Below, piece by piece: positions 1-64,000 of a stretch of DNA of 64,000 nucleotides. The translations under genes and the position numbers were made by a program. Source of the stretch: Pseudohongiella sp. (GTDB taxonomy: Bacteria > Pseudomonadota > Gammaproteobacteria > Pseudomonadales > Pseudohongiellaceae); the NCBI RefSeq assembly GCF_011050365.1, contig NZ_DRFV01000003.1:62001-126000 (forward strand), read 5' to 3'. The notes under the pieces were generated by a model, which was not told the DNA's origin, made no database searches, and was given only the letters and a program-made list of their open reading frames with translations. Position 1 is the stretch's first letter. Each line of letters starts with the position of its first letter.

Positions 1-3000
1 GGTCGCTCGCTCGACACCGGCCAACAGTGTCGACCAGTAGCCAGCAGTGGTGTCCCTGTCCCGACTGGCCAGCCAGCGGAAGTAATCCAGATTCAGCCTG
101 TCATGCGTCGCATCAGCAGCAATAATGTCCGTTGCGGGCGCGTCTGTCTCCGCGTAACAGGACAGCAGACTGTCGAACAGAATGCCGACACACCAACCGT
201 CCATGATCAGATGATGGTGCGTCCAGATAACATGCACCTTGCCGTTTACTGTGGGGTCTGATTTTTGTTTTCGCTGCGTTTTACGTTTGCGCTGCGGCTT
301 TTGTAGCGTGAACAATTGCACCCGCATCAGCGGCGGCTGCTTGATATCGAATTGCAAGAGCTGATCGGCTGCCCGCGCCTCGTCAATCACACGCTGCTGC
401 TCCGATGACGATAACGTGCTCAGGTCGTGACACACCACCGGCAGCGTCACCTGCGTCCTGATCAATTGCGCGGTACGACCATTGCTGCCGACCACAAACG
501 CAGCCCGAAGCAACGGAAATTCCACGAGCAGGCGCTGGAAAGCGGTCGCCAGCTTGTCAGCGTCGACACCATGCAGGGTAAAATCCACCTGTTCGAGGTA
601 GGCCAGATCATCCGGCTTGCTGCGGGCATGGTAAATCAGCCCGCTCTGCATCGCAGTAATGGGCAGAAGATTGTCGACATCGCCGCGCTCGACAGCATTC
701 GCGCGGAGCAAGCCAAGATAATCGTCCAGAGACCAATCGGCTTCGACGAAATCGACCGGTGCTAGTGCGACCGGGGCCGTCAGCTTGCGGCAGACAGAAA
801 CCAGGTCCTGTGCCTGCTGCCGGAATGCCGTCAGGATACTCGCCAGCGTATCCTGGCCGACCAGCGCCGCATCCGCGGATAGCGACACATGCAAACCGGC
901 ATCATCAGCGAAACAGACAAACTCCAGCGGTGGCAGCAGGCCCAGTTCACCCATGCGATCGCCTGCCGGCGACTCATCGAGGATGGCAAAATCGTTGTCC
1001 GGATGATGTTTGAAGCGCCCTAAATAGTTAAACGCAAACTCGGGCGCGAACGCCGACAAAGCTTCATGCCGAAGGACATACCTGAGCACGCCGTAGCCAA
1101 CACCCTGCTCCGGCACGCGTTGAGTCCGCTCACGGATACGCTCAAGCTTCGCTGTCCAGTCACCATCCGGGCCCGCGTCGGGCGTGACTATGCTCAATGG
1201 GTATGCTGATGTCATCCAGCCCAGCGTTGTCGAGAAATCAGCGTCGGCGTAGCGTTGTGCTCTGCCGTTGGATTCCATCAGCACGGTGACGACATCGAGT
1301 TCAAATACTCGCGCCACAGCTTCTGTGAACGCGGCCAGCAGCAGATCACTACCCCTGCTGCGGAAGTATTGGTGTCCGGTGGCAAGCAGAATCTCGGCCA
1401 CTTCAGCGTCAAGACTGGCGGCAAGATGCAAGCGTTGTTGCCGCGCCGATTGTTCTGCGATTTGATCCGGGTTACCAGCGCCCAGGACTGTTCTGGCGTC
1501 CGCCAACACTGACTTCCAGAACGGAACTTCCAGTAACGCTTTATGCCTGGCATCTTCGTCATGCAGCGCGCTGGCGAACTGACGCATGGTGGCGCTTGCA
1601 GGCAAAGTCCGGAGCGTGTGTTTTTCCCCGATATCTTCCCATAGCTGAGCCCACTGCGTTTGCAACAATTTCCACGACACTGCATCGACGACAAAATGAT
1701 GGAATGCCACCAGAGCTTTGCTCTCTGCCTCCGTATGCACCAGCACGACTCTCAGCAAAGGACCTCCCTGCAGTCTGATGTCGCCGCGCGCCGACTCAGC
1801 AACAGCATCAGGCGTCCATCCGGTATCGGCTTCCGAGCAATGGACCACCGCATCGTTCGCCGTGTCAGGCTGCGGACGACCGTCACGGTCTGCGATCAAC
1901 GCCCGGACCTCCCGGAACACACTGTGCTGGCTGGCCCAGTGTCGGCAAAGCGTATCCAGTTGTGCCAACGTCATCCGGTCAGGTAAACGTACCCAGGCAG
2001 CCTGCGTAAAGGCATCGGCATCGCCCTTGCAGGTTTCGAAGAACCACGCCTGCATCGGCGTTGGCAGTGCCGTTTCAGCTGCATGCAACACAGACTTGCG
2101 CTGGCTGCCTTTGACTTCAATCCTGCGCGCGAGTTCGGACAGCACAGGGTTCCGGAACAGATCATTTATATCCAGCAAATAGCCAGCTTCGTTCAACCGC
2201 GATGCCAGCACGATAGCCTGGATAGAGTCACCGCCGGCATTAAAATAATTATCACCCGGCTTCAGATCCGGACGCCCGAGCACCTCCCGACAATGACTCA
2301 GCAATTGCTCCAGACACGCAGTTACCGGAACAGCCTGTGTCGTTTCTGTGTCCGGGAATGGCCCTGCTTTTTCAGGTGGCGGTACCAGCGCGCCACGATC
2401 GAGCTTGCCGCTGGGCAATAACGGCAGCTGGCTGACCACATGTAGCGTTCCGGGTACCATCCACACCGGCAATACCGACATCAGCGCGTCGCGCCAACCG
2501 GTGGGTTCGGCGTCAGTCACGATCCAGCCATGCAGCCTGGCGCTGGTTCCCGTGGCGACAACGCTGGCCGCCACTTCGCTCAGGTCAAGCTGGCTACGCA
2601 ACGCCGATTCGACATCCTCCAGCTCAATGCGATTGCCATTGACCTTGACCTGGCCGTCGTCACGGCCTTTGAATTCCAGCGCGCCGTTGTCCAGCAAACG
2701 CACAATGTCGCCAGTGTCGTAACACCGGAGGTTGTCCAGCGCCGGCAGACAGCGGAATTTGCTGTATGTGTTGGTCTCATCGCCGGCGTAACCCTTGGCG
2801 AGGCCGATGCCACTGACCCAGAGTCGTCCCCACACCCCGGTCGGCGTCGGACGTTCCTGTTCATCCAGTATATGCACCTGCACGTTGTTGACCGGCCAGC
2901 CGATGTTGACACGGTCCTGTCCCGGTTCCAGCCGGCCACCGCTGACCACAACGCTGCACTCGGTGGGCCCGTATTCGTTCCACAGCTCTACGTTTGGCGC

Positions 3001-6000
3001 CTGCGCAAAATGCGCCTGCATCAGGTCCGGCGGCAATTTTTCGCCTGCCAGGGTGATGAACCGCAGGGATGCCATAGCCCGGGGAATCCGGTCCAGCAGA
3101 ACGCGATACAATGTCGGCGTCAGCAGAATCGACGTCACCTTGTGCTGACCGATGGTTTCCCCGATGCACTCAACGGACCGCTTGGACGCAGTATCCAGCA
3201 TCACCAGACTGCCACCACTCAACAGTGCGCTGAGGATATCAATCACCGAGGCATCGAAGCCCGCACTGGGCATTTGCAGCGTCGTATCCGCTTGTCCCAT
3301 GTGATAACTCTGAATCCGCCAGGCCACCGAGTTGACGATGCCGGCATGACAGATTTCTACACCCTTTGGCACGCCGGTGCTGCCGGACGTGAAGATCACG
3401 TAGGCGACATCGTCCGGACACGGGGGCTGTAATGTCTGATGAGGCATTGCGCTGATGACGCTCTCGCGTATCGCCTCCATGGCAATGCATTCCAGCGCCT
3501 CCGCCGCCCTGAGCTCAGCGACACAGTTGTGGCCGGCGGCGTGAATCAGATAACGCGCGTCGCACTGTTGTTGAATCAAGCGCAGCCGTGGCAGTGGCGT
3601 GTCAGGTGTCACTGGCACATACACCGCGCCCATCGAAAACAATGAGAGCATCACAACCACCAGATCGGCCGAAGAGTCCAGGCTTACCAGAACCCTGTCA
3701 CCCGCCCTGACACCGTAGAGGTTGAACAGCGTAAATGCCGTTTCCCTTATCTGGTGATCGAGTTCGGCATAAGTCAGCGTGCGTTTGCCGTCAATCAGCG
3801 CAACATTCTGTGCGCCGCCAACCACCTGTTTGTCCCACAACGTGCAAACCGTGTCAGTGTCGGTATCTGCAACTGTAGCTGCATAAGCTGCCACCGGCCG
3901 GGTTGCCGGACTGGCGGCGCGCGCCGATGCCTGCGTGCCCGGAGAGCTGGCCGCGGCGTTTGTCCAGTCCGCCACCGTGGTCGCTTCGCCCGCTACCAGC
4001 AGCTTCAGTAACGCCAGGTACTCGTCCAGGCGCCGGCGCATTGTGATGTCACTGAACAGGCTTTCCGCGTACGCGCAGTTGATCAGTATGCTGCCCTCAG
4101 CTTCAATCAGGTCGAAGCTGATATCGAACATGCCCGCACCTTCGTACTGGGTCAGTGTCTCGCCCGCAAAAGTATCGGTTTTAATGACCCGTGATCCGGC
4201 GTTCTCATAAGAAAACATGACATCAAAAAGCGGATTGCGATTGGCGCGATGACCGATATTCAGCGCCGAGATTACCGAACTGAACGGATAATCTGCATGT
4301 TCCTGCACCTCGAACAGTCGATCCCTGATCTGTTGCAGGAATGCTGCGACGGAACTCTGCTCATCCACGCTGGCCGGAAACGCCAGGGTGTTTACAAACA
4401 TCCCCACGGCGTTGTCAGCCGCGGCATCAGGTCGCCCTGAACCGGGCAAGCCCACAACAAAATGCTGCTGCCGTGCGTAACGCCAGGTCCAGGCCACGAA
4501 TACCGCAAACAGGGCGCCAAACGTGGAAACCCGGGCATTCGTGCAGAAGCGATGCAATGCCGCCGTGGCATCTGTATCCAGCTTTAGTGCAATACGTTTG
4601 CCGGCGAAACTGGTGACCGGCGGCCGGCTGAAATCCGGCGACAGGTCGAAGGTCTGTTGCGAGTCAGCCAGGGGGGCGAGCGCCTCCTGCCAGTAACGCG
4701 CCGCTTCCCGCGCCCGGTCACTGTCCAGATACTGATCAATGGCATCCTGCACATGTCGCGCCTGACTGCGCACCGGGTCGAGGCTTGCACCATCGTACAA
4801 CGCCAGGATTTCCTGCAACACCACGTTCATCGACAGACCATCGGCCACAATGTGATGTACATCCATCAACAGCAGGTGGCAGCCGTCTGCCTGAGCGGCC
4901 AGAGCCACACGCAGCAAAGGTGGTTCCAACAGATTAAAGGGCTGGATGTAGTTATCCAGCAGCTCTTCCACGTTACCGTCACCGACATCAACATGATCCA
5001 GAAAAAAGCGTGGCTCAGCGACGATGCGTTGATAGAACTCACCATCAACAACAACAAAAGCGGTGCGCAATGACTCGTGACGAATAATGACCTGATGAAT
5101 GCAGTCTTCCAGGCGGTCAGCATCGACCTTGCCCTGCAGCCGCCAGGCGCCTGCCAGATGATAAGGTTTCTCGGCGCCTTCGCGCTGCGTGACCGCATAA
5201 AGTCGCTTTTGTACGGAAGACATCGGCACATACTGGCGCCGTAGCTTGGCGGCGCGGAATCCAAAACCACCGGCGCGCAGCGATTCCACCGCATGCACGA
5301 TAGCGGCAAACAGGTGATCAGCATCTTCCTGTGTGTGCTCCGTGGACAGATTCGCAACATGCAATTCCCAGGTATAGACACCTTTTTCCAGCAACAGATA
5401 GAAAAACAGTTCCAGTTCCAGCGCCGACGCAAAACTCTCGAATTTGAACTGGGTGCCGAAATAGGTGAGGCGAAGTGGCACCGCATGACGCTCAAACCAG
5501 ACATTGATGCGATCTGCCAGTTGATGCATGCGCATTCTGGCAGACTGGAAGAGTTGCGGATTGTTTTCGATATGATCGAGCACTGCAGCGGCAGCGGCCA
5601 GCGCCACCGGATGTTTATTGTGAGTGCCGCCGGTTGAAATCGAGTCCGTCAGCGGTGCGCTGTCATCACCAAAATGCCAGACACCGCCATCAATCCACTG
5701 CATCAGATCAGCGTTACCGGCGATCACGCTTAGCGGATAACCGCCGCCGATGATCTTGCCGTACGTCGACATGTCGGCCTTAACCCCGAACCATTCCTGC
5801 ATACCGCCGGCAGCCTGGCGGAAGCCGTTAACCATTTCGTCGAAAATCAGCGGAATTTCCAGTTCTGTACATAACGCGCGCAACTGACGCAGAAAGCGTT
5901 GCGGCTGCAGTGCCGGGTTGCGGCTCTGCACCGGCTCCACCAACACACCGGCAAGGTGATCGGCGAGTTCCCTGATCCGGTCCAGCGATTCGGGTGCGTC

Positions 6001-7209
6001 ATAATCCAGCACCACCAGGTCATCAACAATGCCGGCAGGCAAGCCCGGCGACATCGGCACCGCGCCGCTTTCCCCCTGACCCGCCAATACATCACTGCAA
6101 ATGCCATGATAGGCACCGGCAAACATTACCACCTTGTCGCGGCCACGCGCAGCCCGCACCAGACGCATGGCAAGCATGACGGCATCCGATCCGGTGACAA
6201 AAAACGCGGCACGCTGATGACCGGTCAACTCACATATTCTACGTGCAACATCGGGCGCCAGCCGCGATTGAGGTCCCAGCGCCAGATTCCGGTCAAGCTG
6301 GGCTCGCACGGCGTCGTCAATGAAGCGCGGGGAGTGACCAAAATAATGCACACCCATGCCCATGGCGATATCAACATACTCATTGCCATCAACATCCATA
6401 AACCGCGAACCCGACGCGGTCTCACAGACGATGGGGAAACGCAGTTCTTTCAGATCCTGCTTGAACTGCAGCGAGTACTTCCAGTCAGACAGATACTCCC
6501 TGCCCTCTTCCGCCATTTGTTTGCTACGCCGGCAACGCGCCGATAACCGCGCAGACAGCTTTTCAATAAAGTTACGCTGCTGTGTGCTGAGTTCTTCTTT
6601 TTGGGTGTCGATGCCACTGAATTTCTTGCGGGTCTCGATGGCATCCCCGGAGGCTGCCGCCTGCCGCGTGACTGCTGCCGGCACGCCGCGCACGACTGGA
6701 GGCGCCTGATCTGCTGCATATCTGCCAGCAGCGGCCCCGTCCAGATAGCGGCGCATCAACGCCATATGCGCTGACATCACCGTATTGATGTCGGCGCCCG
6801 TTGCGCTGACTGGCGTGGTCAGTGACGGTGCCCGGGGTTGCGCCGCAGGTGTGCTGTCTCCCGGTCTGATACCGGTGTCCGGCAACGAGCCGGAGATGTT
6901 CTGTTGCGATAGCACGGCATTGCCTGCCGGTTCACCTGATGGTGTTGATGGATCGGTTTCCTGCGCGGTGCCGTTGACAGCCAGGAAGTCAGCGAGCGTG
7001 CCAAGACCGGAAAGTTCGTCATAGAAACGTTTCATCGAAATATCGACGCGATATGTGCTCTCCAGCACACGGCCAATGCGCACGAACATCAACGAATCAA
7101 GGCCCAGGTCCAGCAAATCAGTATCCCGGTTCAGATCGCTGACGCTGACACCACTGATCGATTCGATTATCGCGGCGATAGCGTCGAAAGTTGAATGTTC
7201 GTGCGACAT
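1..7209 (-). CDS. Hybrid ACP-aminotransferase-NRPS megasynthase (C-terminus beyond window)
   Basis: The frame opens at an ATG at 7209 and stays open to base 1, giving at least 2,403 residues. Visible domains in order: ACP (Ser39 in LGLDSL); class III PLP aminotransferase at about 190-620 (Lys485 in STYGKIIGGG); condensation at about 660-1090 (HHIVADG, 785-791); adenylation at about 1120-1610 (FTSGSTG, 1273-1279; NEYGPTE); PCP (Ser1662 in GGDSI); epimerization at about 1690-2140 (HHFVVDAVSW from 1837; NYLGRF); and a second condensation domain from about 2175 (HHLIMDG, 2332-2338). The ACP must serve the upstream KS-AT protein, which has none. The aminotransferase would convert the beta-keto group of that chain to a beta-amine, as known for mycosubtilin/iturin synthases. 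The following module adds one residue and epimerizes it to D. The gene starts 8 bases after the previous stop. Termination domains, if any, lie outside the window. Confidence 0.93.
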   Translation of the reverse strand, partial: MSHEHSTFDAIAAIIESISGVSVSDLNRDTDLLDLGLDSLMFVRIGRVLESTYRVDISMKRFYDELSGLGTLADFLAVNGTAQETDPSTPSGEPAGNAVLSQQNISGSLPDTGIRPGDSTPAAQPRAPSLTTPVSATGADINTVMSAHMALMRRYLDGAAAGRYAADQAPPVVRGVPAAVTRQAAASGDAIETRKKFSGIDTQKEELSTQQRNFIEKLSARLSARCRRSKQMAEEGREYLSDWKYSLQFKQDLKELRFPIVCETASGSRFMDVDGNEYVDIAMGMGVHYFGHSPRFIDDAVRAQLDRNLALGPQSRLAPDVARRICELTGHQRAAFFVTGSDAVMLAMRLVRAARGRDKVVMFAGAYHGICSDVLAGQGESGAVPMSPGLPAGIVDDLVVLDYDAPESLDRIRELADHLAGVLVEPVQSRNPALQPQRFLRQLRALCTELEIPLIFDEMVNGFRQAAGGMQEWFGVKADMSTYGKIIGGGYPLSVIAGNADLMQWIDGGVWHFGDDSAPLTDSISTGGTHNKHPVALAAAAAVLDHIENNPQLFQSARMRMHQLADRINVWFERHAVPLRLTYFGTQFKFESFASALELELFFYLLLEKGVYTWELHVANLSTEHTQEDADHLFAAIVHAVESLRAGGFGFRAAKLRRQYVPMSSVQKRLYAVTQREGAEKPYHLAGAWRLQGKVDADRLEDCIHQVIIRHESLRTAFVVVDGEFYQRIVAEPRFFLDHVDVGDGNVEELLDNYIQPFNLLEPPLLRVALAAQADGCHLLLMDVHHIVADGLSMNVVLQEILALYDGASLDPVRSQARHVQDAIDQYLDSDRAREAARYWQEALAPLADSQQTFDLSPDFSRPPVTSFAGKRIALKLDTDATAALHRFCTNARVSTFGALFAVFVAWTWRYARQQHFVVGLPGSGRPDAAADNAVGMFVNTLAFPASVDEQSSVAAFLQQIRDRLFEVQEHADYPFSSVISALNIGHRANRNPLFDVMFSYENAGSRVIKTDTFAGETLTQYEGAGMFDISFDLIEAEGSILINCAYAESLFSDITMRRRLDEYLALLKLLVAGEATTVADWTNAAASSPGTQASARAASPATRPVAAYAATVADTDTDTVCTLWDKQVVGGAQNVALIDGKRTLTYAELDHQIRETAFTLFNLYGVRAGDRVLVSLDSSADLVVVMLSLFSMGAVYVPVTPDTPLPRLRLIQQQCDARYLIHAAGHNCVAELRAAEALECIAMEAIRESVISAMPHQTLQPPCPDDVAYVIFTSGSTGVPKGVEICHAGIVNSVAWRIQSYHMGQADTTLQMPSAGFDASVIDILSALLSGGSLVMLDTASKRSVECIGETIGQHKVTSILLTPTLYRVLLDRIPRAMASLRFITLAGEKLPPDLMQAHFAQAPNVELWNEYGPTECSVVVSGGRLEPGQDRVNIGWPVNNVQVHILDEQERPTPTGVWGRLWVSGIGLAKGYAGDETNTYSKFRCLPALDNLRCYDTGDIVRLLDNGALEFKGRDDGQVKVNGNRIELEDVESALRSQLDLSEVAASVVATGTSARLHGWIVTDAEPTGWRDALMSVLPVWMVPGTLHVVSQLPLLPSGKLDRGALVPPPEKAGPFPDTETTQAVPVTACLEQLLSHCREVLGRPDLKPGDNYFNAGGDSIQAIVLASRLNEAGYLLDINDLFRNPVLSELARRIEVKGSQRKSVLHAAETALPTPMQAWFFETCKGDADAFTQAAWVRLPDRMTLAQLDTLCRHWASQHSVFREVRALIADRDGRPQPDTANDAVVHCSEADTGWTPDAVAESARGDIRLQGGPLLRVVLVHTEAESKALVAFHHFVVDAVSWKLLQTQWAQLWEDIGEKHTLRTLPASATMRQFASALHDEDARHKALLEVPFWKSVLADARTVLGAGNPDQIAEQSARQQRLHLAASLDAEVAEILLATGHQYFRSRGSDLLLAAFTEAVARVFELDVVTVLMESNGRAQRYADADFSTTLGWMTSAYPLSIVTPDAGPDGDWTAKLERIRERTQRVPEQGVGYGVLRYVLRHEALSAFAPEFAFNYLGRFKHHPDNDFAILDESPAGDRMGELGLLPPLEFVCFADDAGLHVSLSADAALVGQDTLASILTAFRQQAQDLVSVCRKLTAPVALAPVDFVEADWSLDDYLGLLRANAVERGDVDNLLPITAMQSGLIYHARSKPDDLAYLEQVDFTLHGVDADKLATAFQRLLVEFPLLRAAFVVGSNGRTAQLIRTQVTLPVVCHDLSTLSSSEQQRVIDEARAADQLLQFDIKQPPLMRVQLFTLQKPQRKRKTQRKQKSDPTVNGKVHVIWTHHHLIMDGWCVGILFDSLLSCYAETDAPATDIIAADATHDRLNLDYFRWLASRDRDTTAGYWSTLLAGVERAT

Positions 7210-7217
7210 AATGTTGT

Positions 7218-10200
7218 TTACCTGTTTCCTTCGGTCAGCGCCAGATACTGATCCACGACTGCCATATGTTCCAGCATCACGCGATGGATATCATCGCTGC
7301 CGGATGATGGCACCGATGGCGGCATGACTGCTGGTTTAGTGTTGCCGGTTTCGGCGTTACCCGCAGAAGCATGCTGCCCCCGCTCGGCCGCGGCCGACCA
7401 GCAACGTTGCCTGTCGAAGCGGTAAGTCGGCAGCCGCACCGGAATTTGCGCCGGGTGTGTGTGGGCGGGATTAAGACCCAGACAATACAGTTTGCCGAGT
7501 GATTCGAGCATGCGCGCCTGATCATCAGCTCCGTTCCTCAGGCTGGGCACCCACACGCCTTTGGAACCGAGTTCGGCACGAATTTCCTGGAAACACAGGT
7601 CGAGACCCATCATCACCGGCTCCGGACTCAGGTCGATAAAAGCATCGTACCTGGCAGCGTGCAACGTCTGCATGCCTTTCATAAACTGCACCGGCGCGCG
7701 GGAATGCTGCAGCCAGTAGTCAACCGTGGTGATTTCCTGATCGGCCACGGCGCCGGTCAGATTCGAAATAAGCGGGATTTTCGGTGGTGAAAAATGCACG
7801 CGTTCAAGCACGCGCCGGAAATACGGCAGCACGGTATCAACCAGCGGCGAATGAAAAGCCCGGTCAATAGGCACGCTGGTAGTACGCCCGCCGTCGGCGT
7901 CAATACGTTGCGCTATGTCGGCAATACTCTCAGTTGTTCCTGCGACCAGGATGATGCCCGGACCATTGACAGCGGCAATACCCGCATCGGCATAATTGGC
8001 AACAATACTCTGTACTGCCACTTCGTCATGGAAAGCCGTCAGCATCGCACCCGGTGGCGTATGCGCGTCCATCAGGCGGGCGCGTTCGGCAATCAGCATA
8101 ATGGCATCTTCCAGCGAAAACACGCCTGCCAGACATGCCGCGGTGTATTCACCCAGACTATGCCCAAGCAACATTTTCGGCTCCACACCCCAGGCCTGCC
8201 ACTGTTGCGCCAGACCATACTGCACACAGAAGATCGCCAATTGTGCCTGCAGGGTGCGGCCCAGTTTGCCTTCTACTTTGTTGCCGGCAAACAGATTGCT
8301 GCTGGCCTGCTTGGGCGCGGTATGCAACAACGTCGCCAGGTCACTGTCGCAGTACTCACTGGCGATAGCACTGGCGCGATCGAATGCCGCTCTGAACACC
8401 GGCTGGGTCTGATACAGGGATGCCGACATGCCGTGATATTGCGCTCCGTGACCGCCACAGACCATGGCCACTGCCAGCCGTCCGGAGCGCGACTGTACAG
8501 TGCCACTGGAACAGCCTTTGGCTTTGCCGGCTTCAGCAAAACGTTGCAGCCTGGCGATGGCCTGCTCCTTATCGGCAGCCACCACTGCCAGGCGATTAAC
8601 CTGACGCTTTCTGCGAGTCGCCCAGGTATGGCAAACACGGGCCAGCGAAATATCCTTGTTGCTTTCCATCCAGTCAGCCAGCGCCGCTGCCGTGCGCTGC
8701 AATGCCACGGGCGTGGCCGCACTCAACATCAGCAAGTGCGGCAACTGTTCGGATGGCACGTCTGCGTTACTGCTTGTGTTGACCGGCGCTGGTGTCATTT
8801 TTTCCGGCGCTTCGGCGAGAATAACGTGAGCATTGGTGCCGGAGAAACCGAAACCACTGAGTCCGGCGACTCGCCTGCGCTGCGTTCTGGGCCAGGGTCT
8901 GCCTTGTGCGCAGACCTCGATTGCTTCGTTGGCCCAGTCGATGTCCGGATGGCCCTCGGCATAATTCAGATGCCGTGGCAGATATTCGTTGCGCAAAGCC
9001 AGCAATAATTTGATAAAACCGACAATACCGGCAGAGGCTTCCATGTGCCCGAAATTGGTTTTCACCGAGCCGACCAGCAACGGCTGTGCGCGCGGCGTTC
9101 GGCAATACACGTCGAGCAGTGCAGTCAATTCCGTGGGATCACCCAATGCTGTTGCCGTACCATGCGCTTCAATAACATCAATGTTATCAGCGCTGATGGC
9201 CGCAGTCCTGAGGGCGGCCTGCATGACAGCCTTTTGCGACTTGCCGCTGGGCGCCATCAGACTCGAACTGGCGCCATCCTGACTGATCGCGGAACCCAGA
9301 ATGACACCGTCTACGCGGTCGCCGTCGCGCAACGCAGCATCCAGGCGCTTGAGCACCACCATGCCCCCGCCTTCAGCGCGCACAACACCATGTGCATCCT
9401 TGTCGAAGGTTTTGACCACGCCGTCCTCGCACAACATGCCGACCTTGTCGAAGTTGATACTCATGCCCGGGCGCAAAATCAGATTGGCTGCGCCCACCAG
9501 AGCCAGCGTGGACTCGCCCTGGCGCAGGCTCTGGCAGGCGTTATGCAACGCCACCAGCGACGAGGAGCAGGCGGTGTCCACGACATAGGAGGGGCCCGTG
9601 AAGTCGAAGGTATAGGAAATACGTCCGGCCGCCGGACTGGATGCGCAACCGGTGCCCACGTACGGCGTAATTTCGCAGAGGCTCTCCTCGGTCATGTGCT
9701 GGGTGGCGAAATCGAAGCCGCTCTGCCCAACGAACACGCCAGTCGCTGAGCCCTTGAGCGCTTCCATGTTCATATTGGCGTCTTCCAGCGCTTCCCAGGA
9801 CAGCTCCAGCAGCAGGCGTTGCTGAGGGTCCATGTAGCTGGCTTCGATTGGCGATATGCCAAACAACCGGCAATCAAAATCTTCCACCCGACCCAGAAAG
9901 GAGCCGTATCGGCATCGCATCTTGCCGGGTGCGTCCGGATTGGCATCGTAGTATTGATCCACCGACCAGCGGTAGGCAGGCACTTCGGTAATCGTGCACA
10001 GGCCCTCTTTCAGTATGTGCCAGAAGGCCTCCGGATTGTCGCCGGCACCGGGCGTGCGGCAGGCAAAACCGATGACGGCGATCGGCGCCGGTGCTGACGC
10101 CTGCTGCGCCGACGCTGACACGGCATGACCGGCACGCAGCTCTGCGTTCTCTGCTTTCAGGCGCCGGATTTCAGCCAGTGCCTTGACGATGATATCGTCA

Positions 10201-10232
10201 TCGCCACTGTCGGTGTTCACTGAGTCGTTCAC
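7218..10232 (-). CDS. KS-AT polyketide synthase lacking its own ACP
   Basis: 1,004 residues. A short charged helix (about 16-35) that could be a docking coiled coil precedes a ketosynthase with Cys222 (DTACSSS), His357 (EAHGTA) and His396 (NFGHMEAS). The acyltransferase follows, with Ser692 in GHSLGEYTAA. Two AT motifs are unusual: the oxyanion motif reads GHGAQ (His595) instead of GQGxQ, and the specificity motif reads RAFH (791-794) instead of malonyl-type HAFH. There is no ACP or reductive domain, so the carrier must be the ACP at the start of the next protein. The tail, rich in H-x2-M spacing, resembles a segment at about 143-165 of that protein. The GTG start overlaps the FkbH-like stop in GTGA (10229-10232), indicating translational coupling. 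By position it should use the extender unit made by the four genes upstream; this is inference. Confidence 0.93.
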   Translation of the reverse strand: MNDSVNTDSGDDDIIVKALAEIRRLKAENAELRAGHAVSASAQQASAPAPIAVIGFACRTPGAGDNPEAFWHILKEGLCTITEVPAYRWSVDQYYDANPDAPGKMRCRYGSFLGRVEDFDCRLFGISPIEASYMDPQQRLLLELSWEALEDANMNMEALKGSATGVFVGQSGFDFATQHMTEESLCEITPYVGTGCASSPAAGRISYTFDFTGPSYVVDTACSSSLVALHNACQSLRQGESTLALVGAANLILRPGMSINFDKVGMLCEDGVVKTFDKDAHGVVRAEGGGMVVLKRLDAALRDGDRVDGVILGSAISQDGASSSLMAPSGKSQKAVMQAALRTAAISADNIDVIEAHGTATALGDPTELTALLDVYCRTPRAQPLLVGSVKTNFGHMEASAGIVGFIKLLLALRNEYLPRHLNYAEGHPDIDWANEAIEVCAQGRPWPRTQRRRVAGLSGFGFSGTNAHVILAEAPEKMTPAPVNTSSNADVPSEQLPHLLMLSAATPVALQRTAAALADWMESNKDISLARVCHTWATRRKRQVNRLAVVAADKEQAIARLQRFAEAGKAKGCSSGTVQSRSGRLAVAMVCGGHGAQYHGMSASLYQTQPVFRAAFDRASAIASEYCDSDLATLLHTAPKQASSNLFAGNKVEGKLGRTLQAQLAIFCVQYGLAQQWQAWGVEPKMLLGHSLGEYTAACLAGVFSLEDAIMLIAERARLMDAHTPPGAMLTAFHDEVAVQSIVANYADAGIAAVNGPGIILVAGTTESIADIAQRIDADGGRTTSVPIDRAFHSPLVDTVLPYFRRVLERVHFSPPKIPLISNLTGAVADQEITTVDYWLQHSRAPVQFMKGMQTLHAARYDAFIDLSPEPVMMGLDLCFQEIRAELGSKGVWVPSLRNGADDQARMLESLGKLYCLGLNPAHTHPAQIPVRLPTYRFDRQRCWSAAAERGQHASAGNAETGNTKPAVMPPSVPSSGSDDIHRVMLEHMAVVDQYLALTEGNR

Positions 10233-11281
10233 TGCAGTCTCCAGTCCATCGCGGCGTCAATATCCAATTGCATATAATCCGGCAACGCCGGGATACTGGT
10301 TAATTCGTTCATCAACAAGTCGCCCTCTTCCCTGAAACCGGCAAAGCGGTAAGTGATGAACATCATGCGGTTGCGATCGGTTTCCCTGAACTGCGCCGCC
10401 AACCCGAGCTGTCGGTTGTGACAGGTCTTGCGCAAGGCCGTCAGAATGACCCCACCGACGCCACGCGACATCACACGACACGACATCAGAAACAGATCAA
10501 TACACCACAGCCCCGGTTGCTGTGATATCAGCAACAGACCAATCGCACCATAGGAGCCGTATCTGTCTTCCAGCTCGGCGACGATGACCTGATGCTGCGC
10601 CGATGCGATCAGATCGCGCAGTTGCCCGGCTGAATAGGTCACACCGGTAGTGTTGAGCTGATTGGTGCGCAAGGTCAGTTCCTCAGCCCGATACAAATCT
10701 TCCTCGCTGGCCGGCTTCAGTCGCAGCTTCAGGCCGAGCGTGCGCAGGAATGCATCCTCGGGACCCTTGAAGTCTTCCTGTGCCTTGGCGCGCAGCGCTT
10801 CCTTCTGATACATCTGACGGCGGTTTTTTGAGTCTGCCGTCACATGCAGCGGAACGAAGTCCTGCAACGCCGGCAGTTGTTCCAGTCCGGCTTCGCTGAA
10901 CGTTCTGACTGACGGGTGCACCGACAACACTTCATCGCGTTCGAAGGCCTGATCGTCGATGAAAGCGAAGGTATCGATGCCAATGTTCAGGCGCTCGGCG
11001 ATCGTACCGATGGCTTGCGACTTTGAGTTCCAGCTGATCTGGGGGTACAGAAAATACTGATCGAGCCCGTGTTTCGCCAAGGCCGCCATGGCAGGCCCGG
11101 GTTCATTCTTTGAAGCCAGCGACTGCAGGATGCCACGCTGATCGAACGCTTCTATCACGTCACGGACATGCGGGCGCAAGCCGGGCACATCGGTACTTTC
11201 CAGCAGCACGCCGTCCCACAGGGTGTTGTCCAGATCCCAGACCACACACTTGATCCGGTTTTTTGTCACGCTGTCGCCCAT
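10229..11281 (-). CDS. FkbH-like glyceryl-ACP loading protein
   Basis: 350 residues. The N-terminal HAD-superfamily (IIIC) domain begins with VVWDLDNTLWDG, carrying the DxDxT nucleophile motif; the C-terminal half is GNAT-like, as in FkbH and its relatives. In methoxymalonyl- and hydroxymalonyl-ACP pathways this family dephosphorylates 1,3-bisphosphoglycerate and loads the glyceryl unit onto a dedicated ACP. The partner ACP and both oxidizing enzymes lie immediately upstream in the same operon (12458-13614). The gene is 2 bases from the acyl-CoA dehydrogenase gene and its stop overlaps the next PKS start. The family assignment is firm; the substrate is inferred from context. Confidence 0.9.
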   Translation of the reverse strand: MGDSVTKNRIKCVVWDLDNTLWDGVLLESTDVPGLRPHVRDVIEAFDQRGILQSLASKNEPGPAMAALAKHGLDQYFLYPQISWNSKSQAIGTIAERLNIGIDTFAFIDDQAFERDEVLSVHPSVRTFSEAGLEQLPALQDFVPLHVTADSKNRRQMYQKEALRAKAQEDFKGPEDAFLRTLGLKLRLKPASEEDLYRAEELTLRTNQLNTTGVTYSAGQLRDLIASAQHQVIVAELEDRYGSYGAIGLLLISQQPGLWCIDLFLMSCRVMSRGVGGVILTALRKTCHNRQLGLAAQFRETDRNRMMFITYRFAGFREEGDLLMNELTSIPALPDYMQLDIDAAMDWRLQ

Positions 11282-11283
11282 GT

Positions 11284-12465
11284 TCAGTTCCCTGCCAACA
11301 GGCGTTTGCGCCGAAGGGCTGACTGGACAAACTCCCCCATGCCATTCTGCGCAATCATGACCTGCTGCATCTGATTACTGCCCTCTATGATTTCGGTAAT
11401 CTTGAGGTCGCGATAGAAGCGCTCGGTACGACTTTCACCGGCGCTGCAACCGGCGGCGCCATGAATCTGCACGGCCTGATTTGCCACCGTGACCGCATGC
11501 GTGGAGGTAAAATATTTCGCGGTTGCGGTCTCCATCGTCGCCATCGGACTGCCAGCGGTGCGCAGCTCCGCGGCATGCCAGCACAGACGTTCGGCCGCCT
11601 TGTAGGCGGTGATCATATCAGCCAGCATTTGCTGAATGAGCTGATGTTTCGACAGCGCCTGGCCAAACTGTTTCCGCTTGTTGGCATAGGTCACGGAATC
11701 GGCCACGCAGGCCTCCATCGCGCCCAGGCTGCCAAATGCGATCGCCAGTCGGCCCAGGTCGAGTGCGCCGGCCGCAACATAGTTGATACCAGCGCCCTTC
11801 CCACCTATCAGGTTAGCGGCCGGTATCAGGCAATCCTGCATCTCGATCTCGCCGAGCATTGCCGCACGAAAACCCAGCAAGCCTTTCATCGGCGTGATGC
11901 TCAAACCGTCAGTATCGGCCGGCAACAAACACGCCACCGCGCTGCCATCCTCCAGCTTGCCGAATACCAGGAGCAGATCCGCCCGGGCAGCGTACGAGAT
12001 CCATTTTTTTCTGCCACTCACGCGATAACCATCTTCGCACTGAACCAGAGTCGTCTGTATGCCAGTGGCCTCGCTGCCGAAATCAGGTTCGGTGAGAGCA
12101 AACGCACCCAGCTTTTCGCCACGGGCCAGCGCCGGTAACCAGTCGGCCCGTTGCTGTTCGGTGCCCGACAGCCGGATGGCTTCCATGACCATACTGTGGA
12201 CCGTAATGATGCTTAGCAGAGACAGACTGGCCTGGCCAAATTCGGCGCATAACAGTCCGAAGCACACGGCATCCCAGCCTCTGCCACCGTTTCTGGTGTC
12301 AATAAATGTGCCCAGCAAACCGGCCTGGGCCAGCGCTGCAGGAACATCGGCCGGCAGGCTTTCAGCCTGATCCCAGGCAGCAATATCTGCAGGTGAAAAA
12401 CCTGCCAGTACCCTGGCAACTTCCAGCCGCCGCTCTGCACGCTGCGATGATTGGTGCTTATCCAT
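11284..12465 (-). CDS. Acyl-CoA dehydrogenase family oxidase of the extender-unit cassette (FkbI-like)
   Basis: 393 residues, normal for a single-domain flavin-dependent acyl-CoA dehydrogenase. Typical segments include FALTEPDFGSEATGIQT near residue 135 and the C-terminal HGAAGCSAGESRTERFYRD stretch. In FK506/FK520 (FkbI) and zwittermicin-type pathways this enzyme oxidizes the 2-hydroxymalonyl-semialdehyde intermediate on its ACP to hydroxymalonyl-ACP. It overlaps the dedicated ACP gene by 8 bases, which favours that role over fatty-acid beta-oxidation. The ATG start at 12465 lies inside the ACP gene end. Confidence 0.88.
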   Translation of the reverse strand: MDKHQSSQRAERRLEVARVLAGFSPADIAAWDQAESLPADVPAALAQAGLLGTFIDTRNGGRGWDAVCFGLLCAEFGQASLSLLSIITVHSMVMEAIRLSGTEQQRADWLPALARGEKLGAFALTEPDFGSEATGIQTTLVQCEDGYRVSGRKKWISYAARADLLLVFGKLEDGSAVACLLPADTDGLSITPMKGLLGFRAAMLGEIEMQDCLIPAANLIGGKGAGINYVAAGALDLGRLAIAFGSLGAMEACVADSVTYANKRKQFGQALSKHQLIQQMLADMITAYKAAERLCWHAAELRTAGSPMATMETATAKYFTSTHAVTVANQAVQIHGAAGCSAGESRTERFYRDLKITEIIEGSNQMQQVMIAQNGMGEFVQSALRRKRLLAGN

Positions 12466-12712
12466 GGACCGGCGCCGATACTTTTTGCATGAACGTATCC
12501 ATTCTGTCGATGCTGCGGAAATTATCCAGATTCAGGTCTTCGCTTTCGACGCGGATATCCAGAGTTTTTTCCACAAACAGCACCAGTTGCATAGCCATCA
12601 GAGAACTCACCAGCCCGAGTTCAAAAATATCGTCTTCATCGGCAAAGTCCTCCTCGCTGATAAAGTTCTCCAGAAAAGTGCGGATGTCCTGTTTATAGTT
12701 TGTGTTGGTCAC
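12458..12712 (-). CDS. Discrete acyl carrier protein for the extender unit (FkbJ-like)
   Basis: 84 residues, a free-standing carrier protein. The phosphopantetheine site is in ELGLVSSLMAMQLV; Ser37 is the likely attachment serine, aligning with the GLVNSL motif of methoxymalonyl-type ACPs. Strongly acidic around residues 20-31. It should carry glyceryl and then hydroxymalonyl groups between the FkbH-, HAD- and ACAD-like enzymes. The GTG start overlaps the preceding stop in GTGA (12709-12712). It would need activation by a PPTase such as the one at 24405-25121. Confidence 0.9.
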   Translation of the reverse strand: MTNTNYKQDIRTFLENFISEEDFADEDDIFELGLVSSLMAMQLVLFVEKTLDIRVESEDLNLDNFRSIDRMDTFMQKVSAPVHG

Positions 12713-13614
12713 TGTTTTACCATTTCCGTTTCAGAGGGCTTTTTTTTGACTGCCTGATGCAGATTGGGGTATTTGAAAAATCCTTCGCCGGACTTGCGCC
12801 CATGCAAACCTGCGTCCACCATCTTGCGCAGCAGCGGCGCCGGACGAAATTTTGGATCGTTATAACTCTCGTAAAGCACATCAAGCGAGAACAGGATGGT
12901 GTCCAGCCCGATCAGGTCAGCGGTTTCCAGCGGACCCATTTTATGCCCGAAGCAGCCCTTGAAGATGCGATCCACATCACGCGCGGACGACACCTGATCC
13001 TGCACCACAAAAACTGCCTCGTTTACCGTCAGCATCAGAATGCGATTGGAAACAAAGCCGGGCATGTCATTGACTATGACCGCCTCTTTGCCAAGCTGGG
13101 CCAGGAACTGTTTTGCCGTGGCAATGGTTGCGTCGCTGGTATGATGGGCGCGAATAACTTCCACCAGCGGTTTCATCGGCACCGGGTTCATGAAGTGCAT
13201 ACCAACAACTTTGTCCGCACGCTCAGTCCAGCTACCAACTCTGGTGATCGATATTGCCGAGGTATTTACTGCGATCACGCAGTCGCTTTTACAGATGCGA
13301 TCGAGTTGCGGATACAGTGTCTGCTTGATGGCGACTTTCTCACTGACATTCTCGACCACAAAATCCGCTTGTGCGAGTTTGCCAATGTCGGTCGTGAATT
13401 CGATACGCTGACATACGTCATCCGCAGACTCCGCTGAGGTTTTTTTATCCAGCATTGCGGCAAAGCGGATAGCCTGGCGGATTTCATTGTCCGCTGCGGC
13501 AAGAATATCGTCAGCAATATCGAGCAACACAACCCGCATGCCCTTTTGCGCAGCCGCCTGAGCTACCCCTCTTCCCATTACGCCGGCGCCTATCACGCCC
13601 AATGTGCTGATCAT
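12709..13614 (-). CDS. 3-hydroxyacyl dehydrogenase family protein (FkbK-like)
   Basis: 301 residues. The N-terminal Rossmann motif reads GVIGAGVMGRG, and the C-terminal domain contains HFMNPVPMKPLVEV and the KSGEGFFKY ending typical of 3-hydroxybutyryl-CoA dehydrogenases. In the FkbK/zwittermicin context the enzyme oxidizes the C3 hydroxyl of glyceryl-ACP to the semialdehyde. It sits 2 bases after the FAAL-PKS stop and overlaps the ACP gene, so it belongs to the extender-unit cassette. Outside that context the sequence alone would suggest only a beta-hydroxybutyryl-CoA dehydrogenase. Confidence 0.88.
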   Translation of the reverse strand: MISTLGVIGAGVMGRGVAQAAAQKGMRVVLLDIADDILAAADNEIRQAIRFAAMLDKKTSAESADDVCQRIEFTTDIGKLAQADFVVENVSEKVAIKQTLYPQLDRICKSDCVIAVNTSAISITRVGSWTERADKVVGMHFMNPVPMKPLVEVIRAHHTSDATIATAKQFLAQLGKEAVIVNDMPGFVSNRILMLTVNEAVFVVQDQVSSARDVDRIFKGCFGHKMGPLETADLIGLDTILFSLDVLYESYNDPKFRPAPLLRKMVDAGLHGRKSGEGFFKYPNLHQAVKKKPSETEMVKQ

Positions 13615-13616
13615 GC

Positions 13617-16600
13617 CTATTCCTCGAAATCAATTTCGTTGGCGAGTTGTCGGAGTAATTCCGACCTGTCCGGTTTTGCCTTCGCGCCGGCGTCCCGCGA
13701 ACGGGTGTCAGCATCGGAAGGTTGACGTGACCCGCGTGACGGTTGCGACGCCCGAACCTGCAATGCCAGCTCCCGGGCCATTACGGCGATGCTTGGATAA
13801 TCCAGAATCAGCGTGGATTTCAATTTCAGGCCCAGCGCCGATTCGAGCTTTTTACGCATTTCAAGTGCCGCCAGCGAGTCTATGCCCATGTCCAGGAAGC
13901 CTGCATCGACATCAATGTGGTCTCTGTTGCCAGGGCTGGTCATGTCAGTGACCAGACCGATCAGATAATCCTGCAGTCGTTCGTCTGCGGCTTTGTGATC
14001 CAGATCCAGCAGCTCGCCGGCAAGCGCCGGCAGCCCGGACGCAGCAGACTGACTGACCGGCGCCTGACTGGTGACCGCGCCCGGCGTCGCCGCGCCCCGG
14101 GTGGGCGTGGCGAAAAACCCTGCGACGCCGGGCAATGCCGACAACCTGTCGGTATCGGCCGCCATGATTGCGATTTCACTGGTAAACGGAGCCGCCAGGT
14201 AGCGACCAAGCAAAGCAAAACCGGTGTCCGCTTCCAGAAACCCGTAGCCAGTTTCTCTGATTCGCGTCAAGTGCCTCTCATTGAGTGTTGCAGTCATGCC
14301 GGCCTGATGCCAGGGGCCCCATGCAACACTGATTGTGTGGCTGCCAGTCGTCGAAAAATATTGACTGGCCAGACTGTCGAGCGCCGCATTGGCTGCACAG
14401 TAGTTGCTCTGTCCGGCCCCGCCCAGCCAGGCTGCAGTCGAGGAATAAAAAATAGTATGGCGGGGCCGCAGGGCGTCAAATGCCCGGTGCAGATTGTCTG
14501 CCGCCACCGCTTTTACCTGCGTCAGCAAGGAGAAATCCTGGTCCTGCAGCGAGCCAATGAGACCATCGCGGCGCGCACCGGCGGCATGAATGACGGTTTC
14601 TACCGGCGCTATCAGTTCTGCTTTTGCTGCCAATGCCATGACCTGATCGTACTGACTGACATCGCAGCGATAAATGTCTGTCTGCGCACCCTGTGAACGC
14701 AGCTCTGCCAGTACCGTTTCTGCTTGCTCCGAAGGTGCGGAACGACCGACCAGCAGGAAATGTCGGGCACCGCGCCGGAACATCCATTGGGCTGTGAGCA
14801 GCCCCAGGCCGCCCAGACCTCCGGTGATGACCTGCAGACTGTCGGATGTAAAGCTGACCTCATCGGAACCGGGAATCCACTGGTCTGCTCTCAGAGTCTG
14901 TACCGTCCCGGCTTTTATCTGCAGCCGGCGTCCGGAGTCGGTGACCGTTGCCAGCAGGCCCATCAGCGCCTGAATGCTTGTCTCTTGCTGATCCATTGCC
15001 ACGGCGCGAATATGCCAGTCCTGCAACTCATGCGCTGCCGCCACGGCCTGAACCGCAAGCGCAGAGCGTTGCGCATTGGCGAGTGCGGCAAGCGGTTTGG
15101 TGTCAGGGAGTCTATTATTGATTGACAGTTCTTTTTTGGCAGAAGGCTCTTTCTCCGCTGAGGGCTCTTTTTCCGCTGAAGGCTCTTTCTCCGCTGAAGG
15201 TTCTTTTTCCGCTGAGGGCTCTTTTTCCGCTGAAGGTTCTTTTTCCGCTGAGGGCTCTTCCGGGACCGAAGGCTCTGTAAGGGCAGTGACCACGATGACC
15301 TGGCTGAACGTGGCTGGAGCAGACTCGAGTGATGCCAGGAATTGATTGAGCGCAATGCTGGCGCCGGCCCCGCTGTCGACGCCAGTTACCCTGTCGACAT
15401 AAATGAGCGGCAAACGACTACCTGGCGTCGTCGCAGCAGTCGCTTCCGCAAACAACATCGTCTTGACACCGGCGGCGTGCAGCTTCCCGGCAAACAAAGT
15501 GACGTCATCAGCGTTGCCAGCCAGGCACACCTTGTCCAATGCCTGAGCTGACTCAGCAGTCGGCACTGCTTCGCCCTTGATGGCCTGCCAGTGTCTGGAA
15601 AACAGTGCTGGCTGCGAGCCCGTATTGCGTAACGCGTCGGTATGCCGGAACGAATTTGCGGCTACCTTACGGAATTCAATGCCGCGGCTTTCCAGCAGAA
15701 CCTGCCCGTCGGCCGACAACAGTGTGACTGTTGCGATCACCAGAGCCGAAGACTGCCGATGTATCACGGCATGCGCCCACACTTGATCCGGAAGGTCGTC
15801 CGTGTGGCTGACCAGCGCGTCGATGCGGGCAGGCACGATGGTCTCGGGCGGCAACTCAGGCAGCGCCGCCAGCATCGTTTGCCAGTGGCAATCGATCAGC
15901 CCCGCAGGAATGCCCTGAGCGATACGTGATGCCGGCGTTACCGGCACTTCAAGCAACGCCAGCGCTTCGTTGTCGCCGCGGTGAATATGTCGAAAACACA
16001 GGAAAGACTCGCCCAGTTCAACCTGCATGGCAGTCATGTGCGCTTCAATTAGCTGCGGGTTCAGTGCTTCGCTGCAGCGCCGGCGCAGTGCCGCCATGTC
16101 CACTGCCCCTTCAGCGTGCGGCGCAGCCGGCAGCAGTTCCGCGGCCACATGTACCTGCACACCGCTGTTGTTCGCTGCCGGGGAATTCTGTCCGGCCAGC
16201 AGGCCTGACAGTCGCAGATCCGTCGCCTGACTACTGAGCTCAATGCTGGTCACGGCACCGCTGGCATCATACAGAATCTGTACCGTTTTCGTGTCATGGC
16301 CTGACCCTTCATCGCCAAGATGCATGGGCGAGATGAAATTGATGTCGCTGAGCATAACGCGCCCCTGACCGGTCACGTCTGCGGCGGTGCGCAGCAGCTG
16401 CGACACGTACAGCGCCGCCGGCGGAACCACGATGCCGAATACACGATGCTGCTCGAGCACAGGCATGGTGGAGGGCGAATAGTCGAGCGTATAAAGCTGC
16501 TGCCCGAGCCGCGGCAACACCAACGGTCTTGCCAGCAGCGGGTCCACTTGCGGCGAACCGGTTTGGCGGGGGTCAGGATCTATCCAGCAGCGTTGACGTT

Positions 16601-19600
16601 GCCACGGGTATGTCGGCAGATGGACTCTGCGGCCGTCGAACGCTGCTGACCCGGACCAGTCGATACCGTGCCCCAGCGTAAACAATGCCGCCAGTGCACT
16701 AGCGAACACCCGTGCGTCCTGCTGCCCCTTGCGTAGACTCGGTATCCAGCTGCCTGGCTGCGCCTGATTAAGCGCTTGCGGCTCATGGCGATCAACCCCG
16801 TCACTGTCCAGTGCACGACCCAGACCACACAGGATCGCAGCCGGCCCTATTTCAATGAAACAGCTACCACCGGCTGCCTTCACCTGTTGCAACCCTTGCA
16901 CGAACTGCACAGGCGCGCGCAGTTGCGCAGACCAGTAGTCCGCTCCACGCCTGTCGTGCTCCAGCGCTGTCGCGTCGAGATTACTAAATACCGGAATGCT
17001 CGTTTTTCTGAACTCAAGGCCGGCGATAGCGGTGGCAAATTCCTGTTGCACAGCTTCCATGTGCCGCGAGTGAAATGCGTGTGAAACGTTTAGCCGAACG
17101 ACGCGCACATCCTGTTTCTGCAAGTACGCACAGGCACATTCAACTGCCTCTGCATCACCGGTAATCGTGGTATCGAATGGTGAGTTGCAGCCGGCAATCT
17201 CACAGTCCGTTCCTGCGTTCTTCAGCAATTTGCGCACCGTGTCGACGTCAGCCTTCACGGACGCCATCGCGCCGTTTTGCGTCACCGTCTGCATCAGTCG
17301 GCTGCGGGCTTCCACCAGCACCGCAGCATCCGTGAGGCTCATGCCACCGGCAGCCCAGACGCCGGCCACCTCGCCAATACTATGTCCGACAACAAAATCA
17401 GGGCGCACGCCGAGTTGCCGGTAAAGTTGCACCAACGCGACCTGGATACAGAACAACGCCGGCTGCGTATATTGCGTCTGACCCAGTATCGCGTCTGCTG
17501 CCGCATCATCGGCTGCGGCGAGTATCAGATCGCGAATGGCGTGCTCGCGATGTGGTGTGAACAGATTGGCACAGGCATCAAATGCTTCGCGAAAGGCCGG
17601 ATGGGTTGCATACAGTTCCCTGCCCATACCCGCATACTGGCTGCCCTGTCCGGTGAACATGAACACGATGCGGGGCACGGCGCTCCCCTTGCCTGAGAAC
17701 ACGGATGGTTCGTCGGCCAGAGCAAGGCGGGACAGCAGCTCATCATGGTCCGCAGCCACAAAAGCGCGCCGGCGCGACATATCAAGCCGTCCACGTTGAT
17801 GGGTGAACGCAATATCGGCCAGCGCGGTATCGGGGTGGCGCTTTACAAAGTCGGCGAGCGCTGACATTTTTTCGTTCAGCGCCGTTTCATTGCCGGCCGA
17901 TACCGGCACCACATGCACACCAGGTTCGGCATCGACCGGTATTTGCGCCGGCGACTCTTCCAGAATGACATGAACATTGGTACCGCCAATGCCAAGCGAA
18001 TTGATACCGGCACGGCGCGGCGTGGTGCCTGCCGGCCACTCGCGGGTACGATTACTCACATAAAATGGTGTGTTATCGAACCCGATAGCCGGATTGGCTT
18101 CCCTGAAATGCAGCGTCGCAGGCAGCGTCTTGTGATGCAGCGCCAGCACGGCCTTGATGAATCCGGCGATGCCCGACGCGATGCCCATGTGACCAATATT
18201 GGTCTTGACCGACCCCAATGCACAGAAACCGCTGCGCTGTGTGCTATGTCGGAACGCTTTGGTCAATGCCTGCACTTCGATGGGGTCACCGATGGGTGTA
18301 CCAGTCCCGTGTCCCTCGACATAGCCGATGCTGTCAGCGTCGATACCGGCGCTTTCGATGGCGCCGGAAATAGCGCGGTATTCACCCAGCATACTCGGCG
18401 CAGTGAAGCCCATTTTCTGGCCACCGTCATTGGCCACAGCACTGCCCTTGATGACAGCATAAATGGCATCACCGTCTGCCTGCGCGCGGTCAAGTCGTTT
18501 CAACAGTACTGCGCCCGAGCCACTGCCAAAAATCGTGCCTTTGGCATCGCGATCATAGGCCCGACAGTGACCATCAGGAGAGTTGATCATGCCTTCTTCG
18601 TAATAATGACCGGCATGTTGCGGCAGCATCAGCGCGCAACCGCCGGCTACAGCCAGGTCACACTCGCCTTCACGCAAAGCACGAGATGCCTCGTGTACTG
18701 CGACCAGCGTGCTGGAACAGGCAGTCTGTATTCCCATGCTCGGACCCGTCAGGTCCAGCTTGTAGGACACCCGCGTGGGCAGATAGTCCTTGTCATTGGC
18801 CACCATCACATTAAAGCCGGGTACCGAGTTCACGGTCAGAACATTGCCTCCGTTGTCGTCAACCCAGGCCCTGTTCGCATATACATTATTCTGCAGATAG
18901 GTGTTGGTCGCCGCCGACGCATAAACGCCGACCTTGCCCAGCGCTGAACCCGGTACGTAGCCGGCATCTTCAAATGCTTCCCAGGCAGTCTCGAGGAATA
19001 CCCGTTGCTGGGGGTCCATCAATTCCGCTTCCCGCCTCGCATACTTCCAGAAATCGAGATCACAGCCTTCTATGTCGTCCAGCACCGGTGCCACATTGAC
19101 CTGTGCCGGATCATGAGCCCGTGACGATGGCACGCCGGCAGCGATTGCCTCCGCCGGGGTAAAGAAGGTCAGTGTTTCCACACCCTCCTCGAGCACGCGC
19201 CAGAAAGCGTCGGGGCCATGCGCGCCGGGGAAGCGACAGGCAATACCAATAACGGCAATATCGTTGCAGTCACCACGGCGAGGGCTGGCCGCAGAGCGGG
19301 CAGCCTGAGCGGATTGGGCGTTATCGGCTGCTGCGGCCGCCCGGCCGGAAAAATGCATGGCCATGGTGCGGATCGTGGGTGTATCAAACAGCTCCACCAT
19401 CGACACTTCGCGGCCCAGCAGCAATTCGAGTTCGTGCTGCACCTGAATTGCCAGCAGCGACGAGCCGCCCAACTCAAAGAAACTTTCGTCGAGCCCGACA
19501 GTCTCAAGCCCGAGTACCCGTTGCCAGATGGCAGTGATGCCGGCAAGCAGTTCTGTGAACGGCCCGGAATCGTCAGCGCCTGGTTCGTCGATGTGGCGCG

Positions 19601-21296
19601 GATTCACTCTGACACCGGCGGACCGGTCAAACTCGCCTTTCTCGTAACGAAGCCTGAGCACACTGCGCTTGATCTTGCCGATTTCCGTGCGCGGGAATTC
19701 CTCTTTCCGCAACGCCACGAGCGCTGCGGGTGCAATGCCGGTCAGGCGGGCCACCCCGGAACGTACGGCTTTTTTGAGCGTCTGATCATCATTGCTGCTG
19801 TCCGCGCCGGACGCTGGCGCATAGAAAACAACCAGACTCTCGGTGTTTTCCCCCGCAGCACGGACACCCACCGCTGCCACGCAGTCACCGGCGATAGCGG
19901 GGAATGCGGCAACCACTGCCTCTATCTCGTGGCAATAGTGATTATTGCCGTTGATGATCACCATGTCCTTTTCGCGCCCGGTTACATAAAGTTCACCGGC
20001 TTTGGTATAGCCCAGATCACCGGTGATCAGCCAGTCACCGACCAGCATACTGGCGTTCAGCGCATCCTCCCCATCGTAACCTTTGAAGACCGAGGCGCCT
20101 TTCATCCACAGCCTGCCTTCCACCCCTTCGTTCACGGTCTTGCCTGATTCGTTAACAATCTTCATTGCCGCGCCCGGAATCAGAGGTCCCAACGATACAA
20201 AGGAGTCTGAATCGGAGGTGTCCTGTAGCCTGAAACCGGTTGACCAGGTAATGCCGGAGCAGGTTTCCACCATGCCGAAAGCCGGTCTGAGTGCATCATC
20301 CGGCAAGCCGAATGGCTGCAGCAAGGCAAGAAAACGCCGCGCGGTAGCACTGACCACAGCTTCACCGGCATTGACCATAAAACGCATGCAGGACAGATCC
20401 CATTGCCGGGACGTTAGTTGCTGCTGGCGATCCAGCAGCAGTGAGAACACAAAATTGGGTGCCCAGGTTATCGATGCACGCCAGTGCCCGATCAGGTCAA
20501 GCCAACGGGTCGGCTCCTTGAGCACGTAATCGATCGGAACGTGAACCTGAGTGGCGCCCAGCGCCATTGGCATCACGCCGAGAAACACCAGCGAGCCCGC
20601 ATGATCCAGCGACATCCAGTTCAGCGTGACGTCGTCGGCAGTGAAGCCGTTCATCTGAATGGTCGCATCAGCCATCGCAAGCATCGCGGCATGACTCTGC
20701 ACCACACCTTTGGCTGCGCCGGTACTGCCTGAGGTCAGGAACATTGCGGCCGGGTCATCCGGCGCCGGCGTGTGAATTTCTGGTGCAGCGGTTACGCGGC
20801 GGCAGTCCGCGATATTGACGACGGTGACACTGTCTTTATCCTGCGTATCGAGCAGCGCCGCGATGGGCCCGGACAAATCGGCAGATGAAAGTACTGCGCG
20901 GATGCGAAAGCGAGCGACAGCCGAGAGCAGGCGATCAGTCTGGCTGTTGGGGCGATTGTAAAAAGGCGCTGTGTTCAGCGGCACCGGCACCACACCGGCG
21001 AGTATGCAGCCCCAGAAGCCGACCATGACATCAAGCGCATCGGAGAGTTGTAGTACCAGTCTGTCGCCGGGACGCAGGCCGGCGCTCTGCAGACCCGCAC
21101 ACAGCTGTGCGGCCTGTTGGTAGAATTCCGCATAGGACAGCGCGCTGGTGTCACCGCGCTTGTCGAGAGTCGTTATGCCGGTGTCCGACACCGAGCGGCG
21201 CGCGAGCAGTAACGCCACGAGCTGGTTTTCAGGAACGCTGAACCTTGTGCGCTCGCATCCCTGTATTTCACTGCCAGTCTTATTTGCCACAGACAC
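13617..21296 (-). CDS. FAAL-ACP-KS-AT-DH-KR-ACP loading and first-extension polyketide synthase
   Basis: 2,559 residues. Domains: fatty acyl-AMP ligase at about 1-560 (LTSGSTGAAKG); ACP1 (Ser613 in LGGSSL); KS at about 679-1110 (Cys860, His996, His1036); AT at about 1209-1520 (Ser1306 in GHSIGE; HAFH at 1406-1409, the malonyl type); DH (His1617 in HRVFGIVVPP; Asp1802 in LIDCHWQ); KR (GGLGGLG at 2159-2165; Tyr2299, Asn2303); ACP2 (Ser2474 in MGIDSL). No enoylreductase is visible, so the expected product is a 2-enoyl thioester two carbons longer than the activated acid. A (EPSAEK)n repeat lies between DH and KR at about 2014-2055. The start is GTG at 21296, with an in-frame TAG directly upstream; a second GTG two codons later is possible. 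FAAL versus CoA-ligase-like (CAL) naming and chain length cannot be settled by eye. Confidence 0.94.
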   Translation of the reverse strand: MSVANKTGSEIQGCERTRFSVPENQLVALLLARRSVSDTGITTLDKRGDTSALSYAEFYQQAAQLCAGLQSAGLRPGDRLVLQLSDALDVMVGFWGCILAGVVPVPLNTAPFYNRPNSQTDRLLSAVARFRIRAVLSSADLSGPIAALLDTQDKDSVTVVNIADCRRVTAAPEIHTPAPDDPAAMFLTSGSTGAAKGVVQSHAAMLAMADATIQMNGFTADDVTLNWMSLDHAGSLVFLGVMPMALGATQVHVPIDYVLKEPTRWLDLIGHWRASITWAPNFVFSLLLDRQQQLTSRQWDLSCMRFMVNAGEAVVSATARRFLALLQPFGLPDDALRPAFGMVETCSGITWSTGFRLQDTSDSDSFVSLGPLIPGAAMKIVNESGKTVNEGVEGRLWMKGASVFKGYDGEDALNASMLVGDWLITGDLGYTKAGELYVTGREKDMVIINGNNHYCHEIEAVVAAFPAIAGDCVAAVGVRAAGENTESLVVFYAPASGADSSNDDQTLKKAVRSGVARLTGIAPAALVALRKEEFPRTEIGKIKRSVLRLRYEKGEFDRSAGVRVNPRHIDEPGADDSGPFTELLAGITAIWQRVLGLETVGLDESFFELGGSSLLAIQVQHELELLLGREVSMVELFDTPTIRTMAMHFSGRAAAAADNAQSAQAARSAASPRRGDCNDIAVIGIACRFPGAHGPDAFWRVLEEGVETLTFFTPAEAIAAGVPSSRAHDPAQVNVAPVLDDIEGCDLDFWKYARREAELMDPQQRVFLETAWEAFEDAGYVPGSALGKVGVYASAATNTYLQNNVYANRAWVDDNGGNVLTVNSVPGFNVMVANDKDYLPTRVSYKLDLTGPSMGIQTACSSTLVAVHEASRALREGECDLAVAGGCALMLPQHAGHYYEEGMINSPDGHCRAYDRDAKGTIFGSGSGAVLLKRLDRAQADGDAIYAVIKGSAVANDGGQKMGFTAPSMLGEYRAISGAIESAGIDADSIGYVEGHGTGTPIGDPIEVQALTKAFRHSTQRSGFCALGSVKTNIGHMGIASGIAGFIKAVLALHHKTLPATLHFREANPAIGFDNTPFYVSNRTREWPAGTTPRRAGINSLGIGGTNVHVILEESPAQIPVDAEPGVHVVPVSAGNETALNEKMSALADFVKRHPDTALADIAFTHQRGRLDMSRRRAFVAADHDELLSRLALADEPSVFSGKGSAVPRIVFMFTGQGSQYAGMGRELYATHPAFREAFDACANLFTPHREHAIRDLILAAADDAAADAILGQTQYTQPALFCIQVALVQLYRQLGVRPDFVVGHSIGEVAGVWAAGGMSLTDAAVLVEARSRLMQTVTQNGAMASVKADVDTVRKLLKNAGTDCEIAGCNSPFDTTITGDAEAVECACAYLQKQDVRVVRLNVSHAFHSRHMEAVQQEFATAIAGLEFRKTSIPVFSNLDATALEHDRRGADYWSAQLRAPVQFVQGLQQVKAAGGSCFIEIGPAAILCGLGRALDSDGVDRHEPQALNQAQPGSWIPSLRKGQQDARVFASALAALFTLGHGIDWSGSAAFDGRRVHLPTYPWQRQRCWIDPDPRQTGSPQVDPLLARPLVLPRLGQQLYTLDYSPSTMPVLEQHRVFGIVVPPAALYVSQLLRTAADVTGQGRVMLSDINFISPMHLGDEGSGHDTKTVQILYDASGAVTSIELSSQATDLRLSGLLAGQNSPAANNSGVQVHVAAELLPAAPHAEGAVDMAALRRRCSEALNPQLIEAHMTAMQVELGESFLCFRHIHRGDNEALALLEVPVTPASRIAQGIPAGLIDCHWQTMLAALPELPPETIVPARIDALVSHTDDLPDQVWAHAVIHRQSSALVIATVTLLSADGQVLLESRGIEFRKVAANSFRHTDALRNTGSQPALFSRHWQAIKGEAVPTAESAQALDKVCLAGNADDVTLFAGKLHAAGVKTMLFAEATAATTPGSRLPLIYVDRVTGVDSGAGASIALNQFLASLESAPATFSQVIVVTALTEPSVPEEPSAEKEPSAEKEPSAEKEPSAEKEPSAEKEPSAEKEPSAKKELSINNRLPDTKPLAALANAQRSALAVQAVAAAHELQDWHIRAVAMDQQETSIQALMGLLATVTDSGRRLQIKAGTVQTLRADQWIPGSDEVSFTSDSLQVITGGLGGLGLLTAQWMFRRGARHFLLVGRSAPSEQAETVLAELRSQGAQTDIYRCDVSQYDQVMALAAKAELIAPVETVIHAAGARRDGLIGSLQDQDFSLLTQVKAVAADNLHRAFDALRPRHTIFYSSTAAWLGGAGQSNYCAANAALDSLASQYFSTTGSHTISVAWGPWHQAGMTATLNERHLTRIRETGYGFLEADTGFALLGRYLAAPFTSEIAIMAADTDRLSALPGVAGFFATPTRGAATPGAVTSQAPVSQSAASGLPALAGELLDLDHKAADERLQDYLIGLVTDMTSPGNRDHIDVDAGFLDMGIDSLAALEMRKKLESALGLKLKSTLILDYPSIAVMARELALQVRASQPSRGSRQPSDADTRSRDAGAKAKPDRSELLRQLANEIDFEE
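15132..15257 (-). repeat. Hexapeptide-coding tandem repeat (18-base unit, about 7 copies)
   Basis: About seven copies of an 18-base unit encode Glu-Pro-Ser-Ala-Glu-Lys in the FAAL-PKS protein (residues about 2014-2055), the last as EPSAKK. Copies differ mainly at wobble positions (ctttctccgctga against ctttttccgctga on the plus strand), so the array is not a single recent expansion. It is a charged, probably flexible or helical linker between the DH region and the KR structural part. Copy number is likely to vary between strains. Confidence 0.9.
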
Positions 21297-21387
21297 CTAC
21301 CGGGTGCTAAATGTAAATCATCCTTAACGCTACCGGGCTTGCTTGTCACCAGCCTCCGTCACTCGTCAATCCCAATACGCCAGACTG

Positions 21388-22392
21388 TCACTGCTGTTGA
21401 GCAGCACCGGTCTGGTCAGTCTCATTGTTTGTTTCAGGGTCAGTTTCAGTGTCGCTGTCTGGCTCAATGACACTGTCCAGGATACTCGCTGCGGGCCGGC
21501 GCGCGCCGTCTCCGGTATCCAGTATCAAGGGCAGGCCATTGGCGCTGTTTCCGATTACCACGACTTTGGCGTTGTCGGACTCAGCCAGTTGCAGCGTGGC
21601 CTCAATGCCACGCCATTGCAGGTAGCTGTCGGTGATCGCCGGGGCGACCGTTTCCTGGAAGTTGCGAATACCTTCCGCCTCAATCTGCTTGCGTTCACTT
21701 TCCAGACGTTCGCGTTCCACCCTGAACTCGTACTGCTCTACCATTTCAGCTTCCGCCAGCTTGCTTTCGATCGCCACCTGCAGGGTTTCCGGCAGCTCTA
21801 TTCTGGTCATCAACGTGTCCTGAAGCACAATAGTGATGCCCGGCTCCTGGGTAGCACGGGAACCGATATGATTAGGCAGGGAACTCGACGTGACTTCCTC
21901 GTAAATTTCGGCCTGCACGGCATTTCTTGCCACTGTGTACAGGGCCTCGGCCCGGTAGTCGGCAACAACATGCCTGAGCACAGAGCCAATTTCCGGAATC
22001 AGCATGGATTGCAGGTAATCAAGCCCCACTGTCTGATTCAGCTCAACGAGATTTTCCCCCACCACCCGCCATCTGAAGGTCATCTCGATCTCAAAATGCA
22101 AACCTTCCTGTGACACGACCTGATAGGTCTCGTTGTGAGTTTTCAGGCGTATGTCGTACAGATAGAACTTGTCCCAGGGCCAGATGAACGCCAGGCCCTC
22201 TCCGGCCAGTTCACTGTGATAGTTGGGGGCCCAGGGAAACCGGAAACTGTGCCAGATCACGCCTTCATGGCCGTCGGGGACTTTGTACACGATCTTGTCC
22301 CACAATATGATCAGCAGGAACAGCAATATGAGGACGGTGAATATAAATCCGTAGCGGAATCGCATGAATACGGCATGCAAATATTTTTTCAC
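21388..22392 (-). CDS. SPFH/band 7 (prohibitin-family) membrane protein in the biosynthetic operon
   Basis: 334 residues. One N-terminal membrane helix (about 13-32) is followed by an SPFH domain and a charged helical region (about 215-265, rich in E/R/K) typical of the oligomerizing part of prohibitins and stomatins. The C-terminal tail is acidic (Asp/Glu/Thr-rich). Such proteins form ring-like scaffolds at membranes. Its ATG overlaps the ABC exporter stop (22389-22392), so the two are probably co-translated. About 90 bases separate it from the FAAL-PKS gene. A role in anchoring the exporter or megasynthases at the membrane is inference. Confidence 0.85.
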   Translation of the reverse strand: MKKYLHAVFMRFRYGFIFTVLILLFLLIILWDKIVYKVPDGHEGVIWHSFRFPWAPNYHSELAGEGLAFIWPWDKFYLYDIRLKTHNETYQVVSQEGLHFEIEMTFRWRVVGENLVELNQTVGLDYLQSMLIPEIGSVLRHVVADYRAEALYTVARNAVQAEIYEEVTSSSLPNHIGSRATQEPGITIVLQDTLMTRIELPETLQVAIESKLAEAEMVEQYEFRVERERLESERKQIEAEGIRNFQETVAPAITDSYLQWRGIEATLQLAESDNAKVVVIGNSANGLPLILDTGDGARRPAASILDSVIEPDSDTETDPETNNETDQTGAAQQQ

Positions 22393-24167
22393 TGTTTGAA
22401 GTCTCCCCCATCCTGGCCTTCGGTAGCGAGCGTGATTCTGCCCTCTTCCACATGGTAATGATGATCAGCGCAATCGAAGTAACGATCATCATGCGTAACG
22501 ACTACCAGCGTTTTCCCGGATGCCCTGAATTCCGGCAACAGGGTTCGATAAAAAAACTTGCGTGTCTGCGGGTCCTGATCTGCCGCCCACTCATCAAGAA
22601 TGAGTACCGGCCGGTCTTCAGCCAGCGCTAATGCCAGCGCCAGGCGTTTCTTCTGCCCGGTCGACAAGGCTTGCGTGTCATAACCTGCGTTCAGATCAGC
22701 GGGAAATTTGCCCCGCACATGCAACCTGGTCAGCCAGTTGTCCAGTCTCGCCACACCGTCCGCATCCAGAGCGTAAGGCTTGGCAAAAAGATGAAAATCG
22801 GCAAATACACTCGCGAACAGATCACGGTAGTTCTGCGTCGGGAATCGGTTGATCAGGGTATCATCGACATGGATATCGCCGCGCTCGCGTGGATAAAGCC
22901 CGGCCAGCAGCCGCAGAATTGTGGTTTTACCCGAGCCATTGCCCCCGGTAATGAAGGTGATCGACCCCTGTTCTATGGAAAAATTCAACTCGCGGACACT
23001 GAATGCGTGCTCAGCATCCGCGGCCAACGCCGAGCGATGGCTGTATTTGACCTGCTCAAGCCGGATAATGTCGAAATCTGCCAGATCTTTAGCGCTGTCA
23101 TTGTCATCAGTGTCTTCATTTTTGTCCAGACAGGCATCCACTTCCTCTTCGAACTTCATGATGCCCAACACCGAGAAGCGGGCGATATTGAATTGCTGAA
23201 TGCTGCCGATCACACCGCCAATCGGCCCGATCAGAAAAAGCACGGCCACCACGATACGGGCAATCTCGTCTTTCTCCTGAGGATTGAGGATGGGCAGAAT
23301 AAAAATTACCGAACCCGCCATCAGATAGGATGCCGTAGTTCCGGAGGCCAGCACTTCCGCAAACAGCGAGGCACTGGCAGATCTGTTCTTATACAATTGC
23401 GACGAAGCTGATCTGGCGTCTTCGAGAAACTCGGTGCGCTTGCTGGTATTCAGCCGGAGCTCCTTGGCCCCTTTGATGCCGGCTTCCATTGACCGATCGA
23501 GGCTGGCATTGGACATGGCCGACTCCCGCAAGGTATCAGCCAGCCGCGCAGACACGGAAAGATACCCCAGCACCGTCAGCACACCGACTATACCTGTGAG
23601 CAATGCGGCAAGAGGTGACAGGAATATCACATAGAAATACATGAAAATCAGCAAGCTGAGACACTCGACGCCTGCCGTTATGGTGATGATCGCCTGGGAA
23701 AGTGGTCCGTAGTTTTTTATCAGACCATCCGTTATCGCTTCTTCCGAGAAATCCTCAATGTTTCTTAGTGACAGCTTGGTGACTTTGGCGACAATCCGCT
23801 GCCGCCACTCATTCATGGCGGCTTCAATGGATTTGCTGGCTTGTGCTATCAGAAAGCGCTGACAAAAACGGTAGCACACCAGCATGACCAGAAAGGCAAC
23901 GGCAGCAAATACGGAATACTGCTCCTCACCAACCAGCTTGGATTCGGCGTTCAGAAAGTAGACCACTGCGGTACCGAAGGCGGCACTGAGCACGGCAACG
24001 CCGAGCAGACCCTTGACCGACGGGCTGTCGACACGGGCCATTTTTAAAAATTTGGATTTGAAAGGGTTTTTCCACCGAGGCTGGGGAAACCGCGTCAGAT
24101 AACGAAGCAGAGTATCACCGACTGACGATGGATCACGTTTATCTGCCGGATCTTGCTCCAGACTCAT
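22389..24167 (-). CDS. Cyclic-peptide ABC exporter, SyrD/PvdE family
   Basis: 592 residues, the expected length for a half-transporter with fused membrane and ATPase domains. Membrane segments occupy about 50-330. The ATPase has Walker A GGNGSGKTT near 408, signature LSTGQKKR near 500 and Walker B with LILDEWAADQDP, the last being characteristic of the SyrD/PvdE group that moves non-ribosomal peptides across the inner membrane. It is the first gene of the operon and overlaps the SPFH gene by 4 bases. It probably exports the product or a precursor to the periplasm. The ATG at 24167 faces the divergent PPTase gene. Confidence 0.9.
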   Translation of the reverse strand: MSLEQDPADKRDPSSVGDTLLRYLTRFPQPRWKNPFKSKFLKMARVDSPSVKGLLGVAVLSAAFGTAVVYFLNAESKLVGEEQYSVFAAVAFLVMLVCYRFCQRFLIAQASKSIEAAMNEWRQRIVAKVTKLSLRNIEDFSEEAITDGLIKNYGPLSQAIITITAGVECLSLLIFMYFYVIFLSPLAALLTGIVGVLTVLGYLSVSARLADTLRESAMSNASLDRSMEAGIKGAKELRLNTSKRTEFLEDARSASSQLYKNRSASASLFAEVLASGTTASYLMAGSVIFILPILNPQEKDEIARIVVAVLFLIGPIGGVIGSIQQFNIARFSVLGIMKFEEEVDACLDKNEDTDDNDSAKDLADFDIIRLEQVKYSHRSALAADAEHAFSVRELNFSIEQGSITFITGGNGSGKTTILRLLAGLYPRERGDIHVDDTLINRFPTQNYRDLFASVFADFHLFAKPYALDADGVARLDNWLTRLHVRGKFPADLNAGYDTQALSTGQKKRLALALALAEDRPVLILDEWAADQDPQTRKFFYRTLLPEFRASGKTLVVVTHDDRYFDCADHHYHVEEGRITLATEGQDGGDFKQ

Positions 24168-24404
24168 ATTATCACTCGAAACGTTTCCGTGGAGTCATCA
24201 CAGCAGAGCTTACGCAGCGAAAAAAACTCAAGAATTTGTTACATTAATTCATCTGATTTTACTGACATGTTATCGTGCAACGCAACCGTTTTGTTCGAAA
24301 ACTCAGGGGCTGTGGGCGAGAGATTGAACCATGTCACACAAAACCATCATCCCGGCATGCTATCCTGTAGCATTCCCGCCAAAGCAGTGCAGCAAACGTC
24401 CATC
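24168..24404. promoter_or_regulatory. Divergent intergenic region of the biosynthetic cluster
   Basis: 237 bases separate the exporter-led operon (minus) and the PPTase gene (plus), so promoters for both should lie here. The part at 24225-24300 is AT-richer than its surroundings. I see no convincing -35/-10 pair or operator palindrome on either strand. An in-frame extension of the PPTase reading frame runs through the region but lacks PPTase features. Confidence 0.45.
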
Positions 24405-25121
24405 ATGATACGTCAACTCAGCCCACCGCTTGCTATCGACAGCGACTGCTATCAAGTCAGCTGTCACTTCGACAGGACTTTGTTTCACGACGAGACTGCC
24501 AACCAGCTCGGCCTCATCCTGCCGGCAAAAATGGACAGCGCGGTACAGAAACGCAAGGCCGAGTTTCTCGCCGGCCGCTACTGCGCCCGCGCAGCCCTGG
24601 CACAGCTTGATAGTAACCTTGACGCGGCCGTCGGAATCGGTGCCAATCGCGTCCCTTTGTGGCCTCCCGGGCTCGTCGGCTCAATTACCCATAGCCATTG
24701 CTACGCATCCGCAGTCGTGGCGCGCCAACAGCACATCCGGGCCGTGGGCCTGGATTCGGAGACCTGGATTAAAAAGAGCAACAGAGAAAACGTCAGCTCG
24801 CTAATTTTGACCCCAAGCGAAACCCGCAGCGGACAAATACAGTTATTTGACTCACCGTTGCATTTTTTAACACTGGTGTTCTCCGCCAAGGAGAGCCTGT
24901 TCAAATGCCTGTTCCCGCTGGTAAACCGATTCTTTGATTTTCAGGCAGCAATCATCAGCCCCCTGCCTTCCGGGTCCGCATCAGGCGGCAAGTTTCGCTT
25001 TGAACTGCTTGAAGACCTGGACACTGAGTTCCGCGCCGGCTATAGCGGTTACGGCACTTATGCCATGGATGCCACCGGCGTTCATACCGCGATTGTACTC
25101 AGAGCGCAAACCCGGGACTGA
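24405..25121 (+). CDS. 4'-phosphopantetheinyl transferase, EntD/Sfp superfamily
   Basis: 238 residues from the ATG at 24405. Diagnostic segments: KAEFLAGRYCAR near 51-62, GSITHS at 92-97, GLDSE at 115-119 (Asp117 and Glu119 as Mg ligands) and FSAKESLFK at 159-167 (Lys162, Glu163). This enzyme transfers 4'-phosphopantetheine from CoA to carrier-protein serines; the adjacent cluster has at least five. The frame is open further upstream to 24153, but that would add 84 residues with no family similarity and overlap the exporter start. EntD-like proteins are usually 200-250 residues, which supports the shorter form. Confidence 0.9.
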   Translation: MIRQLSPPLAIDSDCYQVSCHFDRTLFHDETANQLGLILPAKMDSAVQKRKAEFLAGRYCARAALAQLDSNLDAAVGIGANRVPLWPPGLVGSITHSHCYASAVVARQQHIRAVGLDSETWIKKSNRENVSSLILTPSETRSGQIQLFDSPLHFLTLVFSAKESLFKCLFPLVNRFFDFQAAIISPLPSGSASGGKFRFELLEDLDTEFRAGYSGYGTYAMDATGVHTAIVLRAQTRD

Positions 25122-25159
25122 CACCGGCATCACATCCGTCTGTCACTGCCGGCCAGCGT

Positions 25160-25188
25160 TTCCATCGCTACCGCAATTGCACTATACT
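25160..25188 (+). promoter_or_regulatory. Possible sigma70 promoter for the PanP-like gene
   Basis: TATACT at 25183-25188 is a good -10 element. With a 17-base spacer the -35 position holds TTCCAT (25160-25165), only 3 of 6 matching. The start codon is 31 bases beyond the -10. This suggests panP can be transcribed separately from the PPTase gene 97 bases upstream. Confidence 0.35.
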
Positions 25189-25218
25189 GCGCACCCCGTG
25201 TCTGGATGAGCGTCCCTG

Positions 25219-26874
25219 ATGAGCGACAGCAAAAAACTGGCCCAAGCCAGCCTGGAGTCCCTGTACCGCATTTTCACGGTACCGGAAGCACCGGATTCAA
25301 CTCTCGGACAAATCGATCACTCTATCTCCCAGAACCTCGCCGGGTTCCTGCAGGAGCATATTGTGGCCGCCGAACGCGATCTCGCCGATATTGAGGCCGA
25401 TTTCGCCAACCCGCACATTCCAGAGCAGCCAACCTTTGTCTCGGATCAGATTCAGTTTGTATTGGACAAACTGGTCGCGCAGTCCGTGCATATCTCCGCA
25501 CCCAGTTTTGTGGGTCATATGACCTCGGCCCTGCCGTATTTCATGTTGCCCCTGTCGCGCATCATGATGGCCCTCAATCAGAACCTGGTAAAGGTGGAAA
25601 CCTCCAAGGCGTTTACCCCAATGGAACGCCAGGTGATCGGCATGGTGCATCATTTGATTTACCAGCAGGACGATAGCTTCTACCAGCGCTGGATGCACGA
25701 CCGCGGACATGCGCTGGGCAGCTTCTGCTCCGGGGGCACCATCGCCAACCTGACGGCCCTGTGGGCCGCACGCAACAACGTGCTGGCACCACGTGGTGAC
25801 TTTGCCGGCCTGGGCCAGGACGGTCTGTTGGCAGGTATGCAGCATTACGGCTATCAGGGTCTGGCCATTCTGGTATCGGAGCGCGGCCACTATTCGCTGG
25901 GCAAGGCCGCCGATATTCTTGGTATTGGCCGCCGCTCACTGATTGGCATTGAGACCGATGCCAATAACAAGATCCGCACCGATCTGCTGGCGCAAAAATG
26001 CGACGAGCTGGCAAAGCAGAATATTAAGGTCATGGCGATCGTCGGCATCGTAGGCACCTCGGAAACCGGCAATGTCGATCCGCTGGATGCCATGGCTGAC
26101 ATCGCTGCCGAACGCCAGATCCACTTCCACGTTGATTCCGCCTGGGGCGGACCGACACTGTTCTCTGACAAGTATCGCTCGCTGCTGAAGGGTATTGAGC
26201 GCGCCGACTCGGTGACACTTGATGCCCACAAGCAGCTTTATGTCCCCATGGGGGCCGGTATCTGTGTCTTCCGTAACCCGGAAACCCTGAGCAGCGTTGA
26301 ACACCACGCCGAATACATCATCCGCAAGGGTTCCAAGGATCTGGGCAGCCATACCGTGGAAGGATCCCGCCCGGGCATGGCGATTCTGGTGCATTCGGGA
26401 CTGCAGATCATCGGGCGCCAGGGTTACGAACTGCTGATTGACCAGGGCATCGAAAAGGCGCGCAGTTTTGCCGACATGATCACGCAGGCAGATGACTTCG
26501 AGCTGGTTACCGAACCGGAGCTGAATATACTGACCTATCGCTATTTGCCCGCGGATATCCAGCAGGCCTTGCCAGTGGCGGACGATGACATCCGACGCCA
26601 GGCCAATCAGCTGATCAGCCTGCTGACCAAGAGCATGCAGAAAACCCAACGCGGCCTGGGCCGCTCGTTTGTGTCACGCACCCGCTTGAATCCGGTACGT
26701 TACCAACGGGATCCGATTATTGTATTCCGGGCAGTGCTGGCGAACCCGCTGACCACCGTGGAAATATTGCAGGACATGCTGGCAGAGCAGCGCGAGATTG
26801 CTGGCCGCCCGGCAATGCAGGCGCAGCTGAAGGATATTCGGGCGGTACTGGGTCTGAGTAAATCGGAAGCTTGA
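25219..26874 (+). CDS. panP: PLP-dependent aspartate 1-decarboxylase (PanP type)
   Basis: 551 residues, a group II PLP decarboxylase of the length seen in the PanP family, which makes beta-alanine from aspartate in bacteria lacking the pyruvoyl enzyme PanD. Visible features: SFCSGGTIANLTALWAARN near 170-190, HVDSAWGGPTLFS near 310, and the cofactor lysine Lys338 in SVTLDAHKQLYVPMG. Beta-alanine feeds pantothenate and hence CoA and the 4'-phosphopantetheine arm used by the neighbouring PPTase. Glutamate or other amino-acid decarboxylation is the main alternative, since substrate is hard to infer in this fold. Confidence 0.82.
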   Translation: MSDSKKLAQASLESLYRIFTVPEAPDSTLGQIDHSISQNLAGFLQEHIVAAERDLADIEADFANPHIPEQPTFVSDQIQFVLDKLVAQSVHISAPSFVGHMTSALPYFMLPLSRIMMALNQNLVKVETSKAFTPMERQVIGMVHHLIYQQDDSFYQRWMHDRGHALGSFCSGGTIANLTALWAARNNVLAPRGDFAGLGQDGLLAGMQHYGYQGLAILVSERGHYSLGKAADILGIGRRSLIGIETDANNKIRTDLLAQKCDELAKQNIKVMAIVGIVGTSETGNVDPLDAMADIAAERQIHFHVDSAWGGPTLFSDKYRSLLKGIERADSVTLDAHKQLYVPMGAGICVFRNPETLSSVEHHAEYIIRKGSKDLGSHTVEGSRPGMAILVHSGLQIIGRQGYELLIDQGIEKARSFADMITQADDFELVTEPELNILTYRYLPADIQQALPVADDDIRRQANQLISLLTKSMQKTQRGLGRSFVSRTRLNPVRYQRDPIIVFRAVLANPLTTVEILQDMLAEQREIAGRPAMQAQLKDIRAVLGLSKSEA

Positions 26875-26885
26875 ACTGACACCAT

Positions 26886-26937
26886 CATGCGAGTGAACTT
26901 GCCCGGGCGCCGCGGCAAGTCCCTGCCGCCTCGCATG
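26886..26937. terminator. Nested inverted repeat between convergent genes
   Basis: Two nested perfect stems: outer CATGCGAG (26886-26893) with CTCGCATG (26930-26937), inner ACTTGCC (26897-26903) with GGCAAGT (26914-26920). It lies between the convergent ends of panP and secF. There is no U-run on either side, so it is not a canonical intrinsic terminator. It may protect 3' ends or block converging polymerases. Confidence 0.5.
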
Positions 26938-26944
26938 TCACCGA

Positions 26945-27901
26945 TCAGGGCATGGAATCGACTTCTTCGCCTTCCTTGACCGGAACAGCCAGATCTTCCT
27001 TGGTAATCCCCAGGTACATCAGGAAATTGCAGCTTATATGCAAAGATGTGTAGGTACCTACGGTCACGCCCACGATCAGGGACACAGCAAAACCGCGAAT
27101 CGCCTCACCCCCCATGATCAGCATTGCAGTCAATGCCATCAAGGTTGTCAATGAGGTGACGAAGGTTCGTGAAATCACCTGATTCAGCGTGGTGTTCAGG
27201 ATGTGCTCCGGGTCGGTCGAGCGCATAATGCGGAAATTCTCCCGGGCACGGTCAAACACCACGATGGTGTCATTAAGCGAGTAACCGATCACGGCCAGCA
27301 GCGCCGCCAGCACTGTCAGGTCAAAGGTCAGGTGGAACAGGGAGATGACACCCAGCACCACAATGATATCGTGTGCCAGTGCCGCCACCGAGGCAATACC
27401 GAATTTGTATTGAAAGCGCACCGCCACATACAGCATGACAATGCCCAGCGCCACCAGCAAGGCCAGGCCGCCACGCTCCGCCAACTCCGCGCCAACTTTC
27501 GGACCCACATATTCCGAGCGCCGCATCTCAATGGGCGTGTCGCTTTCGGCCTGCAGCAATGCAAGCACCTCATTACCCAGTGAGGCGGCCTCATTGTTCA
27601 TGGCTTCATCGTCGCCTTCAGCCACAGGCAGGCGCACCAGCACATCGCGATCCGACCCGAAGGTCACCACCACAGCGTCCTCATAACCCGCGACGATAAG
27701 CTGCTGGCGAATGTTCTCGGGATTCACCGACTCGGAGTAACCGACTTCAATCAGCGTACCACTGGTGAAATCCAGACCGAATTCAAAGCGGTTGATGGCC
27801 AGCGACAGTATCGCCACCACCAGCATCACCGCAGAAATGATTCCGGTAATGCGTCGCTTGCGCGGGCTCATGAAATCTATGTCGTTTTTTAACAATGCCA
27901 T
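26945..27901 (-). CDS. secF: Protein translocase subunit SecF
   Basis: 318 residues, close to the usual length. The N-terminal membrane helix is followed by the FGLDFTSGTLIEV signature, a periplasmic domain, and five further membrane helices, including the SLNDTIVVFDRARENFR segment conserved in SecF. With SecD and YajC it forms the accessory complex that uses the proton gradient to assist SecYEG translocation. It is the last gene of tgt-yajC-secD-secF and starts 36 bases after secD ends. Confidence 0.97.
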   Translation of the reverse strand: MALLKNDIDFMSPRKRRITGIISAVMLVVAILSLAINRFEFGLDFTSGTLIEVGYSESVNPENIRQQLIVAGYEDAVVVTFGSDRDVLVRLPVAEGDDEAMNNEAASLGNEVLALLQAESDTPIEMRRSEYVGPKVGAELAERGGLALLVALGIVMLYVAVRFQYKFGIASVAALAHDIIVVLGVISLFHLTFDLTVLAALLAVIGYSLNDTIVVFDRARENFRIMRSTDPEHILNTTLNQVISRTFVTSLTTLMALTAMLIMGGEAIRGFAVSLIVGVTVGTYTSLHISCNFLMYLGITKEDLAVPVKEGEEVDSMP

Positions 27902-27937
27902 GCTAACGTTGCCTTTGCCTGTGCTGTAACGGTGGCC

Positions 27938-29797
27938 TTAAGCGGCCTTAATGAATGGGCCGATTGAGAGCTTTTTAACAGCCCGCCCACCATAAATTGT
28001 ATTGACGATAAATCGCGTTACCATGATCGCGGAGAACATGGAGGTCATGATGCCGATCATCAATGTGACCGCAAAACCCTTGACCGGACCGGTGCCCACG
28101 GTAAACAGTACCATCGCCACCAGGAAGGTGGTCAGGTTGGCATCCACAATGGTTGAGAAGGCACGATCAAAGCCCGATGAAATGGCATTCTGAGGCGACA
28201 ACCCGGAGACCATTTCTTCCCGTATGCGGGTGAAGATCAGTACGTTGGCATCCACCGCCATACCGATGGTCAACACGATACCGAAGATACCCGGCAATGT
28301 CAGTGTGGCACCGATAATGGACATCATGGCCACCAGCAGCACAATATTGATCATCAGCGCCAGATTGGCGGCCAGACCAAACAGGCGGTAGTAGTACAGC
28401 ATGAAGGACATCACCAACAGGTAGCCCAGCAACACCGCACCGGCGCCCTGCGCAATATTCTCGGCGCCCAGGCTGGGTCCGACCGTGCGTTCTTCGATAA
28501 AGTACATCGGTGCTGCCAGCGCACCGGAGCGGATCAGCAGAGACAGGTCATTGGCTTCCTGTCCACTGAGACCGGTGATAACAAACTCACGCCCCAATGC
28601 GGCCCGAATCACGGCATGGCTGATCAGCCGGCGCTCTTCGTAGGTTTCCTGACGCTCAACGGTGTTGCCTTCAGCATCTTCGTCGAGCACGGTGCGGGTT
28701 CGGGTCTCGATCAGCAGAATATCCATTGGCCGGCCGATATTTTCGCGTGTCACCCGGTTGAATTGCTGCCCCCCCTGCGCGTCCAGATTGATCACCACCT
28801 GGGGCTGGCCATACTGATCCAGTGCCGAGCGCACATTGCTGACGCGATCACCCTGCAGAATCACATCATTGTCGACACGAATCTGCTGCCCCTGATAGTC
28901 ATAGACTTCATAGCTGGTTGACGAGGCGCCGGCATTGGCCTCCAGATGAAACTGCAGGGTAGCGATACGCTGCAGAATACGCTTTGCCTGCGCGGTATCC
29001 TGGACACCAGGCAACTCCACTACAATTCGGTCGGGGCCCTGTTGCTGCACGATCGGTTCCGACACCCCCAGAGAGTTGACACGGTTACGAATCGTGGTCT
29101 GGTTGGCGGCAATGGTATCAACCTGCATCTGCTGAATACTGGCGGGCAACATGGTCAACTCAAGCAGGTAATCGCCGCCGGTTTCCCGCGCCTGCACCTG
29201 CAGGTCGCTAAAACCATCGCGAATGATGCTCCGCGCCTGACTGCGGGATTCTTCATCCGCAAAACGCAGCTCAATTTCGCTTTCGCCCACCAGTTCCAGC
29301 GAGCGCGAGCGGATACGTTCGGAGCGCAGCTCCTGCCGGATCGTGCTGAGGATATTCTCCATACGCCTGCGTAGCGCGGTTTCCATGTCGACTTCCATCA
29401 GGAAGTGCACACCACCCTGCAGATCCAGGCCCAGATTCATCTTGGTTGCACCCAGCGACTGCAGCCAATCCGGTGTGGTTGCTGCCAGGTTCAGGGCAAT
29501 GATGTAACCGTCCGGCAGGGCCTCTTCGATAGCGCTTTTGCCACGTAGCTGCTGGTCAAGGCCGGCGAACCTGATCATGGCCCCCATATCCGTGACTTCG
29601 TCACCAAAGTAATCAACTCCGGCCGCGCGCAAAGCATCGGTGGCCATGCCCAGGTCGAGTTCGGTAATGGCATCGTTCTCGTGCGAAATCTGGATCGCCG
29701 GGTCGTCAGGGAATAGATTTGGTACAGCAAAAAGCACTGCCAGTGAAATCACCAGCAGTACCATGACGTTTTTCCATAAGGGAAACTTGTTCAGCAT
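27938..29797 (-). CDS. secD: Protein translocase subunit SecD
   Basis: 619 residues, the normal length. One N-terminal helix precedes the LGLDLQGGVHFLMEVD signature and a large periplasmic domain. The C-terminal five-helix membrane domain contains AVDANVLIFTRIREE, the conserved SecD motif. It partners with SecF, encoded just downstream, and YajC, encoded 15 bases upstream. Confidence 0.98.
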   Translation of the reverse strand: MLNKFPLWKNVMVLLVISLAVLFAVPNLFPDDPAIQISHENDAITELDLGMATDALRAAGVDYFGDEVTDMGAMIRFAGLDQQLRGKSAIEEALPDGYIIALNLAATTPDWLQSLGATKMNLGLDLQGGVHFLMEVDMETALRRRMENILSTIRQELRSERIRSRSLELVGESEIELRFADEESRSQARSIIRDGFSDLQVQARETGGDYLLELTMLPASIQQMQVDTIAANQTTIRNRVNSLGVSEPIVQQQGPDRIVVELPGVQDTAQAKRILQRIATLQFHLEANAGASSTSYEVYDYQGQQIRVDNDVILQGDRVSNVRSALDQYGQPQVVINLDAQGGQQFNRVTRENIGRPMDILLIETRTRTVLDEDAEGNTVERQETYEERRLISHAVIRAALGREFVITGLSGQEANDLSLLIRSGALAAPMYFIEERTVGPSLGAENIAQGAGAVLLGYLLVMSFMLYYYRLFGLAANLALMINIVLLVAMMSIIGATLTLPGIFGIVLTIGMAVDANVLIFTRIREEMVSGLSPQNAISSGFDRAFSTIVDANLTTFLVAMVLFTVGTGPVKGFAVTLMIGIMTSMFSAIMVTRFIVNTIYGGRAVKKLSIGPFIKAA

Positions 29798-29812
29798 GTC
29801 TCGTTAAGCCTG

Positions 29813-30142
29813 TCAGATTGACTTGATGGTGCCTTTCGGAAGCGCGGCCGCTATTGCAGACTTCTGCAGACTGACTTCAACACCGTCAGCCACCTCAACA
29901 GTGACATAGTCATCTGACACTTTTGTGATACGGCCCAGAATACCGCCACTGGTCAGCACTTCGTCACCTTTGCTCAGGCCACCCACCAGTTCGCGGTGCT
30001 CTTTCGCGCGCTTGGCCTGTGGACGCCACAAAATAAGGTAAAACAGCAGGAACATGCCGCCAATGAACAACAGATTGAACATGGCGCCACCTGCTGGCGA
30101 TGCGGCATCCTGAGCGTGGGCGGAGCTAATCAGAAAATCCAT
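29813..30142 (-). CDS. yajC: Sec translocon accessory subunit YajC
   Basis: 109 residues. A single membrane helix (about 20-40, LLFIGGMFLLFYLILW) is followed by RPQAKRAKEH and a small cytoplasmic beta domain with KGDEVLTSGGILGRI, all typical of YajC. It binds SecDF in the inner membrane. Located between tgt and secD in the canonical order, 99 bases after tgt. Confidence 0.97.
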   Translation of the reverse strand: MDFLISSAHAQDAASPAGGAMFNLLFIGGMFLLFYLILWRPQAKRAKEHRELVGGLSKGDEVLTSGGILGRITKVSDDYVTVEVADGVEVSLQKSAIAAALPKGTIKSI

Positions 30143-30241
30143 AACACAAGTCTCTCAAGCAATGGGGCCTGCCGGGAACTACCCGGTGCGGCCGAAGGGT
30201 CAATGGTTATTACTGTAATATAAAGGCGAATCTGCCGCCTG

Positions 30242-31375
<1,134 letters not shown>

Positions 31376-31417
31376 TTATGACAATCAAATTTGGATCAGC
31401 GATCTGTTGTCGAGCCA

Positions 31418-31526
31418 CGGGGTGTGGGAGGCGCTTTTCGGAGACGCCCGTGAACCCATCCCTGGGGGGCTCGGATGCGACCGTCCGAGGGTCGCATACG
31501 CTCCGAAATTCGCCTCCCACACCCCG
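31418..31526 (+). repeat. Palindromic repeat element, copy 1
   Basis: The element is a long imperfect hairpin. The outer stem is a perfect 16-base pair of arms at 31418-31433 and 31511-31526, then CGGAG/CTCCG (31439-31443/31501-31505), then an inner hairpin TGCGACC/GGTCGCA near 31475-31497. A 35-base core at 31440-31474 lies on one arm only. That core recurs perfectly in inverted orientation at 31630-31664. It sits in the 355-base gap upstream of tgt, which otherwise contains only copy 2 and a short middle stem. Confidence 0.85.
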
Positions 31527-31574
31527 CGTCTCTTGCTGCAAACTCAACCTGACAGATTGCACGTAAGGTAGAGA

Positions 31575-31689
31575 CGCGGGATGCTGATTGTCTGCTTGAG
31601 GAGCGTCGACGACCCTTGGACGGTCGTCGCCGAGCCCCCCAGGGATGGGTTCACGGGCGTCTCCTCTAGCAGACAATCAGTAGCCCGCG
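31575..31689 (-). repeat. Palindromic repeat element, copy 2 (inverted relative to copy 1)
   Basis: The outer stem is CGCGGG + CTGATTGTCTGC (31575-31580, 31584-31595) paired with GCAGACAATCAG + CCCGCG (31669-31680, 31684-31689). The inner hairpin is GACGACC/GGTCGTC near 31608-31628. The 35-base core at 31630-31664 is the exact reverse complement of copy 1. Stem sequences differ from copy 1 but pair equally well. A further pair, CCCGCGTCTC (31523-31532) and GAGACGCGGG (31571-31580), joins the two elements into one three-hairpin unit just downstream of prfC. Confidence 0.85.
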
Positions 31690-31715
31690 GCTCGGAACGA
31701 AATGGCAATTCTCAA

Positions 31716-33314
31716 TCAATCGGACTTCCTGTGTTCTCGGGTCGCGCGGAAGCGGACATCGGGCCAGCGCTCTTCCATCAGGGCAAGGTTCACACGCGTC
31801 GGTGGCAGATAGGTCAGGTGATCACCCCCATCAACAGCCAGGTTCTCATAGGCCTTCTTCTTGAACTCCTCAAACTTCTTCGCATCATCACACTCAACCC
31901 ACCGCGCACTGTAGATGTTCACCGGCTCATAAATGCAATCCACCTTGTACTCATCCTTAAGACGGTAGGCCACCACCTCAAACTGCAGCACACCCACCGC
32001 GCCGACAATCAGGTCATTGTTGCGCTGCGGCATGAACACCTGCACCGAGCCCTCTTCCGACAATTGCTTCAGACCTTTTTGCAACTGTTTGGTCTTTAAT
32101 GGATCCTTCAGCCGGATGCGGCGGAACAGTTCCGGCGCAAAGTGCGGGATACCCGTGAACTGCAGGTCCTCACCTTCGGTAAAGGTGTCGCCGATCTGAA
32201 TGGTGCCGTGATTGTGGAAACCGATGATATCGCCGGACACTGCGTTTTCTGCCTGCTCCCGCTCGCCCGCCATAAACGTCACCGCATCACTGATGCGAAT
32301 CTCCTTGCCCAGGCGGCAATGATGCAGTTTCATGCCCTTGCTGTAAGCGCCTGAACAGATGCGCAGAAAGGCAATACGGTCGCGATGGTTTGGGTCCATA
32401 TTGGCCTGGATTTTAAATACAAAAGCCGAAAATGGTGTTTCTTTCGGCGTCACCGAACGGGTTTCGGTAGCGCGCGCCCGCGGTTGCGGTGCCCATTTGA
32501 CGAAGTCGTTGAGCATCTCGCGCACACCAAAATTACCCAGCGCGGTGCCAAAAAACACCGGCGTCATACGACCTGCCAGATATTCGCGGAGATCAAACTC
32601 ATTGCTGGCGCCGCGGACCAGTTCAATTTCATCGGCAAAGTCATCCGCATAGGCACCCAGCAGCGCTTTTGCCTCGGCGCTGCGCAGCCCTTTGATCTGC
32701 ACATCATCCGGAATACGGGTACCCTGGCCATGGTGATAGACATGGATGGTATCGGTGTACAGATTGTAAACACCCTTGAAACCCTTGCCATTACCCAGCG
32801 GCCAGTTGATCGGCGCACAACGGATGTTCAGTACCGTTTCAATTTCATCCAGCACTTCGATCGGCTCGCGGGTATCACGGTCCAGTTTGTTGACGAAGGT
32901 GAAGATCGGTGTGTCACGCAAGCGACAGACTTCCATCAGCTTGATGGTACGATCCTCGACACCCTTGGCGCCATCGACCACCATCAGAGCGGAATCTACC
33001 GCGGTCAATACCCGATAGGTATCTTCCGAGAAGTCTTCGTGGCCGGGCGTATCCAGCAGGTTGACGACGGCGTCATTGTAAGGAAACTGCATCACCGACG
33101 AGGTCACCGAGATACCCCGTTGCTGCTCCATTGCCATCCAGTCCGAGGTGGCGTGCTTTTCGTTACGCTTGCCCTTGACCGAGCCTGCCGACTGGATCAG
33201 CTTGCCGAACAGCAGCAGCTTTTCCGTGATCGTGGTTTTACCGGCGTCCGGGTGCGAAATAATGGCAAAGGTACGACGCGTCGCAACTTCCTGCGCTAGT
33301 AGATTGGTAGACAT
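31716..33314 (-). CDS. prfC: Peptide chain release factor 3
   Basis: 532 residues from the ATG at 33314 ([14 protein letters not shown]), close to the 529 of E. coli RF3. An upstream in-frame ATG adds 10 residues without similarity and was not chosen. GTPase motifs [23 protein letters not shown] and NKLDRD are intact, followed by the translation-factor beta-barrel and RF3 C-terminal domain. RF3 recycles RF1/RF2 from ribosomes after termination. Monocistronic, divergent from the EamA gene. Confidence 0.97.
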
Positions 33315-33526
33315 TGAATACGGGTCTTGTGGTTGCAGCAGCACACGGCTGCCAGGGACTTAAAAACGCTATTTTCGCCGATGTCTCGCAGACAAACAAT
33401 CATAAAGCGGCAAATAGCGGCAAGATCAGAGCTGTGATACCCTTGCGCGCCTCAAAAGACGCATAGCTGGCAAATCCATTATTTCGCCCGTCACTGCTTT
33501 CACACTCATTTACAAGGATCCTGTCC

Positions 33527-34399
33527 ATGGGCCTGCTCGTTATTGTCACCGTGCTGTGGGCGTTCTCATTCAGCCTGATTGGCGAATTCCTCTCCGGCAA
33601 CGTCGACAGTGACTTTGCCGTATTGACCCGGGTAACACTGGCGGCCCTGATGTTTTTGCCCTTTACTGTCTGGCGCGGTATCCCGCGCCCGCTGGTGACC
33701 GGCATCATGTTGTGCGGTGCATTGCAGTTCGGTATCACCTACGCGTTGATGTACCGGTCTTTCAGTATGCTGACCGTGCCTGAAGTGTTGTTGTTTACCA
33801 TTTTCACCCCCTTGTATGTCACCTTGATCGACGATGCCCTCAATCGTCGATTCTCTCCCCTGGCATTGCTGGCCGCGGCCATAGCCACGCTGGGCGCTGC
33901 AGTGATTCGTTTCGACGGTCTGAGCCAGGATTATCTGACCGGTTTTGTCCTCCTGCAGATCGCCAACATTACCTTCGCAGCGGGTCAGGTAGGTTACAAA
34001 CACCTGATGCTGCGCTGGCCCGTAGCAATCGCGCCATGGCGGACATTTGGCCACTTCTTTATAGGTGCCCTGATCATTGCACTGCCGTCATTCCTGATTT
34101 TTGGCAACAAGCAGATGTTGCCTGACAATGCCTTGCACTGGGGCATCCTGGCGTGGCTGGGTATTGTTGCGTCCGGTGTCGGCCTGTACCTGTGGAATCG
34201 CGGCGGTTGCGAAGTGGATGCCGGCACCCTGGCAGTGATGAACAATGCTCTGGTGCCAGCCGGCCTGGTCGTCAACCTGGCGATCTGGGGTCATGATGAG
34301 CCGTTGCTGCCGCTGATCATCGGCGGCGGCATTATCGCGCTGTCATTGTGGCTCAACTCGCGATTCCGCCGACCGGTCAGCCGACCTCAGGTCCAGTGA
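33527..34399 (+). CDS. EamA/DMT-family membrane transporter
   Basis: 290 residues, mostly hydrophobic, with about ten predicted helices in two EamA repeats. The N-terminal half carries FSFSLIGEFLSG and the second half ends in a GGGIIALSLWLNSR helix. Members export amino acids, metabolites or drugs across the inner membrane; the substrate cannot be told. The ATG has AAGGA 10 bases upstream. Its 3' end overlaps the sulfurtransferase gene on the opposite strand by 23 bases. Confidence 0.88.
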   Translation: MGLLVIVTVLWAFSFSLIGEFLSGNVDSDFAVLTRVTLAALMFLPFTVWRGIPRPLVTGIMLCGALQFGITYALMYRSFSMLTVPEVLLFTIFTPLYVTLIDDALNRRFSPLALLAAAIATLGAAVIRFDGLSQDYLTGFVLLQIANITFAAGQVGYKHLMLRWPVAIAPWRTFGHFFIGALIIALPSFLIFGNKQMLPDNALHWGILAWLGIVASGVGLYLWNRGGCEVDAGTLAVMNNALVPAGLVVNLAIWGHDEPLLPLIIGGGIIALSLWLNSRFRRPVSRPQVQ

Positions 34400-35246
34400 C
34401 CGCGACCGGCCGGCCGGGATTGGTAATCCATTCACTCCAGGAACCGGCATACAGGCGAGGCATCGGCAGCCCGGCAATAACCGCAGCCAGAATATTGTGG
34501 CAGGCGGTAACGCCGGATCCGCAGTAGCACACCAGGTTCTGTCCCGCGTCGACATCCGGGAAGCGTGCCTTCAGATGCGGGGCCGACAAAAACAGTCCCT
34601 CGGCATCCAGGTTGCCAGTGCAAGGCAGACACATGGCACCCGGAATATGGCCGGCAACCGGATCAATCGGCTCGACTTCACCACGAAAGCGCTCCGGCGC
34701 CCTGGCATCCAGCAAAACCAGGTTTGCCTGATCGGGCGCTTCACCAACCTGTGCAAGGACGCCATCGGCGGCTACCAACAACGCGTTATCCGGCTGCGCG
34801 GTAAAATCGCCCGGCCAGGGCCGCACCGTTCTCTCGGCAGTCATCGGCATGCCCGCCTGGCGCCAGGCACTGAGACCACCATCGAGCACACGGACCCGGG
34901 TATGACCCAGCCAGGTCAGCAACCACCAGAGTCTGGCCGCATAAAAACCCGGACCATCATCGTAGACAATGACCTGGTCCGACTTGCGCAAACCGATCTC
35001 ACGCATGCGCGCCTCGAACACATTCGCATCCGGCAATGGATGCCGTCCGGTGACACCCGGCACGATGGGCGATGACAGGTCCTTATCCAGATCCAGATAG
35101 ACGGCGCCGGGCACATGTGATTCGGCGTAGGCTTGCGAACCATAGGCCGGATCATCCAGCTTGAAGCGAACGTCAAACACAAGCACATCGTCATCCGCCA
35201 GTCGTTGAGCAGCTTGAGACACAGAAATCAGAGGGGATAGCGTCAT
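34377..35246 (-). CDS. sseA: Thiosulfate/3-mercaptopyruvate sulfurtransferase
   Basis: 289 residues, a tandem rhodanese protein: an inactive N-terminal domain and a C-terminal domain with the active-site loop CYCGSGVTA. The CGSGVT loop is the form typical of 3-mercaptopyruvate sulfurtransferases (SseA), whereas classic rhodanese has CRKGVT. It transfers sulfane sulfur to thiols or cyanide in the cytoplasm. Convergent with the EamA gene, sharing 23 bases at the ends. Confidence 0.88.
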   Translation of the reverse strand: MTLSPLISVSQAAQRLADDDVLVFDVRFKLDDPAYGSQAYAESHVPGAVYLDLDKDLSSPIVPGVTGRHPLPDANVFEARMREIGLRKSDQVIVYDDGPGFYAARLWWLLTWLGHTRVRVLDGGLSAWRQAGMPMTAERTVRPWPGDFTAQPDNALLVAADGVLAQVGEAPDQANLVLLDARAPERFRGEVEPIDPVAGHIPGAMCLPCTGNLDAEGLFLSAPHLKARFPDVDAGQNLVCYCGSGVTACHNILAAVIAGLPMPRLYAGSWSEWITNPGRPVAVTGPEVG

Positions 35247-35471
35247 GAGGTTGGTCTACCTGAATAGTTGCTGACAATATTACTGCCCTGAACATTAGCA
35301 GCTGGCCAATGGCAGACGCAACTCAGGCTCAGCTCCAGGCCGGTCAACAACGGGCATATGTTTGCACCGGGCGCCACCAATGCGCCGTCACACAACTGTC
35401 ATATCAAGGACGCACGGCTGTCACAAAGCACTGCCACACTGGCGCCAATTCAGATATCGGAGACCCCGGTC

Positions 35472-36017
35472 ATGATGGAGCGAAGCATAGTCGCATTGCA
35501 ATGGTTAGCCGCCCTGGATGCCCGACTGTTTCTTGGTCTCAACCGTCTTCACCAACGCATGCAACTGGAAACACTGATACGTTTTATATCCTTCACCGGA
35601 GATGGTTACCTCTATCTGCTGATGGGTCTGTCTCTGCCGATGCTGTTCCCTGACCAGGGCACAACATTCCTGTTGGCCGGTTTGTTGGCCTTTGTGATCG
35701 AACTGCCCATTTACTGGGTGCTCAAAAGAAGCTTCAAACGCCGACGCCCGTTCCACGTTGTACAAGCAATGACACCGGTATTGAAACCCTCTGACGAATT
35801 CAGCTTTCCATCCGGCCACACCACCGCGGCCTTCATGATTGCCGGCATCACCAGCATCTGCTTTCCCGGCGTCAGCCTGCTGGCCTACACATGGGCGGCC
35901 CTGATCGGTCTGTCACGCGTCATGCTCAAGGTGCATTTCATTTCCGATGTGCTGGCCGGCATGTTGCTGGGATCACTGATTGCCTATTTGAGCCTGAGCA
36001 TAATCACAGTCTATTAA
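35472..36017 (+). CDS. PAP2-family membrane phosphatase
   Basis: 181 residues from the ATG at 35472, chosen because GGAG lies 9 bases upstream; an open frame begins earlier at 35358 but adds only unlikely sequence. The three PAP2 motifs are present: KRSFKRRRP, PSGHTTA and SRVMLKVHFISD. Several membrane helices are predicted. The family dephosphorylates lipid phosphates such as phosphatidylglycerol phosphate or undecaprenyl pyrophosphate in the periplasm; the substrate is not determinable. Confidence 0.87.
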   Translation: MMERSIVALQWLAALDARLFLGLNRLHQRMQLETLIRFISFTGDGYLYLLMGLSLPMLFPDQGTTFLLAGLLAFVIELPIYWVLKRSFKRRRPFHVVQAMTPVLKPSDEFSFPSGHTTAAFMIAGITSICFPGVSLLAYTWAALIGLSRVMLKVHFISDVLAGMLLGSLIAYLSLSIITVY

Positions 36018-36077
36018 CACAACAGGTTCTGGGGTAATCTTCAGGGTTACAGCCAACCATGATCGGAGTCCAAAATA

Positions 36078-36893
36078 ATGAAAACCCTGGTAAAAACCTC
36101 TCTCTTGACCTTGATGCTGGGTGCCTTGAGCATCAGCAGCGTGAACGCTCAGGGCAACGGTCCGCTGCGTGCCGCCATTGATGGCGAGCATCGCTCTGAT
36201 CTTGATCGGACACGCGATGTCTACCGCAACCCTTACGAAACGCTGACCTTCTTTGGCGTAGAACAGGATGACACGGTCATCGAAGCCTGGCCCGGCGGCG
36301 GCTGGTATACCCAAATCCTGGCCCCTTACCTGCAGGATCATGGCACCCTGATCGGCGCCACCTATGATCGCAGCCCGGAACCGCTGGCTGGCTGGATGAG
36401 CGGCAGCAATGCCACGTTCCAGCGCCTGCTCGACAGCAACCCGGATGTATACGACGACGTTGTCATTGCCGAGCAGCTGACCCAGGCCCAGTCGCGTATC
36501 GCTGCGCCGGGCAGCGTCGATGTCATTCTCGATTTTCGCAATGCACACAACTGGATTGGCATGGGGGCAGAGAGCGTCATCATGGCGTGGCACGAAGCGC
36601 TGAAGCCCGGTGGCACCGTGGGCATAGTGGATCACCGCTGGGATGCCGATGAAGCCGCGATTCCTGGCAACGGTTACATCCACGAACAACAGCTGATCGA
36701 CCTGATGACTGAGCACGGCTTCACGTTCGCCGGCAGCTCGGAGATTAATGCCAACCCGAACGACCCCAAGAACCATCCCGATGGCGTCTGGATGTTGCCT
36801 CCCAACCTGCGCGGTTTGTCTGCCGAACAGCGGCCGGCGTTCCTGGCCATTGGTGAAAGTGACCGCATGACCATGAAGTTCATCAAGAACTGA
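36078..36893 (+). CDS. Exported class I SAM-methyltransferase-fold protein
   Basis: 271 residues with a clear signal peptide (hydrophobic about 8-20, cleavage after VNA near 24). The body resembles a methyltransferase: EAWPGGGWYTQIL at the motif I position and WHEALKPGGTVGIVDHRWD at the motif IV-V region, as in the predicted-methyltransferase family COG4798. The family is known from other proteobacteria with the same leader. SAM is not expected in the periplasm, so the true ligand is open. GGAG precedes the ATG. Confidence 0.8.
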   Translation: MKTLVKTSLLTLMLGALSISSVNAQGNGPLRAAIDGEHRSDLDRTRDVYRNPYETLTFFGVEQDDTVIEAWPGGGWYTQILAPYLQDHGTLIGATYDRSPEPLAGWMSGSNATFQRLLDSNPDVYDDVVIAEQLTQAQSRIAAPGSVDVILDFRNAHNWIGMGAESVIMAWHEALKPGGTVGIVDHRWDADEAAIPGNGYIHEQQLIDLMTEHGFTFAGSSEINANPNDPKNHPDGVWMLPPNLRGLSAEQRPAFLAIGESDRMTMKFIKN

Positions 36894-36924
36894 TCTTAAA
36901 AAGCACGTACGACACAAAGCTCGT

Positions 36925-37009
36925 GCAGCAGGTGGAGCGGGGTGTCCGTCGAGGAACAATCAGGCGCCGAAGGCGTCGTTCCGAGACCGACCCCCGGTCT
37001 GCCCGCTGC
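36925..37009. repeat. Long imperfect hairpin between convergent genes
   Basis: Arms pair as GCAGC/GCTGC at the ends, then GGGGTgTCcGTC (36939-36950) with GACcGACCCC (36985-36994), then GGAAC/GTTCC and CGCC/GGCG at the tip. No U-run follows on either strand. It probably marks the transcription end of the methyltransferase-like and hydrolase genes. It does not share the 35-base core of the other palindromic elements. Confidence 0.5.
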
Positions 37010-37016
37010 ATGATCG

Positions 37017-37949
37017 TCATTCCAGGAAATTCAGTATCTGAACACTCAACGACTGCCAGGCATCACCGCCCAGTGAGTGCGGCCCAATGATCAGATGATT
37101 CAGCACATCAGCAGCATCCCCGCTTTTCTCTATTTCAATAAACTGCCACTGGCTGAGCTGGTGTTCAGCAATAAAACCACGCACGCCGTCGGCTGATACC
37201 AGCTCATCACGCGGCTGCATGAATACCCGCGTCGGTATATTCAGCGCCAGTCTGCCATCCGGCTGCCCGGCCAACTCATTGAACCGGTTCACGCCCTGGT
37301 AAAGTGCCAGATAGGCCGACACCGGGGCGTAATCATTGGCGCGGTATATGCGAGGCGCAACACTGGGCAAATACATGTCAGGAAAAACCTGCAGCGGATA
37401 CAGCAGATACGAAGACCACTTCAGGCTAATGGCCGGCGCCAGCAACACCATGCGATCAATATCACCGACACCCGGGTCAGAGCCATGCCCCGGGTTTTGC
37501 ACCAGGTAATCAGCACTCAACAAACCACCCAGAGAAAATCCGACCAGATACAAAGGCCGATCCAGCACTGCCGCCCTGCGGGCTGCCGACTGCACCGCCC
37601 GTCCGATGTCATGCTGCCAATCGGCGAACGTTGCTTCGTTAAACTGCAGCAACCGGGCCTCGTCATCCAGCGCATTGCCATGGCCGGCCAGCGACAGACT
37701 CAGCACATCCATGTCGGCATCAAACAGCAGCTGCTGTACGTCCAGCATGGCGGAGGGATCAAGGTTGAGGCCGTGCACGAGTACCACAACCGCAGCCGGG
37801 TCTTCGTGTTGGCGCCAGCTCAGGCCCAGCGTTTGGTTATCCAGCGCCAATTGCTGCTGCGCCGACAGCGTCTCGCGAGTGATGTCCCCGGGGTAAGAGG
37901 CACAGGCTGTTGCGACAAACGCGAGGAGCAGCGCAGCCAGAGACCGCAT
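37017..37949 (-). CDS. Lipoprotein alpha/beta hydrolase
   Basis: 310 residues from the ATG at 37949. The signal ends in a lipobox (AFVATAC, Cys16), so the protein is lipid-anchored. The body is an alpha/beta hydrolase: VVVLVHGLNLDP supplies the oxyanion region, GFSLGG the nucleophile serine. Start and heme A synthase stop overlap in ATGA, indicating translational coupling. The frame is open further upstream inside the heme A synthase gene, but that stretch is out-of-frame coding sequence. Lipase or esterase activity is likely; the substrate is unknown. Confidence 0.85.
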   Translation of the reverse strand: MRSLAALLLAFVATACASYPGDITRETLSAQQQLALDNQTLGLSWRQHEDPAAVVVLVHGLNLDPSAMLDVQQLLFDADMDVLSLSLAGHGNALDDEARLLQFNEATFADWQHDIGRAVQSAARRAAVLDRPLYLVGFSLGGLLSADYLVQNPGHGSDPGVGDIDRMVLLAPAISLKWSSYLLYPLQVFPDMYLPSVAPRIYRANDYAPVSAYLALYQGVNRFNELAGQPDGRLALNIPTRVFMQPRDELVSADGVRGFIAEHQLSQWQFIEIEKSGDAADVLNHLIIGPHSLGGDAWQSLSVQILNFLE

Positions 37950-38935
37950 CACACTTCCCGGGCGTGGCGGTAATCCATCCATAACAGGAACTGCAAACCA
38001 AATATCAGCGACGCACTGAGCAGGTGGGTCGGTTGCACCAATGCCGGCATGCCCAGATGCCCCAGCGTTGCTCCGGACACAACTGCCAGCACAATGACCG
38101 CCAACATGCCCATGGCCAGTCGGGTCAGACTGTGATGCAGCCCCAGAGACCGATACAGCAACCAGACCAGCCAGACATTGGCAAACAGCACCACGGCAGA
38201 GAATGTACGATGGACATAGAAAAACCAGGGCAGCGCCGACACCCAGGCCGAACGTTCCTCCCCCTGGGTATGGTTCAGGAAGTCCACCATCTCGCGTACC
38301 TGGGTACCCATGGCCACCTGCAGCACCGTCAGCGCCAGCACCACATAAAGCCAACGCTGGAACCGGGGACCAACCGCCGCTACGCTTTGCGCCGCCAGCA
38401 CACCCCGGCGCGCACGCGCCAGTGCAAACAGCAAGGTGCCGACAATGGCCAATGCCATCAGCATATGCAGAGTGATCATTCCCGGCTGCAGGTTCGAGGC
38501 CACGACTCGCGAGCCCAGCCAGCCCTGATAGATGACCATCAGCAACGCCGCCACAGAGGCAATCGTGATCCACCGGTCATACTGACGCAGCGGCAGCGAT
38601 TTAAATGCTGTTATCAGAATCAGCAGGCCAATGCTGACGCCCGCCAGACGATTCAGATACTCGGTCCAGGTTTTCACCGGATTAAATCGGGTTTCTGCGT
38701 AGCCCCGATCGGCGTATATTTCCTGATAATTGTCAGGCAATTGCGCCTCACTGATCGGGGGAATCCAACTGCCAAAACAGGTAGGCCAGTCCGGGCACCC
38801 CATGCCGGCGCCGGAGGCACGCACGCTCGCCCCCACCAGGATCAGAAAATACACTGCGCAGATGGTGATCAGCGCAATGCGGCGAAACGATTTTAGTTTA
38901 GCGGTATCTTCAGTCATGTGTTCAGTGTCAGTCAT
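37949..38935 (-). CDS. ctaA: Heme A synthase (CtaA/COX15)
   Basis: 328 residues, eight membrane helices. Family motifs include ASGAGMGCPDWPTCFG near the N-terminus and conserved histidines in HMLMALAI, HRTFSAVV and PTHLLSAS. It oxidizes the C8 methyl of heme O to the formyl of heme A for aa3-type oxidases. No oxidase subunit genes are in the window. Its start overlaps the AraC gene end by 4 bases and its stop overlaps the downstream hydrolase start. Confidence 0.93.
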   Translation of the reverse strand: MTDTEHMTEDTAKLKSFRRIALITICAVYFLILVGASVRASGAGMGCPDWPTCFGSWIPPISEAQLPDNYQEIYADRGYAETRFNPVKTWTEYLNRLAGVSIGLLILITAFKSLPLRQYDRWITIASVAALLMVIYQGWLGSRVVASNLQPGMITLHMLMALAIVGTLLFALARARRGVLAAQSVAAVGPRFQRWLYVVLALTVLQVAMGTQVREMVDFLNHTQGEERSAWVSALPWFFYVHRTFSAVVLFANVWLVWLLYRSLGLHHSLTRLAMGMLAVIVLAVVSGATLGHLGMPALVQPTHLLSASLIFGLQFLLWMDYRHAREV

Positions 38936-40113
38936 AGTCTACTTTCATCAGAATGTGGAAAAACAGAGGCCGTGGACTGGTCGCTACTGCGCCAGGTTGA
39001 AGGCGTCACGCCATGGGTGTCCTTGAATGCCTTATTGAAAGACGACAGCGAGGCATAACCCACATCCAGTGCGATACTTGAGATGGGGATATGTTCTTCC
39101 GCCGGATCCAGTAACCGCCGCGCCGCCTCCTCTATACGATAGTGATTAAGAAACTGATTAAAATTTCGGTAGTGCAATGACTGATTGATCAGCCGGCGCA
39201 GACGATACTCCTGCACCGAGACCTGGGCCGCAAGATCACCAATCGTCAAACCGGATTCTGCATATAGCCGATCTTCCTGCATCGCTTTCAGGATCCGGTC
39301 TATCAATACCTGGTCCTGGCGCGATACCACATCACCATTGTCTGGCACCGGGACCTTGGGCACCGGCGCATCAGCAGCCGTCTGAATCAGATGCGGTGCC
39401 TGATTCTGAAACCGGAACATGGCCAGATTGACCGACAGTATCAACACAAAAACGACCAGAAAGTACAAACTGTCCAGCTGCGGACTGCCAATCCAGAAAA
39501 ACCCGGTGCCTATGATCAGTCCGACAATACTGCCCATGCCGATCGCAAACGGCACCCTGACCTGGCGCCGGGATTCAATAAGGTCACCATCGCGCCCCCG
39601 GCAAGCCATATAAACCACATGACACGCCAGGAACAGCATGACCAGCTGCGGGATGTAGAAATAAAACAGGAAAAAACCACTGGTACGCGGCACCGATCCA
39701 TCATAAATGAACAGACCAATCACACGAATCGCTATATAGGCACCGATCAGTGCCCACATGGCGGGTTGAATACGCCGGTGATCTTCAAACAGATACCTGG
39801 CAATAATCCACAATACCGCCGGCGCCAGCGTTGCCATCATGGAGAACAGCATTCTCAGTTCTGCCGGCATGGGCGCCATTGAGCGCGAAAGAATGTAGGC
39901 AGCAATACAGGCGCTGAATAAAACAATCAGGCGCGACAACAACTTACCGGGAAAGTACACCAGATAAAGGCTGGCCAGAAACATCAGCTGGGAAATTGCC
40001 AGATAACTGCTCGCGGAATGAATCCATTGCATAGTAGGTGCGTGCTCGTTTAGCCATGGACACGTCAGTTGTGCCGAAAGATGGCGCTGCCATAATGCCG
40101 GCAGATCGATCAT
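38932..40113 (-). CDS. AraC-family regulator with membrane-embedded N-terminal domain
   Basis: The C-terminal 110 residues are an AraC/XylS double helix-turn-helix (SGLTIGDLAAQV, then ISSIALDVGYASLSSFNKAFKD, 20-odd residues further on). The N-terminal 240 residues hold about six to seven hydrophobic helices, so the regulator is anchored in the membrane and may sense there. The start is uncertain: 40113 (MIDLPALW) is used because the next upstream ATG (40152) lies inside a terminator stem; 40032 is also possible. It overlaps ctaA by 4 bases. Confidence 0.85.
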   Translation of the reverse strand: MIDLPALWQRHLSAQLTCPWLNEHAPTMQWIHSASSYLAISQLMFLASLYLVYFPGKLLSRLIVLFSACIAAYILSRSMAPMPAELRMLFSMMATLAPAVLWIIARYLFEDHRRIQPAMWALIGAYIAIRVIGLFIYDGSVPRTSGFFLFYFYIPQLVMLFLACHVVYMACRGRDGDLIESRRQVRVPFAIGMGSIVGLIIGTGFFWIGSPQLDSLYFLVVFVLILSVNLAMFRFQNQAPHLIQTAADAPVPKVPVPDNGDVVSRQDQVLIDRILKAMQEDRLYAESGLTIGDLAAQVSVQEYRLRRLINQSLHYRNFNQFLNHYRIEEAARRLLDPAEEHIPISSIALDVGYASLSSFNKAFKDTHGVTPSTWRSSDQSTASVFPHSDESRL

Positions 40114-40133
40114 CGACGACAAGTATAACAGGC

Positions 40134-40186
40134 ATAAAAAAACCCCGGACAACTTTCCTTTGGAAAAGCTGATCGGGGTTTTTTAT
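40134..40186. terminator. Bidirectional intrinsic terminator
   Basis: ATAAAAAAACCCCG (40134-40147) pairs with CGGGGTTTTTTAT (40174-40186), with an inner TTTCC/GGAAA hairpin in the loop. GC-rich stem plus T-run in both directions. It ends the two-gene operon 42741-40259 on the minus strand and insulates the AraC gene. Confidence 0.85.
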
Positions 40187-40258
40187 CACAGCTGACAGGC
40201 ACCGGGCACGGCCCCTGTCAGCCAGCCGCATTGTATGCCCTGAATCGGCATACAATGC

Positions 40259-41209
40259 TCAGGGATTAACGTTTACCGTGACATACTGGTCATGATACAG
40301 ACCACCGTCATCAGCGCGTCCCCACAGGATATACTGACCTGGCTCATCAAAGGTCACCGACACTTCATACACACCATCCTCAGGGATGGGTGGTGGCGTC
40401 CAGTAAGCACCCCACGGTGAGTTGGCGCTGGCGCGGGTGTCTTCCCAGGGCTTGACCTGCTGGGGAGAGAATGTTGCCTTGCCTTCACCACGATACACGT
40501 TCCACGACAGGAACAGACCATTGGTCTTGCCTACCGTGATACGCGAGGGTGCGTCCTTGAAGCGACGCATTTCCGAGCTTGCCGTGCGACTTGCCAGCGG
40601 GTAACGGAAGTTGCCAACGTTGCCCGGCGTGGGCAGTCCGTCATCATCAACGCGTGCCTGCAGCGTCAAAGGTTCACCGACACGGACATTGCGGATGGTA
40701 TCACCCAGCACTGTCACCTGTGGTGCCGTGTTGGCACGCGACTCAGGCGTACTGGTGCCCGCACCCAGAGAACCGGTTTCCGAGGCAATAACAACGCTGT
40801 CTACCACATAGTCTTTAGCCAGCGTGGCATAGGCAGTGCGGGTCTCGCCGTTGGAAGTCACGGTCCAGGCCAGCTCCTTGTCACCCCAGTCAGCCGGCAC
40901 CTGCACCTTGAAGGTGAAGCGATTGCGGCGTGGCAAAAAGTGAGTCGGCTGACCGCGGTCGGCATCTCCCGGTGAGAAGAAATTGTTCTCACCCACCGGT
41001 ATATCCAGCTCTTCTTCCCAGTTTTCGTTGTGATAACCAAACAGGAAGCTGTAGCTGCCGTCGTCGTTCTGTTCCCAGCCTTCATAGGCCACTTCGATGT
41101 GCTGCCCTTTGCGATAGGTCTGTGCTGACGCAGCAACAGACCACAACATCGCCACACTCAATACCGTTGCCAGGGCAACAGAGCAGGTTTTTCCAAAACG
41201 TACCAGCAT
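40259..41209 (-). CDS. Exported protein of unknown function, partner of the cytochrome c fusion
   Basis: 316 residues with a signal peptide (cleavage after ASA near 29). The mature part looks all-beta: an N-terminal region with GYHNENWEEELDIPVGENN, then an Ig-like or cadherin-like segment (NTAPQVTVLGDTIRNVRVGEP) and a C-terminal GVYEVSVTFDEPGQYILWGRADDG stretch. No catalytic motif recognised. ATG and the upstream stop share a base (TAATG), so it is co-translated with the cytochrome c fusion gene and probably forms a periplasmic pair with it. Confidence 0.8.
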   Translation of the reverse strand: MLVRFGKTCSVALATVLSVAMLWSVAASAQTYRKGQHIEVAYEGWEQNDDGSYSFLFGYHNENWEEELDIPVGENNFFSPGDADRGQPTHFLPRRNRFTFKVQVPADWGDKELAWTVTSNGETRTAYATLAKDYVVDSVVIASETGSLGAGTSTPESRANTAPQVTVLGDTIRNVRVGEPLTLQARVDDDGLPTPGNVGNFRYPLASRTASSEMRRFKDAPSRITVGKTNGLFLSWNVYRGEGKATFSPQQVKPWEDTRASANSPWGAYWTPPPIPEDGVYEVSVTFDEPGQYILWGRADDGGLYHDQYVTVNVNP

Positions 41210-42741
41210 TACTCTACCTCCGCCCGGCTGATCATTGCTTCCGGCATTTTTTCTTTTTCGTCGTCTGTCACTGTGAGGTAATTGATCATGGCCTCTGACA
41301 TTTCTTCTTTGTCTTCATCGGTCAGCTCTATGGGTGCCACCAGCGGCGCCAGGCAAAGCGGACAACCAATCACGTGGTCATTGGGACCCAGATCAAGGTT
41401 CTTGCGACGATTGGTCATTTCCTCGAGGAACTGGTCTTCCGTCATACCCACACGCATACCCAGATCGATAAACATGTTGGTTACAGAGCGGTTACCGGAA
41501 CCCTGCCAGTTGCGCGAATCCGGTACATTCGAGTTGGTGCTGGTATTGTTCATGTAGCCGGTGATGTGCAACACAGTGCCTTCGGGCAGCAATGGCGCTG
41601 CATCCTCGCCAAAGGTGTATCCACGGACCCAGTTGTGGTCGTAACCCACACAGGACAACGTCTCAACTGTGTATCCCCAGATCGCTTCCAGGCACATACG
41701 CTCGCCGGGCGCGTGCAAATGCGGCTCGAAGGTGACGATTTTGGTCGGCTGCTCCAGCACGGCATAGGCGTGCAACTGCTGATTGTCCTGATTGCCGGTG
41801 ATGCTGATATCCACACCATTGCCCAGGCCGATGCTGACCGGACGATACTTGGGTTCATAGCCTACCGGATGGAAACGGAAACCGATTTCCAGATGACCGG
41901 TAGTATCAACACCGGTAGCGTGCAGGTGCACAGAGTTCGATACCACGTGCGAATTGGCACGCAACAGGCGACCGCCGTCCTGGTCAAAAATGTCCGGGTT
42001 ACGGGCAATTTCATGCACCGGCCAGGGCACCTGGATGCCTTCAGCGGTACCATCGTCGTTAAACACCTGAGTGCTCCAGATCATGTGGTGAACGATGTTA
42101 CGGCCACCGACGGTGCCGCCAGCGGCAACCATGTCCAGATCATTCACTTCTCGGATTTCCACCGATTTGACATAACGGTCTTCATTCAGACCAGTCGGGA
42201 TGCTGGGGATATCACCCCACCAGTCCGGGGCGGTACCTTCCACAGTGATGTCTTCTGTGCGAACTATCAGGTCGGGGGTACCGGCCGTCCAGCGCATGCT
42301 GTCATCAAAGTCCAGTGGCTCCGGCGCATTGGCAATGCTGCCTTCCGGCACGCCATTACGCGCCCAGGTAGAGATCTTTGCCAGTTCTTCGTCAGTCAGT
42401 GACGGATCCTGCTTGTATTCCTGGATGCCGACATCTTTCTCGGCATACCATGGCGGCATGGCGCCGGCGCGGTCCCGCAGATGCGTGCGATATTCGATCA
42501 GGCCTGCATACGGCACAACCTCATCGTAGGACACCAGCGACATCGGTGCCACGCCTTCGGGGCGGTGGCAGCTCTGGCAGCTGCGCTGCAGAATCGGCGT
42601 AATATCTTTGTGGAAAGTCACTTCGTCAGTCGCGGATTGCGCTGATACGCTTAATGGCAGCGCGAAGCCGGCGGCGGCCACGAGCTTGATGGCCCAGCCC
42701 ATGACGGGCGCACTTCGATGGGGGAGTTGCAGTATCCGCAC
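41209..42741 (-). CDS. Exported cytochrome c fused to a copper monooxygenase-like domain
   Basis: 510 residues from a GTG start. Signal peptide to about residue 35, then one c-type heme site CQSCH (Cys55, Cys58, His59). The C-terminal two-thirds carries histidine pairs resembling the peptidylglycine/dopamine monooxygenase fold: NIVHHMIW, SVHLHATG and EPHLHAPGERM. This suggests two copper sites fed by a fused heme electron carrier. The substrate is unknown. The family pairing with the downstream exported protein and the divergent CopC-like gene supports a periplasmic copper function, as inference. Confidence 0.82.
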   Translation of the reverse strand: MRILQLPHRSAPVMGWAIKLVAAAGFALPLSVSAQSATDEVTFHKDITPILQRSCQSCHRPEGVAPMSLVSYDEVVPYAGLIEYRTHLRDRAGAMPPWYAEKDVGIQEYKQDPSLTDEELAKISTWARNGVPEGSIANAPEPLDFDDSMRWTAGTPDLIVRTEDITVEGTAPDWWGDIPSIPTGLNEDRYVKSVEIREVNDLDMVAAGGTVGGRNIVHHMIWSTQVFNDDGTAEGIQVPWPVHEIARNPDIFDQDGGRLLRANSHVVSNSVHLHATGVDTTGHLEIGFRFHPVGYEPKYRPVSIGLGNGVDISITGNQDNQQLHAYAVLEQPTKIVTFEPHLHAPGERMCLEAIWGYTVETLSCVGYDHNWVRGYTFGEDAAPLLPEGTVLHITGYMNNTSTNSNVPDSRNWQGSGNRSVTNMFIDLGMRVGMTEDQFLEEMTNRRKNLDLGPNDHVIGCPLCLAPLVAPIELTDEDKEEMSEAMINYLTVTDDEKEKMPEAMISRAEVE

Positions 42742-42746
42742 AGGAC

Positions 42747-42755
42747 ACCTCCTTT
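42747..42755 (-). promoter_or_regulatory. Strong Shine-Dalgarno that fixes a GTG start
   Basis: AAAGGAGGT on the minus strand lies 5 bases before GTG at 42741. This near-perfect ribosome-binding site decides for the GTG over the in-frame ATG 13 codons downstream and implies high translation. Confidence 0.8.
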
Positions 42756-42983
42756 GTTGTTGTTACTATTGACAGGATGATTGGAGCATGAAAATACGGT
42801 CGTCGTCTTGCTGATTAGTGACAATCTCTGACGGATTTCTGAAATCACATGTATTTCGTCCGGATTTCATCAGGTGCACGCTACGCTGGCTGCGGCGGGC
42901 ATGTTATAAAGTCGCTATCTCACAGCCATGCCCGTACCCATGCAGCTTACCCCTCATGGCCGCTTTTCAGGACAACCGCATTA

Positions 42984-43505
42984 ATGAAAACTGCAGTTAG
43001 CACAAGAACCCGACAGCCACACCTGACAGCCCTGGTGCTGGGCACTTTGATGCTGCTTTTCGGCAGCAATGCCTTTGCTCAGCACTTCTCACATACGTAT
43101 CGTTATACCGGAGATGTGGAGATCGATCACATCCCGGATCATGATGAAATACTGCCACAGGCACCTGACAATCTGATTTTACGCTTCAGTGCCGGTGTCA
43201 GTCTCGTCAAACTGGTCATGAAGAATGCCGAAGGCAAAGTAATCAACATCAATTTCAGGTACAACCCGGTTGCCAACCGGGTTTTCATCTGGCCCCTGCC
43301 TGAACTGCCAAAGTCCGATTACTATGTTGTCGACTGGGGCGTCATCGATCCGGAGCAAAAACTGATGTCAGGCCAGTTCCTGTTCTCCGCCGGCCCTGAC
43401 GCCGTGCTGCCCAGCAGCCTGGTGACCGAGGAGGACGAGGAACACATCATGGTGCCTGATTATCGCCTGATTGAGCCTGGCAGCTTTCTGGGTCCGGGGC
43501 AATAA
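42984..43505 (+). CDS. CopC-domain-like exported protein
   Basis: 173 residues from the ATG at 42984, with a signal peptide (cleavage after AFA near 32). The mature region matches the small beta-barrel of copper-resistance protein CopC: PDNLILRFSAGVSLVKL, then LPKSDYYVVDWGVIDPEQ and SGQFLFSAG. The C-terminal DGH copper ligand of CopC is replaced by a PEQKLMSG stretch, but an extra His cluster (QHFSH, HIPDHDE) stands at the N-terminus. It is divergent from the cytochrome c-copper fusion gene. The frame is open upstream to 42849 without a plausible leader. Confidence 0.75.
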   Translation: MKTAVSTRTRQPHLTALVLGTLMLLFGSNAFAQHFSHTYRYTGDVEIDHIPDHDEILPQAPDNLILRFSAGVSLVKLVMKNAEGKVININFRYNPVANRVFIWPLPELPKSDYYVVDWGVIDPEQKLMSGQFLFSAGPDAVLPSSLVTEEDEEHIMVPDYRLIEPGSFLGPGQ

Positions 43506-43533
43506 CGCAAGCCCCTGTTACAACAGAGGCCTG

Positions 43534-44526
43534 TTACAGCAGAGGGAAGTGGCAGGCGACAAAATGATCGTCGCCTGCCGCCTGCATAAATGGCTCTTCC
43601 CGGGCACAACGCTCCTGTGCATATGGACAGCGTGTCCTGAACCGGCAACCCGACGGCGGATCGGCAGGTGACGGCAATTCACCCTGCAATAATGGCTCTT
43701 CATCCAATAAAGCCTGTTCACGCGCCAGCGGATCCGCATCCGGAATGGAGGCAAGCAGAGCACGGGTATAGGGGTGTACTGGTTTACTGTAGATCGCTTC
43801 CGTATTGCCGATTTCACAGAGCTTGCCCAGATACATCACTGCAACCCGGTCACTGATATTTTTGACCACCGCCAGATTATGGGCAATAAACACCATGGTC
43901 AGGTGATAACGCGCCTTCATGTCCTCCAGCAGATTGAGAATCTGTGCCTGTACCGACACATCGAGCGCAGAAACCGGCTCATCACAGATCAGTACATCCG
44001 GGTCCAGTGCCAGTGAGCGCGCGATACAGATCCGCTGGCATTGGCCACCGGAGAACTGATGCGGGCGCCGGTCCCCGGCACTGGCGGCGTCCAGGCCGAC
44101 TGCAGACATGACTTCCTCAACCCGGGCCGCGCTATTGTCCCGACCCCAGATGGTCAGCCCTTCGGCGATAATATCGCGCACCCGGCGCCGCGGATTCAGC
44201 GATGAGACCGGATCCTGAAATATCATTTGCAGCCCGGTCCGTGTCTGGCGCAGCGCTTCGCCACTGAGCACCGTCATGTCCTGGTCCCGGAAAATCACAG
44301 CGCCCGCGCTCGGCGGCGGCAATTGCATGATCGCCCGGCCAATCGTGGATTTGCCGCAACCCGACTCACCCACCAGCCCCAGCGTCTCGCCGCGGGCGAC
44401 GTCAAAACTGACATCTGTCACCGCCTGCACGGTTTGCTTGCCGACCGCAAAATTGACGCTCAGATGAGCGACACGCAACACGATGTCATCGCGCTCGCGC
44501 AATTGGCAGGGTGTCTTGTCAGTCAT
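43534..44526 (-). CDS. dppF: Peptide ABC transporter ATP-binding protein, DppF/OppF-like
   Basis: 330 residues. Walker A GESGCGKST, signature FSGGQCQRICIARSLA, Walker B LICDEPVSALD, and the C-terminal oligopeptide-transporter extension with CRFRTRCPYAQERC (a possible 4Fe-4S/zinc cysteine cluster). Second ATPase of a Dpp/Opp importer; overlaps the DppD-like gene by 8 bases. The symbol denotes role in the operon; peptide length preference cannot be told. Confidence 0.88.
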   Translation of the reverse strand: MTDKTPCQLRERDDIVLRVAHLSVNFAVGKQTVQAVTDVSFDVARGETLGLVGESGCGKSTIGRAIMQLPPPSAGAVIFRDQDMTVLSGEALRQTRTGLQMIFQDPVSSLNPRRRVRDIIAEGLTIWGRDNSAARVEEVMSAVGLDAASAGDRRPHQFSGGQCQRICIARSLALDPDVLICDEPVSALDVSVQAQILNLLEDMKARYHLTMVFIAHNLAVVKNISDRVAVMYLGKLCEIGNTEAIYSKPVHPYTRALLASIPDADPLAREQALLDEEPLLQGELPSPADPPSGCRFRTRCPYAQERCAREEPFMQAAGDDHFVACHFPLL

Positions 44527-45562
44527 CCCCCTCCTCCCTGTTGAGCCCTGGTGATATCGGGTAAAAACAGGCGTGCCGGTGCTCCCGGGCGTCCGGCACC
44601 TCTACCACAGGCGGTGTCTGCTGTCGGCACCGGGGCTGCACATACTGACAGCGCGGCGCAAACGCACAACCGACCGCCGCATTAATCAACTGCGGGGGAC
44701 GCCCCGGGATAGCCTGCAAGCGTGTATGGCTGGGATCGTTGATGCGGGGAATGGATTTGAACAAAGCCTCTGTGTAGGGATGTTGCATCGATGTAAACAA
44801 AGTGCGAGCCGGTGCATATTCCACGATTCTGCCTGCGTACATTACCGCAATATAATCTGCGCGACTGGCCACAACGCCCAGATCATGGGTGATCAGAATC
44901 ATCGCCATGTTATGTTCGCGCTGCAATCTGGCCAGCAGATCAAGGATCTGTTTCTGCACCGTGACATCCAGTGCCGTTGTCGGTTCGTCGGCAATCAATA
45001 ACGCCGGGTTGCAGGCCAGCGCGATAGCAATGACAACCCGTTGCCGCATGCCGCCGGATAACTGATGGGGATACTGGTCAATGCGCCCGGCCGCGTCAGG
45101 AATACCGACAGCAGCCAGTAATTCGATGGCACGACTGCGTGCCTGCTGTCGATCCAGCCCCAGATGCTGTCGCAGCGGCTCGGTCAGTTGCACACTTAGC
45201 CGCAGAACCGGATTCAATGCCGTCATTGGATCCTGGAAAACCATTGCCATGGCCGGACCGCGCAAATGCCGCATCAACTTGTCCGGCATCTGTGCCAGGT
45301 CCTGCTCCTGCGCATTATCCGTGTGGAACAAAATACTGCCACTGCCGAAGGCAATGGACCGCCGGGGCAAAAGCCCCATCAATGAGCGCGCCATCACGCT
45401 CTTGCCCGAGCCAGATTCGCCCACAATCCCCAGCGTTTGGCCACGCGCCAGCGAAAAACTGACGTCCTCCACCGCGTGCACCAGGCCGTGGCTGCTGTTC
45501 AGACGCACGGTCAGGCCTGTTACCCGGAGCAACAACGGCTCGTGTTGGTTGGCGTCGGTCAC
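44519..45562 (-). CDS. dppD: Peptide ABC transporter ATP-binding protein, DppD/OppD-like
   Basis: 347 residues. Walker A GESGSGKS, signature [16 protein letters not shown], Walker [13 protein letters not shown] and the C-terminal [14 protein letters not shown] cysteine motif. It powers import through the DppB/DppC channel with the DppF-like ATPase. The GTG start overlaps the DppC-like stop in GTGA (45559-45562). Confidence 0.88.
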
Positions 45563-46452
45563 AGGTTGGACTCCCGAACATCAAATCGACTGCGCAACCG
45601 ATCACCCACGTAATTAAGTGAAAGTACGGTTAAAAACATGGTAATGGAGGGCACCAGCGCAACATGAACAGCCGTGGCCAGGTGACGCTTGCCTTCCGAG
45701 ATCATGCCACCCCAGGTCGGTTGCGGTGCTTCAACACTCAATCCCAGAAATGCCAGAGCGCTTTCGACAATAATGACCAGCCCCATGGCCACCAGGCCAT
45801 ATGCCAGTACCGGCAAAATGACATTGGGCAGAACTTCACGTAACAATATCCGCAAGGTGCCGGCTCCCATGGCGCGAGCGGCCAACACATATTCACGCTG
45901 CACCACTGACAGGGTATTGGCCCTGGCTACCCGGGCATACGCGGGGATCCACAAAAAACCGATGGCGACCGAAATAGCCATCAGACTCTGACCAATAAAC
46001 GCGACCAGTGCCAACAGCAATACCAACCAGGGAAAGGCCAGAATCACGTCCAGCACCGCCATCAGACCACGCTCAAAATGGCCCCGGAAATACCCGGCCA
46101 GAATACCCAGAGTGCCTCCAATCACCATACCGATAGTCACCGCCGTCAGAGCAATCACCACGGATACGCGGGCGCCATGAACCAGTCGCGACAGCATGTC
46201 GCGACCCAGACCATCAGCGCCGAGAATATTGGTCGTCAGCGGACCATTCAGGCGATTGCTGATAACCGGATCCAACGGATCCCGCACTGGCAGCACGTCG
46301 GCAAATATCGCGCTGAGTGCAACGACCAGCAACCAGCCTGCCGCAATCCAGAACCCGGGCCCGAAACCACGACCGAAGACTTGTCGGGCCGCCGCCGAGA
46401 AACCTTGCGCCCGACTTCGCACTACACTTTGATCACTGACCTTAGTCCGCAT
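45559..46452 (-). CDS. dppC: Peptide ABC transporter permease, DppC/OppC-like
   Basis: 297 residues from the ATG at 46452, which lies 11 bases inside the DppB-like gene; a longer open frame upstream has no permease features. Membrane protein with the OppC N-terminal helix, LGADGLGRDMLSRLVHGARVS and the EAA loop ARAMGAGTLRILLREVLPN that docks the ATPase. Confidence 0.87.
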   Translation of the reverse strand: MRTKVSDQSVVRSRAQGFSAAARQVFGRGFGPGFWIAAGWLLVVALSAIFADVLPVRDPLDPVISNRLNGPLTTNILGADGLGRDMLSRLVHGARVSVVIALTAVTIGMVIGGTLGILAGYFRGHFERGLMAVLDVILAFPWLVLLLALVAFIGQSLMAISVAIGFLWIPAYARVARANTLSVVQREYVLAARAMGAGTLRILLREVLPNVILPVLAYGLVAMGLVIIVESALAFLGLSVEAPQPTWGGMISEGKRHLATAVHVALVPSITMFLTVLSLNYVGDRLRSRFDVRESNL

Positions 46453-47389
46453 AACGCACCCTTGGGTCCAGCAGGGAATAACACAAATCCACCAGGAAAT
46501 TGACCACGACATAGGCCGTGGCAATAAACAGCACAATGCCCTGCACCATCAACAGATCGCGCTGCAGAATCGACTGGTACAGAAGCCTGCCAACGCCGGG
46601 CAAGGCAAATATTTCTTCCACGATAATGGCACCGCTGATCACACCGCCCAGTTGCAAACCAACCACCGTCATCAGCGAAAACGACGAGGGCCGCAACGCA
46701 TGTCGCGTCAGAATCAACCAGTTGGGCAAACCCTTGGCGCGCGCCAGGGTGATGTAGTCCTGTTGCAGGGTATCGATCAGGTCGGTGCGCAACAAACGCA
46801 TATACAAAGCCAGTTCGATCATTGCCAGCGACAATGCCGGCAGGAGGGCGCTGCGCAGATTGGCGGCAGGTGAATCAGTCAATGACACCCAGCCAGTGGC
46901 TGGGAACCAGCCCAGGCCGACAGCAAAAATCAGGATCAGAAATATGGCCATCATGAAACCAGGCACTGACATCAACGCAAAACCGACACCACTGATGCTG
47001 CGATCGAGGCGACTGCCGGCAAAATAGGCAGACACCATTGCCAGCGGGATGGCCAGCGCCAGCGCAATGACTATTGCCATCACTCCGAGCTGGATGGTGA
47101 CTGGCAAACGGCTCAGAATGGCATCGGTCACCGATTGCCCGGTCATCGGCGAGCGGCCCAGATCGCCGCTGAGCGCACTGCCCAGCCAATCGAAATATCG
47201 AATGACCAGGGGTCGGTCAAGCCCCAGTTCCAGCCGCAGCTGGGCAATCGCCTCCGGCGACACGCCGCCTGCCCCGAGGATCATGACTGCGGGATCACCG
47301 GGCAACAAGGACACTAGCATGAAAGTAAAAAAAGAGACCGCAAACAAGGTGCCCAGCAACCACGGTAGTTTTCTGGCCAGTAGTTTCAC
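46442..47389 (-). CDS. dppB: Peptide ABC transporter permease, DppB/OppB-like
   Basis: 315 residues, six membrane helices. The N-terminal LLPGDPAVMILG region and EAA loop (ITLARAKGLPNWLILTRHAL) are typical of OppB/DppB. GTG start, 3 bases after the binding-protein stop, without its own clear promoter; expression is operonic. Confidence 0.88.
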   Translation of the reverse strand: MKLLARKLPWLLGTLFAVSFFTFMLVSLLPGDPAVMILGAGGVSPEAIAQLRLELGLDRPLVIRYFDWLGSALSGDLGRSPMTGQSVTDAILSRLPVTIQLGVMAIVIALALAIPLAMVSAYFAGSRLDRSISGVGFALMSVPGFMMAIFLILIFAVGLGWFPATGWVSLTDSPAANLRSALLPALSLAMIELALYMRLLRTDLIDTLQQDYITLARAKGLPNWLILTRHALRPSSFSLMTVVGLQLGGVISGAIIVEEIFALPGVGRLLYQSILQRDLLMVQGIVLFIATAYVVVNFLVDLCYSLLDPRVRYAD

Positions 47390-47392
47390 CGT

Positions 47393-49069
47393 CTACTCAC
47401 CCGCCGCCTGCTCAGCCTGCCAGGCCGCATCATCGAGCATCCAGACCTGGGCCCAACTGACCTGGGCTACCGGCATGCCATCACCGAGAGTGCCATCGGG
47501 AAAGCTCCAGCCCATAATATTGCGCACACGCGGCTGCACAGCGACGGCGGCCGGTGTCGAGCCGGTCCAGGTATTGGGGACCTGTCCCGTCAACAGCATC
47601 ATGATTTCTTCCACCGCCGCGTAACGCACATCAAAATCAGGCTCCAGGCGCAGGATTTCCAGATTTTCGTCAATCAACGGATGCGTAAAATTGGTGTAGT
47701 TCAGCGGCTGCATGTCGGGCGGACCAAAGTCGTTACTGAGGATGATATACGGATCCTGCTCGTTGCTCGTGCGCCAGCAACTGATCATGTAGTCACCACT
47801 GATCACACTCTGAATCTGTGTCGCCTGCTCAACCTGCCGCAACCGGACATCAACACCCACCGCAGCCCAGAACGCCTGATACATCTGTGCCAGGTCAATC
47901 AGACTTTGCTCAGGCAGGCACATCATCTCCACCGAGATGGGCTCGCCCGCACTCAACCCGTCGGAACGCTGCGGGTCATTGATATAGTCATCCAGCAGTT
48001 CTCGGGCGCGCGCCTGATCAGCCTGCGGCCAGGCTGCCGCGACACGGGGCGAATACCACACATTGTTTTCGTTAAAGTATTGCGTCTGGATCGGTGAAAT
48101 ACCGCGACCGCCCAGCACTTCCACCAACGCCTCGGGTTCAAGCGCCCAGGCCAGTGCCTGCCGCACGCGAGCATCATCCACAGGGGGTACCTGGGCATTA
48201 AAAATGGCGCTGCCACTGCTATTGCCCACCTGTTCATACAGATGAATATCTGACAATCCACGAAGTCGTGCCACGATATGCTGTCTGAGCGTCTGGATTA
48301 CATCCATGTCATCAGAGATAAGACTGGCAAGACGCGCATCTTCATCGGGCAAGGGCCGGAAGGTAATAGCATCAAGGTAAGGTAAGCCCTGCTGCCAGTA
48401 ATTTTCATTGCGCTGCAGCTCCATGCGATCATCACGGCGCCATTCCACCAGTTCAAACGGGCCGGTACCGACCGGGTACAGTCCGGCCTCATCCCCCAGG
48501 CGCTGTACCGCTGTCGGTGATACCGGCCAGCCTACCGCACGGGTCAGCATGTCGGGAAACGGAACGATGCCTTTGCTCAGGTGATAGACAACCGTAAGAT
48601 CATCAATGACTTCGACACTGTCTACGTCTCTTATAGAGCCAAATGTCACTGAACCCTGACGTTTGTGCAGATTGTCAAAATTCCATTTGATGGCAGCGGC
48701 ATCCAACGGCGTGCCATCATGAAACTCAACACCGGGTCGCAGACGCAAAGTCCACTCATCAAAGGCATCATTGGGGGTCACAGATTCAGCCAGGAATGGC
48801 CGGAAGCGACCCTGGTGATCGAGCTTAACCAGTGGATCAAACAGGGCCATGGCAACCGTGAGCGCTGCCGGGGCAACATGATTGCCGCGACCCGGCAGCC
48901 AGTTATTGGTTTCACCCTCCAACGCCACGCGCAGATGGCCGCCATGTACCGGTGGGCCCGGATCCTCAGGTGGCTGATTGTCACCCACCAGCCGGGTTTC
49001 ATCGGCCGGGGAGCAGGCAATGATCAGAGTCGCTAGCAGGGCAAGGGCAGGCTTGATAAACGTTGGCAC
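47393..49069 (-). CDS. dppA: Peptide ABC transporter substrate-binding lipoprotein, DppA/OppA-like
   Basis: 558 residues, extracytoplasmic solute-binding family 5. Lipobox LIIAC (Cys19) anchors it to a membrane. Family segments: GGHLRVALEGETNNW at the N-terminus, WTLRLRPGVEFHDGTPLDAAAIKWN near 110-135, and a conserved VGTGPFELVEW near 200. First gene of the five-gene dppABCDF-type operon. Ligand could be peptides, nickel or opines; context does not decide. Confidence 0.87.
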   Translation of the reverse strand: MPTFIKPALALLATLIIACSPADETRLVGDNQPPEDPGPPVHGGHLRVALEGETNNWLPGRGNHVAPAALTVAMALFDPLVKLDHQGRFRPFLAESVTPNDAFDEWTLRLRPGVEFHDGTPLDAAAIKWNFDNLHKRQGSVTFGSIRDVDSVEVIDDLTVVYHLSKGIVPFPDMLTRAVGWPVSPTAVQRLGDEAGLYPVGTGPFELVEWRRDDRMELQRNENYWQQGLPYLDAITFRPLPDEDARLASLISDDMDVIQTLRQHIVARLRGLSDIHLYEQVGNSSGSAIFNAQVPPVDDARVRQALAWALEPEALVEVLGGRGISPIQTQYFNENNVWYSPRVAAAWPQADQARARELLDDYINDPQRSDGLSAGEPISVEMMCLPEQSLIDLAQMYQAFWAAVGVDVRLRQVEQATQIQSVISGDYMISCWRTSNEQDPYIILSNDFGPPDMQPLNYTNFTHPLIDENLEILRLEPDFDVRYAAVEEIMMLLTGQVPNTWTGSTPAAVAVQPRVRNIMGWSFPDGTLGDGMPVAQVSWAQVWMLDDAAWQAEQAAGE

Positions 49070-49170
49070 GCAGTTCCCCGTCTTATTATTAAGTTGGCTA
49101 ACAGAGCATCGCAGCCAAACTTAACAGTAAAACGGTTTCCGTGACAAGCGCGTCCGGCGCGTGAGTACGC

Positions 49171-49863
49171 TCAGTGCAGAGTCGCGTGCGGTGGACGGAT
49201 AAGGCCGCCGGCAAAATCTGGATGCAAAAGGTCGGTTTGCTTGACCATGAGCAGATCATGCCGGACCAGTTTGTCGTACTCACCTACCGAAACCACATCA
49301 ACTTCTTCCAGCAGGACGCACACGACATCCTCACCATCCATATCTACCACGACACAACGCTTAAAGCCGTCAACGGTATAAAGGGACGCGAAGCTACCGA
49401 TATCACAGGCATGGGGGGGATAACGACCAACAGAATTGTTCAGCATGCCATAGGATGAGTATGCCGTGCCAAAGCCGGCTGCCGCCACCACATGAATGAT
49501 CTCGATGATTTCCGGATCGGTCAGATCAACGCGCACCGATTCAGCAACCGGTGCCGTCTCGCCCTGCTGCTGGCAAGTCACCAATTTCAGGAACAGGTTC
49601 ATGTCATCCTGATTCCATTCCAGCATTTCTTCGCGCTCGGAGCGCGTGCTGTCAGATGAAAAACTGACAACGCTGGTCTCGATTGTCAGGTCGTTGCGAT
49701 CGTCTTCGGACTCGAAGGGCACAACCATGGACACCATACAGAAACCTTCGCTTGATTCTGCACTGAGGCGCCAGAGAAAAGGAATATTGCCGGAGAGTTC
49801 AACCATGTTGCGTAAGACCCACGAAAAAGCTGGTATTGATACGATAGCACTTGTGCCTGACAT
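49171..49863 (-). CDS. Hypothetical protein, unrecognised
   Basis: 230 residues; an internal ATG at 49806 (MVELSGNIPFLW) may be the true start. No signal peptide or membrane helix. Composition is acidic, with an EREEMLEWNQDDMNLFLKLV helix and a C-terminal beta-rich part (CVVVDMDGEDVVCVLLEEVDVVSV). I recognise no family. It stands alone, 100 bases upstream-side of the peptide transporter operon on the same strand, and next to the AT-rich gap at 49.9-50.3 kb. Confidence 0.6.
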   Translation of the reverse strand: MSGTSAIVSIPAFSWVLRNMVELSGNIPFLWRLSAESSEGFCMVSMVVPFESEDDRNDLTIETSVVSFSSDSTRSEREEMLEWNQDDMNLFLKLVTCQQQGETAPVAESVRVDLTDPEIIEIIHVVAAAGFGTAYSSYGMLNNSVGRYPPHACDIGSFASLYTVDGFKRCVVVDMDGEDVVCVLLEEVDVVSVGEYDKLVRHDLLMVKQTDLLHPDFAGGLIRPPHATLH

Positions 49864-50369
49864 TCACCAGTGGAAATCGGGCGCGCGCTTTGCTGTCAAA
49901 GCACTACATGTGGGCACAGCAGTAACATTTCAAGACCCATAATGGGTCATCCATTCTCACTTCGTGCGGTAAATTGCACCACCTGTCGACTTGCCTGAAA
50001 AAAAACCGGAAAGACGGTTGACGACCTCTGGTTACTGTGGTGGTTTTTGGACTCAATGTTGTCCACAGAATCTGTGGATAAGTCTGGTGATAACTTGCGT
50101 AGAAAAGCCCAAAGCACTGGTAAAATGGTAGCTTGACTTAACTTGGTCAAAATTTGATCAATTATTTTTGTCTTATTATTCAATGTATTAACGAATTTAT
50201 AGGTGTTAATTCCAAATTTTACAAACTTTGACACAATTGATTGACAGTGCTGACACCGATGTGCATAAAACCCGTTGCTTCTCACAGGCGACTGCAATTT
50301 ATGCCGTTTTCCCTATGTTTTTTCAGGGTTTTTTTTAGCTATAATAAAGTCAATATTTGATCGCCCGAA
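49864..50369. other. AT-rich gap with DnaA-box palindrome
   Basis: 506 bases without a supported gene. At 50062-50078 a perfect 8-base inverted repeat (TCCACAGA-A-TCTGTGGA) creates two facing DnaA boxes: TTGTCCACA (50059-50067, one mismatch) and TGTGGATAA (50073-50081, exact). About 75 bases further, 50156-50230 is strongly AT-rich and begins GATCAATTATTTTTG, similar to the unwinding 13-mers of enterobacterial oriC. A good -10 TATAAT at 50340-50345 near the right end probably serves the plus-strand gene. Origin activity is possible but the usual origin genes are not here. Confidence 0.4.
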
Positions 50370-50837
50370 ATGGACTCACCCAGACCCATGAAACCAGCCC
50401 TGATCATTGTTACTGTTATTGCCTGCCTGAGCCTTGCAGGCATCTTCGCCCACAGCGTCTACCAGCGGAACATGGCGGTGCAGGAAAGCACTACCCTGGT
50501 CATGACGGTAACCACTGATATGCTGGTCAACTGGGACCCGCAAACTGTCCGCCGGCATGCCGACGACGCACTGCTTGCGCAGGAAAATGCCGAATCCATG
50601 CAGCGACGTTATACTCCCATGGGCCGACGGCTGGGTGCGCTGCAGGAAATCTACGACATTCGGTACCAGATCGACATGCCCGCCTGGTGGCAGGTAAACG
50701 GGCAGGTATCGGCAAGTTACACCATGAATGCCAGGTTCGAATCCGAAGTCGCAACGGTTCGCATCAGCCTGTTCCGGCAACAGGGTCGCTGGCTTATCAG
50801 TGCTTTCGACGTTCAGCCGCCCGCCATCGCATCGTGA
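50370..50837 (+). CDS. Small single-pass membrane protein, unrecognised
   Basis: 155 residues (149 if the ATG at 50388 is used). One N-terminal helix (ALIIVTVIACLSLAGIFAHSVY), then a periplasmic soluble domain with helical start (TTDMLVNWDPQTVRRHADDALL) and beta-strands ending in GRWLISAFDVQPP. The layout resembles small NTF2-like or cystatin-like periplasmic domains, but I cannot name a family. TATAAT at 50340-50345 lies 25 bases upstream of the ATG. Confidence 0.65.
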   Translation: MDSPRPMKPALIIVTVIACLSLAGIFAHSVYQRNMAVQESTTLVMTVTTDMLVNWDPQTVRRHADDALLAQENAESMQRRYTPMGRRLGALQEIYDIRYQIDMPAWWQVNGQVSASYTMNARFESEVATVRISLFRQQGRWLISAFDVQPPAIAS

Positions 50838-50855
50838 TGACACATGGCGCTCAGC

Positions 50856-51188
50856 CTAGCTGTCAGCGCGATCCGCGGTATCCCGGGCTTTATCGCTGTC
50901 CCTTTTCGCTTCTGCTCTGCCCTCGGCGGACTGCCCCTCGACACCCGGTTGTGTTGCCGGCAACAACCGACGCCACATCAACCCAAGGCCTTTGACAATC
51001 AACACCAGAAACAACGCTGCCAGCATCGCGGCCAGCAACACCAGCGCACTGCCAACCAGAAACCATAATAATTCGGCGCCAGGAATATTGTAGGACACCG
51101 CCAGCGCATAAATGGAGCCCAGCGCAATGACAAGGCCGCCGATCACTGCGCGGTTGCGACGGGAAATTCTGAATCGTGATTTACTCAA
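50856..51188 (-). CDS. Small two-helix membrane protein with TTG start
   Basis: 110 residues from a TTG at 51188. The choice rests on AAAGGA at 51196-51201 (7-base spacing) and on overlap with the zinc-ribbon gene stop at 51181; the ATG further upstream lies deep inside that gene. Two hydrophobic helices (AVIGGLVIALGSIYALAVSY; LLWFLVGSALVLLAAMLAAL) and a polar, charged C-terminus (EGRAEAKRDSDKARD). Function unknown; probably co-translated with the zinc-ribbon gene. Confidence 0.6.
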   Translation of the reverse strand: MSKSRFRISRRNRAVIGGLVIALGSIYALAVSYNIPGAELLWFLVGSALVLLAAMLAALFLVLIVKGLGLMWRRLLPATQPGVEGQSAEGRAEAKRDSDKARDTADRADS

Positions 51189-51768
51189 AACCAGGTCCTT
51201 TGGGCTTACCGCCCATATCGGTAAAGCTTGCTGTACACAAAGGGTACTGACTGCAGCCCCAGAACACACCGTTCTTGCCGCGCCGCTGCTTCAACAGATG
51301 ACCACAACGCGGGCAGCGCCAGGCATCCGCCGGCTTGCCGTTGTCATCGGACAACGTCACTTTGCAACCCTTATTGTATCCTGTGCAGTACCAATAATCG
51401 CCCCGCGAAGCGTCAGCATCGTTTTTGGCTTCCGCACGAACCAGCGGCCGGGTGCAAACCGGGCAACGATAACGCTCGTCAGGTGTGTCTGACGGCTGCC
51501 CGTCCATATCGTAAAGCTTTTTGTCGCAGGCAGGGTAGGTCGTGCAGCCCCAGAAAGGCCCCATCTTGCCTATGATGCGGCGCATCGGGTTGCGGCACCG
51601 CGGGCAATAGTGAGTGCGCTGCGGAACGGAGCTTGTGGCGGCCCCTGTCGGCGTCTCAGCATTACGCTTGTCCGCCTTGCTGGCGTTGCCGTCTGATTCG
51701 CCCTGGCTGCCACTGTTGGCGGGCACAGGTTTGTCCGGTTCAATTCCATCAAACAGATCTGCACACAT
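51181..51768 (-). CDS. Topoisomerase I-type zinc-ribbon protein
   Basis: 195 residues. Three consecutive C4 zinc ribbons of the TopA C-terminal type: CPRCRNPM...WGCTTYPACD, CPVCTRPL...YCTGYNKGC and CPRCGHLL...WGCSQYPLCT, after a low-complexity N-terminal 60 residues. It has no topoisomerase catalytic domain, so it is a stand-alone ssDNA/RNA-binding zinc-finger protein, like E. coli YrdD but larger. Partner or target unknown. Confidence 0.83.
   Translation of the reverse strand: MCADLFDGIEPDKPVPANSGSQGESDGNASKADKRNAETPTGAATSSVPQRTHYCPRCRNPMRRIIGKMGPFWGCTTYPACDKKLYDMDGQPSDTPDERYRCPVCTRPLVRAEAKNDADASRGDYWYCTGYNKGCKVTLSDDNGKPADAWRCPRCGHLLKQRRGKNGVFWGCSQYPLCTASFTDMGGKPKGPGFE
51196..51201 (-). promoter_or_regulatory. 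Shine-Dalgarno supporting the TTG start
   Basis: AAAGGA on the minus strand, inside the last codons of the zinc-ribbon gene, 7 bases before TTG at 51188. Confidence 0.55.
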
Positions 51769-51838
51769 GCATGTCGCCTCGATGTCAGACCTGAGGGCTC
51801 AGGTCCTCGTCACGTTCCGTATTTGTTGCGATGTCTGA

Positions 51839-52951
51839 TTACTGCCGTGCCTGCTCCAGCCTGGATTCCAGTTGCTGCAATAATTGGGTATTTTCATGTG
51901 CTGTGCCAACCGTGATCCTCAGTTTGTCACGCAGGCGCGGCTGGTCGAAGTAACGTATCAGGATGCCATCATCTTTCAATCCCTGATACAGCTGCTGTGC
52001 CAGCTTTTCACCGGCCCCTGGCATGGAGTCGGACCCGAGGGGCACCGTTATCAACAGGAAATTGCTTTCGCTGGGCAGAACCGCGAAACCCAGCCCAGTC
52101 AAAGCGGTACCCAGGCGAGCACGCTCGTCACGAACTTTTTGCCAGTTTACGGCTGCCTCGTCACGGGCGGCCAACGCCGCTGTAGCCAAATGTTGCGACA
52201 AGGCATCCGTATTGTAACTGTCGCGGGTTTTATACAGCATCGGCGCCAGCAGCGACGCCGAGCCGATGCCGTAAGCAAACCTGAGCCCGGCCAGCGAAAA
52301 ACCTTTACTCATGGTCCGCAGGAACATGACATTGTCGAATTCATGAATCAAGGGCACCGCGTTGTAGTTCTGCGCCGGCTCGATAAAATCGACATAGGCC
52401 TCATCGATGACCAGCACACCCTTGAACTCGGCAGCGATTTCACGCAAGCGCGAAACCGGCAGCAATTGTCCGGTCGGCGCATGAGGGTTGACAACAAATG
52501 CCAGCTTGGCGTCCACAGCGTTCAACTGAGCCGCAAAATCCTGCGGCAGGGACCAGTCGTCATTGAGGTTGACGCGACTGACACGGCACCCTTGCACGGC
52601 TGCCAGTACCGGGTATAAAGAGTAACTCGGTTCGGCCATCCCCAGCGTCTGCCCGGCATCCACAAAGGTGGTGATGGCCAGGCGCAGCAGCTCATCGCCG
52701 CCATTGGTTGCCATGATGTTATCCCGCGCCACACCGTGAGCTGCAGCTGCGACATCGCGGAAACCATCGGCAAATGGTTGTGGGTAGCGACGCAGCTCTT
52801 CCACACGCAATTGCTTCAGGGCGTCCGCGACCGACGCTGTTGCCGGGTATGGATTTTCATTGGTGTTAAGTTTGATTACCTGCTTTTGTGCAGGTTGCTC
52901 GCCCCAGGTGTAACCTGCCATATCTCGGATATTTGCTCTTTCGTATGTCAT
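51839..52951 (-). CDS. hisC: Histidinol-phosphate aminotransferase
   Basis: 370 residues from the ATG at 52951 (MTYERANIRDMAGY), preferred over 52990 because AGGT precedes it and it matches family length. PLP fold I: LNTNENPYP near the N-terminus, VIDEAYVDF, and the cofactor lysine in TMSKGFSLAGLR. It converts imidazole-acetol phosphate to histidinol phosphate with glutamate. No other his genes nearby. Confidence 0.9.
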   Translation of the reverse strand: MTYERANIRDMAGYTWGEQPAQKQVIKLNTNENPYPATASVADALKQLRVEELRRYPQPFADGFRDVAAAAHGVARDNIMATNGGDELLRLAITTFVDAGQTLGMAEPSYSLYPVLAAVQGCRVSRVNLNDDWSLPQDFAAQLNAVDAKLAFVVNPHAPTGQLLPVSRLREIAAEFKGVLVIDEAYVDFIEPAQNYNAVPLIHEFDNVMFLRTMSKGFSLAGLRFAYGIGSASLLAPMLYKTRDSYNTDALSQHLATAALAARDEAAVNWQKVRDERARLGTALTGLGFAVLPSESNFLLITVPLGSDSMPGAGEKLAQQLYQGLKDDGILIRYFDQPRLRDKLRITVGTAHENTQLLQQLESRLEQARQ

Positions 52952-53010
52952 ACCGGGTGCTACCTGTTGTCGGTTTGTTCTGAGTGTCATGTAGGTGGGG
53001 GAATGGCGGA

Positions 53011-53844
53011 TCAGGGAACATAGGTCAACGTGCGGTTGTTCCAGCCTTGTCGCCAGCGCTCTTCACCCCGCTCTGCCGGCGCGTTTTCAATCCGTCGCGC
53101 CAGCACCTGTCGCGCCGCTGCCGCGAACTGCTCCAGCACAGTGCCGGATCGGGGGTTGTCCAGCATGGTTTCCAGTACCTGCAGCAAGCCCCAACCCTCA
53201 CCCTGATAACGTTCGCTGACTGACGTACCTTCGCCCTTGAAGTTAACATAGTCGATCAGCGCGTACATACCATGGGGCACCTCGCTGTCAGCAACGCGAT
53301 AGAACTCGGCCGCAATGGCATCGGGACGCTCGCTGGCTGCCATCAGCGCTGGCAGACTACGCTCCAGACGTCGGACAATATATCCGGCCTGAATACCCCG
53401 CGTCTCATTCAGAAAATTACGCAGGGACTGCATTCGGGGGCTGTCAATATCAGCAAGGAACACATCCCGGTCTGGCCAGGGCGATGCCCACCCGGGCAAT
53501 CCGGCTATCCAGTCAGGCAAATTGACGCCACGTGCCACATAATAGCCAAGCAGGTCAGGAAAGCTCTCGACAAAACGCTCCTGCTGTCCCTGCCGGTACC
53601 AGATAAAGTGGCCGATGCCCAATGACGGAAAGTCCTCGCCTACATTCCAGCTGGTCAGGCATGACACCTGCCGGTTACACTCATTCTGAAATATTTGATC
53701 AGCAATCCAGTCGGCCTGTGACGGTTCCAGCGGGGGCAACTTTTCATCACCCCGGGCGACGGCAGACAAAAGCAACAGCGCCAGTAGCGCTACCAGACTA
53801 ACCGGGATTCTGTAGAACCTGTCCCACATGGATCTTTCCTTCAC
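53011..53844 (-). CDS. Exported protein of unknown function
   Basis: 277 residues with a signal peptide (VSLVALLALLLLSAVARG). The mature part contains IFQNECNRQVSCLTSWNVGEDF and LGIGHFIWY, two conserved-looking cysteines and an NFKGEGTSVSERYQGEGWGL stretch near the C-terminus. The spacing of Glu and GIGHF recalls lysozyme-like muramidases, but I cannot assign catalysis. Located 20 bases from the hisC end region, separate transcription likely. Confidence 0.7.
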   Translation of the reverse strand: MKERSMWDRFYRIPVSLVALLALLLLSAVARGDEKLPPLEPSQADWIADQIFQNECNRQVSCLTSWNVGEDFPSLGIGHFIWYRQGQQERFVESFPDLLGYYVARGVNLPDWIAGLPGWASPWPDRDVFLADIDSPRMQSLRNFLNETRGIQAGYIVRRLERSLPALMAASERPDAIAAEFYRVADSEVPHGMYALIDYVNFKGEGTSVSERYQGEGWGLLQVLETMLDNPRSGTVLEQFAAAARQVLARRIENAPAERGEERWRQGWNNRTLTYVP

Positions 53845-53855
53845 CAGTCACACGT

Positions 53856-54335
53856 TCAATCAAGTTGGCAGGAGAATATCAGGGCATCCTCCCGAAAGGC
53901 GCTGCCAGCCTCACTGGGATAGTAGTGCCTGCGCTCGCCAACCTGCACAAACCCCATTGAGTAGTACAGTGCCCGTGCCGCCTCATTCGACGGCCGGACT
54001 TCCAGAAAACAGGCGGTCGCCCCCAGCTTGCGGGCTTCAGCCAGCAAATGTTGCAACATGCGACGACCATATGCATTGCGACGGGAGCCGGGGTGTACAC
54101 ATAACGTCAAAATATGACTTTCACCGACGGCCGCGCTGAGCACGCCGTGCGCGAGGATACGATCACGGGTCGCCAGCACCCAGCATTCATACCCCGCCCG
54201 TAAACAATCCAGGAATATGCGTTTACTCCAGGGATTCGGATAGGAGACCTCTTCGTTGTGTACCACAAAGTCGAGATCACTGGGCCGCATTCGACGGCAT
54301 ATCACCTGGCTTGGGTCAGTAATTGTCTGAAACAT
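53856..54335 (-). CDS. rimI: Ribosomal protein S18-alanine N-acetyltransferase
   Basis: 159 residues, single GNAT domain. The acetyl-CoA loop reads HPGSRRNAYGRRML, followed by FLEVRPSNEAARALYYSMGF, the RimI signature that acetylates the N-terminal alanine of S18. It follows the psi-like gene by 30 bases, reproducing the holD-rimI arrangement of E. coli. Confidence 0.92.
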   Translation of the reverse strand: MFQTITDPSQVICRRMRPSDLDFVVHNEEVSYPNPWSKRIFLDCLRAGYECWVLATRDRILAHGVLSAAVGESHILTLCVHPGSRRNAYGRRMLQHLLAEARKLGATACFLEVRPSNEAARALYYSMGFVQVGERRHYYPSEAGSAFREDALIFSCQLD

Positions 54336-54365
54336 TGAATCTGAAATCTTGTCCTGTGCAAATGG

Positions 54366-55241
54366 TTACTCGGCGCCACGATTCAGGCGATCCCGCAAGG
54401 TCTGCATGGCCTGCCAGGCGGAACGTTTGAGCTCACCGTTGGCCTCCATGGCATGCAGTGAATGCGTGCGCAGCATGGTAAAACCGAATTGCCGGTGCAC
54501 AGACAGTTTGCCGTCATGGTCTTCCCCGCTGCCGGCGACATCGCTATACAGAAATGGCGGCGTTTGGTCAGCCAGAATCAACACCATGGCCGACGGCTGC
54601 TCACGTAGACGCCGGGCAACAAATCCGTCAACTGCCTGTCGGGCGGCCTGCTGTCCGGTGGGCAGGCCCAGATCTCCGGAAAAAGGCCAGTGAAACGTGT
54701 GTTCGTGCCAATCTGTGCTCTGCGCCTGCGGCATCAACGCCAGCAGGATTCGCTGCAACATTTGTCTGCAGGGGCCGCTCAGTCGATCGGCACCTGCAGG
54801 CAACATGGCCAGTACGGATAGCCGCTTGTCCACGTTAAACCAGCTAAAGGCAAATTCCAATGCCGGCTCGTCCGTCAATGCCGGCGCCTCTGCCGCTGCT
54901 GGCGACTGAGTCGACGTCGGCGTCTGCGCCACAGACGGTGCGTTATCAACAGGCGCAGCAGGCTTACGGGCCTCCGGGGCGGTGTCGGGGGCCGGAGCCT
55001 GACGCAGAGCGGCCCGCAATGATGCCGGTATCTGGTCTCCGGCTGCGGCCGGCGCCGCGACGGCCGCCTGTGCCCCCGCTGCCTCAGTCACAGTCTCCGG
55101 CTGAGGTTCAATGCCCGTCACCCAGTCGATATCGTGCGAAGTACCTGCCCCGGGCAGCGCTGTCCGCGGAAACCAGCTCTGAATGCCTATTTCCCGCAAC
55201 AATGTCTGTCTGCGATTCTCTGTTGCCATCAATGGCCCCAT
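54366..55241 (-). CDS. DNA polymerase III psi (HolD)-like protein with long Ala/Pro linker
   Basis: 291 residues, about twice E. coli psi. The N-terminus RRQTLLREIGIQSWFPR resembles the clamp-loader/SSB-interacting N-terminus of HolD. Residues about 45-125 are Ala/Pro/Glu-rich and probably disordered. The C-terminal domain (FSWFNVDKRLSVLAMLP, then HTFHWPFSGD) matches the fold position of psi. Assignment relies on position directly upstream of rimI plus this weak similarity; moderately sure. An upstream ATG four codons earlier may not be the true start. Confidence 0.65.
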   Translation of the reverse strand: MGPLMATENRRQTLLREIGIQSWFPRTALPGAGTSHDIDWVTGIEPQPETVTEAAGAQAAVAAPAAAGDQIPASLRAALRQAPAPDTAPEARKPAAPVDNAPSVAQTPTSTQSPAAAEAPALTDEPALEFAFSWFNVDKRLSVLAMLPAGADRLSGPCRQMLQRILLALMPQAQSTDWHEHTFHWPFSGDLGLPTGQQAARQAVDGFVARRLREQPSAMVLILADQTPPFLYSDVAGSGEDHDGKLSVHRQFGFTMLRTHSLHAMEANGELKRSAWQAMQTLRDRLNRGAE

Positions 55242-55394
55242 CTGTGACTTTCGAATTCGATTATCCGTCAGTCTGGCATTATAAAGCAGAGGAGCACCTG
55301 TGCACCAAAGCTATCTTGCTGTGCCGCCACAAACAATTGTACGGTCGCCGCAAACATGTTTGAATCTAAGGTTTTACAGACAAGGTATGCTCCT

Positions 55395-56378
55395 ATGAAA
55401 GCGTTGCTGTGCAAATCCTATGGCCCTCCCGAAAATCTGTCGCTGGAAGAGGTTGTTGACCTGGAACCGCTGCCGGGCGAAGTCATTGTTGATGTGTATG
55501 CGGCATCACTGAATTTTCCGGACACCCTGCAGATTCAGGGCAAATACCAGTTCCAGCCGCCGATGCCATTCTCGCCGGGTTCGGAAGTGGGCGGCGTGAT
55601 CTCTGCTGTCGGCAATGAAGTAACCGGGTTTTCGGTTGGCGACCGGGTCATGGCGACCCCCTCAATCGGTGGCATGGCCGAGCAGGTCAAGGTACAACCA
55701 TCAGGCTTGCGCAAGATACCTGACAGCATGGATTTCAAGACGGCTGCGGGTTTTGCCATGGTATACACCACGTCCTATCACGCCCTCAAACAGCGCGCGC
55801 AACTGCAGCCCGGCGAAACCTTGTTGGTGCTGGGCGCCAGTGGTGGTGTCGGCATGGCCGCTGTCGAACTGGGCAAACTGATGGGAGCACGGGTCATCGC
55901 AGCAGCCAGCAGCGATGAAAAGCTGGAATTTGTCAACCAGGCCGGGCCGGATGAACTGCTGAACTACGGTGACGGGGAGCTGAAAGAGAAAGTCAAAGCC
56001 CTCACCGACGGCAAGGGCGCCGACGTCATTTACGACCCGGTCGGCGGTGATCTGTTCGATCAGGCCACCCGCTGCATCAACTGGAACGGCCGCCTGCTGG
56101 TGGTCGGTTTCACCAGTGGCCGCATCCCGTCCTACCCGGCCAACCTGGCACTGCTCAAAGGCAGCTCGATGATGGGGGTATTCCTGGGTCGTTTCCGCAA
56201 GGAAGAGCCGGAAGCCTATGAGCAGAATTTCCGTGAACTGTTCGATATGTACACAGCGGGCAAGATCAAACCCATCGTCACCAAGTCCTTTGCCTTCGAG
56301 GACTACGTTGCCGCGTTCAACGTGTTCCGTGAGCGCAAAGTCATGGGCAAGGTCACCTTCGAGATCCGCTCGGAGTAA
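55395..56378 (+). CDS. NADPH:quinone oxidoreductase-like MDR enzyme
   Basis: 327 residues from the ATG at 55395 (MKALLCKSYGPPENL). Zinc-free medium-chain dehydrogenase/reductase: N-terminal GroES-like domain with PFSPGSEVGGVI, then the Rossmann motif LGASGGVGMAAVELGKLMGA. Such enzymes reduce quinones, enones or enoyl thioesters with NADPH. Substrate unknown; no operon partner. Confidence 0.87.
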   Translation: MKALLCKSYGPPENLSLEEVVDLEPLPGEVIVDVYAASLNFPDTLQIQGKYQFQPPMPFSPGSEVGGVISAVGNEVTGFSVGDRVMATPSIGGMAEQVKVQPSGLRKIPDSMDFKTAAGFAMVYTTSYHALKQRAQLQPGETLLVLGASGGVGMAAVELGKLMGARVIAAASSDEKLEFVNQAGPDELLNYGDGELKEKVKALTDGKGADVIYDPVGGDLFDQATRCINWNGRLLVVGFTSGRIPSYPANLALLKGSSMMGVFLGRFRKEEPEAYEQNFRELFDMYTAGKIKPIVTKSFAFEDYVAAFNVFRERKVMGKVTFEIRSE

Positions 56379-56429
56379 CAAGGCCTGCAACATTTCTTTA
56401 GAAGGGTACTCGAGATTTGAATCGGGTCG

Positions 56430-56597
56430 CCCTCCGGGTGGCGGGTGGCGGCTTTCGTAGACGCCCGGGAACCCATCTGACCGCCATGGATGGCGGGAAT
56501 GGCGGTTTTGCAGGAGCAAAAACCGGCCCTGGGGGCTCGGATGCGACCGTCCAAGGGTCGCATACGCTACTCAAGTCGCCACCCACCACCCGGAGGG
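56430..56597 (+). repeat. Palindromic repeat element, copy 3, with internal insertion
   Basis: Outer arms 56430-56450 and 56577-56597 pair over 21 bases with one mismatch. Compared with copy 1 the lower stem changes GGAG/CTCC to GTAG/CTAC, keeping pairing. The core is interrupted after CCCATC by about 50 bases (56477-56526) that fold into two extra hairpins, CCGCCAT/ATGGCGG and CGGTTTTGC/GCAAAAACCG. The inner hairpin TGCGACC/GGTCGCA is as in copy 1. Part of the 573-base gap before the acyl-CoA synthetase. Confidence 0.8.
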
Positions 56598-56668
56598 CTC
56601 GTGCCAACCCTCAGCAGCCGACATCCTCCAAACTGAATTGATTGAACTTACTTTGAATCTGGCACAAG

Positions 56669-56785
56669 TCAGTCGGGGCTGGGTAACTTATGGAGGAGCG
56701 TTGACAACCCTTGGATGGTTGTCACCGAGCCCCCCATGGATGGGTTCACGGGCGTCTCCGCAATAAGTTACCCAACCCCGGCTGA
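56669..56785 (-). repeat. Palindromic repeat element, copy 4 (inverted relative to copy 3)
   Basis: Arms 56669-56691 and 56763-56785 pair over 23 bases with two mismatches. Inner hairpin TTGACAACC/GGTTGTCA near 56700-56722, core near 56724-56758 one base different from copy 2. GTGCCA near 56602 and TGGCAC near 56659 form a middle stem between copies 3 and 4, mirroring the first locus. The remaining 166 bases of the gap (56786-56951) hold no gene or clear signal I can support. Confidence 0.8.
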
Positions 56786-56951
56786 CGACCAGAACGAAGC
56801 CAACTTGAGCACCAAACAACCGAACGGTTGCACACCTGTGCAGCAATGATGCGGCCTGCCGACCGATCGGCAGGACAACCGCTCTTGATTCCCCTCCCCG
56901 CCTCCGTATAATGCTGCTCTTTCGTTTTCAGCATTCCGGCGACAAAAACAT

Positions 56952-58685
56952 ATGCTCACAGCACAACAAATCGAACAAGACCTGGCAACACTGAAAGACA
57001 TCGTCATCAAAATGCGGGATCCCGCCGGACCACTCGGTGTCAAGACTGTCACCATCGACGGTATCGAACAGACCGTTTTCGCCAATATCCCACAGAACCT
57101 GCGCGAGATTTACCGGCTCGGCCTCAACGCCGCCGACAAAGACTTCCTGGTGTACGAAAACGAACGCTATACCTTTGCCCGGACCCTCGATATTGCGGAA
57201 AACATCGCCCAGGCCCTGATTAACCAGTACGGCATCCGCAAAGGCGACCGCGTCGCCGTGTGTTCACGCAACTACCCCGAATGGTGCATGGCTTACATGG
57301 CAGTGACCATAATCGGTGGCATTGTGGTGCCGATGAACTCATGGTGGCAAAGCAGTGAACTCGTCTATGGCCTCAAGGACAGCGGCGCCAGAGTGTTGTT
57401 TGCCGATCAGGAGCGCATCAACCAACTGCAACCGGTTCTGGATGATATCGAGGTCAGGATTATTGCCATCAAGCCCGATGCCGGGACAACTGCTTTTCCG
57501 GAGTTCTACGCGCTGGCAGAAACAGCAGCGAACGGGCCTCAGCAGGACCTCAACGCTATCGATCTGGCACCGGAGGACGACGCCTCCATCATGTACACCT
57601 CCGGCTCCACCGGCACCCCCAAAGGGGTTTTATCCACCCACCGCAATATAGTCAACGCGCTGTATAGCTGGATTTTTGGCAAAGAAGCTACTGACAAGCT
57701 GCGCCCGGAACTGGTGGAAGAAAACCCCGAGTTTGACCCTGGCATCCTGTCCAATGTACCTCTATTCCATGTCACCGGCTGTCATGCCCAGTTCCTGGTC
57801 AGCTTCGTCTACCTGCGCAAATTTGTCATGATGTACAAATGGAATGCCGAAAAAGCCCTGGAATTGATCGAGTCCGAACGACTCTCCGTCCTGCACGGCG
57901 TGCCCACCATGACCTGGGAAGTAATGCATTCGCCCATGTTCGAAAAAACCGACCTGAGCAGCTTGCGAACCGTGCAGAGTGGCGGCGCGTCGCGACCGCC
58001 AGGTCATCTGACCATGATGCAGAAAAAATTCGATAGCGTCGTACAGCCCGGTCTGGGTTACGGCCTGACGGAAACCAATGCAATCGGCGCCACCATCACC
58101 GGCGCCTTTTATCTGGCCAAACCGGAAAGCACCGGTCGGCCAACTCAACCCGTCACCCAGATCCGGATCGAAGATCCCGATGGCAACGTGCTGGAGAATG
58201 GCCTGGCAGGTGAAATCTGCATCAAGGGCGCAACAGTCATGAAAGCCTACTGGCAGCGGCCGCAGGAAACCGCAGAGGTCATCAAGGATGGCTGGTTCCA
58301 CACCGGCGACATTGGCCTGCTGGACGAGCACGGATTTCTCATCATCAAGGATCGCGCCAAGGATATCGTTATCCGGGGCGGTGAAAATGTTGCCTGTGCC
58401 GAAGTTGAATACGCCCTTTCCGAGCACCCGGATGTATTTGAAGCGGCCGTGTATGGATTGCCGGACGAGCGTCTGGGTGAAATCGTCGGTGCCACTGTCA
58501 TGGTCAGACCCGGTGCTACCCTGAGCGACGCTGACCTGCAAAGCTTCCTGCGCGAACACATTGCTCACTACAAGGTACCCAGCCACATCTGGTTTGAAAC
58601 CGAACAACTGGAGCGTATCGCCTCCGGCAAAATTGCCAAGAAAATCCTGCGCGAACAGGCTATCCAACGCTTGCACGGGGCCTGA
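56952..58685 (+). CDS. AMP-binding acyl-CoA synthetase
   Basis: 577 residues. ANL-superfamily motifs: IMYTSGSTGTPKGVLSTH near 215, GYGLTETNAIG near 378, HTGDIGLLDE near 455, RAKDIVIRGGENV and the C-terminal catalytic lysine in RIASGKIAKKILRE. It activates a carboxylic acid as acyl-AMP and transfers it to CoA. Medium- or long-chain fatty acids are the likely substrates. Not obviously linked to the biosynthetic cluster 32 kb away. Confidence 0.88.
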   Translation: MLTAQQIEQDLATLKDIVIKMRDPAGPLGVKTVTIDGIEQTVFANIPQNLREIYRLGLNAADKDFLVYENERYTFARTLDIAENIAQALINQYGIRKGDRVAVCSRNYPEWCMAYMAVTIIGGIVVPMNSWWQSSELVYGLKDSGARVLFADQERINQLQPVLDDIEVRIIAIKPDAGTTAFPEFYALAETAANGPQQDLNAIDLAPEDDASIMYTSGSTGTPKGVLSTHRNIVNALYSWIFGKEATDKLRPELVEENPEFDPGILSNVPLFHVTGCHAQFLVSFVYLRKFVMMYKWNAEKALELIESERLSVLHGVPTMTWEVMHSPMFEKTDLSSLRTVQSGGASRPPGHLTMMQKKFDSVVQPGLGYGLTETNAIGATITGAFYLAKPESTGRPTQPVTQIRIEDPDGNVLENGLAGEICIKGATVMKAYWQRPQETAEVIKDGWFHTGDIGLLDEHGFLIIKDRAKDIVIRGGENVACAEVEYALSEHPDVFEAAVYGLPDERLGEIVGATVMVRPGATLSDADLQSFLREHIAHYKVPSHIWFETEQLERIASGKIAKKILREQAIQRLHGA

Positions 58686-58987
58686 TCCAGGTCCCGGTGC
58701 CAAAGCAGTGAACACCCGATTCCCGCCTCTGTGTGACCCCCGCCACATGGCTTGAAAAAAAATTTTTAAAGCTATTGCATTCTGCGAGTTTATAACCATA
58801 ATCCGCTTCGTGAAGGCCGGTCCGGTCAAATCGCTCCACAAAGGCAGTTTGACAGGCTTAAAACCTGCTTCATGCAATCTGATATCCCGCCGATAACCAG
58901 ATTGCTGGATGGTGACTGATGCTGTAATCCATCGCGGTCACCTGCTCATAAAGATTCCGCAACCGGGGTTTACGAGAGAGGTTTCAC
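58686..58987. other. Intergenic region, no gene supported
   Basis: 302 bases. It contains an A/T-run near 58755-58770 (ttgaaaaaaaatttttaaa) and AT-rich promoter-like sequence at 58775-58805 (TTGCAT ... CATAAT, poor -35). No coding potential or RNA gene recognised. The small acidic protein gene at 58988 has GAGAGAGG just upstream. Confidence 0.5.
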
Positions 58988-59263
58988 ATGAAAAGTCATT
59001 CGTGGGACGAATTAAACGACAGTGCCAAAGATTTTTTCGATTCCGGCGCTTTTTTGCCGGATGCCGAGTTTGACGAAGAGCCCCAGGACAAGCACGGCCA
59101 GCGCCGACGCCTGACCGAAATGCGGCGCCGGACCGAAGAGCGACTGGACTGGAAGCGCATGTACGGCGACCTGCAGTTCGACGAAATGGAAGACAGGCGT
59201 TTTTCGGGCGACAGCTTCAGCGCCGATTTCACTGACGATGCTGACGACCTGATCGACGATTGA
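58988..59263 (+). CDS. Small acidic/basic-patterned protein, unrecognised
   Basis: 91 residues. An acidic start and end flank a central basic helix (RRRLTEMRRRTEERLDWKRM); the tail is Asp-rich. This charge layout recalls the small PA3496-type proteins of pseudomonads, but similarity is too weak to name it. A GAGAGG ribosome-binding site precedes the ATG. It lies 70 bases before the Anbu gene and may be co-transcribed. Confidence 0.65.
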   Translation: MKSHSWDELNDSAKDFFDSGAFLPDAEFDEEPQDKHGQRRRLTEMRRRTEERLDWKRMYGDLQFDEMEDRRFSGDSFSADFTDDADDLIDD

Positions 59264-59333
59264 GCACTGATTCAGTGACAAGAGGGCGTCACCTGGCGTC
59301 CTCGCACACGATGCTTTCAAAAGCTGGAAAAGT

Positions 59334-60101
59334 ATGACTTATTGCGTAGCTATTGCGGTAGATGCAGGCCTGGTGTTCTGCTCTGATTCACGCACGAACG
59401 CCGGCATCGACCGGGTCAGCACCTACAGCAAAATGTATCGTTTTGGTGTCGATGGCCAACGGCAGTTTGTCATTTTATCCTCGGGTAATCTCGGCACCAC
59501 ACAGGCCACCATCAGTCGCGTCAAACGCGACATCAAAGAGCGCGCGATTCAAAGCCTGCTTACGGTGGAAAGCATCAGCGAAGCCGCCGACTACCTGGGC
59601 AGCATCAGCCGTGCCGAGCAGGAGAAGCACGATGCTCACGGCACCGGCTTTGAGGCCAGTTTCGTGATCGGTGGGCAGATTGCAGGCAAAAAGCATCGCA
59701 TCATGATGGTGTACCCTGAAGGCAATCACATCACGAGCTCACACGACACGCCTTACCTGCAGGTCGGCGAAAGCAAATATGGCAAGCCCATCCTGGACCG
59801 CATCCTGACCCGTGACCTGAATCTGGACACTTGCGCATTGTGCGCCCTGGTGTCCATGGATTCGACCATGCGCAGTAATTTGAGCGTGGGACCACCCATA
59901 GAGATGCTGGTGTACCGTACAGACACACTGGCACTCGATACGCCGTTGCGTTTCGATGAGGACAGTGAGTTCCTGCGTGAGGTCAAACGCAGTTGGGATC
60001 AGCGCCTGAAAGAAGCCTTCCGGCAAATGCCGCCGTTTGCCTGGGCCGCCGCCTGGGACAAAAATCCCGGCCGCGCGGTCAACAACGACGACCTGGATTA
60101 A
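59334..60101 (+). CDS. Anbu-type proteasome-like protease
   Basis: 255 residues, Ntn-hydrolase fold of the bacterial ancestral beta subunit (COG3484). After Met removal Thr1 is the nucleophile (TYCVAIAVDAG), with Asp17 in FCSDSRTNAG and Lys32 in TYSKMYRFG as expected catalytic partners. Anbu forms open-ended helical or ring assemblies. The genes usually found with it (alpha-E/DUF403 protein, ATP-grasp, transglutaminase-like) are absent here. Confidence 0.9.
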   Translation: MTYCVAIAVDAGLVFCSDSRTNAGIDRVSTYSKMYRFGVDGQRQFVILSSGNLGTTQATISRVKRDIKERAIQSLLTVESISEAADYLGSISRAEQEKHDAHGTGFEASFVIGGQIAGKKHRIMMVYPEGNHITSSHDTPYLQVGESKYGKPILDRILTRDLNLDTCALCALVSMDSTMRSNLSVGPPIEMLVYRTDTLALDTPLRFDEDSEFLREVKRSWDQRLKEAFRQMPPFAWAAAWDKNPGRAVNNDDLD

Positions 60102-60126
60102 ATAGTCACACCCAACCCTTCAAGGT

Positions 60127-60401
60127 GAGCCTGACGGCTCGCGGCTGCAGAAGATACCGTATTCTTTTGGCGACGCCTGCCGTGACTGGGTGTCACCTTC
60201 AGGGGACGCCGTGAATCCGTCCCTGGAGGCTCTTATGCGGCTTCCCTGCCGCATAAGCCCCTTCAGTTGCCACCCAGCCCCGACAGGCTCGTACAGACGT
60301 CTCGTGCATTGGCTTCGATCCAGGCCGTGGATGTGGAGGGGGTTGTGAGCGAGGGTGTACCCGAGGAACCTCCCCCTCTGCAGCCGCGAGCCGTCAGGCT
60401 C
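60127..60401 (+). repeat. Palindromic repeat element, copy 5 (variant) inside a 25-base inverted repeat
   Basis: Perfect 25-base arms at 60127-60151 and 60377-60401 enclose the locus. Inside, 60190-60285 holds a hairpin with GGGGACGCCGTGAATCCGTCC core sequence, GAGGCTC and an inner stem TTATGCGGC/GCCGCATAA (60233-60257), a divergent member of the family. A second hairpin (GAGGGGGTT/AACCTCCCCC) fills 60335-60376 and lacks the shared core. Occupies most of the 412-base gap between Anbu and htpX, both convergent towards it. Confidence 0.8.
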
Positions 60402-60513
60402 TGACAACTTCCCTAAAAAGGCTGGCTGTGTTTGTTTAATCGAGAAGGTGCCACCGGCGTACCTGAACGAATACAGCGGTCACAACTCCCGTATCGCCGG
60501 GCTGGCGATGCAC

Positions 60514-61395
60514 TCAACGGGCTTCTTTCAAACGCGCGATGCGCTCAGTGAGTGGCGGATGCGTCATGAACAGCTTGGAGAACGTATCCCGCGCCTTGTT
60601 ATTGATACCAAATGCCACCAGCTCATCCGGTAAATGATTAGGCTGCCCCGCCTGAAGACGCTCAAGTGCAGCGATCATGTTCTGCCGCCCGGCCAACGCC
60701 GCACCACCGGCATCTGCCCGGTACTCGCGCTGCCGGCTGAACCACATCACAATGGTAGACGCCAGGATGCCCAGCACCAGCTGTGCAATGATCGAGGTAA
60801 TCCAGAACGCCGGCCCGTGTCCCTGTTCCGTTTTGAACACCACCCGATCGACAACATGGCCAATCACCCGCGACAGGAATATGACAAAAGTATTCACCAC
60901 CCCCTGAATCAGCGCAAGCGTCACCATGTCACCGTTGGCAACGTGACTGATCTCATGCGCCAGCACCGCTTCCGCTTCCTGTTTTGTCATCTTGCTGAGC
61001 AAACCGGAACTCACCGCAACCATTGAACTGTTCCTGGTTGCACCGGTGGCGAACGCGTTGACATCAGGGGACGGGAAAATGGCAACTTCCGGCATGGCAA
61101 TACCAGCACGCTTGGCCTGATCTGCCACTGTGGTCAGCAACCACTGTTCAGTGGCATTGCCAGGCTGGGAAATGACCTTGGCACCGGTGGATCGTTTGGC
61201 AATCCACTTTGACATCGCCAGCGAGATAAACGAACCACCAAACCCGATCACTGCAGAAAACACCAACAATGCATTCAGGTCCAGCCCACTGCCACTCTCG
61301 TCCAGAATGCGCTCGACACCCAACAGACGCAAAACCAGGCTCAACACCAGCACAATGGCCAGGTTTGTTACCAGAAACAGCGCAATCCGCTTCAT
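60514..61395 (-). CDS. htpX: Membrane protease HtpX
   Basis: 293 residues. N-terminal helices, zinc metallopeptidase motif HEISH in [14 protein letters not shown], two further central helices and the downstream Glu-containing REYRADAGG. HtpX degrades damaged membrane proteins, partly overlapping FtsH, and is heat/envelope-stress controlled in E. coli. Transcribed 11 bases after the DUF1704 gene. Confidence 0.96.
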
Positions 61396-61405
61396 ATGAA
61401 TTTCC

Positions 61406-62743
61406 TCAATCTACTACCGTATCAATAACTTTATCGTACAACGGGGCAACCTTGGGCAAATCCTTGAACAGGGAGTGAAAGTGTTTTTGCACCCGCGCCA
61501 TGTTGATCACAGAAATACCGCTAGCAAACCCGAACCATACATAAAGACCGTTCAAATCTCGAAACATCGCAGGGATATAATGGGGGCCAGCAATGGTTCC
61601 TTCAAGGTAGTGCTGGTAAAGGGTCGGAATATCGTCCAGCGTCACCTTGCCCACAAACAGCATAGGCAGAATTTCCGGCACGCCCGAATGAATGGCACTG
61701 CGAATAAAGTTAACATTCTCCACGAAGCCACGCAGATAAGACAGGTCTTTGGTGAAGACCGAGCCTCCACGTAACGTGCCGCCCCGAAACACCCGCTGGG
61801 TAATCTTGTAGGCATCCTTTTCCGGCATGCCACGCTCGCAAAAAAAGCGATAAACCTCAATAAAGTCGGCACCCTGCTCGGCCATATCAACGGCGACTAC
61901 CCGGTCACTGACCTTGAGCGCGCGACGCGGATAGGAACTGAACGTCAGCGTTTCCATCAGCACCGCCAGGCCTTCCTGGCATGCCGTCACCCGTGGCGAA
62001 CCGACACTGAGCCAGCTCGCCCATGGCTGTTTGCGCCCGTTGAGCGTCGTGCCAACGTGCACCCAGCCTTCATGCACTGCCAGCACCTGTAAATCAAACT
62101 CGGTGAACTCTGCATCCTGATTGATTTTGATATAGTCACCACCGGCGGCTGCATCAGACACAATACCGTCGCTGAGAATGACACGAATGTCTCCGGGCTG
62201 AAAATATTCGCCCAGGCGTTGCTGCAGAATGTCTACGGCGGCCGGTGCCGAAATGTGTTTCAGGTAAGGCCGTGCCAGATGTTCCGCGGCGGGCAGGGAG
62301 AATATCTCACACAGTTTTTCGCCCAACTGTCGAAGCGATTTGCGGTCGCCACGCAGATGGTCGCGGGCCGAGCCGTAAAGCTCGCGGCTGTAGCGGCCAA
62401 AATCGACCGTGCCACGTGTCCGCAGCAGCTCGATTACCAGCAGATACTGGTCAATGGTGTCGCACAGGATGCCTCCCAGGCCGTCTTTGCGTCCCAGTGT
62501 CCGCTGAACGTCACGACGCAGGCCCAGAAACCGGTCACGCAGGATATCCGGATCAAAATCCAGTTTGATGCGCTGGTAGTAGGCCAGATCCATATCCGGC
62601 ATTTTTTGACCATTGCTGGCCAGAAACTGCGACTGTGCCGATGCCGGCCACTTGATCGCATCCAGAATCCGAATCGGACGCTGCAGTTCAATCAATTGGT
62701 CGGACAGGGTTTTGACACGCCGCTGATAGTCAGCAAGGCTCAT
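61406..62743 (-). CDS. DUF1704/QEGLA-motif metallopeptidase-like protein
   Basis: 445 residues. HEGWVH near 238 supplies an HExxH zinc site and [10 protein letters not shown] near 268 the third ligand, the QEGLA motif of the family previously called flavohemoglobin expression-modulating. Related eukaryotic proteins (MATCAP) are tyrosine carboxypeptidases. The bacterial substrate is unknown. Its ATG overlaps the aldehyde dehydrogenase stop (62740-62743), and htpX follows closely, suggesting a three-gene operon. Confidence 0.85.
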
Positions 62744-64000
62744 TCGTTGTGGTCCGCCTCGCCATTGACCACGACGGCCTTGATATTAACAAACTCGTGA
62801 ATGCCAAAACGGCCCAGCTCACGCCCGTAACCGGAAGCCTTGATACCGCCGAAGGGCATGCGGGGATCGGACTTCACAAAATCATTGACCGCACAGGCAC
62901 CAGCCTGCAGACGTTCGGCAGCAATCTTGGCGCCGCGCCTGGTGTCCCGGGTAAATACCGCAGCCCCTAAACCAAACATGCTCTGATTGGCCAGTGTGAT
63001 GGCCTCGTCATCACTGCGAGCCCTGATCACCGCAGCCACCGGCCCAAACAGTTCATCGTCAAACGCCGGCATACCAGGCCGCACCTCACCCAGCACCGTC
63101 GGCGAGTAGAAAGTCTTGTCGCGCTCGCCGCCGCACATCAGCACCGCACCCAGACGGATACTTTCAGTCACCTGAGCGGCCAGATCTTCACATAAATCCT
63201 CACGCGCCTGCGGGCCGACATCAGTCTCCTTCGCCAGCGGGTCGCCCACCACTTTCTTGTTCATGGCCTCGGTCATTTGTGCGGCGAACTCGCCGTAAAG
63301 TTTGGTATGGACGATAAAGCGCTTGGCGGCAATACAGCTCTGGCCATTATTCAACAGACGGCTGGTGACGCACTTTTCCACTGCCAATTTAACATCGGCA
63401 TCCTCCAGTACCACGTAGGCATCACTCCCCCCCAACTCCAGCACCGTCTTTTTGAGCGCCTTGCCGGCGGTGGCGGCAATCTTGCGCCCGGCGTCGGTGC
63501 TACCGGTAAAGGTTACCGCTTTTACTACCGGATGTTCGATCAGGGCAGCCGCCCTGGAGCCAGGCACCAGCAAGGTGCGCAGCATATTCTCAGGCAGCCC
63601 GGCATCAAGCAGGAGTTTCTCTATCGCCAGCGCGCAACCGGGCACATTGGACGCATGTTTCAGCAGCGCCGCATTACCCGCCATCAAGGCTGGGGCAAGG
63701 AACCTGAACACCTGCCAGTATGGAAAATTCCACGGCATAATGGCCAGCACAACACCCAGCGGCTGATAGCACACAAAGCGCTCGACGCCATTGCTGTCCT
63801 CATCCGGCAGATATTCATCGACCAGCATGGCGGGGCCCTGCTCAGCGTAATACTCGCAAACCCAGGCACATTTCTCGACTTCGGCTTCGGCACTGACCAG
63901 GGTTTTGCCCATCTCCTCGGACGCAAGTTTAGCCAGCGCCCCCTGCTGCTTGCGTAGCTGCGCCGCCAGATCCCGCAAGGCATTCGCCCGGTCCTGCAGA
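62740..64000 (-). CDS. NAD(P)-dependent aldehyde dehydrogenase (N-terminus beyond window)
   Basis: At least 420 residues; the frame remains open through base 64000, so the start is outside. Catalytic Glu in VLELGGSDAYV and Cys in NGQSCIAAKRF are present. The ending MPFGGIKASGYGRELGRFG is typical of succinate-semialdehyde dehydrogenases of the Sad/YneI group. A TTG near 63978 is not a real start. Product oxidizes an aldehyde to the acid; succinate semialdehyde is the likeliest substrate. Confidence 0.87.
   Translation of the reverse strand, partial: LQDRANALRDLAAQLRKQQGALAKLASEEMGKTLVSAEAEVEKCAWVCEYYAEQGPAMLVDEYLPDEDSNGVERFVCYQPLGVVLAIMPWNFPYWQVFRFLAPALMAGNAALLKHASNVPGCALAIEKLLLDAGLPENMLRTLLVPGSRAAALIEHPVVKAVTFTGSTDAGRKIAATAGKALKKTVLELGGSDAYVVLEDADVKLAVEKCVTSRLLNNGQSCIAAKRFIVHTKLYGEFAAQMTEAMNKKVVGDPLAKETDVGPQAREDLCEDLAAQVTESIRLGAVLMCGGERDKTFYSPTVLGEVRPGMPAFDDELFGPVAAVIRARSDDEAITLANQSMFGLGAAVFTRDTRRGAKIAAERLQAGACAVNDFVKSDPRMPFGGIKASGYGRELGRFGIHEFVNIKAVVVNGEADHNE

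Follow-up and report, generated by a model that had tools for sequence, protein, structure and literature searches.

A hybrid PKS/NRPS cluster lies at the left end of the analysed stretch of 64,000 nucleotides of Pseudohongiella DNA (the window). The window holds the first half of the cluster, and the remainder was read from the sequence left of base 1. The operon comprises twelve genes, from an ABC exporter gene to an ABH hydrolase gene (C3:43406-86167), and extends 18.6 kb left of base 1, or 20.9 kb with a beta-barrel gene, in line with the preliminary description, which had the cluster running on leftwards. Its genes inside the window are all on one strand with slight overlaps or gaps of ≤91 bp and are thus operon-like. 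The sequence left of base 1 adds an NRPS-embedded FkbH module and two further epimerase domains; no thioesterase domain is found in the NRPSs of the operon. Searches for tRNAs and against PHROGs returned little or nothing, as did the literature on Pseudohongiella biosynthetic gene clusters. The genes lie where the preliminary description placed them, but its fatty acyl-AMP ligase (FAAL), its leftward extent and its gene list at the right edge required revision.

The first gene of the operon encodes an ABC exporter resembling cyclic-peptide exporters (22389..24167, minus strand; PF00005), which scores 252.5 bits against TIGR01194, under the cut-off of 286.2, and has a dN/dS of 0.06-0.07. An SPFH/Band 7 membrane protein follows (21388..22392, minus strand; PF01145, E=2.3e-20), and a relative with 34-36% identity adjoins the hydroxymalonyl cassette in genus g490 (L085, L086, L087 and L089). 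Divergent from the operon, at the right edge of the cluster, lies a previously unlisted Sfp-type 4'-phosphopantetheinyl transferase gene (24153..25121, plus strand; Pfam 4PPT_N, E=4.5e-23; ACPS, E=5.4e-11). The transferase is kept adjoining the cluster in G012, G014, G002 and G007 and would activate the carrier domains.

PKS1 (13617..21296, minus strand) consists, by Pfam, of a loading acyl-adenylation domain and ACP-KS-AT-DH-KR-ACP. Its AT (16677..17666) is of the malonyl type with GHSIG and HAFH motifs, its DH (15654..16541) contains HxxxGxxxxP and DxxxQ, and its KR (14307..14834) contains GGLGGLG and S-Y-N; all three are on the minus strand and were assigned by domain and motif. This order and the intact DH and KR motifs support the single KR/DH-processed malonate step proposed earlier.

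The loading domain (19626..21185, minus strand) forms the N-terminus of PKS1 and is directly followed by an ACP. In a phmmer comparison, its closest solved relative is McyG (4R0M, 405 bits), ahead of 6ULW (338 bits), which we take to be StsA, and of the FAALs 7R7E (194 bits) and 3PBK (151 bits). Extra residues of 7R7E that are missing here presumably constitute the FAAL-specific insertion. The domain is McyG/StsA-like and not a canonical FAAL, and because of this the lipopeptide product put forward in the preliminary description is unproven. An FAAL that loads a fatty acid, giving a lipopeptide like mycosubtilin or puwainaphycin, is possible rather than probable. PKS1 does match the NCBIfam fatty acid ligase models PRK07768 (249 bits) and PRK09192 (225 bits), both below cut-off, and the equivalent of McyG Val227 is alanine in 5/5 genomes read, which may allow a longer chain. 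McyG itself takes varied substrates, some without alpha-amino groups (PMC11209926). The higher McyG and StsA scores and the missing stretch argue against fatty-acid loading.

The second extension would be provided, as previously proposed, by PKS2, a KS-AT protein (7218..10232, minus strand; Pfam) with intact KS and AT motifs, the latter (GHSLG and RAFH) being alike in 8/8 genomes. PKS2 forms a split module with the ACP and aminotransferase of NRPS1, a protein of 3296 residues arranged as ACP-AMT-C-A-T-E-C-A-T (1..7209, minus strand, extending leftwards past base 1 by 2.7 kb, as far as C3:59319). The class-III aminotransferase domain (5290..6612, minus strand; PF00202, E=1.6e-43) bears its PLP lysine in YGKIIGG, a motif found in 8/8 genomes. 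Iturin-type beta-amino acid synthases are defined by KS-AT, ACP, class-III aminotransferase and then C, which is the order observed here. Beta-transamination and the subsequent C-A-PCP-E-C order, both part of the preliminary description, are supported, with C, A, T, E and C present in the window. The first A domain (2380..3762, minus strand) has the code DAILTAEVVK, which we assume to be aromatic and Tyr-like. The E domain after residue 1 (760..2082, minus strand) aligns with the E region of the PRK05691 profile and scores 61 bits against TIGR01720 (cut-off 74.2); two of the three E domains in the cluster reach this model only below cut-off, and the terminal one gives no match. The A-codes are constant in 7, 7, 4 and 3 genomes, own genome included, except for single I/L/V exchanges, and Thr and Ile/Val codes such as those that follow are documented (PMC9113097, PMC2533009).

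The NRPS left of base 1 (NRPS2) is arranged as C-A-T-E-C-FkbH-T-C-A-T-E, and its FkbH module, by analogy with characterised NRPSs, may insert glycerate. NRPS2 ends in an E domain without a thioesterase, its terminal A-code is DAST[VI]AAVC, and a free ABH gene is present in the operon. Two other lineages show this FkbH-containing end with the same code, again closing with an epimerase and lacking a thioesterase; a secreted S12 hydrolase adjoins it wherever the neighbourhood was read. The domain architecture given in the preliminary description is incomplete: the glycerate module, the terminal epimerase and the S12 hydrolase are encoded beyond the left edge of the window.

The S12 protein is DD-peptidase-like: the SxxK, YxN and HxG/KTG motifs expected of such hydrolases appear as S392-x-x-K, Y521-S-N and H673-R-G. 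Its best solved relatives are 1SDE and 1CEF (E=7e-39), presumably the Streptomyces R61 DD-peptidase, and ClbP is also matched (E=4e-10). The SxxK, YSN and HxG motifs are shared with these enzymes, but the protein differs from them in about 265 residues between the signal peptide and the hydrolase domain. DD-peptidases recognise D-Ala-D-lactate, which resembles the predicted D-ester-D end, and ClbP-type S12 peptidases remove N-terminal acyl-D-Asn prodrug tails. We tentatively suggest, at less than even odds, that the C-terminal D-residue-O-glyceryl-D-Tyr tail is absent from the final active product: the secreted R61-like enzyme would expel glyceryl-D-Tyr, the acyl group being taken up by water or by the starter's beta-amine, with export preceding activation or ring closure. 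The enzyme could instead be an unlinked penicillin-binding-like or resistance protein, the product keeping its glyceryl-D-Tyr end, a reading to which we give real weight without thinking it probable. S12 proteins are common, and cystomanamide B retains glycerate and Tyr (PMC9581180). Against this stands the adjacency of the S12 gene to an NRPS gene in Pseudohongiella, G231 (contig C75), G810 and G832 (the last by BLAST only), always with the same terminal code and an E domain that reaches the protein end, whereas the NRPS on G231 contig C133, with another code and a thioesterase end, has no S12 match in the 20 kb read. In G835 (L086), the contig ends within the C-FkbH NRPS, so that any S12 gene would be out of view; the 10-kb contig of G886 contains no NRPS.

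Between the PKS genes, four minus-strand genes encode a 3-hydroxyacyl-CoA-dehydrogenase-like protein (HAD, ZmaG type; 12709..13614; PF02737/PF00725), a free-standing ACP of 84 residues (12458..12712; PF00550, E=1e-6, and ORF), an acyl-CoA-dehydrogenase-like protein (ACAD, ZmaE type; 11284..12465; PF00441/PF02771/PF02770) and a free-standing FkbH glyceryl transferase/phosphatase (10229..11281; TIGR01686, 267.5 bits, cut-off 146.65). Together they form a complete hydroxymalonyl-ACP cassette of the ZmaN/D/G/E type, as the preliminary description had recognised. The free FkbH, which has one weak match among solved structures, would load the ACP, HAD would oxidise glyceryl-ACP and ACAD would form hydroxymalonyl-ACP. 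A methoxymalonyl unit is rejected, as Pfam detects no methyltransferase domain, O-methyltransferases included, in the twelve operon proteins.

In ATs that take ACP-bound extenders, hydrophobic residues of the MXW/MXM type precede the YASH motif, where CoA-type ATs have Arg, and the ZmaA and ZmaF ATs contain GYSxG (PMC4207774). PKS2-AT contains R-T-T (or R-T-S, R-I-S) before RAFH, with Arg at the carrier motif in 8/8 genomes, and GHSLG rather than GYSxG; among solved structures it is closest to CurL, as PKS1-AT also is. PKS2-AT lacks the published ACP-carrier motif, and its use of hydroxymalonyl is therefore inferred rather than read off. AT motif rules were rejected as a decider because the motifs differ across genomes with a free FkbH: HAIH (G231), LPFH with GYSLG (G384), RAYH (G757), HAFH with GYSTG (G819), HAVH and IPYH (G810 and G832) and NAVH (G816).

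It is unlikely, in our estimate, that PKS2-AT loads malonyl-CoA and that the cassette, or only its glyceryl-ACP, is used elsewhere, leaving a plain 3-amino-4-enoyl starter. The Arg conserved at the carrier motif, as in CoA-type ATs (PMC4207774), favours this reading, but no other KS-AT of the operon could sensibly use hydroxymalonyl. Its use by PKS1 was rejected, as the unit would be awkward before KR/DH, which by chemical inference would make an enol from it, and the PKS1 AT reads as malonyl type. Moreover, the pocket motif is exactly where the invariant RAFH differs from HAFH, and the cassette-adjoining AT of G757 has RAYH, although its carrier motif starts with Phe. Arg at this position occurs in 0/5 ATs caught by pattern in cassette-free aminotransferase loci, the pattern missing some motifs. 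The cassette is also under selection (dN/dS 0.04-0.11).

The Pseudohongiella cluster is real, complete and conserved. Seven other genomes contain it, whole or up to the contig limit, and it is present in 5/14 other same-genus genomes and on two more contigs. The catalytic motifs of KS, AT, DH, KR and aminotransferase are intact where patterns matched. Purifying selection acts on each of the eight genes for which it was measured (dN/dS 0.04-0.20, highest for ABH and SPFH; the PKS2 comparison with G012b, which pairs paralogues, is left out), although the ratios are rough because many dS values exceed 1 and are saturated. Such selection and the presence in seven other genomes place the conservation far beyond chance. 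A decayed cluster is rejected by the open frames, intact motifs and low dN/dS.

A free FkbH and an aminotransferase are also found together in other lineages. They co-occur in 3/4 other FkbH genomes of the class sample (P=4e-5, P values assuming independent genomes) and in 6/7 of the phylum sample. In the latter, 14/398 genomes have an FkbH at E≤1e-50; our own and the seven at E≤1e-100 were read, and the other six (frames of 611-661 residues) were left out. The class sample includes ten aminotransferase genomes; G100, G225, G244, G298, G314 and G421, whose loci were left out of the reading, have no FkbH at E≤1e-40. A survey matching 26/369 genomes was followed only at new places in G231, and one matching 12 genomes only in G757 beyond the three cluster carriers. 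G810 combines KS-AT-ACP-AMT-C-A in one protein. About 80 kb separates the cassette from the aminotransferase module in G810 and G832, or the two are on different contigs, and a second PKS is found about 20 kb from the cassette; hydroxymalonyl may therefore serve elsewhere in these genomes. Cassette and aminotransferase are on different contigs in G171, and G369 has all four cassette genes without an aminotransferase match. In G231, the last domain on contig C25, which carries FkbH and aminotransferase, appears to be a C domain lacking an A, and C25 is not claimed to form one assembly line with C75.

Among known systems, microcystin synthetase shares the McyG-like loading domain and, in McyE, a layout in which KS-AT, ACP and aminotransferase precede C-A. 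The alpha-hydroxyl predicted here from hydroxymalonyl contrasts with the alpha-methyl of Adda, a 3-amino-4,6-dienoic acid (PMC11209926), and the present system has fewer PKS modules and another peptide. A single cassette likewise unites these four gene types in the zwittermicin (ZmaN/D/G/E, ZmaA-AT) and butyrolactol systems (PMC5355916, PMC4207774); here, however, GYS and the hydrophobic carrier motif are missing from the AT, and an aminotransferase follows the module that would receive the extender. The cystomanamide synthetase (ctm) of Cystobacter fuscus shares a beta-amino acid starter, an order of five modules in which 1, 3 and 5 contain E and 4 is C-FkbH-T, and Tyr last, after glycerate (PMC9581180). 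This likeness concerns the published module order only, and the E domains here are weak against TIGR01720. Cystomanamide differs in its residues (Asn, Asn, Phe) and in an extra C and a terminal TE, where NRPS2 ends in E and a free ABH gene is present; the accessible part of its description mentions no hydroxymalonyl cassette (PMC9581180). FkbH in NRPSs loads glycerate, and in vioprolide synthetase, as here, FkbH replaces A in an NRPS module; there a C domain esterifies the glycerate and the module is the second, after fatty acyl loading, whereas here it follows three amino acids (PMC8949500). No characterised cluster combining a hydroxymalonyl cassette with beta-transamination was found in searches of open-licence paper listings. 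This coupling appears to be new, although the novelty claimed for a gammaproteobacterium is narrowed by hydroxymalonyl-ACP being on record for Xenorhabdus (PMC5355916).

We favour, with a probability of about 0.68 for the explanation as a whole, an operon for making and exporting a modified non-ribosomal peptide. The sequence itself shows the domain order, the gene content, the intact motifs and the conservation, and the pathway steps are proposed from enzyme families. The McyG-like domain would load an aryl or acyl carboxylic acid, and PKS1 would add malonate and reduce and dehydrate the product to a 2-enoyl chain. The free FkbH, HAD, ACAD and ACP would convert 1,3-bisphosphoglycerate to hydroxymalonyl-ACP, from which PKS2-AT would pass hydroxymalonyl to the ACP at the NRPS1 start. 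The aminotransferase would then convert the beta-ketone to give a 3-amino-2-hydroxy-4-enoyl starter. NRPS1 and NRPS2 would add a D-residue (aromatic code), L-Thr and D-Ile/Val, followed by ester-linked glycerate (C-FkbH-T) and, last, a D-aromatic residue that is probably Tyr. Release of the chain may fall to the ABH hydrolase or to some other trans-acting factor; the ABC protein would export the chain, and the secreted S12 hydrolase may cut or cyclise it at the D-residue-glycerate ester. The preliminary interpretation thus persists in its co-linear logic, beta-transamination and cassette and gives way on the FAAL and the lipopeptide, with hydroxymalonyl use qualified as above.

An alpha-hydroxy-beta-amino acid is the active part of microginins. 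These peptides, which start with such a residue (Ahda), inhibit aminopeptidases, and their synthetase AT is described as recognising malonyl-CoA (PMC12250027), so the microginin hydroxyl should come by another route. In the Pseudohongiella system, the hydroxyl appears to enter with the extender unit rather than through a subsequent oxidation, and this simple route could be transferred to other assembly lines. The glyceryl-D-Tyr tail, if it is a removable ester, would be the C-terminal counterpart of the N-terminal prodrug tails removed by ClbP and a new way to hold a peptide inactive until export or, alternatively, a new ring closure outside the cell.

The operon consists of twelve genes, all on the - strand of a 3.63-Mb genome of Pseudohongiella (Gammaproteobacteria; Pseudomonadales). 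The window covers positions 62001-126000 of contig C3, and the contig stretch left of the window was added to it for the analysis. An ABC exporter gene (window positions 22389-24167) comes first and is followed by genes for an SPFH/Band 7 protein (21388-22392), PKS1 (13617-21296), a 3-hydroxyacyl-CoA-dehydrogenase-like protein (HAD; 12709-13614), an ACP (12458-12712), an acyl-CoA-dehydrogenase-like protein (ACAD; 11284-12465), a free-standing FkbH (10229-11281), PKS2 (7218-10232) and NRPS1 (window position 7209 to contig position 59319). NRPS2 (contig positions 46474-59316), an S12 serine hydrolase (44330-46552) and, as the last gene, an alpha/beta hydrolase (43406-44326) lie left of the window. 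The S12 coordinates use the first start codon, and residue 39 is probably the true start. The right edge is formed by a divergent Sfp-type PPTase gene, followed by a PLP decarboxylase gene, secF, secD and tgt. At the left edge, genes for a DUF697 protein (contig positions 42734-43234; 734-1234 of the fetched stretch L009) and a beta-barrel protein are found, both of which are kept beside the cluster in genomes G007 and G014. In the G384 cluster, a DUF697-like protein was seen by eye between the PKS and ABC genes. The PLP-dependent decarboxylase gene (window positions 25219-26874) occupies the right flank of the cluster in this genome and in G012 but the left flank in G007 and G014; the genes surrounding the cluster have therefore been rearranged.

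PKS1 has the domain order adenylation-ACP-KS-AT-DH-KR-ACP, and PKS2 is a KS-AT protein. NRPS1 is composed of ACP-aminotransferase-C-A-T-E-C-A-T and NRPS2 of C-A-T-E-C-FkbH-T-C-A-T-E, in which the FkbH domain (290 bits; cut-off, 147) occupies the place of an A domain. The NRPS domain totals were taken from Pfam, the positions from motifs and the types from profile match regions. All three E domains match the same region (about 2775-3227) of one long NRPS profile; the two C domains preceded by an E domain match region 3286-3701, and the remaining three match region 665-1116. Pfam detected no thioesterase domain in NRPS2. The PKS1 linker before the KR (window positions 15130-15276) carries an 18-bp tandem repeat encoding six EKEPSA units, and the corresponding stretch of five relatives has no repeat of this type.

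The best solved-structure match of the PKS1 loading domain is McyG of microcystin synthetase (405 bits over 520 residues), followed by 6ULW and 6ULX (338 bits), which we take to be the keto-acid-selecting StsA. Fatty acyl-AMP ligases (FAALs) score far lower, with 194 bits for 7R7E, identified as a FAAL in a table in the excerpt of PMC11837247, and 151 bits for 3PBK. According to excerpts of PMC11209926, McyG activates phenylpropanoids, and its Val227 is critical for selecting hydrophobic substrates. This residue aligns with Ala in all five genomes read, provided that the 4R0M chain numbering equals that of the paper. From these comparisons, the starter may be an aromatic or shorter acid. The preliminary description had proposed a FAAL-loaded 3-amino-2-hydroxy-4-enoyl lipopeptide; with 405 bits for McyG against 194 for the best FAAL, the term lipopeptide is not established. 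The starter chemistry of that proposal is the most likely one, and its fatty-acid label is doubtful.

PKS2 is assigned mainly by exclusion as the user of hydroxymalonyl, the unit that the cassette of HAD, ACP, ACAD and FkbH genes is predicted to supply. The PKS1 AT has the malonyl-type motif GHSIG...HAFH. The PKS2 AT has GHSLG...RAFH in 8/8 genomes and the carrier motif Arg-Thr-Thr (Arg-Thr-Ser and Arg-Ile-Ser in two genomes), the Arg being kept in all eight. In the excerpt of PMC4207774, the ZmaA AT and ZmaF take ACP-bound units and have hydrophobic residues at the carrier motif and GYS instead of GHS. Lacking both features, the PKS2 AT looks CoA-type by this rule. Pointing the other way, the ZmaA AT ranks 6th (152 bits) for the PKS2 AT and 36th (130 bits) for the PKS1 AT, with query lengths of 331 and 371, respectively. 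A G757 AT adjoining a cassette has RAYH, with Arg at the same pocket position, but Phe at the carrier motif. Arg occupies this position in none of the five ATs caught by the pattern in loci L041, L043, L046 and L047.

Free FkbH and the aminotransferase co-occur across genomes. In a class sample of 369 genomes, the aminotransferase (E<=1e-60) matched in 10 and free FkbH (E<=1e-40) in 5, the own genome counted, and three of the four other FkbH genomes also contain the aminotransferase (hypergeometric P=4e-5; 0.0012 with two genomes of one family merged). The two genes share one contig in G231 and G384 and lie on two contigs in G171; G369 has free FkbH and no aminotransferase match at E<=1e-60. 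In G231, ACP, ACAD and FkbH genes directly precede a KS-AT-ACP-AMT-C-A-T-E protein (AMT, class-III aminotransferase domain), and HAD was not found beside them. In a phylum sample of 398 genomes, seven besides the own genome have FkbH at E<=1e-100; six of them also contain an aminotransferase (E<1e-118), and the seventh is 76% complete. FkbH and ACAD occur in all seven of these loci, and HAD and ACP are also found in five. Nine aminotransferase loci of other organisms (L040-L048) gave no match to FkbH, HAD or ACAD scoring more than 60 bits in the stretch examined. One of them, L045, is a PKS-aminotransferase-NRPS locus of Legionella maceachernii (aminotransferase identity, 41%), and FkbH, HAD and ACAD are absent within its examined stretch.

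The window genome retains the KS cysteines, PKS2 KS histidines, AT serines, both DH motifs, KR S-Y-N, the aminotransferase lysine, both FkbH DxD and Cys motifs, the ACP serine and the ACAD glutamate. The same motifs are present in relatives wherever the contig extends far enough and the exact pattern gave a match; some of the patterns were overly stringent and missed relatives. The four cassette genes and PKS2 have dN/dS values of 0.04-0.11 against three relatives, with dS often >1. The cluster is present in 5 of 14 other sampled genomes of the genus and absent from nine, and it is also found on two further contigs (L038 and L039).

The A-domain codes read, in order, DAILTAEVVK, DFWNVGMVHK, DAFFLGVTFK and, after the predicted glycerate module, DASTVAAVCK. 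We take DAILTAEVVK to be Tyr-like; DASTVAAVCK is predicted from its sequence to be aromatic and is presumably Tyr. DFWNVGMVHK corresponds to Thr (excerpt of PMC9113097) and DAFFLGVTFK to Ile or Val (excerpt of PMC2533009). The order of module types is that of cystomanamide (Asn-Asn-Phe-glycerate-Tyr), except that one additional C domain and a terminal TE belong to cystomanamide only (excerpt of PMC9581180). In the same excerpt, cystomanamide A contains only Asn-(OH-Asn)-(OH-Phe), and B adds Tyr and glyceric acid; this difference would fit a labile ester, although it is not proof of one.

The FkbH-containing end recurs outside the genus. In g490, a genus of another class in the same phylum, an SPFH gene adjoins the cassette in 4/4 loci; this relative is 34-36% identical to the SPFH protein of the operon. 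In two g490 genomes, G810 and G832, an S12 gene comes after a divergent C-FkbH-T-C-A-T-E NRPS gene. The code of the A domain that succeeds FkbH is DASTIAAVC in these two genomes and in contig C75 of G231, and DAST[VI]AAVC in three Pseudohongiella genomes. In these loci, the E domain extends to within about a dozen residues of the C-terminus (by BLAST only in G832), leaving no room for a TE. An S12 gene adjoins these NRPS genes, downstream in Pseudohongiella, G810 and G832 and upstream in G231. Contig C133 of G231 (L082) differs from these ends without a thioesterase and offers a natural comparison: its PKS-NRPS with C-FkbH-T-C-A-T-E and the code DVENVGVIT ends in a thioesterase (107 bits), and no S12 match occurs in the 20 kb read. 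The S12 N-termini, inspected by eye, show signal peptides in G007, G014, G231 and the window genome and a lipobox in G810. Among solved structures, the R61 DD-peptidase is the best match of the Pseudohongiella protein. The same contig of G810 also carries, at a distance of about 80 kb, an aminotransferase line with three A domains and a terminal E domain, partly read from the G832 copy. Acting jointly, this line and the FkbH end would give the same order of three units, glycerate and one unit.

The most interesting part of the cluster lies outside the window. No cluster with this combination was found in a literature search limited to excerpts of open-licence papers. The PKS/NRPS operon is real, complete and conserved; its kind is known, and the combination is new.
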